Source of the DNA: Labia minor
Taxonomy: Eukaryota > Arthropoda > Insecta > Dermaptera > Spongiphoridae
DNA: 64,000 nt
Assembly: GCA_963082975.1 (NCBI GenBank)
Contig: OY720346.1
Span: forward strand, 25,910,720 to 25,974,719
Direction of reading: 5' to 3'
The notes beneath the pieces are model-generated. The model saw only the letters and a program-made list of their open reading frames with translations, searched no databases and was not told the DNA's origin. How positions within the stretch are numbered: position 1 is the first letter of the stretch; every line of letters starts with the position of its first letter. The translations under genes and the position numbers were made by a program. Shown here in pieces: positions 1-64,000 of this stretch.

Positions 1-99
1 TTGTATTTTTTTTCTTTTGTTTCTTGAGTTTTTTTAAAATTTATGTGAACGAGATCAGAGAGAGAATGAAGCGATTGGCGAGACAGGTTCTGATCAAAT

Positions 100-357
100 A
101 TGGGCTACAAAAGCACTAAGCGCCCAGAAAGAAGTCAAACCGGCGGGTGCGAAGCCCAAGCTATGGATGCTATAGAGACGGAAGGTGTGGTACTTGAAGA
201 CCGGCTAGAACGGAAGAAAAAATGAGACACAGACACCGGCGCCTTTAATAAATTGTATTATGGCTATTATAACACTAATCTCATAGACAATAGAAGAAAC
301 AACCCATTGAGAAAAACTATAATCGGCGAACTGGATGATCTTTTAAAATTCAAATAA
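100..357 (+). pseudogene. Unrecognised 85-codon reading frame with one in-frame TGA
   Basis: A reading frame starts at ATG 100 (MGYKSTKRPERSQ...), meets TGA at 223-225 and continues in the same frame to TAA at 355-357 (...GELDDLLKFK). The first 41 residues are charged and hydrophilic (ends EDRLERKKK). The second part (DTDTGAFNKLYYGYYN...) also has a balanced composition, unlike the Asn/Ile/Lys/Phe-rich chance ORFs elsewhere. The underlying DNA (about 60-240) is much richer in G+C than its surroundings. A stop at 91-93 closes the frame upstream, so 100 is the first usable Met, unless this is an exon whose start lies to the left of the window. I recognise no family. It could be a decayed gene or retroelement piece, an exon with a stop, or chance. 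Confidence 0.3.
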
Positions 358-1304
358 AAAAAAATGTCTTTAAATATAACAGGTAATAAATGAAAGAAGA
401 TTTCTCTTTATTAAATCACTTAAATGAACTTTTTCAATTCAATTTTTGAAGAAATTTAAAATATTTAGCATTTTTTACCTTTAAGATTCTGCAAATTTGT
501 TAATAAGTATTTCATTTAATCGATCTTTAGTATCTACAAGTTATAAAATTTAAATTAAATATAATGTGATAAATTTAAAACCGATAATATAAGCCCAAGG
601 GTATTTATTGTAGAGCGATTCCTGGTATATGGCTTAATTTAGACTAAAAGCCTAATACACTTTTCTGAATAATATTAAAACCATGATAACTACAAATATA
701 TTTCTGTAGTAAGGAACTTTAAAGTTCGGTTAAACTCAATTTTAGTTATATAACTTTTGATAATATTGATTATGTAATATTATAACCATTGTCCTGTGCT
801 CATTAGTTTACTAATTTATAGTATTTATTAATTTCAATAAAGAATAATTTAGTGGTAGAAGATTAATATTAATAATAAAATTTAATTTGAAAAGTTGACA
901 GATGATGTTTTTTGGCAAAATTATTCAAAAAATCAACAAAATGTTTATATATAATATAAATATTTATCAAAAAAAAAAAAAAAAAATTCCAGGAATTTCT
1001 TTTTTTATTTTTAATGTTTCATCTGCCTGCTTTGATTTAAATTAACTGTCTTGACATTTTAATAAATTTCTAGTATAAAAAGCTTAGAAGAAAAATTATT
1101 TTAAATTTAGGTAATTTTATTAAAAAAAAAACTAAAAAATTAAATAATAGTAATAAAATTAAAAATAAAATAATAAATAATCAAAAATTGGTATACCAAT
1201 TTATTGAAAATTGGTCTGGATAGGGAATGTTGGAAAAACGTGTTTATTGCTTTCAATTAAGCACTTCATAAAAATAATTAATATATAATTAAAAAAGTTG
1301 ACCT
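358..1304. other. A+T-rich noncoding stretch
   Basis: Only low-complexity A/T sequence with short homopolymer runs (a long A run near 970-986). No reading frame, TIR or RNA gene was recognised. Confidence 0.6.
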
Positions 1305-1931
1305 GTGGCCAGGTCCGAACCGACCGACGGTTTGAAGTAAATTAATTTCCAGCTACAGAAACAATTTCAAATAATTTTAATATATCTATTAATGTAATAA
1401 AAAACAGATATGGATACATAAATAATAAATATAAACATTTTTAATTATATTTTATTTATAATATATATGCTAGACCAGGCTGTGACGTCATGAATGGCTG
1501 GATGACGTCATATAATTTTAAATCAAGAAAAAAACTAATAAATATGATTTTTCTCGAGGATAAAACCAATACAAAGTGCATGATTCGTGGTGATATATAA
1601 AAAAATCTCCTCATGTGAAATTTGGTGTGAAAATAACCCTTCCCTTCCTATCGTCGATAGCTAATACTACCACTTCCGGTTTCCGGATTTGCACCAAAAG
1701 TTGATCAATTCATCCCACTGATGCATTAAGTAAATATACCAAATTTCACCAAAATCGGTTCAGCCGTTCAGGCTGTACACATCTATAAGGACGGACAGAT
1801 GGACATCATGCTAAAAATACTTTTTTCTGTTTAGAAAATGCATGATTCGTGGGGATATGTACCTAAAAATATCCACAGGTGAAATTTGGTGTGAAAACAA
1901 TACCTCCCTTACTATCGTCGGTCGGTAAAAA
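1305..1931 (-). repeat. TAC-A element, full-length copy 1
   Basis: Orientation is given from the TTTTTAC end, which lies here at the right (GGTCGGTAAAAA at about 1920-1931). The left end starts AAGTTGACC and holds two adjacent hairpins, GACCTGTGGCCAGGTC and AACCGACCGACGGTT. The 11-bp word ACCGACCGACG occurs inverted near both ends. Inside, in plus-strand order, are the paired TGACGTCA sites (1483-1490, 1503-1510), a first ~83-bp module (1578-1660), CACTTCCGGT (1671-1680), a short GGACGGACAGA core (about 1788-1805) and a second copy of the module (1839-1926). No coding capacity. The same order recurs at 15162, 20091, 52070, 53796 and 53901, which establishes a dispersed family. Subterminal inverted repeats plus a GTCY-type core resemble non-autonomous Helentron/DINE-1-like elements; that classification is inference. 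Confidence 0.85.
1483..1510. promoter_or_regulatory. Paired CRE-type palindromes inside TAC-A
   Basis: Two perfect TGACGTCA octamers at 1483-1490 and 1503-1510, 20 bp start to start, separated by a short spacer (TGAATGGCTGGA). TGACGTCA is the full consensus site of CREB/ATF bZIP factors. The pair recurs in other TAC-A copies, so it is a property of the repeat. Whether it binds anything is unknown. Confidence 0.45.
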
Positions 1932-3510
1932 TATACCATTTATTATAGTTTAATATGCTATTTAATATAATATAATATAAAGTGTGTCTTTTTAATCTAA
2001 AAACTAAACATCCGACTTCACCGATTTTGGTTTTTCTTACTTCTAAATTAATTTAGAAGCAATGATATTAGACTAATTTACCTGGTTTATTCTCTTAAAT
2101 AGCTAATATTCCAAACCCATTTAGAGTGTGTTTATATTAAAATAATCTTTTATTTTTATTTCAAAGATATTCCGATTAAATTAATGTTGTTATGAAAAAT
2201 TGAAATATGATAGATGAAGTGAAATGTGTTAGCACTTCAGTGGGAAAGGAAATGTTCTAATATATATAATAGATTAATGTATATTCTTAGATTATTTATC
2301 AACATTTCATTTTTAAACATAATTTTTCTCACGTGTTTCATTATTTTTTTTCTTTCATTGAATCTCGATCCTTCAATTTAATAATATATATTTCATTCCA
2401 TTTCAAGTAAATTATTTATTTATTTATTTAGATAGTCTTATGTTTCAATTTTTTTTCTCCCCAAATATGATTTATAAATTTAAAATTGAATTTTTCTAAT
2501 TTATAAAGATACAGTTGAATGTATTTTTTTTTAAAAAAAAAGATATCGCGTGTTCTCTCAATCGTGATTTAATAGCTCACATGTCGAATTTTTCTACAAG
2601 GTGGCAACTAATTTTCTTCGTACTTCCCTTCCCCCAATTTTCGCCCCGCATGTTCCGCTACATTAAAGAAGTTTGTCAGGTAATCATTTAGTATTTTTTT
2701 TTTAAAGTATTTTTATATATTAAAAAGGAAATGAATTTAGGTGTGGTGATCAAAATCGAATCAACATCATCTTATATTTAAGAGAAGAAATATTAATTAA
2801 TACCGAGAGAGAAAGAGAGAGAGATGATAAAAAGAAGATGCCTTCGTTTAAAAAAAAAGTCATTAAGATCTCTTTATACAAATTATAAATTAAAAGTTTT
2901 TAATTAGAAATAAATGAGTGGATGCTGCATATACAACTTCCAGCAGGTCTGATTTAATATACTAAAATAAAAACAACTTCTAATTAAAATGTCTAGTTAT
3001 TTTTTATATTTTATTTTCGATTTTAATTTTTACGATTCATTAAACGTAGAAATATTTTTAAAAAAATATTATGAACTTTTTTTTTAATAAACTGTGACGA
3101 TAATATAAAAATCTTCTAAATTTTGGATTGGAATTTTTTAAAATTATTCAATAAATATAATAAAATAAATAAAAATGTTTAATTATTATAATGATTATAA
3201 TTATGATTATTACTATATTATGTCCTAATATTATTAGTTAATTACATGTTGTTTTTTCATTTTTATAATTATAAAAATACATATTTATTTATAAAATATT
3301 TTGGAAAAAGTAATCATTAAATTAAAAAGAAAATTAGTAAGTAAAAATAAAAATACAAACAGTCGCATGTCACATTAACTTAACTACCCCAATAAACACT
3401 TGTGGGATTTGGTAATATAATAATTATTAGGAATTTATCTTTAATCAATATTAAAGCACAGTAAACACATTCCTTCAACTATTCTTATCCTAAGCTACAT
3501 CTATCCAATA
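1932..3510. other. A+T-rich noncoding stretch with one mixed-composition patch
   Basis: Mostly low-complexity sequence, with (GA)-rich sequence near 2803-2824. A patch at about 2570-2690 is less A+T-rich (includes CCCCCAATTTTCGCCCCGC). I could assign nothing to it. Confidence 0.5.
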
Positions 3511-3640
3511 CCTAACTCCTTCCTCATACATCCTACCCAAGGACACCGCCTATCAATTCGGTTATATTAATTAGGTACCCTATGATCAGTAGAACGGGTC
3601 CTATCAACTTTTACCTTGATTGACTTGATCGGAAACGCTA
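3511..3640 (-). repeat. SINE, 3' portion of an interrupted copy
   Basis: Matches the 3' part of the minus-strand SINE at 22571-22853: the sequence around TCCTACCCAAGGACACCGCC and then CCTATGATCAGTAGAACGGG and CTTGATCGGAAACGCTAC follow the same order with scattered substitutions. The remaining part of the copy lies at 4139-4233, beyond a ~500-bp insertion. No coding function. Confidence 0.7.
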
Positions 3641-4138
3641 CTTTTTATACACTTTTACTTAACTCACTCTGTCCGGTTGTACGCGGGTTGTCCGCGGCAT
3701 TTTATAATCGATATTTCAACAACTTCCCGTCATTCAATCAACTTGAAATTTTGCATACGCGCTTGCTCCTGCTAATAATACACGATTGAAAAATCCACTG
3801 AATTATTTATCTATTAGTGGTAATTAATTAACTAAACTTTCATATGCGGAATATGGAATAGTTCACTATTTCAATCATAGATGGCGATAGCAGTTCTAGA
3901 GGCGCTGAATACGACTAAAAAGTATAAAATAAATTTAAGTAAAAAGAAATATTTTTAAAAAATACACTTTACTTAAAATTGCACTAAAAAGTAAAAAATA
4001 AAATCACTTTAAAATGTATGCGCTCAAATTATAATAAGACCGTAAAACATTTAACACCGTAAAACATTTGCTTCCATTTGGTGTTATTATAAATTGAGCG
4101 CATACACTTTAAAGTGATTTTACTTAAATTTTTATGAA
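3641..4138. mobile_element. Insertion carrying a long hairpin, splitting a SINE
   Basis: The SINE sequence stops near 3640 and resumes at 4139, so this block was probably inserted into it. Its right half holds a near-perfect inverted repeat: AAAATCACTTTAAAATGTAT at about 4002 pairs with the complement of a segment ending near 4126, with loop sequence containing two copies of CCGTAAAACATTT. The left part has GC-richer pieces (TGTACGCGGGTTGTCCGCGG). No transposase is visible. It resembles a foldback or MITE-type element of unknown family; the exact ends are uncertain. Confidence 0.5.
4002..4126. repeat. Inverted repeat (hairpin arms ~36 bp)
   Basis: The arm at about 4002-4037 (through TGTATGCGCTCAAATTATAA) is the reverse complement of the arm at about 4087-4126 (TTATAAATTGAGCGCATACA...) apart from a few mismatches. 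The loop is about 50 bp. Confidence 0.75.
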
Positions 4139-4233
4139 ATAGCTTCCCAATTTTGACCCCTGAGGCTGTCCCATAGACCCAAACTATAGAAAGTACGTTG
4201 TCAGGCCCGGGTCCATGTGAGAATGTTGGTTAA
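4139..4233 (-). repeat. SINE, 5' (tRNA-like) portion of the interrupted copy
   Basis: Contains CTGAGGCTGTCCCATAGACC and AGGCCCGGGTCCATGTGAGA, matching in order the middle and tRNA-like head of the SINE at 22571-22853. The B-box region is decayed. Together with 3511-3640 it makes one SINE copy read on the minus strand. Confidence 0.6.
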
Positions 4234-5213
4234 TACAGTTAAGTTTTCTTTTTAGTTTAAAAAAGTATCGTTATTAGCCAATTTGTGATACATAAATTTT
4301 TTTTATCCCATAACATAACAAAAAAAATAGTTTACAATAATTTTTCCACTCAATTGGTGACTCATGGTCGTAATTAGTATACATTTACATTTTTATTTTT
4401 AGATTGTCTTACATTATTTACATTATACTTATTTTGAAATAATTTTTATTTGACTTACTGACTAGGATAAAAATATATATATATTAAAAACTAGTCTATT
4501 TGGTTAAGACAGTCAACCAACACATTATGAAGCGTCTTCTACCTACTTCCAATTCTCTTAAATTTACTTTTATATTGTTTAGCCGTCGATCCTTTCCCAA
4601 TTATGTAAATATTTAATAAAAATATAATATTTAATCTTGCTAACATATTTGCATAAATTTATATAAAGTCATTGAGACACAATTTTATAATAGACTCATG
4701 AACTGCATTTTTTTTTTCAATGTGGTATTTTTCAGGTTAAATTAAATTTTGGCTATAATATATTTGTTCGATCGTAAGTTGTATAGAAGAGCTTGAAACA
4801 TAACAACTAATCTTGTTGTTAAACTGTAATGGAGTTGTCTTCATTTAGTCTTTGTTATTTATTTGGTTGTCCTGTTGGTTAGTCAACCCATGTTGTTGTC
4901 TCACCACCACTCATTGATGTTTTTGTGGGTGTTGGTCAATAACATCGACCGATTTTGGTGATCAGCCAAAATACACCTCTCTCTTTTTTTATTCTCTCTC
5001 TCCTACCTCTCCTCAATCCTTTGGAAATAGATTTCATTTATGAATTATTTGATTTAAGAACATGAGACATTGGAAGAGTGAGACGCGGGGGTCATGAATT
5101 ATGTGCTACGATGTTCATGTCTAACTTATAGATATTAATAACACGAATAAAAATTGTATTTATTTTTTTGAGTCTGATAAATCATAACTGTGAAATTAGG
5201 AACAAATGAATAA

Positions 5214-5233
5214 AGAGAGAGAGAGAGAGAGAG
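5214..5233. repeat. (GA)n microsatellite
   Basis: About ten uninterrupted GA units. Confidence 0.95.
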
Positions 5234-5294
5234 GCTATGACGAAATTCTAAACAGGGACACTATAATCGGCTGATTTTCATTTTCATTTGCTTG

Positions 5295-5322
<28 letters not shown>
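5295..5322. repeat. (AT)n microsatellite
   Basis: About fourteen AT units. A shorter TA tract lies at about 6189-6208. Confidence 0.95.
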
Positions 5323-5325
<3 letters not shown>

Positions 5326-7577
5326 ATTAAATTGAAATAAGATAAATTTTGAGATTGTAAATTCCTATTCATAATTTATTTTTCTTCAGATCTCGTATTT
5401 TTCTTACATAAGAATCAAATATAGATGTAGAAAAAAATTGCAATCTATTAATAAATAAAAATCGATAAAAAAAGAAAAATAAACGATTCGTGTATTAAAT
5501 TGAAAGTGGGATGTTGGGAACTGTTATCAATTTGTTGTTGTTGTTATTTTATTTTTTTTTTGTTTATGTATAATCTAATTCATTTAAAATGAAAATGAAA
5601 CGTGAAGTGGAATTATAAATTAAATGTAATGAATTGCAAATGGAGTTTAAGAAATTTGAATTTTAGAATGATTACCAATCGAATATTGCATGTAGGTGGA
5701 ATTTATAACTATCAATTTAGTTATTTTTTTGTGTATTAAATATAAATAAATAGATACGTTTATACGTATATATATATTCATTATATTACTTTCTCTGACT
5801 TTTTTGTAAGTGTATGTAGTATCTAATATTTAGGTATTTATTGATGATTTCCCCTTCTTTTAAAATTAAAGATTTAGTCGGAAAAATATAATTATAAAAA
5901 TAAAAATAATTTATAAAATAACTTTCTAATGATAAAATACTTGAGATAGATATGAAGGGAGATATATGAAAAGTTTTTTGGATATAAAATAATAAAATCA
6001 TATAAAAAATTAATTTATAACGTAAAATATTCAAAAGAAATAATTTAATTAATTTTCTATAACTCTGTTTGAAGTACATTATTTATTTAACCTGTTAATC
6101 GAATCTAAAATTTCAACCTGTTGTGAAAACTTTGTAATTATTATCATTAAAAATTTTAATAATACTTATTAAATATATCTCTCCCTCTATATATATATAT
6201 ATATATATTCATAAATAAATCTACATATACCTATATTTTATTTAAATTTGATTAAGAAAAATATGATTTGAATAGTGTTTGTTTTCTAAAGATAGTCATC
6301 TTAACATTATCAGAGATTCAACTATTTATTTAATAAAAAACAAAAAAACAAAAACAAGAACAAAAAATTGAATAACAAATTATTTAATTATTATTATAAT
6401 TTCATTGTGGTTGAAATGGTTGAATTAAGAAAAAAAAATAAAAAAACCACGGATAATTCTTGCATAACAAATAGGAGAAAGATTTCTTTAGAATGATAAA
6501 AGAAAATAATATTTATGGTTAATTCATAATTTTTTTTTTTTTTTTATTTCTAAAAAGAAATTAATAATATTTAACTAGATAGTACTGATATTTAATTATT
6601 AATTTTTATGATGATTAATGTTGAAATGTATTTAACAAGAAAAAAAAAGTAAAATAAAATCAAACAAATAAATTAATACTAAAGCATCTGAAGATATGGC
6701 CTTGCTGATAAAAATGCATAAAAATATAATAAATGTGATGATTTTAATCAACACGACAAATAAAAGAAAACAACAAAACACAACCACTATCAAACACAAA
6801 GCAAGTTGAATTAAATTGAAATTTATCTTGCTTAAATAAGACTTGTTTGGGGTGAGAAACCAACTCGTACCAGGCAGATAAGATCATTAATTTATACTTT
6901 TTTCATAACTCTATAACAGATAGATAGATATATGAATGATGAAGAGGCAACGGTAGATAATGAACTCAACAACAAAAGTGACTTAAATAAAGAGAAAAAT
7001 GTTTATTAATAATAACCAAAGTTTCATACCTAATTGAACAAATTTAAATGTAATTTATAAAAAAAAAATATCTCAATAGTGAATTTATCGTGATATTAAT
7101 TATTTCTATCTGATTAAATTATAAAAATTTGAATATAATTTAAAAAGAAGTAATTCAAAAGAAATAAAATCTTAATATTTCAAATAATTTTGTATCACAT
7201 TTATCAAAAGAGTTTGTTTAAAATCGTTAGTGCTGTTTAAAATCACTGATATAAATGATCCTTATGATTTGTCGATTTGCTCAAAAATTTTGATGTTACA
7301 TCCCAAGCAAATACATTAGTGTTGAAAACTTGGAACCAGAATTTTTCAATACTTTGTCTTATTTTACATATATATGAATAAAAGTAGATGAAAACTGTCA
7401 CATTTGTGAAGCAACACTTGCCGAGATGGATATTTGTGCTTCCATAGGCATAACTGCGAATTATTAAGACCAAGGATGAACAAATTTTATAAATTTATTA
7501 TCGATTTTTTACAAAACATTAATAAAAAACCAAAAGAAGTAAAAGCTACATTTTCAATGCATATTTTAGAAAGAAAA

Positions 7578-8176
7578 AATCTGGAGTGTCTCCACTCGAC
7601 TATCTCGCAAATTTGAATTGGATTAAATAACATATATTAATTTAAATTAAATTAAATTAATTAAATTATAAATTAAGATTAATAAATAATATTTATTAAA
7701 CCAGCGTTTGTTTGGCTCTTTGTTGATGGCACCACGTCACTTGTTGGTGCGTGAGATTTGCAGTGTTAAAAAATTAATTCTGGTACTTTCAGCGATTCAA
7801 TCAAGCTGAAATTCTATATATAGTAGTTTTATACAATTTTTAATCATATGAAAAATTATCAAACATATATCTTTATTTTTACGGTCACTTTAGAGGGAAA
7901 AAAATCAAAACGTTGTAGGTAATGACCCTATTCCGGTTGAGCTACATTTCTCAAAAGTTGATAGAAAACTATGAATTTTAAATAATGCCCATGTACCACA
8001 TTTCATCATTCTAGCTCAACGTCTTTGCGTAATCTTGTCTACATACACACATACACACTCCCAGACATTTTTCTTAGTGAAAATGATTCAGGAACCTTCA
8101 AAACGTATAAAAACATCAAAATCTCAACATCGAAAATTTTCGTGATCGCAATACTATTTCTAACGAGATAGTAAAA
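7578..8176 (-). repeat. TAC-B element, most complete copy
   Basis: The right end reads, on the minus strand, TTTTTTACTATCTCGTTAGA and then GTATTGCGATCACG. The left end carries GACTATCTCGCAA, so ACTATCTCG is inverted near both termini. Plus-strand order: left end; an A+T spacer; CAGCGTTTGTTTGGCTCTTT; GATTCAATCAAGCTGAAATT; CCGGTTGAGC; a TTTCATCATTCTAGCT motif; a CATACACACATACACAC core; then the hairpin end. Copies at 56905-57365 and 63236-63607 share the order. The hairpin-proximal part is recognisably related to TAC-C (shared ...CCTGAGTC...). No coding capacity. Confidence 0.75.
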
Positions 8177-10478
8177 AATTAATGACCAATATATTCGCAA
8201 AAAGGATCTCTTAAATAGAAGAGAACCAAAAAATACTTTTTTTTTAAATTAAATTTTCTTCTGAAGATATATTTTTATTCCATATTTAAAAGTACATACA
8301 TTTATTCAAATATATATATATATAATCTGATTGACATTTCAACATAATCAACTTGTTAAACGTATCCTGGATCAAAGATTGATAATGTCTTCTGATTGAT
8401 TTTGCATATTTATGTAGGTGGATATCTGATCAAGAAAAAAGTATAATAACAAATCTAAGACAAAAAAATAACAAAGGGCTAAACGGAAATTAAACTGAAA
8501 TAAAATTTATTAGACAAAGAATAGAAAAAAAAATAAATCTATTTATCTATCAAATAGTTAAACTCAAGGATTATAAATTATATTTATAATAAAAAAAAAA
8601 AAAAGAAAAAATTTTTACATAATTTGATTATGCAGGAATGTGATTCACTGTTCACTTAGATGGTATGCAATTTTCTTTCTAGATTAAAATAAAACTGATA
8701 TCTTTTTCAAGATAATTATATGCATATTGGATCGATATTTTTTATCGTTATTTCTTAATTAAATAGAAATTCAAGGAATTATTCATGTATTAAGAATAAT
8801 TGAGGAGAAAGAAAATGCTTGGAAAAGATATTGCTATGAGATTAAGAATAGCATATACTCTATATTTACTATCCGGAGGGTGGTATTAGAAAACAAATGA
8901 GGTCGTTGATAGTTGGAATCAATCAATAATTTACATCCTCAAGGCAGGATATCATCTTCTCACCAATCGGTGATGTCTAATATCGATTTTATATTGTGGA
9001 ATGAAATTAATAGCTATTATTTTTTTTATATGTAAAAATTAAAATGTTAAATTAGATGAATATTATGTTAAATTTTTAAATAAGATCAACATACTTGTTC
9101 CTATAATAACTCCTAATCAATTTCAAGAAAATGTATAAATAATACTAGAAATGCACCTATTCCCGGACCTTCAGGATTACATTAATTTGAATAGGTCTAA
9201 CATTAATATTGAAATTATTTCAGTAACGCATTTTTAAACTAAATATAACAAAAGTACAAATATTAATATACCTTATTTTTTACTTATATTTTTTTATTTT
9301 ATAAGAAATATGAATTAAATTCGAAAGCAGTAGACCGAACTTGACCAGGATTCACAAAAATATGATAATATATTATTAGTTTCAAATATTTTATAATATT
9401 GAAGAAATATGTAAACTAGTTACAATGAAATAGAATTTGTTTGAAAATTAAAAAAATACAAAAATGACTCTCCTTTGAAAGTTTATTTTCAACCCTTTTA
9501 TTAATTTTTATATATTTTGGTTTCATCCCTTGTTTAATTTAATTTTAATTTTGTTTACTCTTTGTATTATAATATAATTAGCCAAAATTGTAATATCTAG
9601 ATATTCCAAATTTTTTATAATTATAATTTTTTTTCTAATTAATCACATAATTGAAATATATAAATATTTCTATAATCATTTCAACGCTCATACCTTTGAA
9701 TGCACAGCATGATTTTTCTCTATTTTAATTTATAATTAAACGGGGCACGATCTCTTTGAGTTTAACGTCATTTGGTTTTGGGATACTTCATTGGTTATAT
9801 AGTTAAAATTGCAAAATTTTGAAAAAATAATCCTATCATAAAATAAGTGAGTGAAACATCTAATTTTTGGAATTTAGATCGGCTATGAAAATCAATTTTT
9901 TTTTATAGATTATGAGTTTATTAGAAAGATTGGATATTTTCATTTAGGATAAAAAACACTTAAGTACCGCTCAGCCCAATTTGGAATTTTGTTACTCATT
10001 ATGGATGTACATAGACTACATATGTGTAGATTAAGGAAAACTGCTGCATTACAACTTTCTCAAATAAACGATTTATTTCTTATAGCGTGTTATTATTAAC
10101 CCCTATAAATGAAAATGTGCAATCTTTCTAATAAACTCCTAATTTGAAAAAAATATAAAATATTTATTTTCTTTATTTGAATATCCGATCAAAGAGAATG
10201 AATCATCATTGATAGAACTTTTAAAATCGTCTTAAAAGCTATTTTCAGTGGAAACAATAGTTAAATGAATAAGAATGACAAAAATGTGTACTGATGTGAT
10301 AAAAGCCCATGGTAGATAAATATATTGATGAAAATAAACTATAACTGTGTCTAAGCAGAAACAAAAATTTCCCATAAAAAGTTAATTTTCTTTACATAAT
10401 TTTTTATCTTTTCCTTTGTACTTTTTGAAAACTACATTTTCTTTTAATATAGAAGAAAAAAAATATGTTTAGTAAATA
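8177..10478. other. A+T-rich noncoding stretch
   Basis: Low-complexity DNA with TA and poly-A tracts (for example about 8313-8324 and 8589-8603). A short mixed patch at about 8930-8995 contains the palindrome-like ACCAATCGGTGATG. No gene or element assigned. Confidence 0.5.
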
Positions 10479-11051
10479 TTAGGTCGAGTCATAAATAACT
10501 TCCGCCTAAGTAGTGTGCTTCTTTTGGTATTGTTTGTACACAATGAGATTCCCCTTGATAAGGGATTTTTGTTTTCGCTTAGCAAGTATAAACTGGTCAG
10601 TCTCTAGACAACCTCGTTTCGGTGCGCACGTAAATATTTTTTTATTTATACCTTTAAAATGGATAATCAAAAAATACACTTTCGACATGTGATGCTTTGG
10701 GAATTTAAACAAGGCAATAGTGCTACAGCTACGGCTCGAAAACTTTGCAGTGTATATGGTGAAGGAGTGATAACTGATCGGGCAGTAAGAAATTGGTTTG
10801 TAAAATTCCGTTCTGGAGACATGACCTTAAAAGACGAGCCAAGGATGGGTCGTCCTTCTGACTTTGATGACGATGTTTTGAAGTCAGTTTTGGAAGAAAA
10901 TCCACGCCAGTCAACTAGAGAGTTATCACAGAAGCTCAATACATCCCAATCAACTGTTAGAATACATTTTAGATTAATTTTTATTTGTTTTTGTGTTATC
11001 GAAAAATAAATGTATGAATAACAAACGGAAGTTATTTATGACTCGACCTAA
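10479..11051 (+). mobile_element. Mariner deletion derivative with intact TIRs
   Basis: The left terminus TTAGGTCGAGTCATAAATAA starts at 10479 and is mirrored exactly at 11026-11051, giving TIRs of about 26 bp. TA dinucleotides at 10477-10478 and 11052-11053 fit the mariner target duplication. The element is 573 bp against about 1.3 kb for a complete mariner. It keeps the transposase start and DNA-binding region but lacks the catalytic part. Perfect TIR identity suggests a fairly young copy that a full-length relative could mobilise in trans. Confidence 0.9.
10659..11009 (+). pseudogene. Mariner transposase N-terminal DNA-binding region, truncated
   Basis: A 116-codon frame starts at ATG 10659 (MDNQKIHFRHVML...). 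Residues ~8-50 are the first helix-turn-helix, with the family signature WFVKFRSGD near residue 48. KDEPRMGRPSDFDDD (about 58-72) is the GRP-type linker, and residues ~73-105 (EENPRQSTRELSQKLNTSQS) are the second helix-turn-helix. After STVRIHF (about 105) the sequence changes to an unrelated tail (RLIFICFCVIEK) at the deletion junction. The family's full protein is about 345 residues, so all three catalytic Asp residues of the DD34D domain are missing. There is no frameshift or stop in the retained part. The start follows the element's left TIR by about 155 bp, as in complete mariners. If translated it could bind TIRs without cutting; that is inference. Confidence 0.85.
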
Positions 11052-13959
11052 TAATAATGATATATTTATTTGAAAATTTTTATTAAAATTAAAATAGAAA
11101 ATCTTGAGGTTTTAAAAGTAAAGAAATATTATTTATTTCTTTATAAAAACATTAACACAATATTTATATGCAACACTAATGAATGCCGACAACATTTCCG
11201 TTTAAATATCATAAATTGCCAAGTGATTGTATCATCAGCAAAAGGAACACCATCATTCCTCTAAGAGACCTACACATATATATATTTTACAAATATTACA
11301 TTATATTACATATAAATTACAAAATAATATACATATACTCATGATTGTATTATCGTTGCGATGATTAATTTGATCAATTTTTTATTTATATTTTTTAATT
11401 ATAATAATTGCCTTCAGTAATCCCATTCTAGATATAAAGATTGAAATAAACTCAAGGAGACCAGTCGACTGTCTAGAATAACGAAATTATAAATTTGTTT
11501 AAATTAGTTTCATGAAATTCAACACCTACCTTTGCTTGCATCTGGATCATGAATCAAAATAAATAAATTGACAGTTTGATAAAAGAAACAAATGAAATAA
11601 ATGAATAAATAAATAAAAATGAGCTAAGAATGGAAAGGAGAAGTAGCTGTATTCTTTTTAATTGTAATTATATACCTACCCATTTTATAAAATTATAAAT
11701 ATTATTTTTAATAAATGACTAAATAAATAATTAATGAAATCAATTTAATTTAATATTCAGATATAGTTGTTATTATTTCTTTCTAAGAAATGCAATGTAA
11801 TATATAAGTAAGATTCCATTTCATTTATTTTAAATAATATTTGAATTATAAAATTGCATAAATTTTATTTTTATAAAATATAATTCTAATATAGAAAAAA
11901 TCATTAAAATGAGTTAATAGCATTGTTTATCTTTCTTGTATTTGACTTGGTCCTTATTTAAGCAGATATTCCACTTTCTTAACTATTCCTATTTTTTTAT
12001 TTCAAACACAACAAAATCAATGCACAAATGTTGAAACGGAGCATAATCATCATAAGCTTCCGAAAACTCATTAGTAAAATCAAATTTATTAGAATATCAA
12101 AAGATTGAAGTAAACGAAGAATAATTTATGTGGGTATACGTGTTTATTATTGGATATTTTAGTAATATATTTAGTAAATTTTTTGTAAATAGAGAGTTAA
12201 TATAAACTTCTGAAATTCTGAAAAAGAAAGGGATTAAGAAAAAAAATTAATAGATAAATCATGAAAAAACTAAAAAATGATAATGTTTCGTGAGATTAAT
12301 TATATATATATATATAATTGTGTAGATACAATATATTTTTTATTTCTTAAATACCTTTTAAAATGATAACTCTCCCCATTAAAAAGATCTTTAAGATAAA
12401 TGATTGTAAGTTAAACCGATATTAAATTATATAAAATTTTTAATGGGAATCTCGTCTTGTTCCAATGAAAAATTATATTTATTTCATAAAGGAAATCAAA
12501 GATAAAAGGGAAACTAACCTATGCTATCATACAAAGACTTCAATGCGCTGTTTTTATTTAATTATTATTTTATATATATATATATGTATATATGTATATA
12601 TGTATTTATTAAATATAACTATTTAATGTTAAAAACTGCCCACCAATTAATTAATTTAATGTTAATAACTTTATTAGTTATTTTATTGCTTTCAGAGAGA
12701 TAGAAAGAGAGATAATGCGAGAGGTAGAGAACTAAAGTAGATATTAAAAATTATATGAGTTTAATGAACTTTTAATGCCTTTTTCTTTAGACATGCTTAC
12801 GATACAGAAATCATTGCTATAAATCATTTTAAATGGTCCATTTGGTGCAAATTAAAATTATATGTTTTAGAGCCTTCAAATATATAATAAAAATGTATAC
12901 ATTGGTATCAGAATCCAAAAAATATCTACTCTAATACATTATCTTAGTAATAAAATAGTAAAGAAAGAAAAAAATAAATCAATCATTATCCAAAAAAAAA
13001 AGAATTATTGTTTCTTACTTTTAATTAGAATAACAAAAAAAAAAATTTGAATAATAATTGGTTCAATTTGATAAGGAAACATTAATATATATGGTAATAT
13101 ATGGTAAATTGTTTAATTTATAAGAATATTAAAATTCAAGTTATAGGTACTTATCAAGAATATTTGATATCGTTAGAGAGAGTCAGCGCCTTCTACAACG
13201 TCTGTTTTAAATGGAAATTAATTAATGAATAATTTGATACTTTATAGAAAAGATATTGAATTTTGAAATTGGAAATAAAAGAAACATTTTAAATAAGCTA
13301 AAATTCCGAGGATGCTTTATTAATAGATAAATAATTTTCAATTAATTTGAAAGAAGTATGAAAAAGTTTACAAGTTTCTCCAAGGGATTATAATCCCCAT
13401 AAGATTATATAATTGCATAGTTAGAATTAAAATATTCTTATTAGATAATAATAATTGTAATATAAAGAATAATTTTACTATTTTAAAATTATTATGTCAT
13501 TATTAAGCATTTCACTTATTATCTGCATTTTCCTCTTTATTAGAGAAATAATCTATTGTCGTATATAAGAGGAAAAGGGGGTTGGTATTTTATAAGAAAA
13601 TATTGGGTTTTAAAATTAGTTTAATTAATAGGTAGCACTCTGGATGAATTTTGAATAATTAAATGGGTTATTGAAACCGCGAAGGTTGATATTGGAAATG
13701 ATAAGATTGAATAGGTTCAATTATAAAAATGCTATAAATAAAATTATAACTAAAAATTATTTATTTAATAAACTAGGAGAATTAATATTACAAAAATAGA
13801 TAATAATGAAATTAATATGAAATTAAAATATATTGAAAGGTACCGTAAAAAAAGATATAAATATAAATTAAAAGAACTTTAATTTATATTTTAGCAATTG
13901 CAATTATAATTAATGATTAATTACCAATGGTCGACCACAGTTAGTATATTGTGTAGTTA
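11052..13959. other. A+T-rich noncoding stretch
   Basis: Low-complexity DNA with TA tracts (about 11275-11286, 12300-12316, 12571-12604). The reading frames at 11070-11264 and 12521-12703 are Ile/Asn/Lys/Tyr-rich and look like chance. Nothing recognised. Confidence 0.55.
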
Positions 13960-14235
13960 AGGAATTGAGAATTCATTGGAGACTTGAGTCTTGAGTGTCG
14001 TCCGGCGGATTTAACTGGGACATCGATTGTGCAGCAACATTTCTCAAAAAAGGGGTTGTGTATGAGATGCCCTTCCAGCCAGGAAAAATGTTTGTCTCCC
14101 TTTGCTCAAACCTTGATCAAGACTAACTCAAATATCATTTTCACCAATAATGAAACCTTCCCCCACCTTGAACACATGGATGGGTCCCTGTACACGTGCA
14201 TACAACATGTCCCATGACCAAACGTCCTTTTCTTT
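13960..14235. other. High-complexity island, candidate conserved element or exon
   Basis: About 270 bp of mixed composition inside A+T-rich DNA. Contains GTCCGGCGGATTTAACTGGG, CATCGATTGTGC, CCTTGATCAAG and CAGCCAGGAAAAATG. A 77-codon frame (13984-14217, MSLECRPADLTG...) crosses it, with three Cys in its first half, but I recognise no domain. It is not part of any repeat in the window. A conserved noncoding element or an exon are both possible. Confidence 0.35.
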
Positions 14236-14469
14236 AATTTAGCACAATGTGTTCAAAAATGAAAGTTCTAGCTTTCGCATTATTATATACATAAAAAATG
14301 TATTTTTTAGGATTATATATTACACTATATATATTAAAAAAAAGTTTATTATTATTATTATTATATGTGATCAATTGTTTATATAAAAATAATAATTATA
14401 TATAGAATAGATCATATTATAAGTATTGGTTTGATACGAAACATATTTGTTGTGAATAGGAAGTGATAC

Positions 14470-14625
14470 CCCTTCTTCTTCAGATTGCATGCCTGTTTAC
14501 TTGGTTACGTAGGGCAGGATCGACAGCCACCTGGCTTTAATATTAATCAACGTGATCTATTGGCAAAAGATGGTCAGGAATCCGGTCGCACCAACTCAAT
14601 TGCAGATTTGACGACCTGAACAAAA
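14470..14625. other. High-complexity island, candidate regulatory element
   Basis: Mixed-composition segment containing TGTTTACTTGGTTACG (forkhead-like TGTTTAC), CAGCCACCTGGC (E-box CACCTG) and TAATATTAATCAACGTGATC. No open frame of note and no repeat membership seen. It lies 235 bp from the previous island, across a TA/TTA-rich spacer. Confidence 0.3.
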
Positions 14626-15161
14626 AAAAAATGGAAAAGAAAAAGTATGAGATAAGAAAGAAGCGATCTGCAATTAACTGAGAAGAGATTTTCATCTTTT
14701 ATGGGCGTAACAAATAAATTTGATATAATATGCAATAAAAACAAAAACATACAAACAATCAAAATAGTGAATTTATAGGGGGTTAAGATATTATATTTAT
14801 TTATTCTGTCTTGGAAAGATTATAATAAATCTATTATGTAATCAAATAAAATAAGAAATTCTAATTTTATAAAATTTACTTTATCAATTCAATTTTTAAT
14901 ATATTATAACAAGAAAAAAAATTTGGGATATGACAAGGAATATTTTTACTTATTAACTTAAATCTAATTCATTTAATCAGACCAAAAATAAAATATTAAG
15001 TTTTATCTAACTTTATTAATTAAATGACAACTCGAAAATTCGTGTTCCAAACCAAGTCTATAATCCTTGATCGGTAAAAAAAGAGTCTAAATTTTATTTT
15101 ATTTTTTTAAAAGAGATCGTCGAAGACGGGTTCCTTTAGAAAATCTTCACTAGTTGAAAAT
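14626..15161. other. A+T-rich noncoding stretch
   Basis: Nothing recognised apart from poly-A tracts. Confidence 0.55.
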
Positions 15162-15791
15162 AAGTTGACCTGTGGCCAGGTCCGAACCGACCGACGGTTT
15201 GAAATAAATTAATTTTCAGCTAAAGAAACAATTTCAAATAATTTTAATATATCTATTAATGTAATAAAAAACAGATATGGATACATAAATAATAAATATA
15301 AACATTTTTAATTTTATTTTATTTATAATATATATGCAAGACCAGGCTGTGACGTCATGAATGGCTGGATGACGTCATATAATTTTAAATCAAGAAAAAA
15401 CTAATAAATATGATTTTTCTCGAGGATAAAACCAATACAAAGTGCATGATTCGTGGTGATATATAAAAAAATCTCCTTTGGTGTGAAAATAACCCTTTCC
15501 TTCGTATCGTCGATCGCTAATACTACCACTTCCGATTTCCGGATATACACCAAAAGTTGATCAATTCATCCCACTGATGCATTAAGTAAATATACCAAAT
15601 TTCATCAAAATCGGTTGAGCCGTTCAGGCTGTACACATCTATACGGACGGACAGACGGACGGACAGACATCATGCTAAAAATACTTTTTTCTGTTTAGAA
15701 AATGCATGATTCGTGGAGATATGTAAAAATCTCCACATGTGAAATTTGGTGTGAAAACAATACCTCCCTTACTATCGTCGGTCGGTAAAAA
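15162..15791 (-). repeat. TAC-A element, full-length copy 2
   Basis: Begins AAGTTGACCTGTGGCCAGG and ends GGTCGGTAAAAA. TGACGTCA sites lie at 15350-15357 and 15370-15377. The first module lacks about 11 bp present in copy 1 (the CATGTGAAATT stretch near 15477). The ETS-like word is mutated (CACTTCCGAT). The core is slightly longer than in copy 1 (about 15648-15668, GGACGGACAGAC units). Confidence 0.85.
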
Positions 15792-16100
15792 ACATAAACT
15801 ATCTAAAAAATACAATTAACTTAAATTCAATCTATTGTAAAACTAAAGCTTATCAATCTGAAAAACCAAATCTTAATTTTATTTTTCAAATGTCAACTAA
15901 GAAATTTTTTTTTTTTGAAATACAAACTACGCATTAATTCCCTCTCAATCTTCAATTAATTCCATCAATCAAGAAAGAACACTAAATTTTTATTACAATA
16001 GGCATATTAATATAATAAACATTTAGTAGATGTCTTTTCTATTTTGCGCCACACTTTTCATTCACTATAAACCTCCATACCTTCTAAAAATATAACTATT
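15792..16100. other. A+T-rich noncoding stretch
   Basis: Nothing recognised. Confidence 0.5.
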
Positions 16101-16670
16101 CTAGATATCAATGAAATTTGAAAAACGTCCCAATTGCCAACACAAGGGACGACGCCCTGAACCTCCCTCCGTCCTGGAAATTAGCTTTGAAATCACACTC
16201 CCAAAACTCCAACCGAATCAACTTCATCTCCAACCATTAATTCACAAACTCCTAAAATACTTGCCACTAATAAAGTTGATCGCACAAACAGCTGGAATTC
16301 CCGCCTCATAACCACAACCAATATAAATCCTGCCATAAAGTTAAGCCCCGCCTACCAGAGTACACAACAGCCCATTCCGCATGCGCAGGTAGCAAACTCA
16401 GGTAGAATCCAAAGGGTCGGGTCCCAGTTGGCCTTGGGCTATTGTCCGGTACTGACGTGTGCCAGAGTCAGGTTTGCCCATGGTTCTTCGGAGCTCTACA
16501 ACAACACACATGAGTACAAAACCATCCAACCGATCAACCCAAAATTAACCCTTGGTCACACAGACTAAGACCCAGAATCCCAAAAAATATTCCCACCTAA
16601 ATAATCTCTTGAAAATGGCGCCAAAATGGGTGCCGAAAAGTCGAGAAAACAATCTCACAAAAATACGTGA
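16101..16670. other. G+C-richer island, candidate promoter or exon
   Basis: About 500 bp clearly less A+T-rich than its surroundings. Contains CCCCGCCTACC (GC-box-like) near 16345, CCGCATGCGCAGG (16377-16389; the GCATGCGCA core resembles an NRF1 site), CAGTTGGCCTTGGGC and AAAATGGCGCCAAAATGG near 16613. A 66-codon frame at 16111-16311 has a balanced, Pro/Leu-rich composition but no motif I know. No member of any repeat family in the window overlaps it. A promoter, an untranslated exon and an unrecognised repeat all remain possible. Confidence 0.35.
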
Positions 16671-17689
16671 TTATATCCCTGATAAATTTGATAGTAATAT
16701 ATATAAATATAAGAAATTTTAGTAGATTTTATTAAATAATTAATAATTAATCATTGTATACTCAATTCACCTGAAAGTTGTATATTCAAAAAGTATAAAC
16801 ATTACCTTAATCCGACTTAAAAAAATGATGATTATAAAATATTTCAAAAATTGACTTTGTGTTTAAATCTCTAAATTATGCGCTTAATTAATTGATCCAT
16901 CAAAAAACAATTTTAAAAATTCCAATCGATCATTTTTTTATGATGATTATTATCAAAAAATTTAAATTATTTAAATTATATATATATATATAAAATTTAG
17001 AGATGTTGAATTAATTTATTTATTTATTTTAGCTCTTTTTTTAATTAAATTGCTTTTATAGGTAAATAATTTAGGCAAAAAAAAATAATAATAATAATAT
17101 TCTTATTATATTATTATGTATCAATATAAACCTTAACCGGGGTAAGAAATTTAGGTTAATGCTTGAATAAGATTTGATTAGATTAGCATGAAATTGTTTA
17201 TTTATATAAATATATAGATATAATAAAAAAATAAAAATAAATTTCTACATAGTTAAGAAAATGATAGTGATTTTGTTTATTGATCAATTTTATAAAATAA
17301 GTAGGTGCAGACCAAGAGACAGCCCCATACCAACCTATCATTTAAAGATTAGGTAAGAAGTATAGAAAAAAAATGAAAAAAGATTTCCTTATTGGTCTGT
17401 TTTTGTTTGTTTTCTCTCTTTCTCTCTCTCTCTCTCTCACACACACTCTTCGGAAGCAATCATGTGGAAAATAGCTTGGATACATTTTGAAAAGTATAAT
17501 ATAAAATTATGGCGATGTTTATTTGAATTTAATAATTATCTATATAATTTTTTACGAAAATTGTATTAATCTAAAAATGATTTATATAAGATTTTTTTCG
17601 AGAAGTGATACCTCAATTAAATTTTTTGAAATAAAACCAAATCATTTATTTATTTTTTTTTTAAAATACCTGTACAAAGTATCGACAGA
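16671..17689. other. A+T-rich noncoding stretch
   Basis: Low-complexity DNA; a (TC)n/(AC)n tract lies at about 17413-17447. No gene recognised. Confidence 0.55.
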
Positions 17690-18114
17690 AATTGACAAAC
17701 CATCAAAACGACAAAGCCAGACAACTACTCATCAACGTGACAAACGGACGAAGACTTAAAAGACTTAATCCAATCGACCTCTTATAATTCCTACTCAGAA
17801 CTCAGCTATCGTTCCCTTTGTTTTCCCAACTATTTTCCTTTAATCTCTATATTCAGCAGGTTTTCTTTTACTCTTTCCTTCTTTCCTATCCTATTCCCTC
17901 CTCTTTCTTTCACTGTACCCTAAATTGTGAGATGTCCTCCCGTCCTACTCTATCGGGCAAATAGCCGTGCCGAGTACTTCCTAATACTCCTATTTCTCCT
18001 TTCCATTATATTTATATTGTAAATATTATTGTAAATATATTGTAAACAATTTATTGTTGCCCAAAGAAAGGGCAGATGTAGATCTTAATTAGAAAATAAA
18101 AAAAAAAAAAAATT
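17690..18114 (+). mobile_element. 3' end of a retroelement or processed transcript with A-tail
   Basis: High-complexity sequence running into TTGCCCAAAGAAAGGGCAGA (a GCCC/GGGC hairpin at about 18057-18075), a short AT-rich linker, AAAATAAA and an A run of about fifteen (18097-18111). This is the structure of a polyadenylated RNA copied into DNA, typical of the 3' untranslated end of a LINE or of a processed pseudogene. The upstream codons (about 17690-17760) give only a short frame ending at TAA 17757. No reverse-transcriptase motif is present. The 5' boundary is uncertain. Confidence 0.5.
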
Positions 18115-18139
18115 TATTTATTTTTGTTTATAATATTTA

Positions 18140-18486
18140 TTTAAAAGTTTATATTTTTTTTTTATTTATTATTTTAATGATTCCGTTTTTCGCCTTTGAC
18201 CATTTTGGTCTTCAGGCTATACATAATTTAACATATATACATATTATAACCAAACAAAAAACTACATAAATTTTAATGTACTTTATTTTTTATTTTCTTT
18301 CTTCCCCTTTTCTTCCATTTTGGCTAGCAACTCAATGATGTGGTCCTGTATTACTCCCGATGTTAATTTCTTCTCCAGACTCTCCCAGGCTTCCTCGTCT
18401 CTTCCTTCCTGATTATTGTATATAATTTCACATCTAGCTCGCGCCCAGACTTTCTTCTTCCGGTCTAGGACTTGCTTCTCCATTTT
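18140..18486 (-). pseudogene. Unrecognised charged 66-residue frame, possible element relic
   Basis: On the minus strand ATG 18483 opens a 66-codon frame (MEKQVLDRKKKVWARARCEI...) ending at 18283. It is rich in Glu, Lys and Arg and predicted helical (ESLEKKLTSGVIQDHIIELL). The composition is unlike the A/T-driven frames nearby, which suggests real coding ancestry. Downstream on the same strand, around 18200, lies a GACC-AAAATGGTC hairpin. I recognise no family. It directly abuts the A-tailed sequence ending at 18114 and could belong to the same or another decayed retroelement. Confidence 0.3.
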
Positions 18487-19509
18487 TAAAAAAAATTTAA
18501 AAGTTTATATATTTATAAACCTTACACAAATTTAACATTTTTTAAATCGAAGAGATTACAATGAGCTTGGCTCTTGGGGGAGAAAAGAAAAATATTATGT
18601 TGTTATAGGGAATTTCAACTAATTGGAAAACGACCGGTGGATAGTACACGGACACGGATAAAGGAAATTGGAGAAGAATAAATATTGGATGGAAACTTTT
18701 GAAGGAACGAGAATAATATTTACCTATATATGAATCCTGTCCTAAATATATAAAATGGATTTTCCTGTAAAATAAGAACTAAATTTAATTTGAATGATTA
18801 CAAATACAAATAGTACAAAAAGTAAATGTAGCAAAATGAACCGTTCCAAATTTATTCTTTATTTAATGAATAAAGACTTAGGGGGAAGAGTAATTCCAAC
18901 AAATAAGTCTCATATTAAATAAAAACATTTTCTTTTTAATTTTTAGGATTAGTAAATAAAGTTATAATCTATTCATAAATACAAAATATTTTATTTTATA
19001 ATAATAAACCAATTTACAGAAATGGTGAATCAAATTAAAGAAATTTTAGATATTATTTTAATTGAGATTGAAAAAGAAATGAATTAAAATAAAATGATTT
19101 GCCTTGAATTTAAATAAATTATAACTAAATTAAAAGTTAATTTATATGGTTGGAGATGTTAGGTGGGGAAATCTGTTGATTAAGATCGGCGGCGTATTGC
19201 GTGTTGCATAACTTTGTTCAAATTATTTTTATCTTTTCATTATTTTAATGATACTTTATTTTGTCTATCCAATTAGAAGAAAATTAAATTATTAAAATAA
19301 TAAAAAAAAGTCTAACATAATACTTAAATAACATAATTTATGAAAGTATAATTTATAATTAGTATTTAGTAATAAAAAATCCTTGTACACCATATATTAT
19401 TATATTAAAATTAAATTTATATATAAAAAATACTAAGGGATGGCATACTTTTACACTTACAATTTATATCATTATAAAAAGTTATATTTTAAATCTCTGC
19501 ATTTTTTGT
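18487..19509. other. A+T-rich noncoding stretch
   Basis: Nothing recognised. A short mixed patch near 18615-18665 (ACGACCGGTGGATAGTACAC) carries no frame. Confidence 0.5.
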
Positions 19510-19762
19510 AACTAGATTGCTAAACTTCTAGTTTCTATATTTCTGCTCTTTTCAAATTCTTTCAAACTGTCATGTGATTGATGTTTAGTGCCTTTTCTAT
19601 TTTCTGACAGTCTTGTTCGGTCTTGTTCGATTAATTGCAAAATTTCATCGATTTTTACACCCGAGCGAAATGCATCTTTGATATCAACATTTCTAATCGA
19701 GCAAACCACTCCTTGATCCTATATTGACTCACAGCATTCTCATAAATTTTTTGACATGATTT
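19510..19762 (-). pseudogene. Mariner transposase N-terminal relic
   Basis: The minus-strand translation gives CQKIYENAVSQYRIKEWFAR (about 19762 down to 19704) and then, after a frame shift, NVDIKDAFRSGVKIDEILQL followed by IEQDRTRLSENRKGTKHQSH. This order matches the mariner DNA-binding region: first helix-turn-helix ending in the W-F-A-R-F motif, then a GD-x-x-x-x-DAPRSGRP-like linker, then a second helix-turn-helix. TIRs and catalytic domain were not found. The decay makes the subfamily unclear. The assignment rests on motif order, not on an alignment. Confidence 0.5.
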
Positions 19763-20090
19763 TATAGTGGTTATCTTCTTTAAATTAAAAAATATAACTC
19801 TCTCATATGATTTCCAATCAATATAAACTTTTTTAAACGATCAACGAAATACAGACTATCTTTACAAAAATTTTAAATGGGAAATGGATATAAAACATTC
19901 AACACAATACACTTTTAATTGATTTTTTAATTTTTGCAATTGCTTGCTTGTAGAGGAAAATTATTTGAAAAAAGTTAAAAATATGGAATAACCCCAATAG
20001 GGCTGTAACAATTGAATTGGATCGACCTATTGAAATCCATATTATTTTATATTAATTGTAATGATTGTAGACTGAATTATAATTTTTTTA
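19763..20090. other. A+T-rich noncoding stretch
   Basis: Nothing recognised. Confidence 0.5.
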
Positions 20091-20726
20091 TTTTTACCGA
20101 CCGACGATAGTAAGGGAGGTATTGTTTTCACACCAAATTTCACATGTGGAGATTTTTACATATCTCCACGAATCATGCATTTTCTAAACAGAAAAAAGTA
20201 TTTTTAGCATGATGTCTGTCCGTCCGTCTGTCCGTCCGTATAGATGTGTACAGCCTGAACGGCTCAACCGATGATGAATTTGATGAAATTTGGTATATTT
20301 ACTTAATGCATCAGTGGGATGAATTGATCAACTTTTGGTGTATATCCGGAAACAGGAAGTGGTAGTATTAGCGATCGACGATAGGAAGGGAAGGGTTATT
20401 TTCACACCAAATTTCACATGAGGAGATTTTTTTATATATCATCACAAATCATACAACTTTGTATTGGTTTTATCCCCGGGAAAATCATATTTATTAGTTT
20501 TTTCTTGATTTAAAATTATATGACGTCATCCAGCCATTCATGACGTCACAGCCTGGTCTTACATAGATATTATAAATAAAATAAAATTAAAAATATTTAT
20601 GTTCTATTCATATCTGTTTTTTATTACATTAATAGATATATTAAAATTATTTGAAATTGTTTCTGTAGCTGGAAATTAATTTTCTTCAAACCGTCGGTCG
20701 GTTCGGACCTGGCCACAGGTCAACTT
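20091..20726 (+). repeat. TAC-A element, full-length copy 3
   Basis: Starts TTTTTACCGACCGACGATAG and ends GGTCAACTT. TGACGTCA sites are at 20521-20528 and 20541-20548. The GTCC/GTCT core (about 20214-20239) is moderately long. The ETS-like word is AACAGGAAGTGG, and the conserved ACCGATTTTGATGAAA motif is altered (ACCGATGATGAATTTGATGA). Opposite orientation to copies 1 and 2. Confidence 0.85.
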
Positions 20727-21404
20727 ATAATAATAGAAATAGAATTACCAGTTTGGGTAGATCATTTTAATATTCCTCTCAAATAAATAAATAAAGAATA
20801 TACCTAACTTTGATTTATATATATAATACAATTTGTATTTTTTATATCATTTAATTCGAACTAAATTGAGTAAATAAATTGGATCTGAATGGCGGTGGAA
20901 TGTTTTTGTTGGTGCCGAAAGGCCCACATACCATCTAGGCATGGATCTTGACTGATATTGACGGGGACCAGTTTCTTTAACATTCCCCCATACCCCCTAT
21001 TTTTTATTTTCTTCTTTAATAAACCATAGCATGGATGTCATTAATTAATTCGCATCCTACACTTGTGATAAAAGACTTGGATTCAATTATTTAATGAAAA
21101 TTAATGCATTTGCATTTTTAACACAAAGAGGGTCGTTTGCAAAATTAAATCGAGAATTAAAATTGGCAGTATCTCTTTTAATATATGGAAATGAATTCAA
21201 AACTTTCAGGTTGATAATATATAAATCCAGTTTAGGCACAAATTTGTTGAATGTGATGTTTTGTTAGACATTAAACAATAAACAGGGTTAAGTATTCATT
21301 AATCTTGGGTAAAATATTTAAATTTTTATCAACTTGGAAGTATTTTAATTGTTATATATATTTTTATTAAGTTATTTATAAAATAAACTATTTTCTATTT
21401 ATTA
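20727..21404. other. Noncoding stretch with one mixed-composition island
   Basis: A+T-rich except about 20880-21010 (ATGGCGGTGGAATG, GGTGCCGAAAGGCCCACA, GACGGGGACCAG, CCCCCATACCCCC), which belongs to no repeat seen here and has no long frame. The rest shows nothing. Confidence 0.4.
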
Positions 21405-22568
21405 ACTATTTAAGTTCTTGGCCCCAGCAAACACATTTCTCCAAGTGTCCCTATCCTGAACCACAACCCCTGCCCTCTCTCTCTCATGTCCCTTCCTACA
21501 TTGCTCACCCACCGTGCACTTATTCTTCCAAGCGGACGTTTCCCAATTGGTCTCCCCACCAATATATTTTTCGCCTTTCTTTCCTCTCCGTCTTTCCCCG
21601 ATGACCTCATCTTTTTTTGGCCCATAAATGCTGCAAAGAATCCTATTCTCAAATACTCTAAATCTACTCTCGTCACCCACGGTCATAGACTACGCCTCCA
21701 CACCCATATAATACTACCGGCAAAATAATTGTTTTATATATTTTAATTTTGATCACTTTTGATAATAATTTTGATGAGATAAGCCCCTTTACTGCATGAT
21801 AACAGGCGTTTCCCGATTGCAACCTCGATTTAAATTCTTCTCAAATATTATTATCCTTCGTGATTACATTCAATTTTTCTACATATTCAAATTCTACATT
21901 TTGTATGTTAAGACTATTCCTCTCTGTAACTAAATATTTTGTCTTAGTGCTATTAATTTCCAGTCTCACTCTTTTCCTGCTTCAATTAATTTTTCTACGC
22001 TATCTTAAATTGAAATTGCAGTATCTCCTATTATATTTAAGTCGTCTGCGTAACTTAATTCTTCATTTTTTTTGTTTAATTGGATTCCGTTTGATTTTTC
22101 CCCAATTTGTCTAATCACATATTTCAGTACTAAATTAAATAAAATTGGTGATAGTGCGTCTCCCGATTGATCTTACTCTTCATTTACTTCCTTCAAGACA
22201 AATTTGAATATACCTATTAGTTTTTTCGAAATTCCCATTAAAATCAAAATTTGAAAAAGTTTAGTACGGTCTTTTGAGTCATATGCTTTACTAAAGTCTG
22301 CAAATAATTGGTGAACAGAAATAATGAATTCGCGTTTTTTGCTAATATACCTCTTCCTCGATGAAAATATCTGATCTAATGTTGATCGATTTGGCTTGAA
22401 CCCGTATTGATATTCTCCTAATATTTCCTCTGCATATGGTCGTAATTTTAATAAAATAATATTCGAGATAATCTTATAAGATGTCGAGAAAAGAGAAATT
22501 CCACTGTAGTTATTTCAGTTGGCTCTATTTCTCTTCTTAAAGACTGGGATAATAATTGTCTAAAAAAA
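21405..22568 (-). pseudogene. Degenerate non-LTR retrotransposon (LINE) reverse transcriptase, 3' half
   Basis: Reading right to left on the minus strand: IIPVFKK, then NYSGISLFSTSYKIISNIIL, EYQYGFKPNRSTLDQIF, FADFSKAYDS (RT motif A, about 22280-22310), GDALSPILFNLVLKY (motif B), LSYADDLNIIGD (motif C; the YADD codons are 22041-22052), then ESRFRVFENRILCSIYGPKK near 21640-21670 and a C-terminal QDRDTWRNVFAGAKNLNS-like end. These are the ordered motifs of a LINE RT and its C-terminal region. Several frameshifts and stops break it, so it is inactive. No endonuclease domain or 5' end is present. The clade is not certain from motifs alone. It abuts a SINE copy (22571-22853) on the same strand. 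Related 3' fragments lie at 31222-31402, 43995-44541, 45108-45450 and 47618-47662. Confidence 0.85.
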
Positions 22569-22570
22569 AA

Positions 22571-22853
22571 CCTCTGACTTTGTACATCCTACGCAAGGAC
22601 AACGCCTATCAAGCCGGCTATATCAATGAGGTGTCCTATGATCAGTAGAACGGGTCCTCTCATCCTTTACCTTGATTTTCTTGATCGGAGCCGCTATCAA
22701 GTAGCTTTTCCCCAATGTTGTTCCCGGAGGCTGCGTTGACTCCGTCCCTTAGACCCCAGCTAGGGAAATTCCCTTGCCACGCCCGGAACTTGAACCCGGG
22801 ACCATGTAAATGTGAGGAAGGTTCGCTAACCGCACACCCAATGGCGCCTTTTA
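22571..22853 (-). repeat. tRNA-derived SINE, near-complete copy
   Basis: On the minus strand the head begins near GGCGCCATTGGGTGTGCGG and carries a pol III B box, GGTTCAAGTTC (about 22786-22796), embedded in ACATGGTCCCGGGTTCAAG. A unique body follows (CTAGCTGGGGTCTAAGGGAC, AACGCAGCCTCCGGGAACAA, GGCTCCGATCAAGAAAATCA) and the 3' part GATCATAGGACACCTCATTG. The copy at 35362-35638 and the split copy at 3511-4233 share body and order. The A box is weaker (TGTGCGGTTAGCG). It sits directly beside a LINE fragment, but I see no shared 3' tail that would prove partnership. Confidence 0.8.
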
Positions 22854-24287
22854 ATAATTGTCTAATCATAACCAAATTAATATTGTTTAATTTATTGAAT
22901 TAGAATATTTTTTTATGATATTTTAATTTGTAATTAAATTGAATTATAAAAATTACAATATCTGAATATAAAATTAATATTTGATAGAAACCATTAGTGA
23001 GTTAAGATACATATAATTTTAAGAAAAAAAATTGTATTTAGTTATATACTTTTAATAGATATTTATTTAATTTTAATCTTTTTTTTCGTTCATTAAAGAA
23101 GTGATTCATTGCAAATGCAATTTTTTATATACATATTTACAATTAATTACAAGTTTTTTTAAATCAGTTAATAATTTATTTATGTTACAATATATTTATA
23201 ATTAGTAATACTCATTAATTATTAATTTATTTTTTATTTTGCTCTCGGAAACCACTCTTTCTTGGTGATTAGAATTTTTAATTATTATTATTTTATTTTT
23301 CGTTACTTTTTTTATTCCGCCTTTCATTGAATTTAAGTTAATGAGCGAAAATGAAAATTTATTTATATTCAATTGTTTTTTTTTCCTACGTATATACTTA
23401 ATTCTAAGAGTATAAAATATTATTTTATTCACTTTTCGTTTAAATTAAATGAAAAGTAAAATATATCTGGAGGTGATTTGCTGGTTTGTCATCCCTGAAA
23501 GAATACAATTTATAATTTAACATTCCTTGAAATTTTTGTGACTATTTTTTTTCTTTATCGAAATATATTAATAATTTATTAACAGTCATAAAAAGTGATT
23601 TAATTATTATGATATAATGCCACAGACAAAAAAAATGAATACTAATTTTTCTTTAAAATAATTTTATGTGATTTTTAATATCCATTCTCTGTCTTTTACA
23701 TTTTTTTTTTTAGACTCGTTTCGATATTTTTTTATCTTTATGTTATTGCTGGAAGTTAATTTTGGTTAAATGTATTTTTACAAATAATCCTCAACGGGTG
23801 GGGAGTACAACTGGATTTTAATTGCGCTTATGAAATTCGACCAAGGTACTAAATCGCTTGACGACATCTCCTTATTAGCCGTAATAAATTCCGTGTTAGC
23901 ATACGGCGGTGGCTATATTTTTTTTTTTTACCTCTGCTTTTACCAGTCTTTTTTTCTTTATTTTTATTCTCTCTCTGTCTCTCTCTTGCTCTTTTATTTC
24001 TTGAACAACGAACAACGCATGTCCCATACATCCTTTTTCCAGGTCCAGCCACTCATTCCATGTGATTCTTCATTTCAATGTTCGTCTTTTTATTATTTAA
24101 TGATTATTCAAACTCACCAATAGATTATAATACTAAACAAGTTAGAAAAATAAAACTATTTTTCATTTTATAGGTAATAATTTTCCGCATTGTATGTTAC
24201 GTTTTATTTATTTCTTCGTTTTTTTTTATTTATTTATTTTTATTCGCTCTCTTTATATAACGAAGAGAGAGATACTAAACACCTCGG

Positions 24288-24312
24288 CGCACACACACAC
24301 ACATACACACAT
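24288..24312. repeat. (CA)n microsatellite
   Basis: CA units with one TA interruption. Confidence 0.9.
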
Positions 24313-24389
24313 GGATAAATATAAAATGATTGTTAACGATTGGTAATAAATAAATTCAGTGCAGGTGAAGAATGCTTTAAATTTATGCC

Positions 24390-24392
<3 letters not shown>

Positions 24393-24420
<28 letters not shown>
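24393..24420. repeat. (TA)n microsatellite
   Basis: About fourteen TA units. Further TA tracts lie at 28325-28345 and 28449-28476. Confidence 0.95.
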
Positions 24421-24424
<4 letters not shown>

Positions 24425-27400
24425 TTTTTTCTAATTATTTCAACTGATAATTAAAATATATCTATAATAAATTTTTAATATTTAATTTTATTTATTTAAT
24501 AAAATATATTAATCAATTCTATTATTTTTTAAATTTAAAACAGGGATGTTTAAAATCAATAATAATTCTCCTATAAAATAATTATAATGGAAAAATAACA
24601 ACAAATAATTTATGATTCTAATAATGATTCATTAATGTTCAAGTCAAAATCAATAAATCTAAAAAAACAAATTCTTTTAGACCTATATAAAATTGAATTA
24701 ATAATATATGGTAAAAAATATTAGTATTATTAAATTTAATTTAGTACTTTTAGTTTATTAATACCTAACTATTAGTTGAATGAAAATGCAGATGGGTTTA
24801 AATAATTTATTAGATAAATTAATTACTTTTATTTATTATATTAATCTATTTATTTGATTTATTTCAACTGAAATAAACAAAAATACACCTAATATATTTT
24901 AATTAAAAGTATTAAATGTTAAAAATTAAATAAAATTGCTATAAATATATTTCAACTTTTCAAAACGTTTTTTTAAAAAAAAATTTTGAAAAATTTTGCA
25001 AAAATAAAATTTCTCAGATATCTTCCAATTAAGGGAGCGATAAAATGCCTCTTAACAATTTTATTCTAATTTTCCCACTTGTCTTTAAATACAAAAATAA
25101 TCACTTGCTAACGTTAATTGCAAAGATTATCATTAACATGTTGGATAATTATGTTATATGATTAAAAAAAAATAATAATTAAAATGCTTATTATATACAA
25201 AGTTACAATGTGGTAAAATTCTAAAAAAAAACATTTATAACTTCTTGAAAGATATTCATTAAGATTTAATTAAATGAATCATTAAAAAAATAAATACCTA
25301 TATTGGGAAGTCATGTATTATAAATCTACAAGATTATTTATTTTTTTACACTTAATATTTTAAGATTAGTATTTAAAAAGAATTTAAAACAATATTATTA
25401 TGAATTAGACACATTCTAATAGATTTTAGTTCAAAAAATTAATGTATATGAATAAATAAGTATTTTTTAATTATATATTTAAATATATTATTATCTCTGC
25501 CTTAACATAATAAAAAATAATAATAATAAATATTAATTAAATATTTATATATTTTTTAGAACTAAAAATAATATTTTTTTTTATTATATAGAAAAAAAAT
25601 AATATAATAATAATTTTTAATTATTATTATTCAATAATTATTTTTATTAATTTTGTTTTTTATTATATTATATTATATTTGTCTAGGAATCAATATTTTC
25701 AATTATATTATAAAATAAATAAAATTATTTAAATCTTTAATTTATTTTATTAATGGATTTTCTACTACATTTAATATATAACATAATTAATTATTTCAAT
25801 AGAAATATCAAATATACAAAAATAGTTATTTCAAATTTAAATTTATCTTGTATAAGAAACTGGTTTAATAATAGCGAGGGCATTCTATCAAAACTCAATT
25901 ATCTTCACTAGGGATTATTTCAATCTAAAAATATTAATTTTCTTTTGATGAAATATTAATTACTTATTTTAATTATTTGTGGATTACTTTAATATTTCAC
26001 AATCTAGAAATATTCTAGATGAAATTATTTACAATTCTACTAATTGATTATCTCATCTACATATAATTTATTTAATAAATAATAAATCAGTAAATCATAT
26101 CATCTAGATATTCTAGATTATTAAAAAAAAATAATTTTATTAAGTTTAAAAATTTATTTATTTTGAAACCTTGATGCTTTTTTGATGAGTCAACAACGTA
26201 TATAACATATTAACTTCAATTTTATTATCCAGTAAAAAAAAAATTACAAACAAAGACCAGGGATAAAGTAAATTCTTATCGTTTAAGAATTCTTTAACCA
26301 TTGCTAATCGTTTTGGCATTTTGAATAAAAAAATAAATAAATAAAACAAAGAGGATTTGTTCTTGCTGCATTTGAAATATTATTTGAAATGCAAAAACAT
26401 GATGAAATATCCATATATCATCATTTTGATATTTAATCTTTTTTATATAATAGTTGATATATATCTTACCTCTAAATATATAAATATATATATATTTCAT
26501 TTTTATAAAATATTATCATATGAAGTAAATTCCTGAATGGTGTACGTATATATTTTCCAATAATAAATTAACAAAATTTTAACTATTTAAATTTATTATA
26601 ATGGTATATGTATTTAAATAAAATAATTCTCATATATATATCATTTAAATATATTATATATATATATTATATTTTACTTGTACTTAATCAATGATTATAA
26701 TAATATTATAAAATAATAATAATAATAATAATATTATAAACTACTCGTATTTTTGAACTCAATTTTTTCAATATTTAATTTTAGATTTAATAAAGTTATA
26801 TTCTCTATTTCTTAATTATAATAATTAATAAATTTAACGATATATTTTAAACTTTTGGGCATTCAAGTCTCTCAAACAAAAATCTTTTGATATCCGTACA
26901 TTAATGAATAATAGCTGTAATTTAGAAAAGACGGATAGAACAAAATAAAAAAAAAATCAAATTAAATTAGACTATAGAATAAGTATTTTTTGTTTTTGTT
27001 TGGCCTCGATAGAATTAGAGAGGCGCGCACTGATAAATGATTAATATGATTATTTTAAAAGCTTTCATAAGAACTTTAATTAAATATAATTACATTTTTT
27101 TTTCCTTCTTAGGTTTATAAAAAATGAGTATAGAGATGAATTAAAGACCTTTTTTTAATTCTATTCATATTTGTGTTAAAAAAAAACTTTAAAAAAAATT
27201 ATACTAGAATTTTGATAAGATGCAATGTTAAAAAATATTGAATTTCATTTTAAATATTATAAGATTATTACATTTAAGTCAAATTTTTAGGAAATATTAA
27301 GCCGGAAGTATTAAGAAAGGTAAAATAATAAAAAAGTAAAAAAAGGGAGATAAAAGAACCAACATCATTTAGGAGTGAATGGGGAGCGGATATAAAAACA

Positions 27401-28440
27401 ATGAATAATTCACTTTCGGTTCAAGATGCTGTAAGCCATAAGCAATAAAAAGGCACTTTATAGCAGATCCAGTGCAACTTGTAATAATTATTGAAGTTGT
27501 GCGGAGAGTTAAACCAAGAAGAAAATAAATAAAAAAAATTAAAAAAAAGGAGAAAGAAAACCAGAAGGATTCTTTTATATTCAAGCTCTAGTTTATGGGA
27601 GCCTTGTGGTGCCTGCCCTTTGTCATAATTTGAATTGGCTTTTAAAATCTCTACATTTAATATTTTATGTGAAAAAAAGCAATTTCAATTTATGTATATT
27701 GGAAGGTAAGAAAAACGCACTTCTCTCTCTCTCACACACACACACACCTTCATTCACTGTTATTTATATTTAATTAAGCATTAGTTGGAAATTTATTGGC
27801 CACACAAACACCACAAAATCTTTTCAATTATTCAGAAGGAGTAATAAAGAAAGAGAGTTGATGTTTTGATGTCTTTTGGTATATACTCGTATTTATTTTA
27901 TTAATCGAGTGGATAACTTTCTTTATTTATGCATTAAAATCCCCATTAATATATTATACAGGTTATATATAAAATCGTCAAATTAATTTTAATATTTCTT
28001 CATTTTTATAATACTCTTTAAAATAGGTATTATAAACAATTTTTTCTATATTGTTTTGTAACTTTTCAGATATCTGAATAAATTGGCGTCTTTTGATATA
28101 CTGTAATTAATTAATTCTGTAGAGATTATATTCAAAATTGATATGTTGTATTGTATGTTAAATTTTGTCTAAAATTTTTTGGATTCATATCATCAATCGT
28201 TGTTCTATGATTTGGTTTATTTCAAAAATATTATAATTAGGTATAGTTTTTTATTATTATTTTCCCTATATTTTTAATTATTAATTTAACATAATATAAT
28301 TAAAAATAAAATTGAAATAAATTTATATATATATATATATATATAGTGTATATATATAACAAAATGAAAGTATTTTTCAATTTTAATTAAACGTTCATGT
28401 GAGTGTGAAATGAAGTGGAAAATCGTTCGTCTTTTTATGT

Positions 28441-28480
<40 letters not shown>

Positions 28481-29029
28481 CTTATATAATTTATGTAAAT
28501 TGTCAAAGCACTATAAAAAATAAAAAAAGTACAATCATCGTATTTCTTACTGTAAACATCCTATTTACTTCTCTCAAGGAAATGTTTCGTAGAAAACAAG
28601 AATGAAATCCTCCCTCCCCGGGTCTCATGAATGTTTATTATCAACAATTTAAAAAAAAATCAACAAAACTATTTCAAGTATATTAACCGACTGAAATTTA
28701 TAAAAAGAAAAATTGCAATTTGCATTAAAAAGAGGACCGCGAAATAAATATTCTTGTAAAAGAGATCCAAGTAAAAAAACCATTAATTCCACTTTAAGAA
28801 TCAATTATCGCTTTATTAGTTCAATTTATTGAACAGTTTAATTTCTATTTGGTGGTGGTTTTATATAATTCTTTAGAAAGTAATGTTAATGATTCCTAGA
28901 TTTATTCTCAATGTATTTATTGAACATTTCCCTGATTCGTTGTTTCGATTTCTTCTAATCTTACCGCGCTACTCTTTTTAGTGACTTCAATGCACTACTT
29001 TAAGTTTAACAAAAGGAAATCATTATGCA

Positions 29030-29240
29030 TGTGATTGAAGGCGCATCTTTGTTGTTGTTGTTGAAGTTCAAAGCGGCCCATTAGAGAATTCGCAAGGAAC
29101 AAAGTGGTCGGCTAATTGGCCGTTCTGGGACCTGTGTCCCCTGCCCTCAATCCGGTCCTTTAACCCTGAAGCAATTCCAATTACCCTCTTTCACCTGTTG
29201 CTAATTAACCTGGACCCGATGATCATTTATATTATAAAGA
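29030..29240. other. High-complexity island with homeodomain- and E-box-like motifs
   Basis: About 200 bp of mixed composition in A+T-rich DNA. Contains CAAAGCGGCCCATTAG, GGTCGGCTAATTGGCC, TGGGACCTGTGTCCC (an imperfect palindrome), CACCTGTTGCTAATTAACC and GGACCCGATGATC. CTAATTGG and CTAATTAA are homeodomain-type cores and CACCTG is an E-box. No open frame, no repeat membership. Candidate cis-regulatory element (inference). Confidence 0.35.
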
Positions 29241-30567
29241 ACGTACTTGGAGAGATAGAGAGGGAGGGGAAGGAGGACATGCAAGAAGTATAGAAGTTGA
29301 TTTGATTTCCATTCGAGTGTCAGATATGTCAGTTTTAATTGAAAAATACGATTGCATGGGGTGGGGACATCCAAATGTCACAAACGTAACGAAAGTATAC
29401 GATGAGAAACCAGCAGTTAAATAAGCAGAATAAAAAATCATTGGAGCAAACGATCAAAAAAAAAAAAATAAAATAAAAATAATAATAAATAAATAATAAT
29501 ATAAATAAATATATCCGATCATGAGAAGATTAGATTTCAAGATATGAAGATCTAAGAAAACAATCCTTTCAATTGGAGATCGACTTTCTTCAAGTTTATT
29601 GATTCTATTCTAACATTGAGAACAAAGCTTTTCCTTTTACCTTTATAAGCATTGTTACCTATTGCGTCTTATTTTTCCATAATATATAATTTTTATATAC
29701 ACATTGTAGCTATTTATAATATTAATATTAATATAAAATTAACAATCTCAGAGTTTCAAATTAAAAAAAAAAATTTTCAAAGTTACATATCAATAAAAAT
29801 TAAAAACCGTTACAATAAATTAACAGTTATTATTATTATTATTTGTTACTTTTTATATGTTAAGTAATATGTATTAATAATAAAATAATAAAATTATTTT
29901 AATAGAGACACAAAATTTAACTCCCACCAACGAAAATTCTCTCTCTTATGATTGTTGATCGTAAGTTGATCATATTTTAGTGAGGTTGAAAGTGAGTTGT
30001 ATGAAGATGGTCGCTGGGATTTAAAACCATCGAATTGAGTTTCGCTACAGAGAGAGATTCATAAAATGTAAATTTGCTTAAACTAAAATATAAACTTTTA
30101 GATAATAATAATTTTAGATAAATTTTATCATTATCTTAAAATAAAATTAGTACATATAATATATACAATGTCCAAAAATAAGATTTGAAAATGAGATTTA
30201 TGGATTTAACCAGAGACACTTGTAGAAACATTTTAATATATTATAAAACAAACTAAAATTCAATTGAAAATTTTAAACCATAATAAAATCAATTTTTTTA
30301 TACATAATACACGGTGAAATTTCAACTATGAAATATTTGTTTTACTTTTTAATATTGTATTTAAACAAACATAGAGAAACATTAAATGAAAAGAAATAAG
30401 TTTCTAATAATGCTGTAACAACCGTAATGCGCATAAAGTAAATATATCAATTTACTTAAATCTTCAAGAGCCATAATATACAAAAATGTTATTATTAAGA
30501 CTTATTTTTAAATTTGATTTTAATTTATATCGTTTATATAAATTTCAATAAATTATATTATAATATT
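29241..30567. other. A+T-rich noncoding stretch
   Basis: Low complexity. A short mixed patch lies at 29341-29420; an A/AAT-rich tract at 29456-29510. Nothing recognised. Confidence 0.5.
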
Positions 30568-31206
30568 CGAGGGTCGTTCACAAAGAAACCGCCGTTTTGA
30601 AATAAAAAATAAACCAATTGAGATACAAAAATTTTATTATATACATTTTAAAACTACACTTTTTCTCTACTTTTCTACATATTCACCAAATAAATTCAAG
30701 CACTTATCATATCTTTTAACAGTTTTTAAATGCATAAAAATCTGCCGCCTGAGAGCATAGCCAACCTGTAACAGTCTCATCTCCGGTAACGATCTTGTTC
30801 AAAAAAGTTTCTCCTTCAATGTCATACCGAGTAAGAAAGTCTATGGTAGAACTCATTCTTTTCATTTTGTGATCGTCGGTGAGCACTTTTGGAATCCAAC
30901 TTGTGATAGCCAAGTTTTTCTGTCACTATCTCTTCGAAAAATTTCAGGAAAACGATCGGAAAATCCCGAGATTGTGAAGCGCCGGTTCTCACGAATTTTC
31001 TCGTTCACTTTGTTCACCAAGAAATCACTGACGAGACAAGCGGAAGATTTTTATGCAGACGGCATTTCAAAAACTGTTAAAAGATATGATAAGTGCTTGA
31101 ATTTATTTGGTGAATATGTACAAAAGTAGAGAAAAAGTGTAGTTTTTTAAAATGTATATAATAAATTTTTTGTATCTCAATTGGTTTACTTTGTGAACGA
31201 CCCTCG
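30568..31206 (-). mobile_element. Foldback mariner: two inverted copies of the 3' end around an internal fragment
   Basis: Both termini read CGAGGGTCGTTCACAAAG inward (30568 and, inverted, 31206), and TA follows the right end (31207-31208). Unlike a normal mariner, the identity is not limited to the TIRs: about 170 bp at the left (30568-30745) and right (31041-31206) are inverted copies of the same transposase 3' end, with ~24 bp missing from the right arm. The right arm encodes on the plus strand the transposase C-terminus KRYDKCLNLFGEYVQK and its stop at 31127-31129. Between the arms the minus strand encodes the middle of the protein. The element is therefore a palindrome built from two 3' ends, not a simple deletion. 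Confidence 0.8.
30716..31035 (-). pseudogene. Mariner transposase middle region, broken
   Basis: On the minus strand VSDFLVNKVNEKIRENRRFT (from about 31029) is followed in the same frame by a stretch that shifts near 30920 into LAITSWIPKVLTDDHKMKRM and then STIDFLTRYDIEGETFLNKI and VTGDET. This covers the second helix-turn-helix, the WVPR-like linker and the first catalytic Asp of the DD34D triad (D in VTGDE). It then jumps directly to the C-terminal GWLCSQAADFYA (about 30770-30735), so the second and third Asp are deleted. The N-terminal ~50 residues are also absent, replaced by the inverted 3' end. Inactive. Confidence 0.8.
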
Positions 31207-31221
31207 TATTATTGTAAATAA

Positions 31222-31402
31222 AAATTGATAATCTATATAAATCCGAAGGCTGGCTAAAATTGACTTATCGTGGGAGAGGGTGTGAGAGATATGGGAGAGG
31301 ATAGGGACTGGAGGGTTGTGGCTCAGAATAGGAATACTTGGAGGGGTGTGGTTGCTGCGGCCAAGAACTTTCGAGTTCCATAGAGCCACAGAGATATATA
31401 TT
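31222..31402 (+). repeat. LINE 3' end fragment
   Basis: Contains GGGAGAGGATAGGGACTGG, GTGGCTCAGAATAGGAATAC, TTGCTGCGGCCAAGAACTTT and CGAGTTCCATAGAGCCACAG followed by ATATATA. The coding part corresponds to the C-terminal QDRDTWRNV...AKN region of the LINE at 21405-22568. The terminal AACTTTCGAGTTCC...GAGCCACAGAGATA tail recurs at 47618-47662, defining this LINE's 3' end, which finishes in a short A/T repeat instead of a long A-tail. It begins 16 bp after the foldback mariner. Confidence 0.7.
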
Positions 31403-32219
31403 CACTACTCCCGATCCACTAAAAACAAAAAGATAAAAAATATAATCTACTCATCATATTGCACAAAATTATCTGAAGATATGATTATAAATTTAATAAT
31501 CACCCTATAGTCTATATCTATAGTCTTTCTTATGAAAAGGTAAACTGATTTATGTTTAAATTCTTATATTATATTTATTTATCTATTTATGTATTTATTA
31601 AGGAGAAACCAAATAGGCGCCTGTTTTATCTTATTTAATCAATTTTCAAGTCTCCCTTTATTTTGTTTGCCATTTATTAAAACAATTTACATTTTTAACT
31701 TGGCAATATGATTAAACGTTATCGACTTCAATAAGTTTTTTTTTTCTACAACCATTTTTTATCACATATTGTAAATCAATGGCGATAGTTGAATTGAAAT
31801 GATTAAATTCAAATACAAAGAAATAAATTGTCATACGCTTTAGTTGTTTGCGAACCCCCTCGTCATTCAATCTACAACCATATCAGTCTTATATTTATTT
31901 CGATAACGAAGAATGAACGTTGTTTTAACACTCAATACAGTTAAGTTTTTTGATTTGTTATAATCGCACACCACGACAGCCGTATACGATATGATACGCG
32001 GTTGGTAAAGGTAAGACAAGTGAAATATTTACTCTGATCCCTATTAAAGATAATAATAAAATGAAAATGCGCCTGAGACAATAAAATAGATATAATAATA
32101 TATTTATTATATTCGTCGATATAATTATTATAATGGTTATAGTTTTGTTTCACTTTCTAAAAAGAATACTATAACTAAACAAAAGATTTATTTATTTATA
32201 TAATTTATTATGTCCTTTG

Positions 32220-32254
<35 letters not shown>

Positions 32255-32720
32255 GATTGAATTGTGAAGTGTGAAATGAAATAAAACTTCAAATCTATCT
32301 GACAATGAGATTGGATAATAAGTAAATATCTTGCAGGGGTCACAGCCTTGAATGTATACATTTTATTTAGTTGGATTAATTAAATCTAGAAAGCATTTAT
32401 AAAAATATATAAGTTTTGTTAGATTTGAAAATTTGTTTTATATCATATACTTAGAAAAAATTAATTCAAAGGTTTTAAGATAATTTATATTTTTTATATT
32501 TGAATAGATTTTTTATTATTTTATTTATACCTGAGATGCGCCAGATTAAGCGAGGTGTGCGACGATTGCCATAACTGAAAATAAAATGAGCTGTGGCAAC
32601 CGATTTAAAAAAACATTATATATATATATATTTATATTTATATTTATGTATTTTTTATTTCACTAGGTAGTTTAATGTAATAAAAAATTTCCGACAATGA
32701 ATATAAAATTAATTCTTTGT
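31403..32720. other. A+T-rich noncoding stretch
   Basis: A (TA)n tract at 32223-32251. A small mixed patch at about 32530-32605 (GAGATGCGCCAGATTAAGCG, GTGTGCGACGATTGCC) is unassigned. No gene recognised. Confidence 0.5.
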
Positions 32721-32985
32721 AAACTACCACTTCGGGTTTCTGGATATATTACCAAAAGTTGAAGAATTCATGCTACTGATGCATGTAAATATATCAAATT
32801 ATATTAAAATCCAATGAGCTGTTCGTTATACACGTCTATACGTACACACAATGAACGAACAAACATCTTGCTAAAAATACTTTTTTCTTTTAACAAAATG
32901 CATGATTGGTGGAGATATGTCAAAATCATGTGAAATTTGGTGAGAACATAATACCTTCCCCTTTCTATCATCGGTCGGTAAAAAA
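32721..32985 (-). repeat. TAC-A element, old 5'-truncated copy
   Basis: From CTACCACTTCGGGTTTCTGG to CATCGGTCGGTAAAAA it follows the TAC-A order with many substitutions. The GTCY core has decayed (ATACGTACACACAATGAACG). The part carrying the TGACGTCA pair is absent. The divergence marks it as one of the oldest copies here. Confidence 0.7.
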
Positions 32986-33313
32986 AGATTTGTAAAAATT
33001 ATAAAGAAAAATAGAAAAATAGTAAAAATAAATTGTAAATCTTCTTTGTATTTATTATTAGTTATATTATTATCGTTATATACACTTCAAAAAAATATCC
33101 ATAAAAATAACACATAACATGTGAAGGGGACCGTGATTTTCCCTGGAAGAAAAAAAGTTTAATCCCCCATAATTTATAGATAGAATATCAATAGAATATT
33201 CAATTTCATTTAATTTCTTTTCTTACGTTTAAATGGTATTTCCCAATCACTTAATTAATATATTATATAATATTGGAATATTTTCATATTTATTTCTATA
33301 TTATTTAATTTTT
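32986..33313. other. A+T-rich noncoding stretch
   Basis: Nothing recognised. Confidence 0.5.
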
Positions 33314-33703
33314 TTACTTTCCCGCATACTTGTATAAGGGAAGTATTGGAATATCGTCAAAAATTTCGATTTCGATAGATCTTGACGTTTTAGACCTCCC
33401 TGAGTCGGAAAATGCCATTTTTCGAATTATGTCTGTGTGTGTATATATGGATGTATGAATGTATGTGTAATGTTTGTCTGTGAGCAAATTTACTCAGAAA
33501 GTACCAGTTTGCTTCGAGATATTTGCTTCCTATTTTGTATATAGATTTAAAAATATGAAAAAAATTCAGATACCAAATTTCAAAACCATTTTACTTTATA
33601 ATTTAAATTAATTAATTTGTTTATTTTTATTGTTAAAACATAATCATCATCTAATTACCTATTTATATGCGAAAAATCTAATGGAGGATACTCCCGCTTT
33701 TTA
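33314..33703 (+). repeat. TAC-C element, copy 1
   Basis: Starts TTTTTTACTTTCCCGCATAC, pairs with TAAGGGAAGTATTGG in an imperfect hairpin, then GATTTCGATAGATCTTGACG, CCTCCCTGAGTCGGAAAATG, a degenerate TGTATG core (about 33428-33475) and AAGTACCAGTTTGCTTCGAG. It ends near ATGCGAAAAATCT...GGATACTCCCGC. The 13-bp ACTTTCCCGCATA of the left end is mirrored, with mutations, near the right end. The motif block with ACCGGAAG present in copy 2 is deleted after the core. Confidence 0.75.
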
Positions 33704-33867
33704 TAAATAACTATTATTGTATTTATGTTTTAGCGAGAGTTAAAACCATATTAACAAATTTCTTATTTATTTTTTTTATATTGCATATATAAACAAAAAA
33801 AAAATTAAGTTCAAATTTTTAAAGTGAATTTTACAATATGCTTTCTCAAAATTCAGAATTTATATTA
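33704..33867. other. A+T-rich spacer
   Basis: Nothing recognised between the TAC-C copy and the TAC-A terminal fragment. Confidence 0.5.
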
Positions 33868-33902
33868 AAACAATACCTCCCTTACTATCGTCGGTCGGTA
33901 AA
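33868..33902 (-). repeat. TAC-A terminal fragment
   Basis: AAACAATACCTCCCTTACTA followed by TCGTCGGTCGGTAAAAA: only the last ~35 bp of TAC-A, well preserved. Confidence 0.8.
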
Positions 33903-34159
33903 AATTGAAAAATATTTATTTTTGAAAACAATTGATAGATTGATTAATTTACATAAAATCTTTTAAAAATTTATTTTAAAATTTGGTATGATTATATTAT
34001 AAATTATTTATTGTTTACGAATATCTGTTCATTTTTTTTATTGTTTATTTATTTTTTAGATTTTTAGATACTAGTTATATATAAAAAACATAATGATAGA
34101 TATTTTGTTTGTAGAAGATGAGAGGTGTATAATAATTAATAGTTTTTACTGTTTAATAT
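33903..34159. other. A+T-rich spacer
   Basis: Nothing recognised. Confidence 0.5.
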
Positions 34160-34420
34160 ATTCTTAAGTCATAAAGATCGTTGATGGGTGGGTGGAGAAA
34201 TATTTCAAAAGTCGGGTGGAATAATTCAAGTCTTTAATAGAGCGAATGCACCTGCAGGTGTCGACCCACCCGATTACCAGTAATAGGCACATTTAATTGT
34301 CATTTGAAAAATTGTAGTGTTCGGTTTTTGCCATAAATCCTCCTCAGGGCTTATTAACAGCTCAGGGAGGCCAAGCAGTCGTCCTTACTTCCCCCACCCC
34401 TACCTTCTCAAAATAATAAC
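34160..34420. other. High-complexity island with a 12-bp E-box palindrome
   Basis: Mixed-composition sequence with the perfect palindrome CACCTGCAGGTG at 34249-34260 (two overlapping-type E-boxes, CACCTG and CAGGTG), flanked by an 8-bp inverted repeat TCGGGTGG (34212-34219) / CCACCCGA (34266-34273). Also GATTACCAGTAATAGG, TTTTTGCCATAAATCC and two CTCAGGG words. No reading frame and no relation to the repeats here. Candidate enhancer-like conserved element; function is inference. Confidence 0.4.
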
Positions 34421-34438
34421 TAATCCTTTTGCTATTGC

Positions 34439-34441
<3 letters not shown>

Positions 34442-34478
<37 letters not shown>
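34442..34478. repeat. (TA)n microsatellite
   Basis: About eighteen TA units; a second TA tract lies at 34558-34580. Confidence 0.95.
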
Positions 34479-34481
<3 letters not shown>

Positions 34482-34619
34482 ACTTGTGCTGATTTATATT
34501 ACCACAAGTAGCAATCGGACAGTGTTTATTATATTTATTTATTTTTATTTTTTGCTTATATATATATATATATATATATATGTATCAATCTTTTTTTAGT
34601 GAATTTTTTTTTCCCTACC

Positions 34620-34800
34620 CAGATAAATCCTTGGGTTGCTTTTATCCACCGCCGCTGCCGTTCGTTGTTGCTCCATTGCGCAAATGCGAATTATCCGTCT
34701 CGCTAGAGTGGAGATTTCATATTAATTTTAAACGATTCGCACACAGTCTCGCCTCAGTGATCAGCCAATGACACACTCAACCACAGACACTCGTACATGT
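34620..34800. other. High-complexity island with C/EBP-like site
   Basis: Contains CCACCGCCGCTGCCG, the C/EBP-type half-palindrome ATTGCGCAA (34675-34683) and CAGTGATCAGCCAATGACAC. The 63-codon frame at 34580-34771 crosses it but starts inside the TA repeat and shows no domain. Candidate regulatory element or exon. Confidence 0.3.
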
Positions 34801-35361
34801 GTTCAGAAAAGGATACATTGATAGTGACGATTCGATACAATTGAAGAAAGAATAAAAATTACAAACAAGATCAAAACATTTTACCGCCTGTAATTATAAA
34901 AATGGAATAATTATCATGTTTATTGTGGTCTAGGATATGTATCTGAACCTAAATTGGTTTAATTTTTTTTATATTATATCTATTAAACAAGAAAATATAT
35001 TTTCTAAGTAAAGATAGAGTTTGAAATGAAAAAAATACTAATGGAGTTAGTCTGTCAAAAAATAGTACTTAAGGGTTGTCAAGCAGTAATTATGACTAAG
35101 AAAAAAACACAAGGATAACGATCCGGTCCTTTAATAATTTAAAGTAATATCATAGAATAATAATGCGGCCAATAACTTCCAATTCAGAAAACCTTTGAAA
35201 TATACATTAGAAGAAATCCTTTAAACATGAAAACAAACTATACCAGAAATATTTTTGAATCTTTATTATATGTGACCTGATTAAAAATATGTCCAAAGTA
35301 AATGGTAACTATATATAGTAGAAAGATAGATAGATAAATATATTAGTAGATTATTACTATG
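34801..35361. other. A+T-rich noncoding stretch
   Basis: Nothing recognised. Confidence 0.5.
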
Positions 35362-35638
35362 TGCAGAAGACACAATCAGGCATCGCTGTCTCACATTCAC
35401 GTGGTCCTGGGTTCAAGTCTCGGGCCTGATAAGGGAATTTCTCTAGCTGGGGTCTATGGGACGGAGTCAACCCAGCCTCCGGGATCAACATTGGAAACCT
35501 ACTTGGTAAAAAGTAGCGCCTCCGATCAAGAAAATCAAGGTAAAGGTAGGTCTCGTTCTACTGATCATAGGACACCTAATTTAATTATAGCCGACTTGAT
35601 AGGCGATATTCTTACGTAGGACGTACAAAAGTCAGAGA
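35362..35638 (+). repeat. tRNA-derived SINE copy
   Basis: B box GGTTCAAGTCT at 35410-35420 within GTGGTCCTGGGTTCAAGTCT. Body CTAGCTGGGGTCTATGGGAC, CAACCCAGCCTCCGGGATCA, CCTCCGATCAAGAAAATCAA; 3' part CTGATCATAGGACACCTAAT and GTAGGACGTACAAAAGTCAG. Same order as 22571-22853 (opposite strand). The 86-codon frame across it (35359-35619) is a passenger of the SINE, not a gene. The A-box region is decayed. Confidence 0.8.
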
Positions 35639-36449
35639 AGACACCTTAATCACAATGTATTAATGTATTAATATGTTTAAAAAATTTCAGTTAAATCGCT
35701 GTATATAAAAAAAATGAAATATTATTAGTGAGGGATTAAAGTTTGCTTTATTAATAGTTAATAGTTATAATCGTGTCGTAGTTATTAGGCTAAACTAAAA
35801 ATATTAAAAATAATAGAAATTATGCTCTGCTCGATCGTGAACAACATTCTGATTAATTCGTTCCTGGATTGTCTGAATCGTTAATTAACACTTAGAAAAT
35901 CGATAGTCTACTTTCTACTATATTGATATTTCCCCCTAATTATATATATAAAATATAATTTTTATTTCTTTTTAATTATAATCAATTCGAAATGAATCTT
36001 GTTATTATAAAATATATCATAATTTAATATAGTATAAATCAAGTTAATTAGAAAAGAATTGTCTTAATTAAAGATAATAATTGTAGTGGATAAATGTATG
36101 ATCATTTTATTTGTTACACATATTCCTTAATTCTATATGATTTTAATTGATTTAGAATTCTTTCATATATAATTTTAAAAATCATATTAAAAATTCAATA
36201 AATAACTGATGATACTAATCTCTAGGAATATATCGTTCTTTTCCTCTTTCGTAAACTGATATTAATCTCATCAAAAATATTTTGTAGATATTAAAAAATT
36301 TAATTTTTAATTTATTCATTTCTTTTTTCTTAATTTAGAGGTTAATTTTTCAGTTACTGTGATTTTATAAATATTTGTTTATTATTTTCTTGGATTTATT
36401 ATTAAATTACAATATTTATCTATTTTTCCATTTTGAACAAATTTGTATA
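35639..36449. other. A+T-rich noncoding stretch
   Basis: Nothing recognised. Confidence 0.5.
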
Positions 36450-37267
36450 AGGAACTTGAATTAATAATGTGTATGTTTCAATATTCCAGTTTGCAATGTA
36501 TTCCCACTAAAACCTACAGTCTATGGTCGTCTTGAACAGCTTGTATCATTTGGTTGAAACGTAAACAACAGTACTAAATATTGTTTCGAACATGTCTAAT
36601 TTCGTATCAGATAAAGTGTTTTTGCGGGGAGTTCTTCTTCATTATTTTAATGATGAAGAAAAGTGCGGCCGAGAGTCATCTAATCTTATTTGAAGTTTAC
36701 AGCGAGTATGCTCTATCTGAACAATCGTGTCAGAGATGGTTTGGTCGCTTTAAAAGTGGTGATTTTGAGCTCGAAGACAAGGAACGGCCGGATCAACCCA
36801 AAAAGTTTGAAGCCGAAATGCCAAACTCTTCAGGAGTGCGTTTAAGCCGCGTTCTGAAGCAAAAACGGCCGGAATTCGAAGAAAGGCACGACAAAGTGAT
36901 TTTGCAGCATGACAACTCTCGACCACATGTTGCAAAACCGGTGAAAACCTATCTAGAAACACTGAAATACCACATCCGACGTATTCTTCAGACATTGCTC
37001 CTTCGGGCTATTACTTGTATCGGTCGATGACACATGGTCTATCCCAGCAAAAGTTTACTTCATATGAACAATGCAAAAAATGGGTCGATGATTGGATTTC
37101 CTCAAAAGACGAGTCGTTTTTCCGAGCTGACATACGAAAATTGCCAGAAAGATTTTAAGTAGTGGCCAGCGATGGACAATACTTTGATTAATATATTTGT
37201 AACCATTATTTGAAAATAAATCCGTAAATTTCGAAAAAAAAAACGCTCATTATTAATTCAAGTTCCC
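36450..37267 (+). mobile_element. Mariner element, internally deleted
   Basis: The left terminus AGGAACTTGAATTAATAATG (36450) is mirrored at the right by CATTATTAATTCAAGTTCCC (ends 37267), with TATA on both outer sides, consistent with TA target duplication. Length is 818 bp instead of ~1.3 kb. TIRs differ from those of the mariners at 10479 and 30568, so this is a third mariner lineage. Confidence 0.9.
36591..37191 (+). pseudogene. Mariner transposase, deleted and frameshifted
   Basis: The start is at ATG 36591 (MSNFVSDKVFLRGVLLHYFN). After a shift near 36655 the frame gives AAESHLILFEVYSEYALSEQ and CQRWFGRFKSGDFELEDKER (helix-turn-helix and linker). The segment with the second helix-turn-helix and the first catalytic Asp is deleted. 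The frame resumes at KQKRPEFEERHDKVILQHDN, keeping the second catalytic Asp (HDN) and PHVAKPVKTYLETLKYH. A further shift leads to SDIAPSGYYLYRSMTHGL, in which the third catalytic Asp of the usual APSDYHLF motif is Gly, then to LPERF, an in-frame TAA and VVASDGQYFD with stop at 37189-37191. The full family length is about 345 residues. It cannot be active. Confidence 0.88.
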
Positions 37268-40200
37268 TATACTTTTTATTCACTTACATAGAAAGAAGTG
37301 AAAGTAAAAATAAAATAATTAATTTTGTTCCATTATTGTGATAAATTTATATAATAAGTAGTTTTTCTTTGTGTATTATTCTTAAATTAATTATAAAGAG
37401 AAAAAAATCAACTTCTAATATATCCAATATGATTTCTAAGGCGAAATCGATAGCAATCTCAAAAGAATAATCCACCTACCCACCCACCACCTGTGCCTTT
37501 AGTGATTTTTCTTACGCCCATTTCGAGACGTTATCGAAGTCGTCGATATAAATATTTCCAATCATTAACAATTCCAATGTCCCTCTCCCCACTACCCACT
37601 TCAATAGCATACCGATTATAGAAAATTTCCTAATCTTCATTTTTCAAAATCACTCTTATATTGTAGTTGATGACAAATTCAAGGGTATTTATTTATATAA
37701 TGACCTGGAAATTTTACACAAAGAAGAAAAAATTGAATAATAAAGTCAAATATAATAAATAGATACTAAGTATTAAAATCAATTATATGCTTTATCTAAA
37801 ATTACATCATTGAAAAATGAAATAGAATAAATTGAAGCAATATTTATTAGAAATTCTTAGATTGTTAATTTTTACAACTTAGAAGAATTATTTTTTTCAC
37901 TTTTATTGGATTTATTAATAATCGATTGATACCGATGAATAATTATTTTTCACATAATTTTATATTTATTATCTTAATAGATACAGCACTTCTTAACCTG
38001 TTTCAACTGTAAAATTTTGAATAATTATAATTTTCGATTATTTCATTTATAAATTCAATCTATTATAATATTTTATTGTATTTAAAAATATCAAGTATAT
38101 AGTTGGTACATAAAAATAAAATTAAGGAAATTTAATAATTTTGTATAAATTTTTTTTTAAGTCAAAACAAAGAATATAAACGTTAAATTTTCTACATATC
38201 TTTATCGATAGTTAGTTTTATTGTGGCAGTTTTCTGGTCTATTTTAGATCAACCAACTTCCATCAAACCCTCAGCAAATTCCCGTATATTTTACAGGTCT
38301 AGATTCAAAACTCAAAGATTGATTTTGTTTGCGCATGGTTCCAACATTTTAAATTTGTCACCCCCTTCCTTTATAATTTTTAATTTAAAAAAAATATATA
38401 TTGTATATATATTATTCATAGATATTTATGTAAACAAAATATCAAAAAAAAATCTAACTTAATTATTGTAATTTTTTAAAAAGAAAAATAAGGGATACAA
38501 AAGGAATTTTCCACTTGGCACTTCCGAATCGTACCCCCACTCTATATTTTTGAAATTTACCTCAGACATCAACATACAACCCTTGCCCTCATTCTATCGC
38601 CATCCGCTCACCACTATGCAAGATTGAGCTTCCATTATCGATTGGAGAAATTTGTAGTGTTTTTATTTAAAATTAATTTTATTTAAAATTAATTCATATA
38701 TCTGCAAAACCTAATTTGGAATTGCATTACAAGCGGATTAGTCTTTTGGTAAATTTCACACGCCACTTCTAGCGTTTTGTTTCGGTTTTCGCCTCTGGAA
38801 AGTTCCTTCATGATCAATTATTTCCTTATAATCAATTATTTTCCAAATCATGTTATTTTTTGTTATTTACTTTAAATAAATTATATATTTTTATCTTAAA
38901 ATTAAAATCAAAATTCGATTGCCTTTTCAATTTCTTTACCACCCTTTCAATCTAATCTCTTTCATTTGGATAAATTTTTATTATATTATTTATTTCCCAG
39001 GTACCTTCCAGTCTTCCTTTCAGAGAAGTCCGATCAGCCTTATCCACCTCCTTATTTCATTAATTTTATATATTTTCTAAAAAATATTGCTGGCGACTGA
39101 AAATAATCTTTATTTATTACCTTTAAAATTCAGTCATCTTACCTTTGAATTTGTCTGAACAGCAGGAAATTAATATAAATATTCAAGAAGAATATTTTTT
39201 TCTTCGGGGCAATTTGGGATATATTCTTCAAAATCGATTTTTTTAATTTCCGTTCATATTTTTTATTTTACTTTTGGCAATGATCTGGTGAAGGTTCGGA
39301 TGTTGTGTCAAACTGCTGGAAGATAATTACTGAGAATCTGCACAGAATAATTTATCCTAAAATATTTTTAGTATGAATATATATAAATAATATATAAATT
39401 TATTTAATATTTTTAGTAAAAAATTAAATTACCTTAATATTATTTTTGATATATTCAAATAAGGTGAGAATCCTTTCGTCATTTAGTTTAATTTATCTCC
39501 ACTGTTTTCTTATAATATTTGTCACTTATGTCTGAAGATATTCACATGTCAAGAGTTAGAACAAATTCCTATTCTTTTTCTTTGTGCCTACAATGTACAA
39601 AATCCTCTTGATTCGTTAAGTGTTTCCTATTCATTTCAAAATCATCATCCTTAGGTTCGTTGTATCTTAAAAGACAAACAGAAATATTTATATCAAAAAA
39701 TTATTTGAAAATAAAATAATTTTTTACAAATTAAACTTATATTTTGAATTTATATAATGCATTTTTTTAAATTAAAATATTTGTTGTTATAAATTTTATA
39801 AAATTTTGAATATAATGAAATATAGAGATAAAATATTGTATTTTATTATATTGTAGAGGTTTCAAAACTCAGTTCAAAATGAATTATTCGAAGTTTTAAA
39901 GTCATAATAAATATAGAGCTCTTTTTTGAAAATAAATTAAAATTTTTTATGAAAAATTACTTAGATAAAAATATAAATATTTTTATAAAATAACGTTTTT
40001 CCAATGGACTAAAAAGAATAAAATAATTTTTCTATAAACTTGACAAACTTTATGGATTAATTGCTTCATATTCAACGAAAAACCTTGGGCGCATTTAGTT
40101 GAATTTATTTATATGAACAATCAAGTCAAATTTTTGTAATAGTAAAAATTTTATTAAACACATAAACTGACAAATTTTTTATCATTCAATAAAATTGATA

Positions 40201-41235
40201 GTTTAAGAGCTAAGAAATTAATCTTTTATTATTTTTCACTGTAATATACTTATATCAAAGCATGTATCAAAATTTAAAAAAAAATTATTAAATTTATAAA
40301 TTATCAATCAAATCGAAAATGGTTGATTATATTTGAAGAAATAGTGTTACTTGTTAATTAAGTGTTTTACTGTGGTATGTATCTTAGTATATATATATAT
40401 ATATATGAATTATAGCTGTATAAAGGAAGTTAACTCGAATTAATACATGTAGATAAATAAATATAATATACGAAGGTTTAATAACAATATTTATTTAGCT
40501 TAAAAAATGTAATTTTATCTAATAATAAATGATCAAATATTTGAATATTTTTTTTAAATAAAATTTAGAGTGTTTATCATTAAAGTTTTTAAAAATAATT
40601 ATCTAAAGGGGCAAATAAAAGTAACCAAAATTCTCATTATTTAAAAAAATATTTACTTTAACATTTATCAAATAAATACAGAATTATTTTATTAAAAAAA
40701 TATAAATTAAATATGATTTATTTTTGAATGGAATTCTTTAAATTAAGTTAAATAAAAAAATATATTTATTGTGTATCTATAAGTTAAATCAAGATGTGAT
40801 GTATATATTTATATATTAATACAAATGGGGACAAGTTTCAAGGTGGGTACTGTTAGTAAAAATAAAATGAAAGTAATTTATATATATACAAGTACCTAAA
40901 GCTAGTTTCAGCCTATTTCCTCCATTTCAGATTAAATGTATTTTTTTACAATAAATATATATATTCATTTTTTAATATTTAATGATTACTTAAATTAATA
41001 TAATAAATTATAATTGTAAAAAAAGATATTTTTGTATTTGCTTAAATTATTTCTTATTTTATTTTATTAATATTATTATTAAATACATAATAAATTATTA
41101 TTAAATTAAAAGTTGATAATATTTATTTTAAGTTTATATAATACATATAAGTTGACTATATTTAAATTTAAATAATATTTTGGAACCAACAGTAAGTTCA
41201 TCGGCTTTAAAATTAAAATGAATGAATAATCTAGA
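37268..41235. other. Long A+T-rich noncoding stretch
   Basis: Three mildly mixed patches: about 37440-37620 (CACCTACCCACCCACCACCT, CGAGACGTTATCGAAGTCGTC), about 38500-38640 and about 38750-38830 (ACGCCACTTCTAGCG). None carries a convincing frame or belongs to a repeat seen here. A TA tract is at about 40390-40407. Confidence 0.45.
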
Positions 41236-41243
41236 TTCTAGAT

Positions 41244-41595
41244 CTTAGGTTCCCAAACTATTTTGTGTCGTAGGCCCCTTGTCTTGTTTTTCGGTTTTGG
41301 GTAGACCCCGTAAATTGATTTTGATTTTTTATAAAGAAATTTTACCTTTTTTAGAGCCCTATTAAAAAATCAAGAAATGCTTCAAAAGCTATTTCGGAAA
41401 AAAGCTTTACCTTTTTTTTAGGGACATACTGAAAAAAATCAAAAATTGTTTCAAAAGCAATGTCGGAAAACAATTTACCTTTTTTAGAGCCGGGAAAACA
41501 CGTAGATCCCCATTTTCATTTCATGGACCCCCAAATTTGTTATTCGCTGCCGTGGACTCCTTGGAGGTTGAAATAGACCACTTTGGGAACCTATG
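41244..41595. mobile_element. hAT-type MITE with 8-bp target duplication
   Basis: The right end, read inward, is CATAGGTTCCCAAAGTGG and the left is CTTAGGTTCCCAAACTAT: hAT-like terminal inverted repeats with the typical CA start at the right end. The octamer TTCTAGAT lies immediately outside both ends (41236-41243 and 41596-41603), the size of a hAT target duplication. The 352-bp interior has no transposase. It holds about two degenerate ~70-bp tandem units, each starting TTTACCTTTTTT and containing AAAAAATCAA and TTCAAAAGC. Confidence 0.85.
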
Positions 41596-41603
41596 TTCTA
41601 GAT

Positions 41604-42589
41604 TCTAGATCAATAAAACTCATTAGCTACTGATGTGCCCTTATGATTTCTAATGATAATTTATCGATAAGTTTTATTTTACTTTCATGTAATTTAAATA
41701 TGAGTGTTTATTTCTTGGTTTTTTTTGGTCTTATTAAATTACTTCATGATTAATTTTTTTAATTATTAATTATGGTATAATTATTGAAGAATAATTATTA
41801 TAGAAGTATTTATTAATATATTTATAGAATAATTAATAAAGAATAAATAATAAAAATTGAAGATTCAGAATGTGGGCTGAATTAAACATTTTTATTCCAG
41901 GTGTTTTTTTGTTGGCGTTTAAGGTGCAAGGTCTCATTTTTATTCAGTACTAAAAAATAGTTTTTTAGAAATTGTAGTAGTATTTGGTAACTGTCAATTA
42001 ATATCAAAAACATAATTATATATAATATTATCAAATTATTTTTATCTATTAGTGTATGTAAAAAATATAATCAGTTTGACAACTTTAACTCTGAGTCCTG
42101 CTGGTTTCCTAGATTCGGCCAGGCAGTTCATTGCTACTCCAAGAGACAAATGAGAACTTAAGTCCTAACCTTGTTGTTAGAATATGAGTTAAATTAAAAA
42201 TTGTGAGTTAATGATTCATTTAACTTTACACTTTAAATGTTTTTTTAATTAAATCATTCTCTAACTTTATATGAGCCAGTGTCAGTTTACGGCAAGTAAA
42301 GTAAAGTAACTTTGCACTCGAAACCTGTAATAAAAACTTTTATTTCAATAGCCTGTGTAAATTGTGTTAACTATGTTAAGTGAGTTTTATTTTCTAATAT
42401 TCTGAATTTTCTAATATTTTAAAATTAGCAGCAATAATCATCATATGTATAAATAACACTTATTTAGAATAATTTATATACAATATCATAAAAATACTTG
42501 TTTGTTGTTAATTTAATTAATTTCATATATATTTGCTTCCGATTAAAATAAATATAAAATATAGAAAAAGATGTCATAAAACAGGGAAG
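41604..42589. other. A+T-rich noncoding stretch
   Basis: Mostly low complexity. A mixed patch at about 42085-42180 (GAGTCCTGCTGGTTTCC, GATTCGGCCAGGCAGTTCAT) is unassigned. Confidence 0.45.
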
Positions 42590-42860
42590 TGTTTCGTTCA
42601 TCGCATTTTTTATGTTCTCACGCTGTTTCCCACCTGGAACATATTTTTCACTCACCTATACATATACATCCACACTACTTGTGATCTCCTCCCTCACGGT
42701 CATTGCATAATTTCACAATCGTTACTCTCACCCATCGGCCAGCCATTTGTCTTCGATTATTTTCCAATACCAAATTAGTAGTCAATAGGAGCCTAGCATC
42801 CATATGCAGCAGCCAAGAGATCCGCATGGTGCCCGGGAAACCAACCAAAGAGAGCATTCA
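42590..42860. other. High-complexity island, candidate exon or regulatory element
   Basis: Mixed composition with GTTTCCCACCTGGAACA, CCCATCGGCCAGCCATTTG, ATCCATATGCAGCAGCCAAG and CATGGTGCCCGGGAAACC. A plus-strand frame without Met runs about 55 codons to TAA near 42875 (includes THRPAICLRLFSN and QEIRMVPGKPTKE). Frames also exist on the minus strand, so coding direction is undecided. No repeat membership. Confidence 0.35.
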
Positions 42861-43388
42861 TCATCATTCATTGCTATAATCATGTAGAATAACTTAATTC
42901 GAAAATAGAGATATATTATTCTGTAAAATCGTAGATGGAATTTTTCTTGCGGTAAAAAAATAAAGAAACACCCTCAAGGGAAATTCACATTTAACTCTAT
43001 CAACTTCAATCTTCTGGAACGAATTTAAATCATTTTTTTTAACACGGATCATTTTTAGATGAAAACTAAAGAAATTTCTTTCTTTCTATCTATTAAAATA
43101 AATAAGTTTTTAACTGGTTAAGAATATTTTTGAATAGTTTTATATATATATATATATCTGTTATATTTGTATTTTTATTCAAAATTAATTAAATAATAAT
43201 GTATAATAAAATTTATAATTATTTTTTTATAATATTTATTTAATTGAAATTCCAATACGAATATTTTGAATTTATTTAAACTTTAGATTTCTAATTTCTT
43301 TTATTTACTTTTAACTAATTTTTCTAAATAATTATCTTAATTTGTTCATTTTTTGTTTGTCTACCCGTAATAAACAAATGACAGCTTA
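42861..43388. other. A+T-rich noncoding stretch
   Basis: TA tract at about 43141-43156. Nothing else recognised. Confidence 0.5.
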
Positions 43389-43415
43389 TCTATAATAATA
43401 AAAGCAAGTGTAATG

Positions 43416-43453
43416 TGTCTGTCTGTCTGCCTGTCTGTCTGTCTGTCTGTCTG
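43416..43453. repeat. (GTCT)n microsatellite in the Helitron 5' region
   Basis: About nine GTCT units with one GCCT variant. Confidence 0.9.
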
Positions 43454-43994
43454 ACCGAGCTCTCCAGCCATATCTATCGCACGCAGGGTCCTGGAATTTT
43501 TTACACGGAAGCACAAAGGGGCTGGCCACCAGTCCTCGAAGCCCGATTTTCGACTTTTAATTAGAAAAATTTTAAAAAAATTATAAAAAATAATTAATGA
43601 AAAATAGTTTAGTTACCATACTAGATCATAGAGGCGCTGGTGGCGATAATTTGGCGGTAATTTAAATTCTGAGCAATGTGCAGATAAAAATCTTTTTATA
43701 TATCTATTGATATTTACAATATCTCAATTGATCTTATTGGCCTTTTAAACTTTGAAAACATTCACATTACGGCTATAATTTAATACTATTAATTTTTAAG
43801 ATTATGTGAGTAAATTATTTTAATTAAGAAAATTTGATCTCATAATTGGATTTTCACGTAAGATTTTAATATATAATATATTTTTTAATATTATTTTTAT
43901 AGTAGTTTAGTGTTATGCTAATTTTATATTTTATTTTTATTTTGTTTACTCTGATTTTTTTTTAAATAAATTAATAACATTTAAAGTAGCATAA

Positions 43995-44541
43995 AAAAAT
44001 TAATCGAGGCAGGAAAATTGATGGGGTTTGAAATTAATAGTGATAAGACAAAATAATTAGTATCAGAGAGAATAATATTTGCAAAGAATTTAAATCGAGG
44101 TTACAATCTGGAAATTATTATCAAAGGGGATCAAAATTATTAAATTATTAATTGTATTATATGGGTGGGAGGCATGGTCTATAACCCTGGGAGATGAGAA
44201 TAGATTCAGAGTATTTGAGAATAGGATTCTTCCCAGCATTTATGGGCCAAAGAAAGATGAGGACACCGGGGAATAGCGGAGACTGCATAACAAGGAATTG
44301 CATGACCTCTATGCATCTCTAGATATAGGTCATAAAATAGAGAAGGCTGGGATCGGCAGGGCACATGGCTAGAATGGGAGAGGAAAAATATATTGGTGGG
44401 GAGTTCGATTGGAAAACGTCTGTGTGGAAGACCAATTGTGAACAGGGTGGACAATGTAGGAAGGAACGTGAGAGAGATGGGACAGGTTAGGAGTTAGATG
44501 GTTATAGCTCAGAATAGGGACACTCGGGGGGGGGAGCCCCC
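43995..44541 (+). pseudogene. LINE reverse transcriptase C-terminal fragment
   Basis: Starts with KLIEAGKLMGFEINSDKTK (the post-YADD GLEVN-x-x-KTK block of LINE RTs). It continues through FAKNLNRGYNLEI and the degenerate equivalent of RFRVFENRILxxIYGPKK (nucleotides ATTCAGAGTATTTGAGAATA), then GRPIVNRVDNVGRNVREMGQ near 44435-44490 and AQNRDTR. Ordered as in the LINE at 21405-22568 but on the plus strand, with stops and frameshifts. It ends in a G run (about 44526-44534) just before the Helitron terminus, lacking the normal LINE 3' tail. Confidence 0.75.
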
Positions 44542-44582
44542 GTCTAGATGCGAAGAGCGACGAAGGAGCTCTGAGCAGCTAG

Positions 44583-45107
44583 TTCAAAGATAAAAAAGAA
44601 GGGGCAAGTGAATTATTTTTTTTTTCATTAATACTTTGTTTTGAATTATATTATGGAAAACGATATGAAAGTGATATAGAGTTAGATGGAAATACAAAAT
44701 TTTGTTTTATTTCGAATTTAAATCTCCTTCTAAATTAAAATTTCTAACTTATTGAGTATATCAGATTGGGAACTCTTGTGCTAAAGGTATAGTTTTTAAA
44801 TAAATTCATCATTGTATTTATTATAACTTTTCCCAAATGTAAATATAATTTGCTTGTGATTCAAAATAATAAGGTCTCTGCCAAATTTTATCTTGGACAT
44901 ATATATATATATATATATTTATCACTTTTAATTTGAAAAGAATTTGAAAATGTAAAAAAAATTAAATACTTAAGTACTATAGTAGTATAATAATATTTTA
45001 ATGAATTTAAATTAAAGTTGTGTTCAAGTAACACCTGGTCATATTCATCATAGAGGCTTGTTTATCAAAATTATTTTCAAAAATTATCAAAATTAAAATG
45101 TAAAAGA
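44583..45107. other. A+T-rich noncoding stretch
   Basis: TA tract at about 44899-44918. Nothing recognised. Confidence 0.5.
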
Positions 45108-45450
45108 TTTTCTGGTTGTATTATATGGGTATGAGGCGTAGTCTACGACTTTGGAGGACGAAGAATAAAGTATTCGAAAATAGGAATCTTCGTAGCATTT
45201 ATGAGATGAAGAAGGATGAATGGCAGAGATTGGATAACTAGGAATAGCAAATCACATTAGGACATGTTTAAAATAGAAGAAAAAATAGTAGCGAGAAACT
45301 TGATAGTGGGGAGGCCGATTGGGAAACGAATGGTTTAAAGATCAATAAGCTTGAGGGAGTAACCAGGGAATTGAAGTTGGATGTAAGTAGTTCTTAATAG
45401 GGACGTTTGGATGAATGTGCTTGCCAATAATCACAGAGATGGATAAATAA
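45108..45450 (+). pseudogene. LINE C-terminal fragment, highly decayed
   Basis: Begins GGTTGTATTATATGGGTATG (the VLYGYEA block) and proceeds through GTATTCGAAAATAGGAATCT, AGTGGGGAGGCCGATTGGGA and GTGCTTGCCAATAATCACAG, the same succession as the fragment at 43995-44541, but with many stops. It lies only about 570 bp downstream of that fragment in the same orientation, so the two could be duplicates or successive insertions. Confidence 0.65.
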
Positions 45451-46045
45451 ATAAATAAATATATATTTTTGTAAAGTTTTATTTATTTTTATCCTTATGA
45501 CTTAAAAAATTAAAAGAATTCACATTTATGTCTATCTAAATAAAAAATAAAAAAAAAATGCCCAGAAACAACAACAAAATTTATTTCAATTTTATGTCTT
45601 AAATCTATTTTATTTTTAAATTTTCTTTTAAGCTAAGAAATATGTATAAATTTAATTGTAATAAACTATAAATTCAAATTCCCAGAGGCTTCCATCCTTG
45701 ACATATTCTAATTTGAATGCTTTTGAAAGGAAATAGATACAATTTTTTTTTTACATCTCTTTTTAATATAAGTACAAGTTTTATATTCGTTATGATCATT
45801 ATTTTAATGGTTTAATTACTATAGTTTGACATCATAATTTAATAACATTTTGAAGAAATCAATTGAACTAAATTATCGAAAGAAGTTTTAACCTTTATAA
45901 GTTTAACAATTTTAACAGGAAAAATACTAAATAGTATATTTTATTGTTTTGTTATTCTTTTTATTTTTTGTTGATTTTCTTCTTTCCTAGATATCTATCA
46001 ATCTTTATTAGCCACTCGTCTAATATATTTATCTCTCTCTCTCTG

Positions 46046-46076
<31 letters not shown>

Positions 46077-46107
46077 ATCTTGATCTTTTTTTAAAAATTG
46101 CTTTTTT
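45451..46107. other. A+T-rich noncoding stretch
   Basis: TA tract at about 46046-46069. The frames here (45944-46177, 46029-46316) run into the simple repeats and are not genes. Confidence 0.5.
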
Positions 46108-46237
46108 ACTTTCCCGCATACTTCGTATAAGGGAAGTATTGGAATCGTCAAAAATTTCGACTTCGAGATTTCGATAGATCTTGACGTTTTAGACCTCCCT
46201 GAGTCGGAAAATACCATTTTTCGAATTATGTCTGTGT

Positions 46238-46262
46238 GTATGTATGTATGTATGTATGTATG

Positions 46263-46291
<29 letters not shown>
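46238..46291. repeat. (TATG)n microsatellite core of TAC-C
   Basis: About thirteen TATG units. The reading frames through it (YIHT or CMYV repeats) are artefacts. Confidence 0.95.
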
Positions 46292-46293
<2 letters not shown>

Positions 46294-46588
46294 TGTCTGT
46301 AAGCAAATTTACTCAAAAACTAATCAAGCTAGGACTTCGAAATTTGGTACACCGATATTATTCACAGTTTGTAGATTTCTATCAAAATTTCGTCAAAATC
46401 GGTTAACCGGAAGTGGTACTTTACCTACACTGGTTGCGTTTACCTTTCAAGTAAAGTACCAGTTTGCTTCGAGATATTTGCTTCATATTTTGTATATAGA
46501 TTTAAAAATATGAAAAAAATTCAGATACCAAATTTCATCATGATCTGACTACCGGAAGTGACATTTTACCTATAAAAGTAGCGTTTCC

Positions 46589-46968
46589 TTTTTACCGACC
46601 GACGATAGTAAGGGAGGTATTGTTTTCACACCAAATTTCACCTGTGGTATATTTACTTAATGCATCAGTATGATGAATGGATCAACTTTTGGTGCAAATC
46701 CGGAAACCGGAAGTGCTAGTATTGCCGATCGAAGAGAGGAAGTGAAGGGTTATTTTAATATCAAATTTCACGTGAGGACATATCTCCACGTGTTATGCAT
46801 TTTGTATTGGTTTTATCCTCGAGAAAAATCATCTTCATTAGTTTTTTCTTAATTTAAAATTATATGACGTCATCCAGCACTTCATGACGTCACAGCCAGC
46901 CCTTATATATTATAAATAAAATAAAATTAAAAATATTTATATTATATCCATATCTGTTTTTTTTACAT
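46589..46968 (+). repeat. TAC-A element, internally deleted, nested in TAC-C
   Basis: Starts TTTTTACCGACCGACGATAG; the first module is cut short (CACCTGTGG joins directly to TATATTTACTTAATGCATCA), so the microsatellite core and the ACCGATTTTGATG motif are lost. AAACCGGAAGTG (near 46704) and the TGACGTCA pair (46865-46872, 46885-46892) remain. The distal GGTCAACTT end is missing. Confidence 0.8.
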
Positions 46969-47175
46969 TTAAAATATCAGTTAACCGGAAGTAGCACTTT
47001 ATTCTATATATACATATATATATATAAATGTTACCAAATATCAAATTTTACACCAATAAACTAATACGAACTGGCACTTTATCAATACCAAGTTTACACA
47101 TTCTAAATATTCATTCACAACTTTTTATACCTATTTATATGCGGGAAAGTCTAGGGGCGGACACTCCCGCTTATT

Positions 47176-47617
47176 TCAATAAAAGTCGATTATATTTGTT
47201 GTTGTTAGAACTATTAAATTAATATTGATGTTATTTTCATTAAGTTTAATATATTTTTCAACAGGAAATAGAATAAAAAAATAGAATTTAAATTTTATGA
47301 TCCTCGTTTCTTGCTTTATTCAAATTCGTAATTTTATAATTCATTTAATCTTGATTTGATTATTTGATATTTAATTTTTTTAATAATTAAAAGATATAAT
47401 TTTTCGATAAATATTTTTTTTTATTAAAAAAATTAAATTACTTATTTCTTATTAATATTTAAATTACAATGTAAAATAAAAATACAAATTTATATGAATT
47501 TTATTAATAAATATTGAAATAATAATTTTCATTAATGTTATATTAATTTTTAATTGATTTTAATTATTTATTTTTGGACAACATTTTTTTTTAAACAATC
47601 TTTTTATAATCTTCTAA
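47176..47617. other. A+T-rich noncoding stretch
   Basis: Nothing recognised. Confidence 0.5.
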
Positions 47618-47662
47618 GTGAGAACTTTCGAGTTCCGTAGAGCCACAGAGATAGATAGAATG
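47618..47662 (+). repeat. LINE 3' terminal tail
   Basis: GAGAACTTTCGAGTTCCGTA followed by GAGCCACAGAGATAGATAG: the extreme 3' end seen at 31366-31402, here 5'-truncated to about 45 bp, ending in GATA units. Confidence 0.7.
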
Positions 47663-47664
47663 AC

Positions 47665-48230
47665 ATACAATGGAACATCGGGTTACGAGTTTTTCGGTTA
47701 ACGAGCTTCAGTCCTCTTTCTGTTTACGAGTAAAATTTGCATTTGTAAGACCACTTTTGTCAGGAATTTTTTTTCCTCTAAACCAGAGGTGGCCAACCCA
47801 AATGATCTTGCGGGCCACTTTGGAAATGCATCATAACTTCGCGGGCCGCATATAAAATTATACATACTTACCCATTTTAGATATTGTTTGGTGTGACAAA
47901 TTGAAAAATAATGAATTTTTATTATGTTTACTATTATTTTTACATATAAACATATATAATATAATAATAATGATAAAAGTGTGATGAATCTCGCGGGCCG
48001 TAAAAATGTTTACGGCGGGCCGCATGCGGCCCGCTGGCCGCGGGTTGGCCACCCCTGCTCTAAACTAACAAATAAAAGAATTTGTAAAAGAAAACTATCC
48101 TGATGAAACAGCAGCTCTAAGGGCTATTAATTTATTTGAAAATGTTATAAAGTTACATTTCAATTCCTTGCCAAAAAGTGTCGTCAAATTCAGTTGTCAA
48201 TTTCTAAAGCAGACAAGATTTTTTCATTAA
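47665..48230 (+). mobile_element. pogo/Tigger-like relic split by a hAT MITE
   Basis: The left part (47665-47783) reads ACAATGGAACATCGGGTTAC, then TTTTTCGGTTAACGAGC and CTGTTTACGAGT, resembling the TGGAACCTCGGTTAACGA-type ends of Tigger/pogo elements with repeated TACGAG/AACGAG words. After the hAT insertion (47784-48057) the plus strand encodes KEFVKENYPDETAALRAINL, FENVIKLHFNSL and CQFLKQTRFF ending at TAA 48228-48230, like the C-terminus of Tigger transposases (acidic-basic N-F-x-D-x-x-x-x-HF...QTSLDRF pattern). The catalytic part is absent. Family assignment is from motif resemblance only. Confidence 0.5.
47784..48057. mobile_element. hAT-type MITE with perfect 8-bp target duplication
   Basis: The left terminus CAGAGGTGGCCAACCC and right terminus GGGTTGGCCACCCCTG are inverted repeats starting CAG. 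CTCTAAAC flanks both sides exactly (47776-47783, 48058-48065), a hAT-size duplication. The interior is unusually G+C-rich near the ends (GCGGGCCGCATGCGGCCCGC forms a near-perfect hairpin at about 48016-48035), with several GCGGGCC words. 274 bp, no coding capacity. Confidence 0.9.
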
Positions 48231-48450
48231 TTATTTCTATGGCCTTAGCCAACTTCTTCGAGTTACTTTGCTTCGGTATATAAGGCCTGTATGTTTGTTC
48301 CATGTAACCGTATTCAGCTATGGTCTTTTCTAATACATTCTTTAGATCTGTAATCATTGGATCTTCTTCATTTCATTCTAACTCTTGTTCTATATGCCTA
48401 TAAGGTTGCTTTGGCCACCTAAAGGGTTTGTGAACCAATTGACTATCGGC
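48231..48450 (-). pseudogene. Unidentified coding-like fragment
   Basis: A minus-strand frame from about 48450 reads PADSQLVHKPFRWPKQPYRH, IEQELE, a TGA, then NEEDPMITDLKNVLEKTIAE, YGYMEQTYRPYIPKQSNSKK and LAKAIEIINEKI. The acidic/basic mix and a single stop in ~75 codons suggest a decayed protein, possibly from a transposable element. I recognise no family. It lies antisense to and directly beyond the pogo-like relic. Confidence 0.3.
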
Positions 48451-49271
48451 TGGTTATTAAAAGTATTCTATGAAGAAGATATATTCACTTTTGTTCTATT
48501 TTCCAGCCAACAATTCAATGGATCAAAAAATAACAATATACATATAAATATTAATATAATAAATTTATTGTCGAAATTTACAAATCAATTGGCAATTATA
48601 TTAGTACATAATCAAAATATTTTAAATATTGCCATTTCTGGATATTAAATTAAAATATTAATATAAAATTATACTATATTAAACTAATATTTATTTTTAT
48701 ATTTTAACTAAATTAAACATGTTTTATTAATAGTATATCCATTCATTATAATTGTATTTTGAAAACAGCAACCCATGGGAAAAATTTCTTATTAATAGTA
48801 ACCATTTGCCTTTCACAGCTGAAATCACAAACGAAAATATTAAATAAAGTATAAACTTTTATAAATATACGTACATTTATTTTAATTATTTTAAACAGAA
48901 AAGCTGATTAATTTTTTTTTTAAATTTTATAAGTTGGATTCAATCTTATTTATAATTCATCTTTCATCTTCTTTCATTTAATAAATATAAGTAGATTATA
49001 GGAGCATACAAGCAGGTAGTATTTGGCAAATGAGGTAAATTTGTTTACATATTCGAGTATCGTTTATATAATTAGAATAATTAATTGAATATGTGATAAA
49101 AATAAAAATTTCGGGTCAGAAGAAGAATATTTGAATGGATTCAATTTTACATTTATAATTTTGATTAATGTAAAAGGATTAAAGAAATATTAAAATTTGT
49201 TCATATTTACCAAATGGAAACCAAAAAAAAAATTAATTGCAAATATTAAATGCTGTTTGAAAAAAAGATTC
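48451..49271. other. A+T-rich noncoding stretch
   Basis: Nothing recognised. Confidence 0.5.
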
Positions 49272-50007
49272 AGAAATTATGATATATTATAGAAATTAAC
49301 TGCAAATAAGAAATTTAAATGGTTATAATGATTTGAAATTGTTCATTTTTACGATTAAACTTAATTTAAATTCTTAGATTACATATATGTATATTGAAAT
49401 AATTGTACAGTTTTGTAGATACAGATGATCTTTCATTTAGAAAGCTTAAATAGGAATGCTCCATATTTTCGTTGCTAAGTTCAAAAATAGAATAAATTTT
49501 GGAGTGGGGGTACCTACTTGTCGCTAGTAACTAGAAAAATAGAAACTATTTCTATATCCATTCGACTAACCATTCTACTAATCTACAAGTAGCTGTGATG
49601 CCACAAAAATGGTGTGAGAAGTTATTACTAATGGCAAGAACTAAGAATTATGATATATTATAAAAATCAACTGCAAATAAGAAATTTATATGGTTAGAAT
49701 GATTTGAATTTGTTAATTTTTACGATTAAACTTAATTTAAATTTCTACATTAAATCTATGTATATTGAAATAATTGTACAATTTTCAAGAAACGGATGAT
49801 CTGCAATTTATATTGCTTAAATAGGAATCATAGGAATGATTCATATTTTGGTTGCTAAGTTCAAAAATCAGCGGGAATAGAATAAATTTTGGTGTAGGGG
49901 GGTGCCTACTTGTCACTATTCGACTCTACTCTCTATTCTACTACGCTACAAGTAGATGTGACCTCACAAAAATGGTGTTAGGAGTTAGTACTCATGCTAA
50001 GAACTAA
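49272..50007. repeat. Tandem duplication, two diverged ~370-bp units
   Basis: Unit 1 (49272-49643) and unit 2 (49644-50007) share in order GAATTATGATATATTATA, AACTGCAAATAAGAAATTTA, TTTTTACGATTAAACTTAAT, TATATTGAAATAATTGTACA, TTAAATAGGAAT, GTTGCTAAGTTCAAAAAT, GAATAAATTTTGG, CCTACTTGTC, CTACAAGTAG, CACAAAAATGGTGT and AAGAACTAAG. Substitutions and small indels show it is old. The unit matches no element class I know and has no frame. Confidence 0.85.
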
Positions 50008-50029
50008 GCCCGTGTAAACTAGGCTTGAA

Positions 50030-50165
50030 GATGGTTGTCCCATGAAAGCTGGTACCAGATTTTGTTCTGCGGCAATTATTCTATTTTCCCACTCCCCTCT
50101 CGAATGAATGACCATCCACCATTCGCAGGAGGCCGCGCCTGATAGAGGGTCCGACAAACCCCCAC
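50030..50165. other. High-complexity island
   Basis: Contains TGAAGATGGTTGTCCCATGA, GAAAGCTGGTACCAG, CGAATGAATGACCATCC and GCAGGAGGCCGCGCCTGATA. No frame or repeat membership seen; followed by an (ATT)n tract (50167-50194). Candidate conserved element. Confidence 0.3.
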
Positions 50166-50194
50166 CCCTGATTATTATTATTATTATTATTATT

Positions 50195-52069
50195 AAATAT
50201 TCTCAATTTTTATTCTTACTAAGTGATTACCTCTTAATTATATTTCATATCTCACATAAATGTCTGTTAATGTAAATTCAACACATTTCGGTAGAATCGA
50301 GAAAACAACCGGAATATACTTGTTACTCTTATCTTTATTAAAATTAAATAATAATTCATATAACATTAATAAATCTCACCAATGTTAGATTATCTTTCAT
50401 TAACCATCAAGGCTGTGATTGCAAAAAAACAACAACAAAAAAAAATAAATCAATTGCTTTTTAAAGATAAGTAACGGGAAAATAATTTACTTCCAATATC
50501 TCTAAAGTAAAAACAAATATTCATCGTTACATTAAAATTGATCTCCACTCTTCCATTATAAATATAATATTAATTTAAATTTCAAATTGATATGATAGTA
50601 GCTTACGGCTGCCGTTGGTGGAACAAATTTATTCCTATAGGCGTGGACCACAAGGGCTAGAGAGCCTAATAGAGACAACGTGGGACAGAACAAGACGGGG
50701 GTTGAGGGGCACGGAAATGGGGAGGGGTATTTATTGTCTCACTATATTATAAAATGAAATGAGAGAGAAAAACCAATTATTTATTGCCCAGACATATTCA
50801 ATTATACTAAGCTGTCATCTTGTTATACTAATAACTAATTTCTCAAAATAAAAAAGAAATATTAAAAATTAAAAAAAAAAAAAAATAATTAATAATAAAT
50901 AAATAAATAATTAATGACAAAGAAAATACAAAAAAAAAGGGGAAGTAAATTAATAAGATACCTATTTTCATTAAAAATATAAATTTAAATTTTCGAAAAT
51001 TAGACATAAAATATGAATAAATAAATAATTAATGGATTAATAATTCTATTTTTAATAATATTTCAGTAAAATAAATTTCTAAAATTTCGCAACATTATTC
51101 ATTTTATTTTCTTGTTTAGTACCCCTTGAAATAACGAAAAAGATTACCAAAACATAAATACTGTTATACTGATGATCTACCAACATAACACTGATTCGTT
51201 TTTAAATTAATAAATAATTTAAAATAACTTTTAAAACCTTTTATTACATATCATTATTTAATTCTGCCTTTTTTTTGTTATTATTTGAATTGATATTAAA
51301 TTAATGATCGTTAAATATTTTTTCTCTTAAAATAAAGAGAATTAGAACGTTCAATTTGACACCGACAGGAAATAAATCAAATATCGTTTTTTCTTATTTA
51401 ATATATATTTTTACGATCTATGTCTAAATTTCTAGAACATATCATCCAGTTTAGATCATGCACGAATTCCCATTTTTTTCTTTATATATACATATATATA
51501 TATATATATATTTCAGACAACTTTATATTAGTTATTAATTTTGAATAATTTGTAAAATGTTTTGCTCATATTTTTTTCTTATCTTCTAGAAATTTTTTTT
51601 TTAAAAATGAAAAAAATAATTGAAGGTATATCTTTCTAAGTGTTGGATAAAAATATGCAATCATTATCTCTAGAAATTCCTTTAAAGGAAAGGTATAACT
51701 AAGTATAGTAGAAATTTGATAAAATATCCATGTTAATTTTTTTTTTTTTTTTTTTTTTTGGAAACTTATAAGGATATTCTAGATGAAATCTCATTATTCA
51801 TTTGCATGATTTTAATTTAGAAAAATGTATTAATTTAAACCAGTTATTGATGATATACATATATAAGAAATATAAGATGTAAAAATTTCAACGCTTGTAT
51901 TTTTTATTTTCATTTAATTATTACAAAGCGGTTTAATGCACATACTAAACAAAAATTTAAGGATTCATAGATTAGTAAATTAATGACCAATCGTCCTTTA
52001 GGGAGGACAAGCTCTGTCCTTCTTTTGTAAGTGTCCTCCTAATTGTCCTTCTTTTTGATATCTGTCCCG
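50195..52069. other. A+T-rich noncoding stretch with one island
   Basis: A mixed-composition island at about 50600-50745 (TAGCTTACGGCTGCCGTTGG, TAGGCGTGGACCACAAGGGC, ACGTGGGACAGAACAAGACG, GGGGTTGAGGGGCACGG) is unassigned. The rest is low complexity, including A runs near 50872-50885 and a T run at 51738-51760. About 51985-52068 has repeated GTCCT/GTCCTCC words of unknown origin just before the TAC-A copy. Confidence 0.45.
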
Positions 52070-52698
52070 TTTTTACCGACCGACGATAGTAAGGGAGGTA
52101 TTGTTTTCACACCAAATTTCACATGTGGAGATTTTTACATATCTCCACGAATCATGCATTTTCTTAACAGAAAAAAGTATTTTTAGTATGATGTCTGTCC
52201 GTCCGTCCGTATAGATGTGTTCAGCTTGAACGGCTCAACGGATTTTGATGAAATCTGGTATATTTACTTAAGGCATCAGTAGGATGAATTGATCAACTTT
52301 TGGTGCAAATCCGGAAACCGGAAGTGGTAGTATTAGCGATCGACGATAGGAAGGGAAGGGTTATTTTCACACCAAATTCCACATGAGGAGATTTTTTTAT
52401 ATATCGCCACGAATCATGCACTTTGTATTGGTTTTATCCTCGGGAAAATCATATTTATTAGTTTTTTCTTGATTTAAAATTATATGACGTCATCCAGCCA
52501 TTCATGACGTCACAGTCTGGTCTTGCATATATATTATAAATAAAATAAAATTAAAAATGTTTATATTTATTATTTATGTATCCATATCTGTTTTTATTAC
52601 ATTAATAGATATATTAAAATTATTTGAAATTGTTTCTGTAGCTGGAAATTTATTTACTTCAAACCGTCGGCGGTTCGGACCTGGCCACAGGTCAACTT
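52070..52698 (+). repeat. TAC-A element, full-length copy 4
   Basis: TTTTTACCGACCGACGATAG through GGTCAACTT. Short GTCC core (about 52194-52209). ACGGATTTTGATGAAATCTG, AAACCGGAAGTGG, two modules, TGACGTCA at 52485-52492 and 52505-52512. Uninterrupted TTAACAGAAAAAAGTATTTT at about 52164-52183 gives the undisturbed sequence of the site into which another copy inserted at 53901. Confidence 0.88.
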
Positions 52699-53795
52699 AT
52701 TTGAAATATTTAGAACAAAAAGTCAAACGTTTTCTGGACTAAGCTTTTGAACATTTCCGAATTTTTTCCAAAATTTTTTTCAATATGGTTCTAAAAAAAA
52801 GGTAAAATGTCCTAATTGGTGTTTATAACATTAATGCAAATATACAAAGAAATTATTCAAAAAAAAAAAATTGATTATATAAATTTTAGATATTATTATA
52901 TAACTTGATAAAATTATTATATTCATCTATATCTAAGGGTATTTATTACTATTTTTTTACCTTTCTCTTCGTTTTATAAATTACCTGTCTTCGAGATTTC
53001 TCTCTTTGTCTTTTTACCCTAATATCTAGTTTTCCGTATAAATCATATAACTTAGAAACTAGTCAATTGATTCTTCATCTAATTTAGCAATTTATTCTTA
53101 AACATTTTAATTTTTTTTTTTCATTCTTGATATTACACAACCATATATGTCCACCTGTAGAATGTAATTTTATTGATTCTTATCTTAAGATTCTTAGATA
53201 AATATTCTCAAAACAACAAAATAACTAGATGAGACAATTTGATTAACTTGATCTTGTTATTATAATTACTTAATATTGATTTTCAATCATATTCAACTCT
53301 ATTTTATAATTTGTCTCTTAATATAAAAGTTAATATTATATTCATAGAAGAAACATTTACATATAGAAATAGCTCGAGTTGTTTTATTTTAGAATAAAAT
53401 AAAAGTGATCTTTCTTGAAACATCAATCGTAGCTTGATGGTTGGATAAATCTCCAGTTATGGTCAAAGTGATCATGAATATAAAAATCACAGATCGAACG
53501 ATTCTCAAGACTGAAAAGGGATTATCATTCTCCTACAATGGAAAACAATTAAATAGAATTTCTGATCATAACCAATTTTATTCCATATAATATAAGTATA
53601 ATAATTTATGTTCACTGAATTAAATTCGAAATGCATCAATTGAATGCTAATACTAAATTTATTAGTTGAATATAATTATAAATAGCTCAAATATTAATAT
53701 ATTAATATTGTTCTCATTAAGCATTATTATAGGGTTATGAGAAATCTTATATTCGAATTAAACATATAATACACTAATACATAAATTATAATTAG
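52699..53795. other. A+T-rich noncoding stretch
   Basis: Nothing recognised. Confidence 0.5.
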
Positions 53796-53900
53796 TTTTT
53801 ACCGACCGACGATAGTAAGGGAGGTATTGTTTTCACACCAAATTTCACATGTGGAGATTTTTACATATCTCCACGAATCATGCATTTTCTTAACAGAAAT

Positions 53901-54586
53901 AAGTTGACCTGTGGCCAGGTCCGAACCGACCGACGGTTTGAAATAAATTAATTTCCAGCTACAGAAACAATTTCAAATAATTTTCATATATCTATTAATG
54001 TAATAAAAAACAGATATGGATACATAAATAATAAATATAAACATTTTTAATTTTATTTTATTTATAATATATATGCAAGACCAGGCTGTGACGTCATGCA
54101 TGGCTGGATGACGTCATATAATTTTAAATCAAGAAAAAACTAATAAATATGATTTTTCTCGAGGATAAAACCAATACAAAGTGCATGATTCGTGGTGATA
54201 TATAAAAAAATCTCCTTTGGTGTGAAAATAACCCTTTCCTTCCTATCGTCGATCGCTAATACTACCACTTCCGGTTTCCGGAATTGCACCAAAAGATGAT
54301 CAATTCATCCCACTGATGCATTAAGTAAATATACCAAATTTCATCAAAATCGGTTGAGCCGTTCAGGCTGTACACATCTATACGGACGGACAGACGGACG
54401 GACAGACGGACGGACGGACAGACGGACGGACGGACAGACGGACGGACGGACAGACGGACAGACATCATGCTAAAAATACTTTTTTCTGTTTAGAAAATGC
54501 ATGATTCGTGGAGATATGTAAAAATCTCCACATGTGAAATTTGGTGTGAAAACAATACCTCCCTTACTATCGTCGGTCGGTAAAAA
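53901..54586 (-). repeat. TAC-A element, full-length copy 6, nested in copy 5
   Basis: AAGTTGACCTGTGGCCAGG to GGTCGGTAAAAA in the opposite orientation to its host. TGACGTCA at 54089-54096 and 54109-54116. CACTTCCGGT near 54266-54275. The core has expanded to about 80 bp of GGAC/AGAC units (54382-54463), the longest here; the Ser-Val-Arg-Pro repeat frame through it is an artefact. The first module has the same internal gap as copy 2, so these two are close relatives. Confidence 0.88.
54382..54463. repeat. (GGAC/AGAC)n minisatellite-like core
   Basis: Irregular GGACGGACAGAC arrays, the expanded version of the core that is only ~18 bp in the copy at 1305-1931. Confidence 0.95.
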
Positions 54587-55124
54587 GTATTTTTAGCATG
54601 ATGTCTGTCCGTCCGTCCGTCCGTATAGATGTGTACAGCCTGAACGGCTCAACGGATTTTGATGAAATTTGGTATATTTACTTAATGCATCAGTATGATG
54701 AATTGATCAACTTTTGGTGCAAATCCGGAAACCGGAAGTGGTAGTATTTAGCTATCGACGATAGGAAGGGAAGGGTTATTTTCACACCAAATTTCACATG
54801 AGGAGATTTTTTTACATATCACCACGAATGTATTAGTTTTATCCTCGGGAAAAATCATCTTCATTATGTTATTCTTAATTTAAAATTATAAGACGTCACC
54901 CAGCCCTTCATGACGTCACAGCCTCCTTATTATGATCACGGGCTACGCGGGTTACTTCAGCTATATATTATAAATAAAATAAAATTAAAAATATTTTTGT
55001 TCTATCTATATCTGTTTTTTATTACATTAATAGATATATTAAAATTATTTGAAATTGTTTCTGTAGCTGGAAATTAATTTACTTCAAACCGTCGGTCGGT
55101 TCGCACCTGGCCACAGGTCAACTT

Positions 55125-56760
55125 ATTATTATTTATAACAGCTTAGAATTCCATATTAGCCAGTTTACACATTAACTTATTTTGATTTTATCACATTAAT
55201 TTTTGAATTTTTGGAAAATTGGTGAGGTTTAAATTTTCATTCTCAAGTACAATAATTCATCATTTTACCACTTAGCTACTCTCTTGTTTATATTATAATT
55301 TATTTTAAAATTATTTTTTAGAATTAAAAAGGATTAAGTAAAAAAGTAAATATAATTCTTATTTTTTATTTATTTATTCATATTTCTTAATTGATGCTGA
55401 TTCATTTCGAAATGAAATAGGAAATAGAAAATGGCTGAAGAAAAATTCAATACATAGATATAAATCGTAAGAAATATATTCCCAAAATGTTTATATTTAG
55501 AAATTAATCAATTGAAATAATTTTCATCTCAATAAATTTAAAATTTGAATTATATACGGTTCACTAATTATAAATTAAAATTGAAATAAAGAATTTTTTA
55601 AATTTATTTATAAATGGAATAAATAAATATTTTATAAACGATTTCCTTTAAATGCTGACTTAAATTGATTATTTTATTTATTCTATTGCTTTCTGTATTT
55701 GAGAAAATCCTTATATGGGTTCGAGTAATATTTAATTGAAATTTACTATTCGGAAGAGGGGGACAACTTGGAGGTCTTTTTTTCAATACAAAACAACCAT
55801 GATCGCCAATAGCCTAATAAATTAGAATTTGCAATTGTCTATTTTATTCTTTGGTTATACGAATTCAATTTCCATTTTGTTGTCCTTTCTATTGAATTGA
55901 AATCACATTCTTATTATTCGTTTTAATAAAATTTATTTTTAATATCTTACAATTTTATTATCGATTGGAGAATGGAGAGGGAGCAATCCATATAATAAAT
56001 GTGCATATAATAATATGCATATAATAAATAGATAATATCTGTCCTCCCTGTTGGACAATGAAAGTATAATAAATACATTCTTATACATTCATTAGAATAC
56101 TTTCAAATAATTGAATAATAAAAAAATATTCTATACTTAACTTTTAATTAAGAGAGGTAGGAATAATTACATTTTATTTTCACATATATTACTATTAACC
56201 ACCCACATCGATCAATATTTAATCATTTATAATCAAATTAAAATGAAATAAAATAGATAATAATTATTTTAATTATAAAAAAAATATAAATATATAATTA
56301 ATTAAATATAAACATATAATAACAAAAACAATAAATGAGTAAAAAACAATTAATTAATTAAGAATAATGGAAATGTTATTTTTTCAAGTAAAATGGTATT
56401 TATATTTTAAATAATTATGAATACCTATTCATAAATCATAATTTCGGGGATATGGAGTATTGAGGCCTTAAATGAAAAATTTTTCAAAAATTGTAATAAA
56501 AATTTTAATTGAAAATAATAGTATTATTATTCATAAATTAAATAATATATCGTAATGACTCTATCTATTTTGGTTCAATGTTAATAATTTTTTTAATATA
56601 TTATTTTTCTGAAAATGAAACAATTTAACAAATTAAGTAGGCTAGATTTAATGAAAAATTAAAGAAAAATATCTGAATTGGATTAATTAACATATATTAT
56701 ATTGAAATTAAATTTAATTAATTATATAAATTATTAATTAAATTTAATCTTATATATAAT
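55125..56760. other. A+T-rich noncoding stretch
   Basis: Nothing recognised. Confidence 0.5.
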
Positions 56761-56870
56761 AAGTTGACCTGTGGCCAGGCGCAGAACCGACCGACGGTTT
56801 GAAATAAATTAATTTCCAGCTACAGAAACAATTTCAATTAATTTTAATATATCTATTAATGTAATAAAAA
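56761..56870 (-). repeat. TAC-A terminal fragment
   Basis: AAGTTGACCTGTGGCCAGG through CTATTAATGTAATAAAAA: only the GTTGACC-side 110 bp, cut off where the Helitron end begins. Confidence 0.85.
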
Positions 56871-56904
56871 CGTCTAGATGCGAAAAGCGCCTCTGAGCAG
56901 CTAG
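56871..56904 (+). mobile_element. Helitron 3' end fragment
   Basis: CGTCTAGATGCGAAAAGCGC then CTCTGAGCAGCTAG matches the terminus at 44541-44582, with CTAG at 56901-56904 followed by T. The hairpin is degraded. No matching 5' end lies nearby. Confidence 0.65.
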
Positions 56905-57365
56905 TAAATAATATTTATTAAACCAGCGCGTATTTGGCTCTTTGTTGATGGCACCACGTCACGTGCTGGCGCGTGATTGCCGGTCAACGCGTTAAAAAAT
57001 TAATTCTGGTAATTTCAGCGATTCAATCAAGCTGAAATTTTATTTTTTATATATAGCAGTTTTGTACAATTTTTAATCATGTGAACTATCAAACTAATAT
57101 CTTTCTTTTTACGGTCACGTTAGGGGAAAAAAATCAAAATGTGGTAGGTTGAGATACATTTCTCAAAAATGGATAGAAAACTACAAATTTTGAATAATGC
57201 CCATGTAACAGTTTTTTCCGTAATCTCGTATACCCCCCCCCCCCCCCACACACACATACATACACACACACAGAGACTTTTTTCTCAACCTTAGTGAAAA
57301 TGACTCAGGGACCTTCAAAACGTATATAAACATCAAAATCTCGAAATCGCGAAAATTATTTTTTT
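56905..57365 (-). repeat. TAC-B element, copy 2, left end missing
   Basis: Begins TAAATAATATTTATTAAACC exactly after the Helitron CTAG and follows the 7680-8176 copy: GTATTTGGCTCTTTGTTGAT, GATTCAATCAAGCTGAAATT, TACATTTCTCAAAAATGGAT, a poly-C/CA core (57235-57271), GGGACCTTCAAAACGTATA. It decays before the ACTATCTC hairpin. The segment is preserved further than in copy 1 at CACGTGCTGGCGCGTGATTG. Confidence 0.75.
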
Positions 57366-59201
57366 TTATGGTTAAATGAACATGAAAGATGTAAGGTCAA
57401 AAAATAAAATATAAAGTCAATCCAACCATGGTCCAATCGAATGGGTCAAAAATTTGATTAAAAAATATTGAAATTAAATTATGTATATTGATAGATTTCA
57501 AGAATATCTATTTCAACTTTAAACTAGAGAGTTTCGCTAACATATTGGATTTATCAACTATAATGAAACTTACCTCAACGAAGATCCTGAAAGTAAGAAA
57601 TTCATAATGAAAAAGTGTATAAATTATCGTGAGCAAATGATGAACATATCTAAAGATTGTATAAGATTTATGATTTCATGTACCACTTGAACAAATTCAA
57701 ACATATGAAAACATCAGTGCAAATTATTTAAGATACAAAGATTAAAAAATTGATGGTAAATTATTATTATTATATAGCCAAATGATTTTCTATTTTCATA
57801 AAATTTTCAAAAGATATTTATATAAGTAAATCAATTATTTAGTTTATTTTTTATTAGACTCTTACTTATACACTTATTTTATGGCAAGTATTATTTTAAT
57901 AATTATTTCTTTTATTAATATTAATATTATTGCTAATATTTTGAATTCGATGCACCTCAGTAACGAAGGCCATTTCTGTCTTAAGGAAATCATCCATCAT
58001 TTCTTTACGTGATTAATTCCCCTCTTTACATACAACCCCTTCAGGGAGAATTTGGTCTTCTTCGTCAGAGTACAGCCTGGTAAACACATTTAATAGTTTA
58101 TCATTTTTTTATAAGAAAAATTATGATTTAAAAATTGACTTTTTTAATATAATTCATTAGAAAAGTCTATAATTTAAAATAAAAATTATTTTATTAAGTA
58201 ATATTATTTATTTATTATTTATTATAATAATAAGTAGATTATTACTTTTATAATCATGTCTCTAAATACAACGTATAATATAAATATAGGTATATATTGT
58301 ATTCCGAGGATGATACAAACTTAAATTATAAAAGAAGAGGGGGCAAGTAGAAGTTATGAGATATATATTTATTTATATTTTCGTTGAAAATTAATTACAT
58401 ATGAATCATAATATTTCCCTCTCTCTTTCTCTCCTGGATTCACTTTGTTACCTTGAACTGCCCTGTGTACCCCCTCCCCCCACTCGACCATATACTGTCT
58501 CACATCCAACCCGACTGCATACGCATTCCATCTATTACTATATTTACATTCGAAAGCTATTTGCTCTCCGCAGCTGCAATTTGACCCAAATCCCTCTCAC
58601 TCTCCCTCCAACACCTCCCACCCCTTTATATCTGTCTCTCTCTCTATTTTATTTTAATTCTAATTTGATTTGATAAATGTGTTGCATCATCAACATCTCT
58701 TATCTCGTCTCTCTAGTATTAGTACAAGTTTTAAAAATATTATTTAATCTTGCATTTTTAATCATCGATTAAAATTTGCATTGAAAACCGTCTGTTGCAA
58801 TTTTTCATGATTCTCTTTTATAATATTATTAACCTTTCCATTTGTTTAAACATCTTAATTCTTAAAAAAAAAAAAAAGATTTGTCAAGTTGATAAAGAAA
58901 CCAAAATCCTCGATTAATAATTTTGTTTGTTCAAATTCAAATTCATCCACTTATGATGTTTTCAATTTTAAAATGATTATAAATTCTAATTCGATTCATC
59001 AGGTAACCAGTTTGCCTCTTTATTTGATAGTCTGAAACATTATATTACACATTTTGTAAATATTATAAACATGTTGAGATTTATCCTCTTTTTTCAAGTT
59101 TAATATCTCAGCCTACACACTAATAAGCATTTTTCTTTCTGATAAAATAAATTTATTTAGGAAAATTTTTATAAAATTTTTAATAATTTTATTAAATAAA
59201 T
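57366..59201. other. A+T-rich noncoding stretch with pyrimidine-rich patches
   Basis: A mixed patch at about 58015-58085 (CCCCTTCAGGGAGAATTTGG, CGTCAGAGTACAGCCTGG) and a CT-rich stretch at about 58410-58650 are unassigned. The 58401-58673 frame is driven by CTCTCT repeats. Confidence 0.45.
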
Positions 59202-59669
59202 AAGTTGACCTGTGGCCAGGTCCGAACCGACCAACGGTTTGAAGTAAATTAATTTCCAGCTACAGAAACAATTTCAAATAATTTTAATATATCTATTAAT
59301 GTAATAAAAAACAGATAGGCATACATAAATAATAAATATAAACATTTTTAATTTTATTTTATTTATAATATATAAGAGCTGTCTGTGACGTCATGAAGGG
59401 CTGGATGACGTCATATAATTTTTAATTAAGAAAAAACTAATAAAGATTATTTTTCTCGAGGATAAAACCAATACAAAGTGCATGATTCGTGGTGATATGT
59501 AAAAAATCTCCTCATGTGAAATTTGGTGTGAAAATAACCCTTCCCTTCCTATCGTCGATCGCTAATACTACGACTTCCGGTTTCCGGATTTGCACCAAAA
59601 GTTGATCAATTCATCCCACTGATGCATTAAGTAAATATACCAAATTTCATCAAAATCCGTTGAGCCGTT
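59202..59669 (-). repeat. TAC-A element, truncated before the core
   Basis: AAGTTGACCTGTGGCCAGG to AAATCCGTTGAGCCGTT. TGACGTCA at 59386-59393 and 59406-59413. It stops just before the GGAC core, so the second module and the TTTTTAC end are lost. Confidence 0.85.
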
Positions 59670-59839
59670 AGCATTAACTTTTGACTAAAACAAAAAATTA
59701 CAAGTACAGTAATACAATACAAACATGGTTAAATTCATTATAATTAAACATACTTTAATAAAATTATTTGTGAAAATCGAATTTTTTCATCACTTTTGAT
59801 ATGCACTATTTATCAAAACTCTTTGTGAACCCCATAAAA

Positions 59840-59888
59840 CAGCTGAAGGGCCGAGTTTAGCCAGCTGGTCGTAATTTGAACACCTCTG
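59840..59888. repeat. Possible hAT terminal fragment
   Basis: AGGGCCGAGTTTAGCCAGCT then GGTCGTAATTTGAACACCTCTG resembles the right end of hAT elements (…CACCNCTG). No partner end or target duplication was found. Confidence 0.3.
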
Positions 59889-62800
59889 CCTTAGGTGATG
59901 TCTATATAGGTTTTAATTAAATGGCATAGTAAGAAACTATATAACTTTGAGATTTTGAAATTTCTTTAACTTTTCAGATCTCAAAAATCAATTTTTCAGA
60001 TTTTTACGATGCTTAGTTTCATGGATGTATGTCTAATAATTCTACATTGTGTCAGATTGAGTTCAAATTTTGTATATAAGTTTTTATATTTCAAAAAAAT
60101 CATTTTTAATGTTTATATCTAAATCAAACTTTTTTCCTTTTTGAATATCACCATTTTTATTCTAAATTTTTTTTCATTTTAGAATTAAATGTTTTAAATA
60201 ATTTATTTGATTAAAAAAAATGATTTCACTAATTAAGGAATCATGGAGTAAAATATATTTATAGAAATCATTAATTATATTTATCATATTTTCTGAATCG
60301 AAGTTTTATTTAATGATATAAATTAAATATTTTTAAATTAATATTGATATTTTAAATTTAGGCATGCAATTTTGTTGTTTTATTTTTCTCTCTGTCTTTT
60401 AAGGATGGCATAAGTTTTAATTTATTTATGTATTGTGCTGTTTAAATTAAAACAATTAATGAAAATTGAAAATTTATATTTATATTAAAAAATTCAATTA
60501 CATCAATCAATGTAATTGATTAATTATTATTCTCAAATTTTTTTTCTATATTATGTAAATTTATAAATATGATTTAATATGTTTTCATTTTATAACACTT
60601 GTTAAACTGTTGAGTGTACTGTTTTTGAATTTCGATTGGAATTACGGTCCTGTTTCATCTTGATTGTAGTCATATTTTCTATTGAGTATGTTGATGTCGA
60701 AATATTACTTCAACGCAACAAGTGGAATTCAATTTCTATCTGCACTAAGATAGCTTTTTTATTTGGTATATACTATAATGATGATTATTAAAAAAAAATA
60801 TTCTCTCCAAAAACAACTCCAAAAATATTCATTTTAAAAAAATTATTACACAAATTATAAATATTGAAATTTATCATTTTTTTTTCTTTGTGAATATGTA
60901 CAAATAATTATAATAATAATTCTTCAAAACAAAAAAAAAAAACAAACAAACAAAAATAAAGAACACATAAAAAAGAAACACGTAGATCGTGAGAGCGATT
61001 TCGGTCAACGGTTTCTCTCTCACATGCACAAACTGTCACATCATATATCTTTTTTTTTTTCTCTTTCTCGCAAATTATTAACACCTTCTCTAATAAACGT
61101 GCGGTTTTTTTTCTCCCCTCCTCACATTCACTAAATAAATATTTTGTTTATTTCAATCTACGAAAGATAAATTAAAAATTTGTCGTATCTACTGATATTC
61201 TCGTTGAAGACTGAAAAAAATATTTTTTTTTTCTGTTTTACTGTAAAAATTTTTCTCCCATGAGCTTTAAGTATTTTTTTTGCTATTAAAGAGTAATGTT
61301 TCACCCAGGAGCTTTCCAACAGATGCCCGTTAAATACGCCACAGGGGGCCGCCTCGCTCCGTTTCATCCCGACATTAACGCTGGAAAATGAATCCATGTG
61401 GTGATAAATTAGTTAAATGGTCTGCATAGTACATATACATTTATATGATATCTAGAGTATATACAGGGAGTTTAAACCGGATCTAAGCTTTTAGCAAACC
61501 AAATTTATCTTTATGTATGTTTATACGCATATATTAGAAAAAATCATATAATAAAAACAATTATATATATATTATACTATACATCCATAAAATTGAAGTT
61601 AAAATTATATACATAATAGGAACATTGGAAAAGTTTTATAAAACATATTTTACAATATAAAAGGATAATGTATTATAAATAAATTAAGTAAATATTGTTC
61701 ATAAGTATAGAATAAATCTTATTTTAATTTTTTCTGATATTATGATAATCTTTAGTTATAAGTAATTATTTGTTTGTTTTTTTCATTCTTATTTCAATCT
61801 CTTCAAATTTTATTAAAGATCGTAATAGAGTTAAAATTTTAATAATCACTTTTTACTTCAAAATTAAACTTAAATAATTATAATTCAAATAAGACTTCAA
61901 GTCTATGTAAAAATATATTCATATATATATATGGGTAAGTGAAACTAAAAATATTCATTGTCAAATATTAACACTGAATTTGATTTCAAATAATTTTTTG
62001 GTTGCAAAATATGTTACATTTTTTTTCAAATTTTCTGATATTACATATACCTTCATATAACATATTTTTAAATAAAATAAATAAATATATGCGCATAAAG
62101 TAAAAAAAAAATATTTTAGGTCACTCCAGATTTTTATTGAATTTGATATAAAAGTGAATGTTTAAATTAAAAATTATTCTTTTTTTTAATTTATTTTTTT
62201 TTGTTTAATTTTTCTATTTTCTTCATGTAAATATTAATATTTAATTTAAATATTTTAGAAAAACTTTATTTACTAGTTTTTGTGCTCAATCAAATGGAAA
62301 TATTTGTTTTATAAATAAATCATTTCAAACTTTGATAAATTATTAGAATGTGTGCAAAAATGTCAATTAAGTAGTTATAATCACTTTCTAACATAAGATA
62401 ACAATACATTCTAATTAATTCTGTCATAAGGTTGATTTATAAAGTTCTCACTTGAATAAATTTCAAAACAAAAAAAAAATAAAAAAGGGCACAATATATA
62501 TATATATATATATACCAATATATATAAACAATGATTTGTTTGAAAATTAATTGTTTTCGTGATTTAGTTTTCAATTTGAGTGCAATTTAAAAAACGACAT
62601 TTATTACTATTTAGAAAACAATACCCATTCGAGGGTGAAGAGAAGTTTTCTGAGGGGTTGATGATGAAAGGAGAATAGTAAACCTGTCAGTAGGATTTGA
62701 AATTATAATACACCTACTCTATTATTATTTGAGACGAGTTTAATGTATAATCTCGGGGAAAAAAGTAAAGAATACAAACAATAAATCTCAGGTATTTATG

Positions 62801-63235
62801 ATATATCGATGACAAAAAAAAAAAAAAAAAACTAAGAAAACAAAGTAAAAGAGGGAAATGAAAAAATGACCTTTTAAGGGAAAATTAAATGATTTAATTT
62901 TCGCAATAACAAAAAAAAAAAAAAAATCGGGCTAATTAAAAGAGAAATGATCGTCAATTATTTCCAATTGCACAAAATAAATCACAAGAGTTGTTGTTCT
63001 CGACGTACCTGCTGTTGTGTAGTTGTTTTATTTTAAAATAAAACTTTCAGAATAATTTACACCTTCCGGTTTTAAATAGAAATAAAAAAAAAATGAATAA
63101 AAATTACATGGAACGCGAGAAAAAAAAAATTATTTTGATTTTGATGATTACAGAGGAAAATGACATGATATTTCAACAGTTAATAAATTTATAGAGAAAA
63201 TAAATTAGTTTTCTATAAACTCAACCCAATAACTC
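59889..63235. other. A+T-rich noncoding stretch with one island
   Basis: Low complexity with poly-A/T and TA tracts (62492-62513, 62812-62831, 62911-62926). The only mixed-composition part is 61300-61420, listed separately. No gene recognised. Confidence 0.5.
61300..61420. other. High-complexity island
   Basis: CACCCAGGAGCTTTCCAACA, GATGCCCGTTAAATACGCCA, CAGGGGGCCGCCTCGCTCCG and ATCCCGACATTAACGCTGG in an otherwise A+T-rich 3.3-kb stretch. A minus-strand frame crosses it (61158-61397, MDSFSSVNVGMKRSEAAPCG). The N-terminal 35 residues look protein-like and the rest Lys/Ile-rich. It could be a conserved noncoding element or a short exon. Confidence 0.35.
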
Positions 63236-63607
63236 AATTTTTTTTAATCTGTAATTTTTACTATCTCCCCAGAGATAGTATTGCGATAATGAAAGTTTTC
63301 GATGTCGAGATTTTGATGTTTTTATACGTTTTGGATATCCCTGAGTCATTTTCACATAGGTTGAGAAAAATGTCCCTTTCTGTGTGTGTGTGTGTGTATG
63401 TATGTAGACAAGATTACGCAAAAATGGTTTAGCTAGAATCATGAAATTTGGTATACGGGCATTATTCAAATTTAGTAGTTTTAGTTTTAGTTTTATTTTT
63501 GAGAAATGTAGCTCAACCGGAAGATTAATTAAATTAAATTTAATTATAATATATGTTATTTAATCCAATTCAAATTGCGAGATAGTCGATTGAAGACACA
63601 CCAGCTT
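63236..63607 (+). repeat. TAC-B element, copy 3, internally deleted
   Basis: TTTTTTTTAATCTGTAATTT leads to TTTTTACTATCTCCCCAGAG and a hairpin with GAGATAGTATTGCGATAATG. Then TTTTCGATGTCGAGATTTTG, TATCCCTGAGTCATTTTCAC, a (TG)n core (63380-63396), TTAGCTAGAATCATGAAATT, TGGTATACGGGCATTATTC and CTCAACCGGAAG. It joins directly to the terminal block ATATGTTATTTAATCCAATT...GCGAGATAGTCGATTG. The middle ~300 bp of copy 1 are absent. Confidence 0.78.
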
Positions 63608-64000
63608 ATTTTAATGTCGTATTGCCACTTATTACTAGAATCATATATTTATTGATTACTAAAATATAATGACAATATTAAAATATTTGTATTTTTTTAT
63701 TTGTGATAAATAATGGTAAAATATTATCAGTAGAGACTATAAATTTATATATAGTATTTATAGGGTGCCTTCATAAAGACCCATGGATATTATAATTGAA
63801 ATATGAAATCTTTTTCAATTCCCAATTTATCATTTTGAATATTCTTAAACTATTCTGAAAAATATGAAATACAATAATAAGTATCCAAATATTTACAAAT
63901 AAAGAAATTTAACCTTATTCTATCTTTATATTTGAAATTATTACTAATGATGAAGTGAAAAGTATCTTTCTGTGAACTAAAGAAATTAAAAATAATAAAT
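63608..64000. other. A+T-rich noncoding end of window
   Basis: Low complexity. TATAGGGTGCCTTCATAAAG at about 63760 looks like a mariner-type terminus, but no partner lies in the window. Confidence 0.4.

Follow-up and report, generated by a model that had tools for sequence, protein, structure and literature searches.

The window analysed here (the whole stretch of 64,000 nucleotides, positions 25,910,720 to 25,974,719 of contig C4 in an assembly of 604,477,936 bp and 71 contigs) carries three repeat families, TAC-A, TAC-B and TAC-C (A, B and C below), which raise the question of whether they are variants of one kind of mobile element and how such elements would have moved. Very probably the three are related to one another and belong to the HINEs, non-autonomous rolling-circle elements of the DINE-1-like type.

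G+C content across the window ranged from 19.5 to 29.9% in 4-kb steps. No tRNA genes were detected in the window with ARAGORN, and no Rfam matches at gathering thresholds. A domain scan of ten of the 27 window frames of at least 85 aa returned two mariner-type (PF17906) remnants and one reverse-transcriptase (PF00078) remnant. A mariner remnant at 36578-37030 was the only window frame to reach 150 aa from stop to stop. The window appears to be repeat-rich animal DNA. A coding-capacity test found A, B and C to be without proteins, as expected of HINE/DINE-1-like elements.

Copies, shared parts and kinship

Self-comparison and direct reading identified 11 A copies or pieces, counting the two parts of A5out once, together with three for B and two for C. 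Complete A copies on the minus strand are A1 (1291..1931, read from 1931 to 1291) and A2 (15158..15791); those on the plus strand are A3 (20091..20728) and A4 (52070..52702). In A3 the 5' word lies at 20096-20106, the (GTCY)n array at 20214-20239, the core starts at 20285 and the 3' word lies at 20692-20702. A5in (53898..54586, minus strand, (GTCY)n at 54382-54463) is a further complete copy, inserted into A5out and splitting it into a left part (53796..53904, plus strand) and a right part (54587..55136, plus strand). The remaining A pieces are A6 (59198..59669, minus strand, without its 5' end), A7 (56758..56870, minus strand, a solo 3' end adjoining B3), A8 (46589..46969, plus strand, 3'-truncated, within C2), A9 (32723..32984, minus strand, a diverged 5' half) and A10 (33867..33904, minus strand, a solo 5' end).

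B1 (7574..8177, minus strand) is a complete B element with inverted words at 8164-8172 and 7599-7607. B2 (63255..63611, plus strand) retains both ends around an internal deletion, and B3 (56902..57357, minus strand) has neither end. C1 (33310..33595, plus strand) is a 5' part with an internal deletion and without a 3' end. C2 begins at 46102..46588 (plus strand), with (TATG)n at 46227-46301 and the core at 46339-46412. The plus-strand segment 46970..47172, beyond A8, probably continues C2, because it carries the inverted word (47138-47150) and a third ACCGGAAG module; a stem and the CTTA end follow. Complete elements are approximately 0.6-0.7 kb long, with C2 measured without its A insert, and are protein-less.

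The preliminary description had the three families sharing the same parts in the same order, and this collinear blueprint was confirmed by word counts far above shuffled expectation. From the 5' end the order is a start of five T followed by AC, a subterminal inverted repeat specific to each family and enclosing a hairpin (putative in A), then GTATTG, ATGTC and a microsatellite. Beyond the microsatellite come GAAATTTGGTA, usually 67 nt ahead of ACCGGAA, the 3' subterminal repeat, a stem (not in B2) and CTTA|TT. The pattern TTTTTAC-N(8-30)-GTATTG matched 13 times in the window against 0.31 expected in shuffled sequence; twelve matches are A, B or C 5' ends and the thirteenth, at 59469-59505, falls inside an A copy and corresponds to its second internal module. 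TTTTTAC alone (77 against 47.6 expected) is frequent in this AT-rich window and was therefore given no weight on its own.

ACCGGAAG occurred 12 times in the window (0.51 expected), and GAAATTTGGTAYAC 14 times with up to two mismatches (2.35 expected). GAAATNTGGTA with ACCGGAA 50-75 nt further on was found eight times in the window (0.00 expected). The total length of this block is 74 bp, with the 67-nt spacing, in seven of the eight (the A copies, B1 and C2), and 80 bp in B2. ACCGGAAG is mutated in A2 and A3, and CCCTGAGTC reads TCCTGAATC in B1. Besides the common CTTA|TT terminus and the 3' stem, two features had been overlooked earlier: the 5' module is present a second time within A, and C contains ACCGGAAG modules in repeated form.

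The family-specific words were also enriched. The A word ACCGACCGACG was counted 16 times with up to one mismatch (0.02 expected), the B word CGAGATAGT three times (0.17 expected) and the C word TATGCGGGAAAGT three times exactly, or five times with up to two mismatches (0.89 expected); one TATGCGGGAAAGT 3' end is that at 47138-47150, past the A copy inside C2. The claim that an inverted word stands near both ends held for A, B1 and C2. The B2 5' word, ACTATCTCC, matches at 8 of 9 positions. C1 does not show the pair, and as it has no 3' end the C inverted word is read from C2 alone.

Pairwise alignment showed B and C to be homologous in the 5' part, the core and the 3' end. Their proposed alignability from hairpin to core was therefore upheld and extends to homology along the whole length, so that membership of B and C in one superfamily is well supported by sequence comparison. 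A and C could be aligned in the 5' part and the core, that is, on both sides of the microsatellite. The A core aligned with that of B1 and weakly with that of B2; the 5' parts of A and B were not directly alignable. No sequence alignment was obtained between the A 3' end and the B or C 3' ends, which agree in anatomy alone. The single superfamily proposed for all three thus stands for B and C and in part for A (5' part and core, not 3' end), whose inclusion is moderately supported. The alternative, that three unrelated families acquired a common HINE anatomy through independent origin, draws on the A 3' end and the A and B 5' parts, which have no direct alignment. It is already disfavoured for B and C by homology spanning their entire length, and the A-C homology that flanks the microsatellite on both sides, with the same 67-nt spacing, also argues against it; we regard it as very improbable.

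Ends and insertion sites

Subterminal inverted repeats were present near both ends, of 11 bp in A, 9 bp in B1 (8 bp in B2) and 13 bp in C2, and the 3' repeat sits 22-25 nt from the terminus. The partial inverted repeat that accompanies the 5' repeat forms a perfect 9-bp hairpin in B2 (z -13.4) and an imperfect hairpin in C2 (z -2.4), C1 (z -1.6) and B1 (z -1.0). In A, TACC pairs with GGTA together with a few inner bases, and 68 of 200 shuffles folded equally (z -0.4). At the 3' end, A has a stem-loop with a 6-bp stem, GACCTG-GCCA-CAGGTC (z -3.2). The predicted C2 stem takes in part of the 3' subterminal word (z -2.9), the B1 stem is weaker (z -1.9; 11 of 200 shuffles folded as well) and no 3' stem was detected in B2 (z -0.4). 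In the random sample described below, the four listed B 3' ends all keep GAGTGGAGACACTC; the search word used there contained ACACTCC or GACAC.

All 13 window copies having a 5' end carry 5-7 T ahead of AC. For A, a larger set comprised the window plus loci L130-L176, with L129 omitted as it repeats the window. The A 5' word matched 72 times in this set, 29 of them at the nested site described below. The other 43 matches had 5-8 T in 34 cases and 0-3 T in nine, some of the nine being the 3' inverted word and not a 5' end. There were 60 A 3' ends, of which 33 passed the nest filter (one of these, in L143, is the nested site with a changed letter). The 33 ends read CTTA+TT in 29 cases, CTTA+TA in one and CTT without A in three. 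B/C-type 3' ends read CTTA+TT in five of seven cases.

At the A5in site, sister copies have six A uninterrupted and the split copy has three plus five A flanking the insert. These counts leave room for no more than 2 bp of target duplication at A5in, or for none if two T are counted as part of the element. The B-in-B nest of L173, whose inner copy is altered at its 3' end and preceded by four T, is also without a longer duplication. No repeated word of at least four letters, T-only words excluded, abuts both ends in any of the nine complete window copies. Insertion was thus into T-runs, the 3' end being followed by TT, and without detectable duplication beyond approximately 2 bp; a 2-bp TT duplication is compatible with these sites.

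Canonical Helitrons have TC...CTRR ends and insert at A-T, as given in the parts of Thomas et al. (2014; PMC4067079) that were compared. A, B and C have a 5' TTTTTAC, a 3' CTTA|TT and a T-T site, and were not classed as canonical Helitrons. Nor were they classed as cut-and-paste MITEs with terminal repeats and a fixed duplication, as the 3' repeat is internal and no abutting duplication was present in nine of nine copies. A looser version of the latter reading is that an unknown DNA transposase moves them by cut-and-paste as MITE-like elements, whose inverted repeats are subterminal and whose TT duplication is 2 bp long. Such a duplication fits T-run sites, mariner remnants are present in the window, and DINE-1 itself was formerly read in this way (PMC2374699, parts compared). 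We nevertheless consider this reading improbable, as the 3' inverted repeat lies 22-25 nt inside the terminus and, in A, B1 and C2, has a stem beyond it, no non-T word of four letters or more abuts both ends in the nine complete window copies, and the anatomy is that of HINEs. The parts of HINE/DINE-1 elements are present in their published order, and the anatomy and target behaviour expected of the DINE-1-like design proposed earlier were mostly found when tested.

Nests, abundance and candidate enzymes

The A5 junction (551 bases) was used as a query for further A-in-A nests, and 40 of 1307 candidates were scored. The selected loci are therefore nests with that junction, and their site and orientation, being set by the query, are no evidence of preference. 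Among the best 40 places, 39 span 542 or more of the 551 bases, or close to that; identity to the query was 100% for the window and 89-96% for the others. Of these 40, 28 loci were read (L129-L136 and L137-L156, L129 being the window's own nest). A left piece, an inverted inner copy and a right piece were arranged at the same host site in 27 of the 28, with the right piece or inner copy incomplete in several. L130 is without the left piece, that of L136 is shortened and L132 reads as a three-deep nest in which orientations alternate. No such nests were found among the A copies of the 200-kb random sample.

A strict parser accepted 21 of the 28 loci, 18 of them with a long outer copy; L129, L130, L132, L136, L138, L147 and L150 fell outside. 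Inner-copy distances were uncorrelated with outer-copy distances across the 18 nests (Mantel r -0.08, p 0.74). In a tree, inner and outer copies were intermixed with 11 single copies. Junctions differed in host alleles and A-runs (28 junctions at 27 loci: three A in 26, four A in one and six A in one). The non-matching distances, mixed tree and varied junctions favour several independent insertions over the spread of one composite, with the reservation that gene conversion between nest arms could have scrambled the distance signal. Repeat hits would require no special targeting, since tens of thousands of A copies offer the same T-run. The GTCY stretch measured 48-72 bp in the inner A of all 18 parsed nests, 16-32 bp in the outer copy of 17 of 18 (one was unmeasurable) and 16-44 bp in eight single A copies from the random sample. 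No biological cause is claimed for the longer inner arrays, because in the query itself the inner array was long and the outer one short.

Abundance was estimated from 20 of 80 random 10-kb places drawn on seven contigs (200 kb). After overlapping weaker matches were dropped, BLAST returned 14 A, 18 B and one C match, covering 3.00%, 3.48% and 0.11% of the sampled bases, respectively. Scaled to 604 Mb, this puts A and B each at tens of thousands of pieces, an estimate with wide error in which fragments are counted. At approximately 6% of the sampled sequence, A and B together are relevant to annotation of the genome.

A profile search for candidate enzymes with PF14214 (Helitron_like_N) gave 104 genome rows from 126 candidates, all of which were scored; in some cases several rows belong to one gene. 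Uninterrupted frames of at least 1,300 aa hold 17 of the 104 rows. Two Rep domains read whole end in EFQKRGLPHMH and EWQKRGLPHAH, each then followed by ILL. According to the parts compared of PMC4067079, Helitrons have L in this motif and Helentrons S in its place; the two domains thus bear the canonical Helitron signature (RGLPH), not that of Helentrons. A third Rep group (e.g. C6:19230938), read in part without the diagnostic motif, looks unlike the other two and contains YWR. It may be of the Helentron kind: YWR resembles a second Helentron mark described in the same source. An endonuclease family scan scored 150 of 1216 candidates, and comparison of the two lists by eye gave no endonuclease row closer than 10 kb to a same-strand Rep row; one endonuclease/Rep pair within 10 kb was on opposite strands (C1:43708669 and C1:43711966). 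A tblastn search with three Rep domains against the window, the nests and the random sample (362,553 bp) returned nothing convincing (best E 0.70).

A Helentron-like enzyme is the putative mover of A, B and C. Mobilization of these HINE-like elements by the canonical Helitrons of this genome is also conceivable, as intact Helitron-like Rep frames are common (the 17 of 104 rows above) and both fully read domains carry RGLPH. We think it unlikely, since the element ends are TTTTTAC...CTTA at T-T and not TC...CTRR at A-T, and the YWR group may supply the Helentron kind. In the favoured Helentron-like mechanism, a Rep/helicase supplied in trans would nick at T-T, peel off and copy one strand starting at the T-rich 5' end, and stop at the 3' stem and CTTA end, the copy being joined into a T-run. 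The microsatellite, at a homologous position between two conserved blocks, would have been turned over (GTCY, TG, TATG) with the flanking blocks kept, and present variants would derive from internal module duplications and internal deletions. Such a mechanism is already known. With three families in one genome that differ at their ends and have a collinear core in common, one can ask which HINE parts are constrained, by what route the inner microsatellite is exchanged and whether a single enzyme can act on different subterminal repeats.

Comparison with known elements

A, B and C were compared with parts of the published descriptions of similar elements and with sequence collections. Exact patterns for the A core and the A and C 5' ends had no match in viral_contigs, and the A 5' pattern had none in genome_contigs. 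Looser core patterns matched 8 and at least 120 contigs in viral_contigs. Among 129 core-like words at 128 viral loci, none had CCGGAA at the right distance and none a microsatellite upstream, and they were therefore taken as chance. None of five core strings occurred in the literature searched, and among six shorter strings ACTATCTCG alone appeared in the literature matches listed, in unrelated papers; no claim is made that the three families have not been published.

The description of Drosophila DINE-1 (INE-1, mini-me; Yang and Barbash 2008; PMC2374699), in the parts compared, resembles A, B and C in its subterminal inverted repeats with a partial repeat beside the 5' one (putative in A), a block A split by a GTCY microsatellite, a conserved core, a variable central region, a 3' stem-loop a few nt past the 3' repeat, TT insertion and the lack of an ORF. 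It differs in that the A, B and C subterminal words are not those shown there, the repeats are 8-13 bp against 13 in DINE-1, and the B and C arrays are TG and TATG. Provisional sequences of two fly elements were aligned with the cores against 1000 shuffles each: the B1, B2 and C2 cores did better than most shuffles (27, 6 and 2 for the first element; 7, 0 and 0 for the second), and the A4 core did not (598 and 137). This is a lead towards common descent of the B and C cores with DINE-1 and no test of it. The 2008 paper, as far as compared, reports that BLAST searches of mosquito, silkworm and other eukaryotes gave no DINE-1 relatives, and regards the element as confined to Diptera; in the parts compared, Thomas et al. 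(2014) list DINE-1-like elements in other orders. More speculatively, A, B, C and dipteran DINE-1 might descend from one ancient HINE, the microsatellite-flanking core (AGCTAGA...GAAATTTGGTAYAC...ACCGGAAG) forming a working part of the transposition signal that was retained while ends and microsatellite motif changed, and the internal T-run being a recurrent landing site at which Russian-doll A-in-A palindromes were built many times independently; we hold this only tentatively.

HINEs and Helentrons of the mite Metaseiulus (PMC4067079, parts compared) share a subterminal inverted repeat near the 5' end, a 3' palindrome and a T-rich target that has two T or more on either side and is left unmodified. 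They are described without the core that A, B and C have and without the 5' partial repeat (putative in A), the distance from the 3' repeat to the end is 38-60 bp against 22-25, and, unlike for A, B and C, an autonomous partner is known. The Cg_HINE elements of the Pacific oyster (PMC7492417, parts compared) offer a parallel for the whole set, with 11 HINEs in a single genome that have common modules and different microsatellites, and likewise combine subterminal inverted repeats, an inverted repeat and a palindrome. Their central satellite-like arrays set them apart from A and C, which have short internal module duplications only. The DINE1-like elements Helitron2_Cv and Helitron3_Cv of Calliphora (PMC3630058, parts compared) have the partial 5' repeat, the GTCY protosatellite and the 3' stem-loop; Helitron2_Cv has 11-bp subterminal repeats, as does A, and Helitron3_Cv is without the 3' one. 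Helitrons cover 5.01% of the Calliphora region studied there, and no families with other microsatellites are described in those parts of the paper. As HINE/DINE-1 elements match part by part, apart from the weaker points noted above, with precedents in oyster and Calliphora, A, B and C are, as far as the literature compared extends, new families of a kind already published.

Nested TAC-A copies

Palindromic nests, in which an inverted inner copy of the non-coding, DINE-1-like family TAC-A lies within an outer, host copy at a single T-run site, were found at 27 of the 28 genome loci read (L129-L156, from the best 40 of 1307 candidates). These loci were selected using the junction of the window's own nest as the query, and the same layout is present at window positions 53796-55136. 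One locus was nested three deep. Co-inheritance of inner and outer copies was not apparent among the parsed loci. The GTCY microsatellite measured 48-72 bp in inner copies versus 16-32 bp in outer copies (18 parsed loci; one outer copy unmeasured); the longer inner stretches are possibly caused by query selection.

TAC-A junctions and combinations with TAC-B

Two TAC-A copies abut head to tail at L130:2369-2373, with CTTATT followed by ACCGACC at the junction, a pattern expected both of tandems made by rolling-circle copying and of insertions one after another. At window 56758-57357, an end-less TAC-B copy (B3) is followed by a solo TAC-A 3' end (A7) and then by AT-rich DNA similar to what lies close to the 3' end of the complete TAC-B copy B1. 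This arrangement may be read as a chimera or as TAC-A inserted in TAC-B.

Other repeats and coding remnants

Self-comparison of the window revealed a dispersed repeat on both strands (21441-22010 and 43979-45249; 68-80% alike), a further one at 3527-3647, 22572-22816 and 35390-35637 (80-86% alike; G+C 0.40-0.51), a 371-bp unit duplicated in tandem (49275-50008; ~76% alike), and a 156-bp inverted repeat (~90% alike) flanking 285 bp at 30606-31192. The frame across this inverted repeat, mariner-like in appearance, gave no match in a Pfam scan. Pfam matches identified three coding remnants, two of mariner-type transposases and one of a reverse transcriptase (10608-11006, 36578-37027 and 22173-22514). 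Elsewhere, a profile search of the genome located recurring Helitron-like Rep (replication protein domain) fragments at G000:C5:46739897-46792979 (contig C5 of the same assembly), spaced by 9,817, 9,817, 5,689 and 5,687 bp. The regular spacing suggests Helitron units arranged in tandem.
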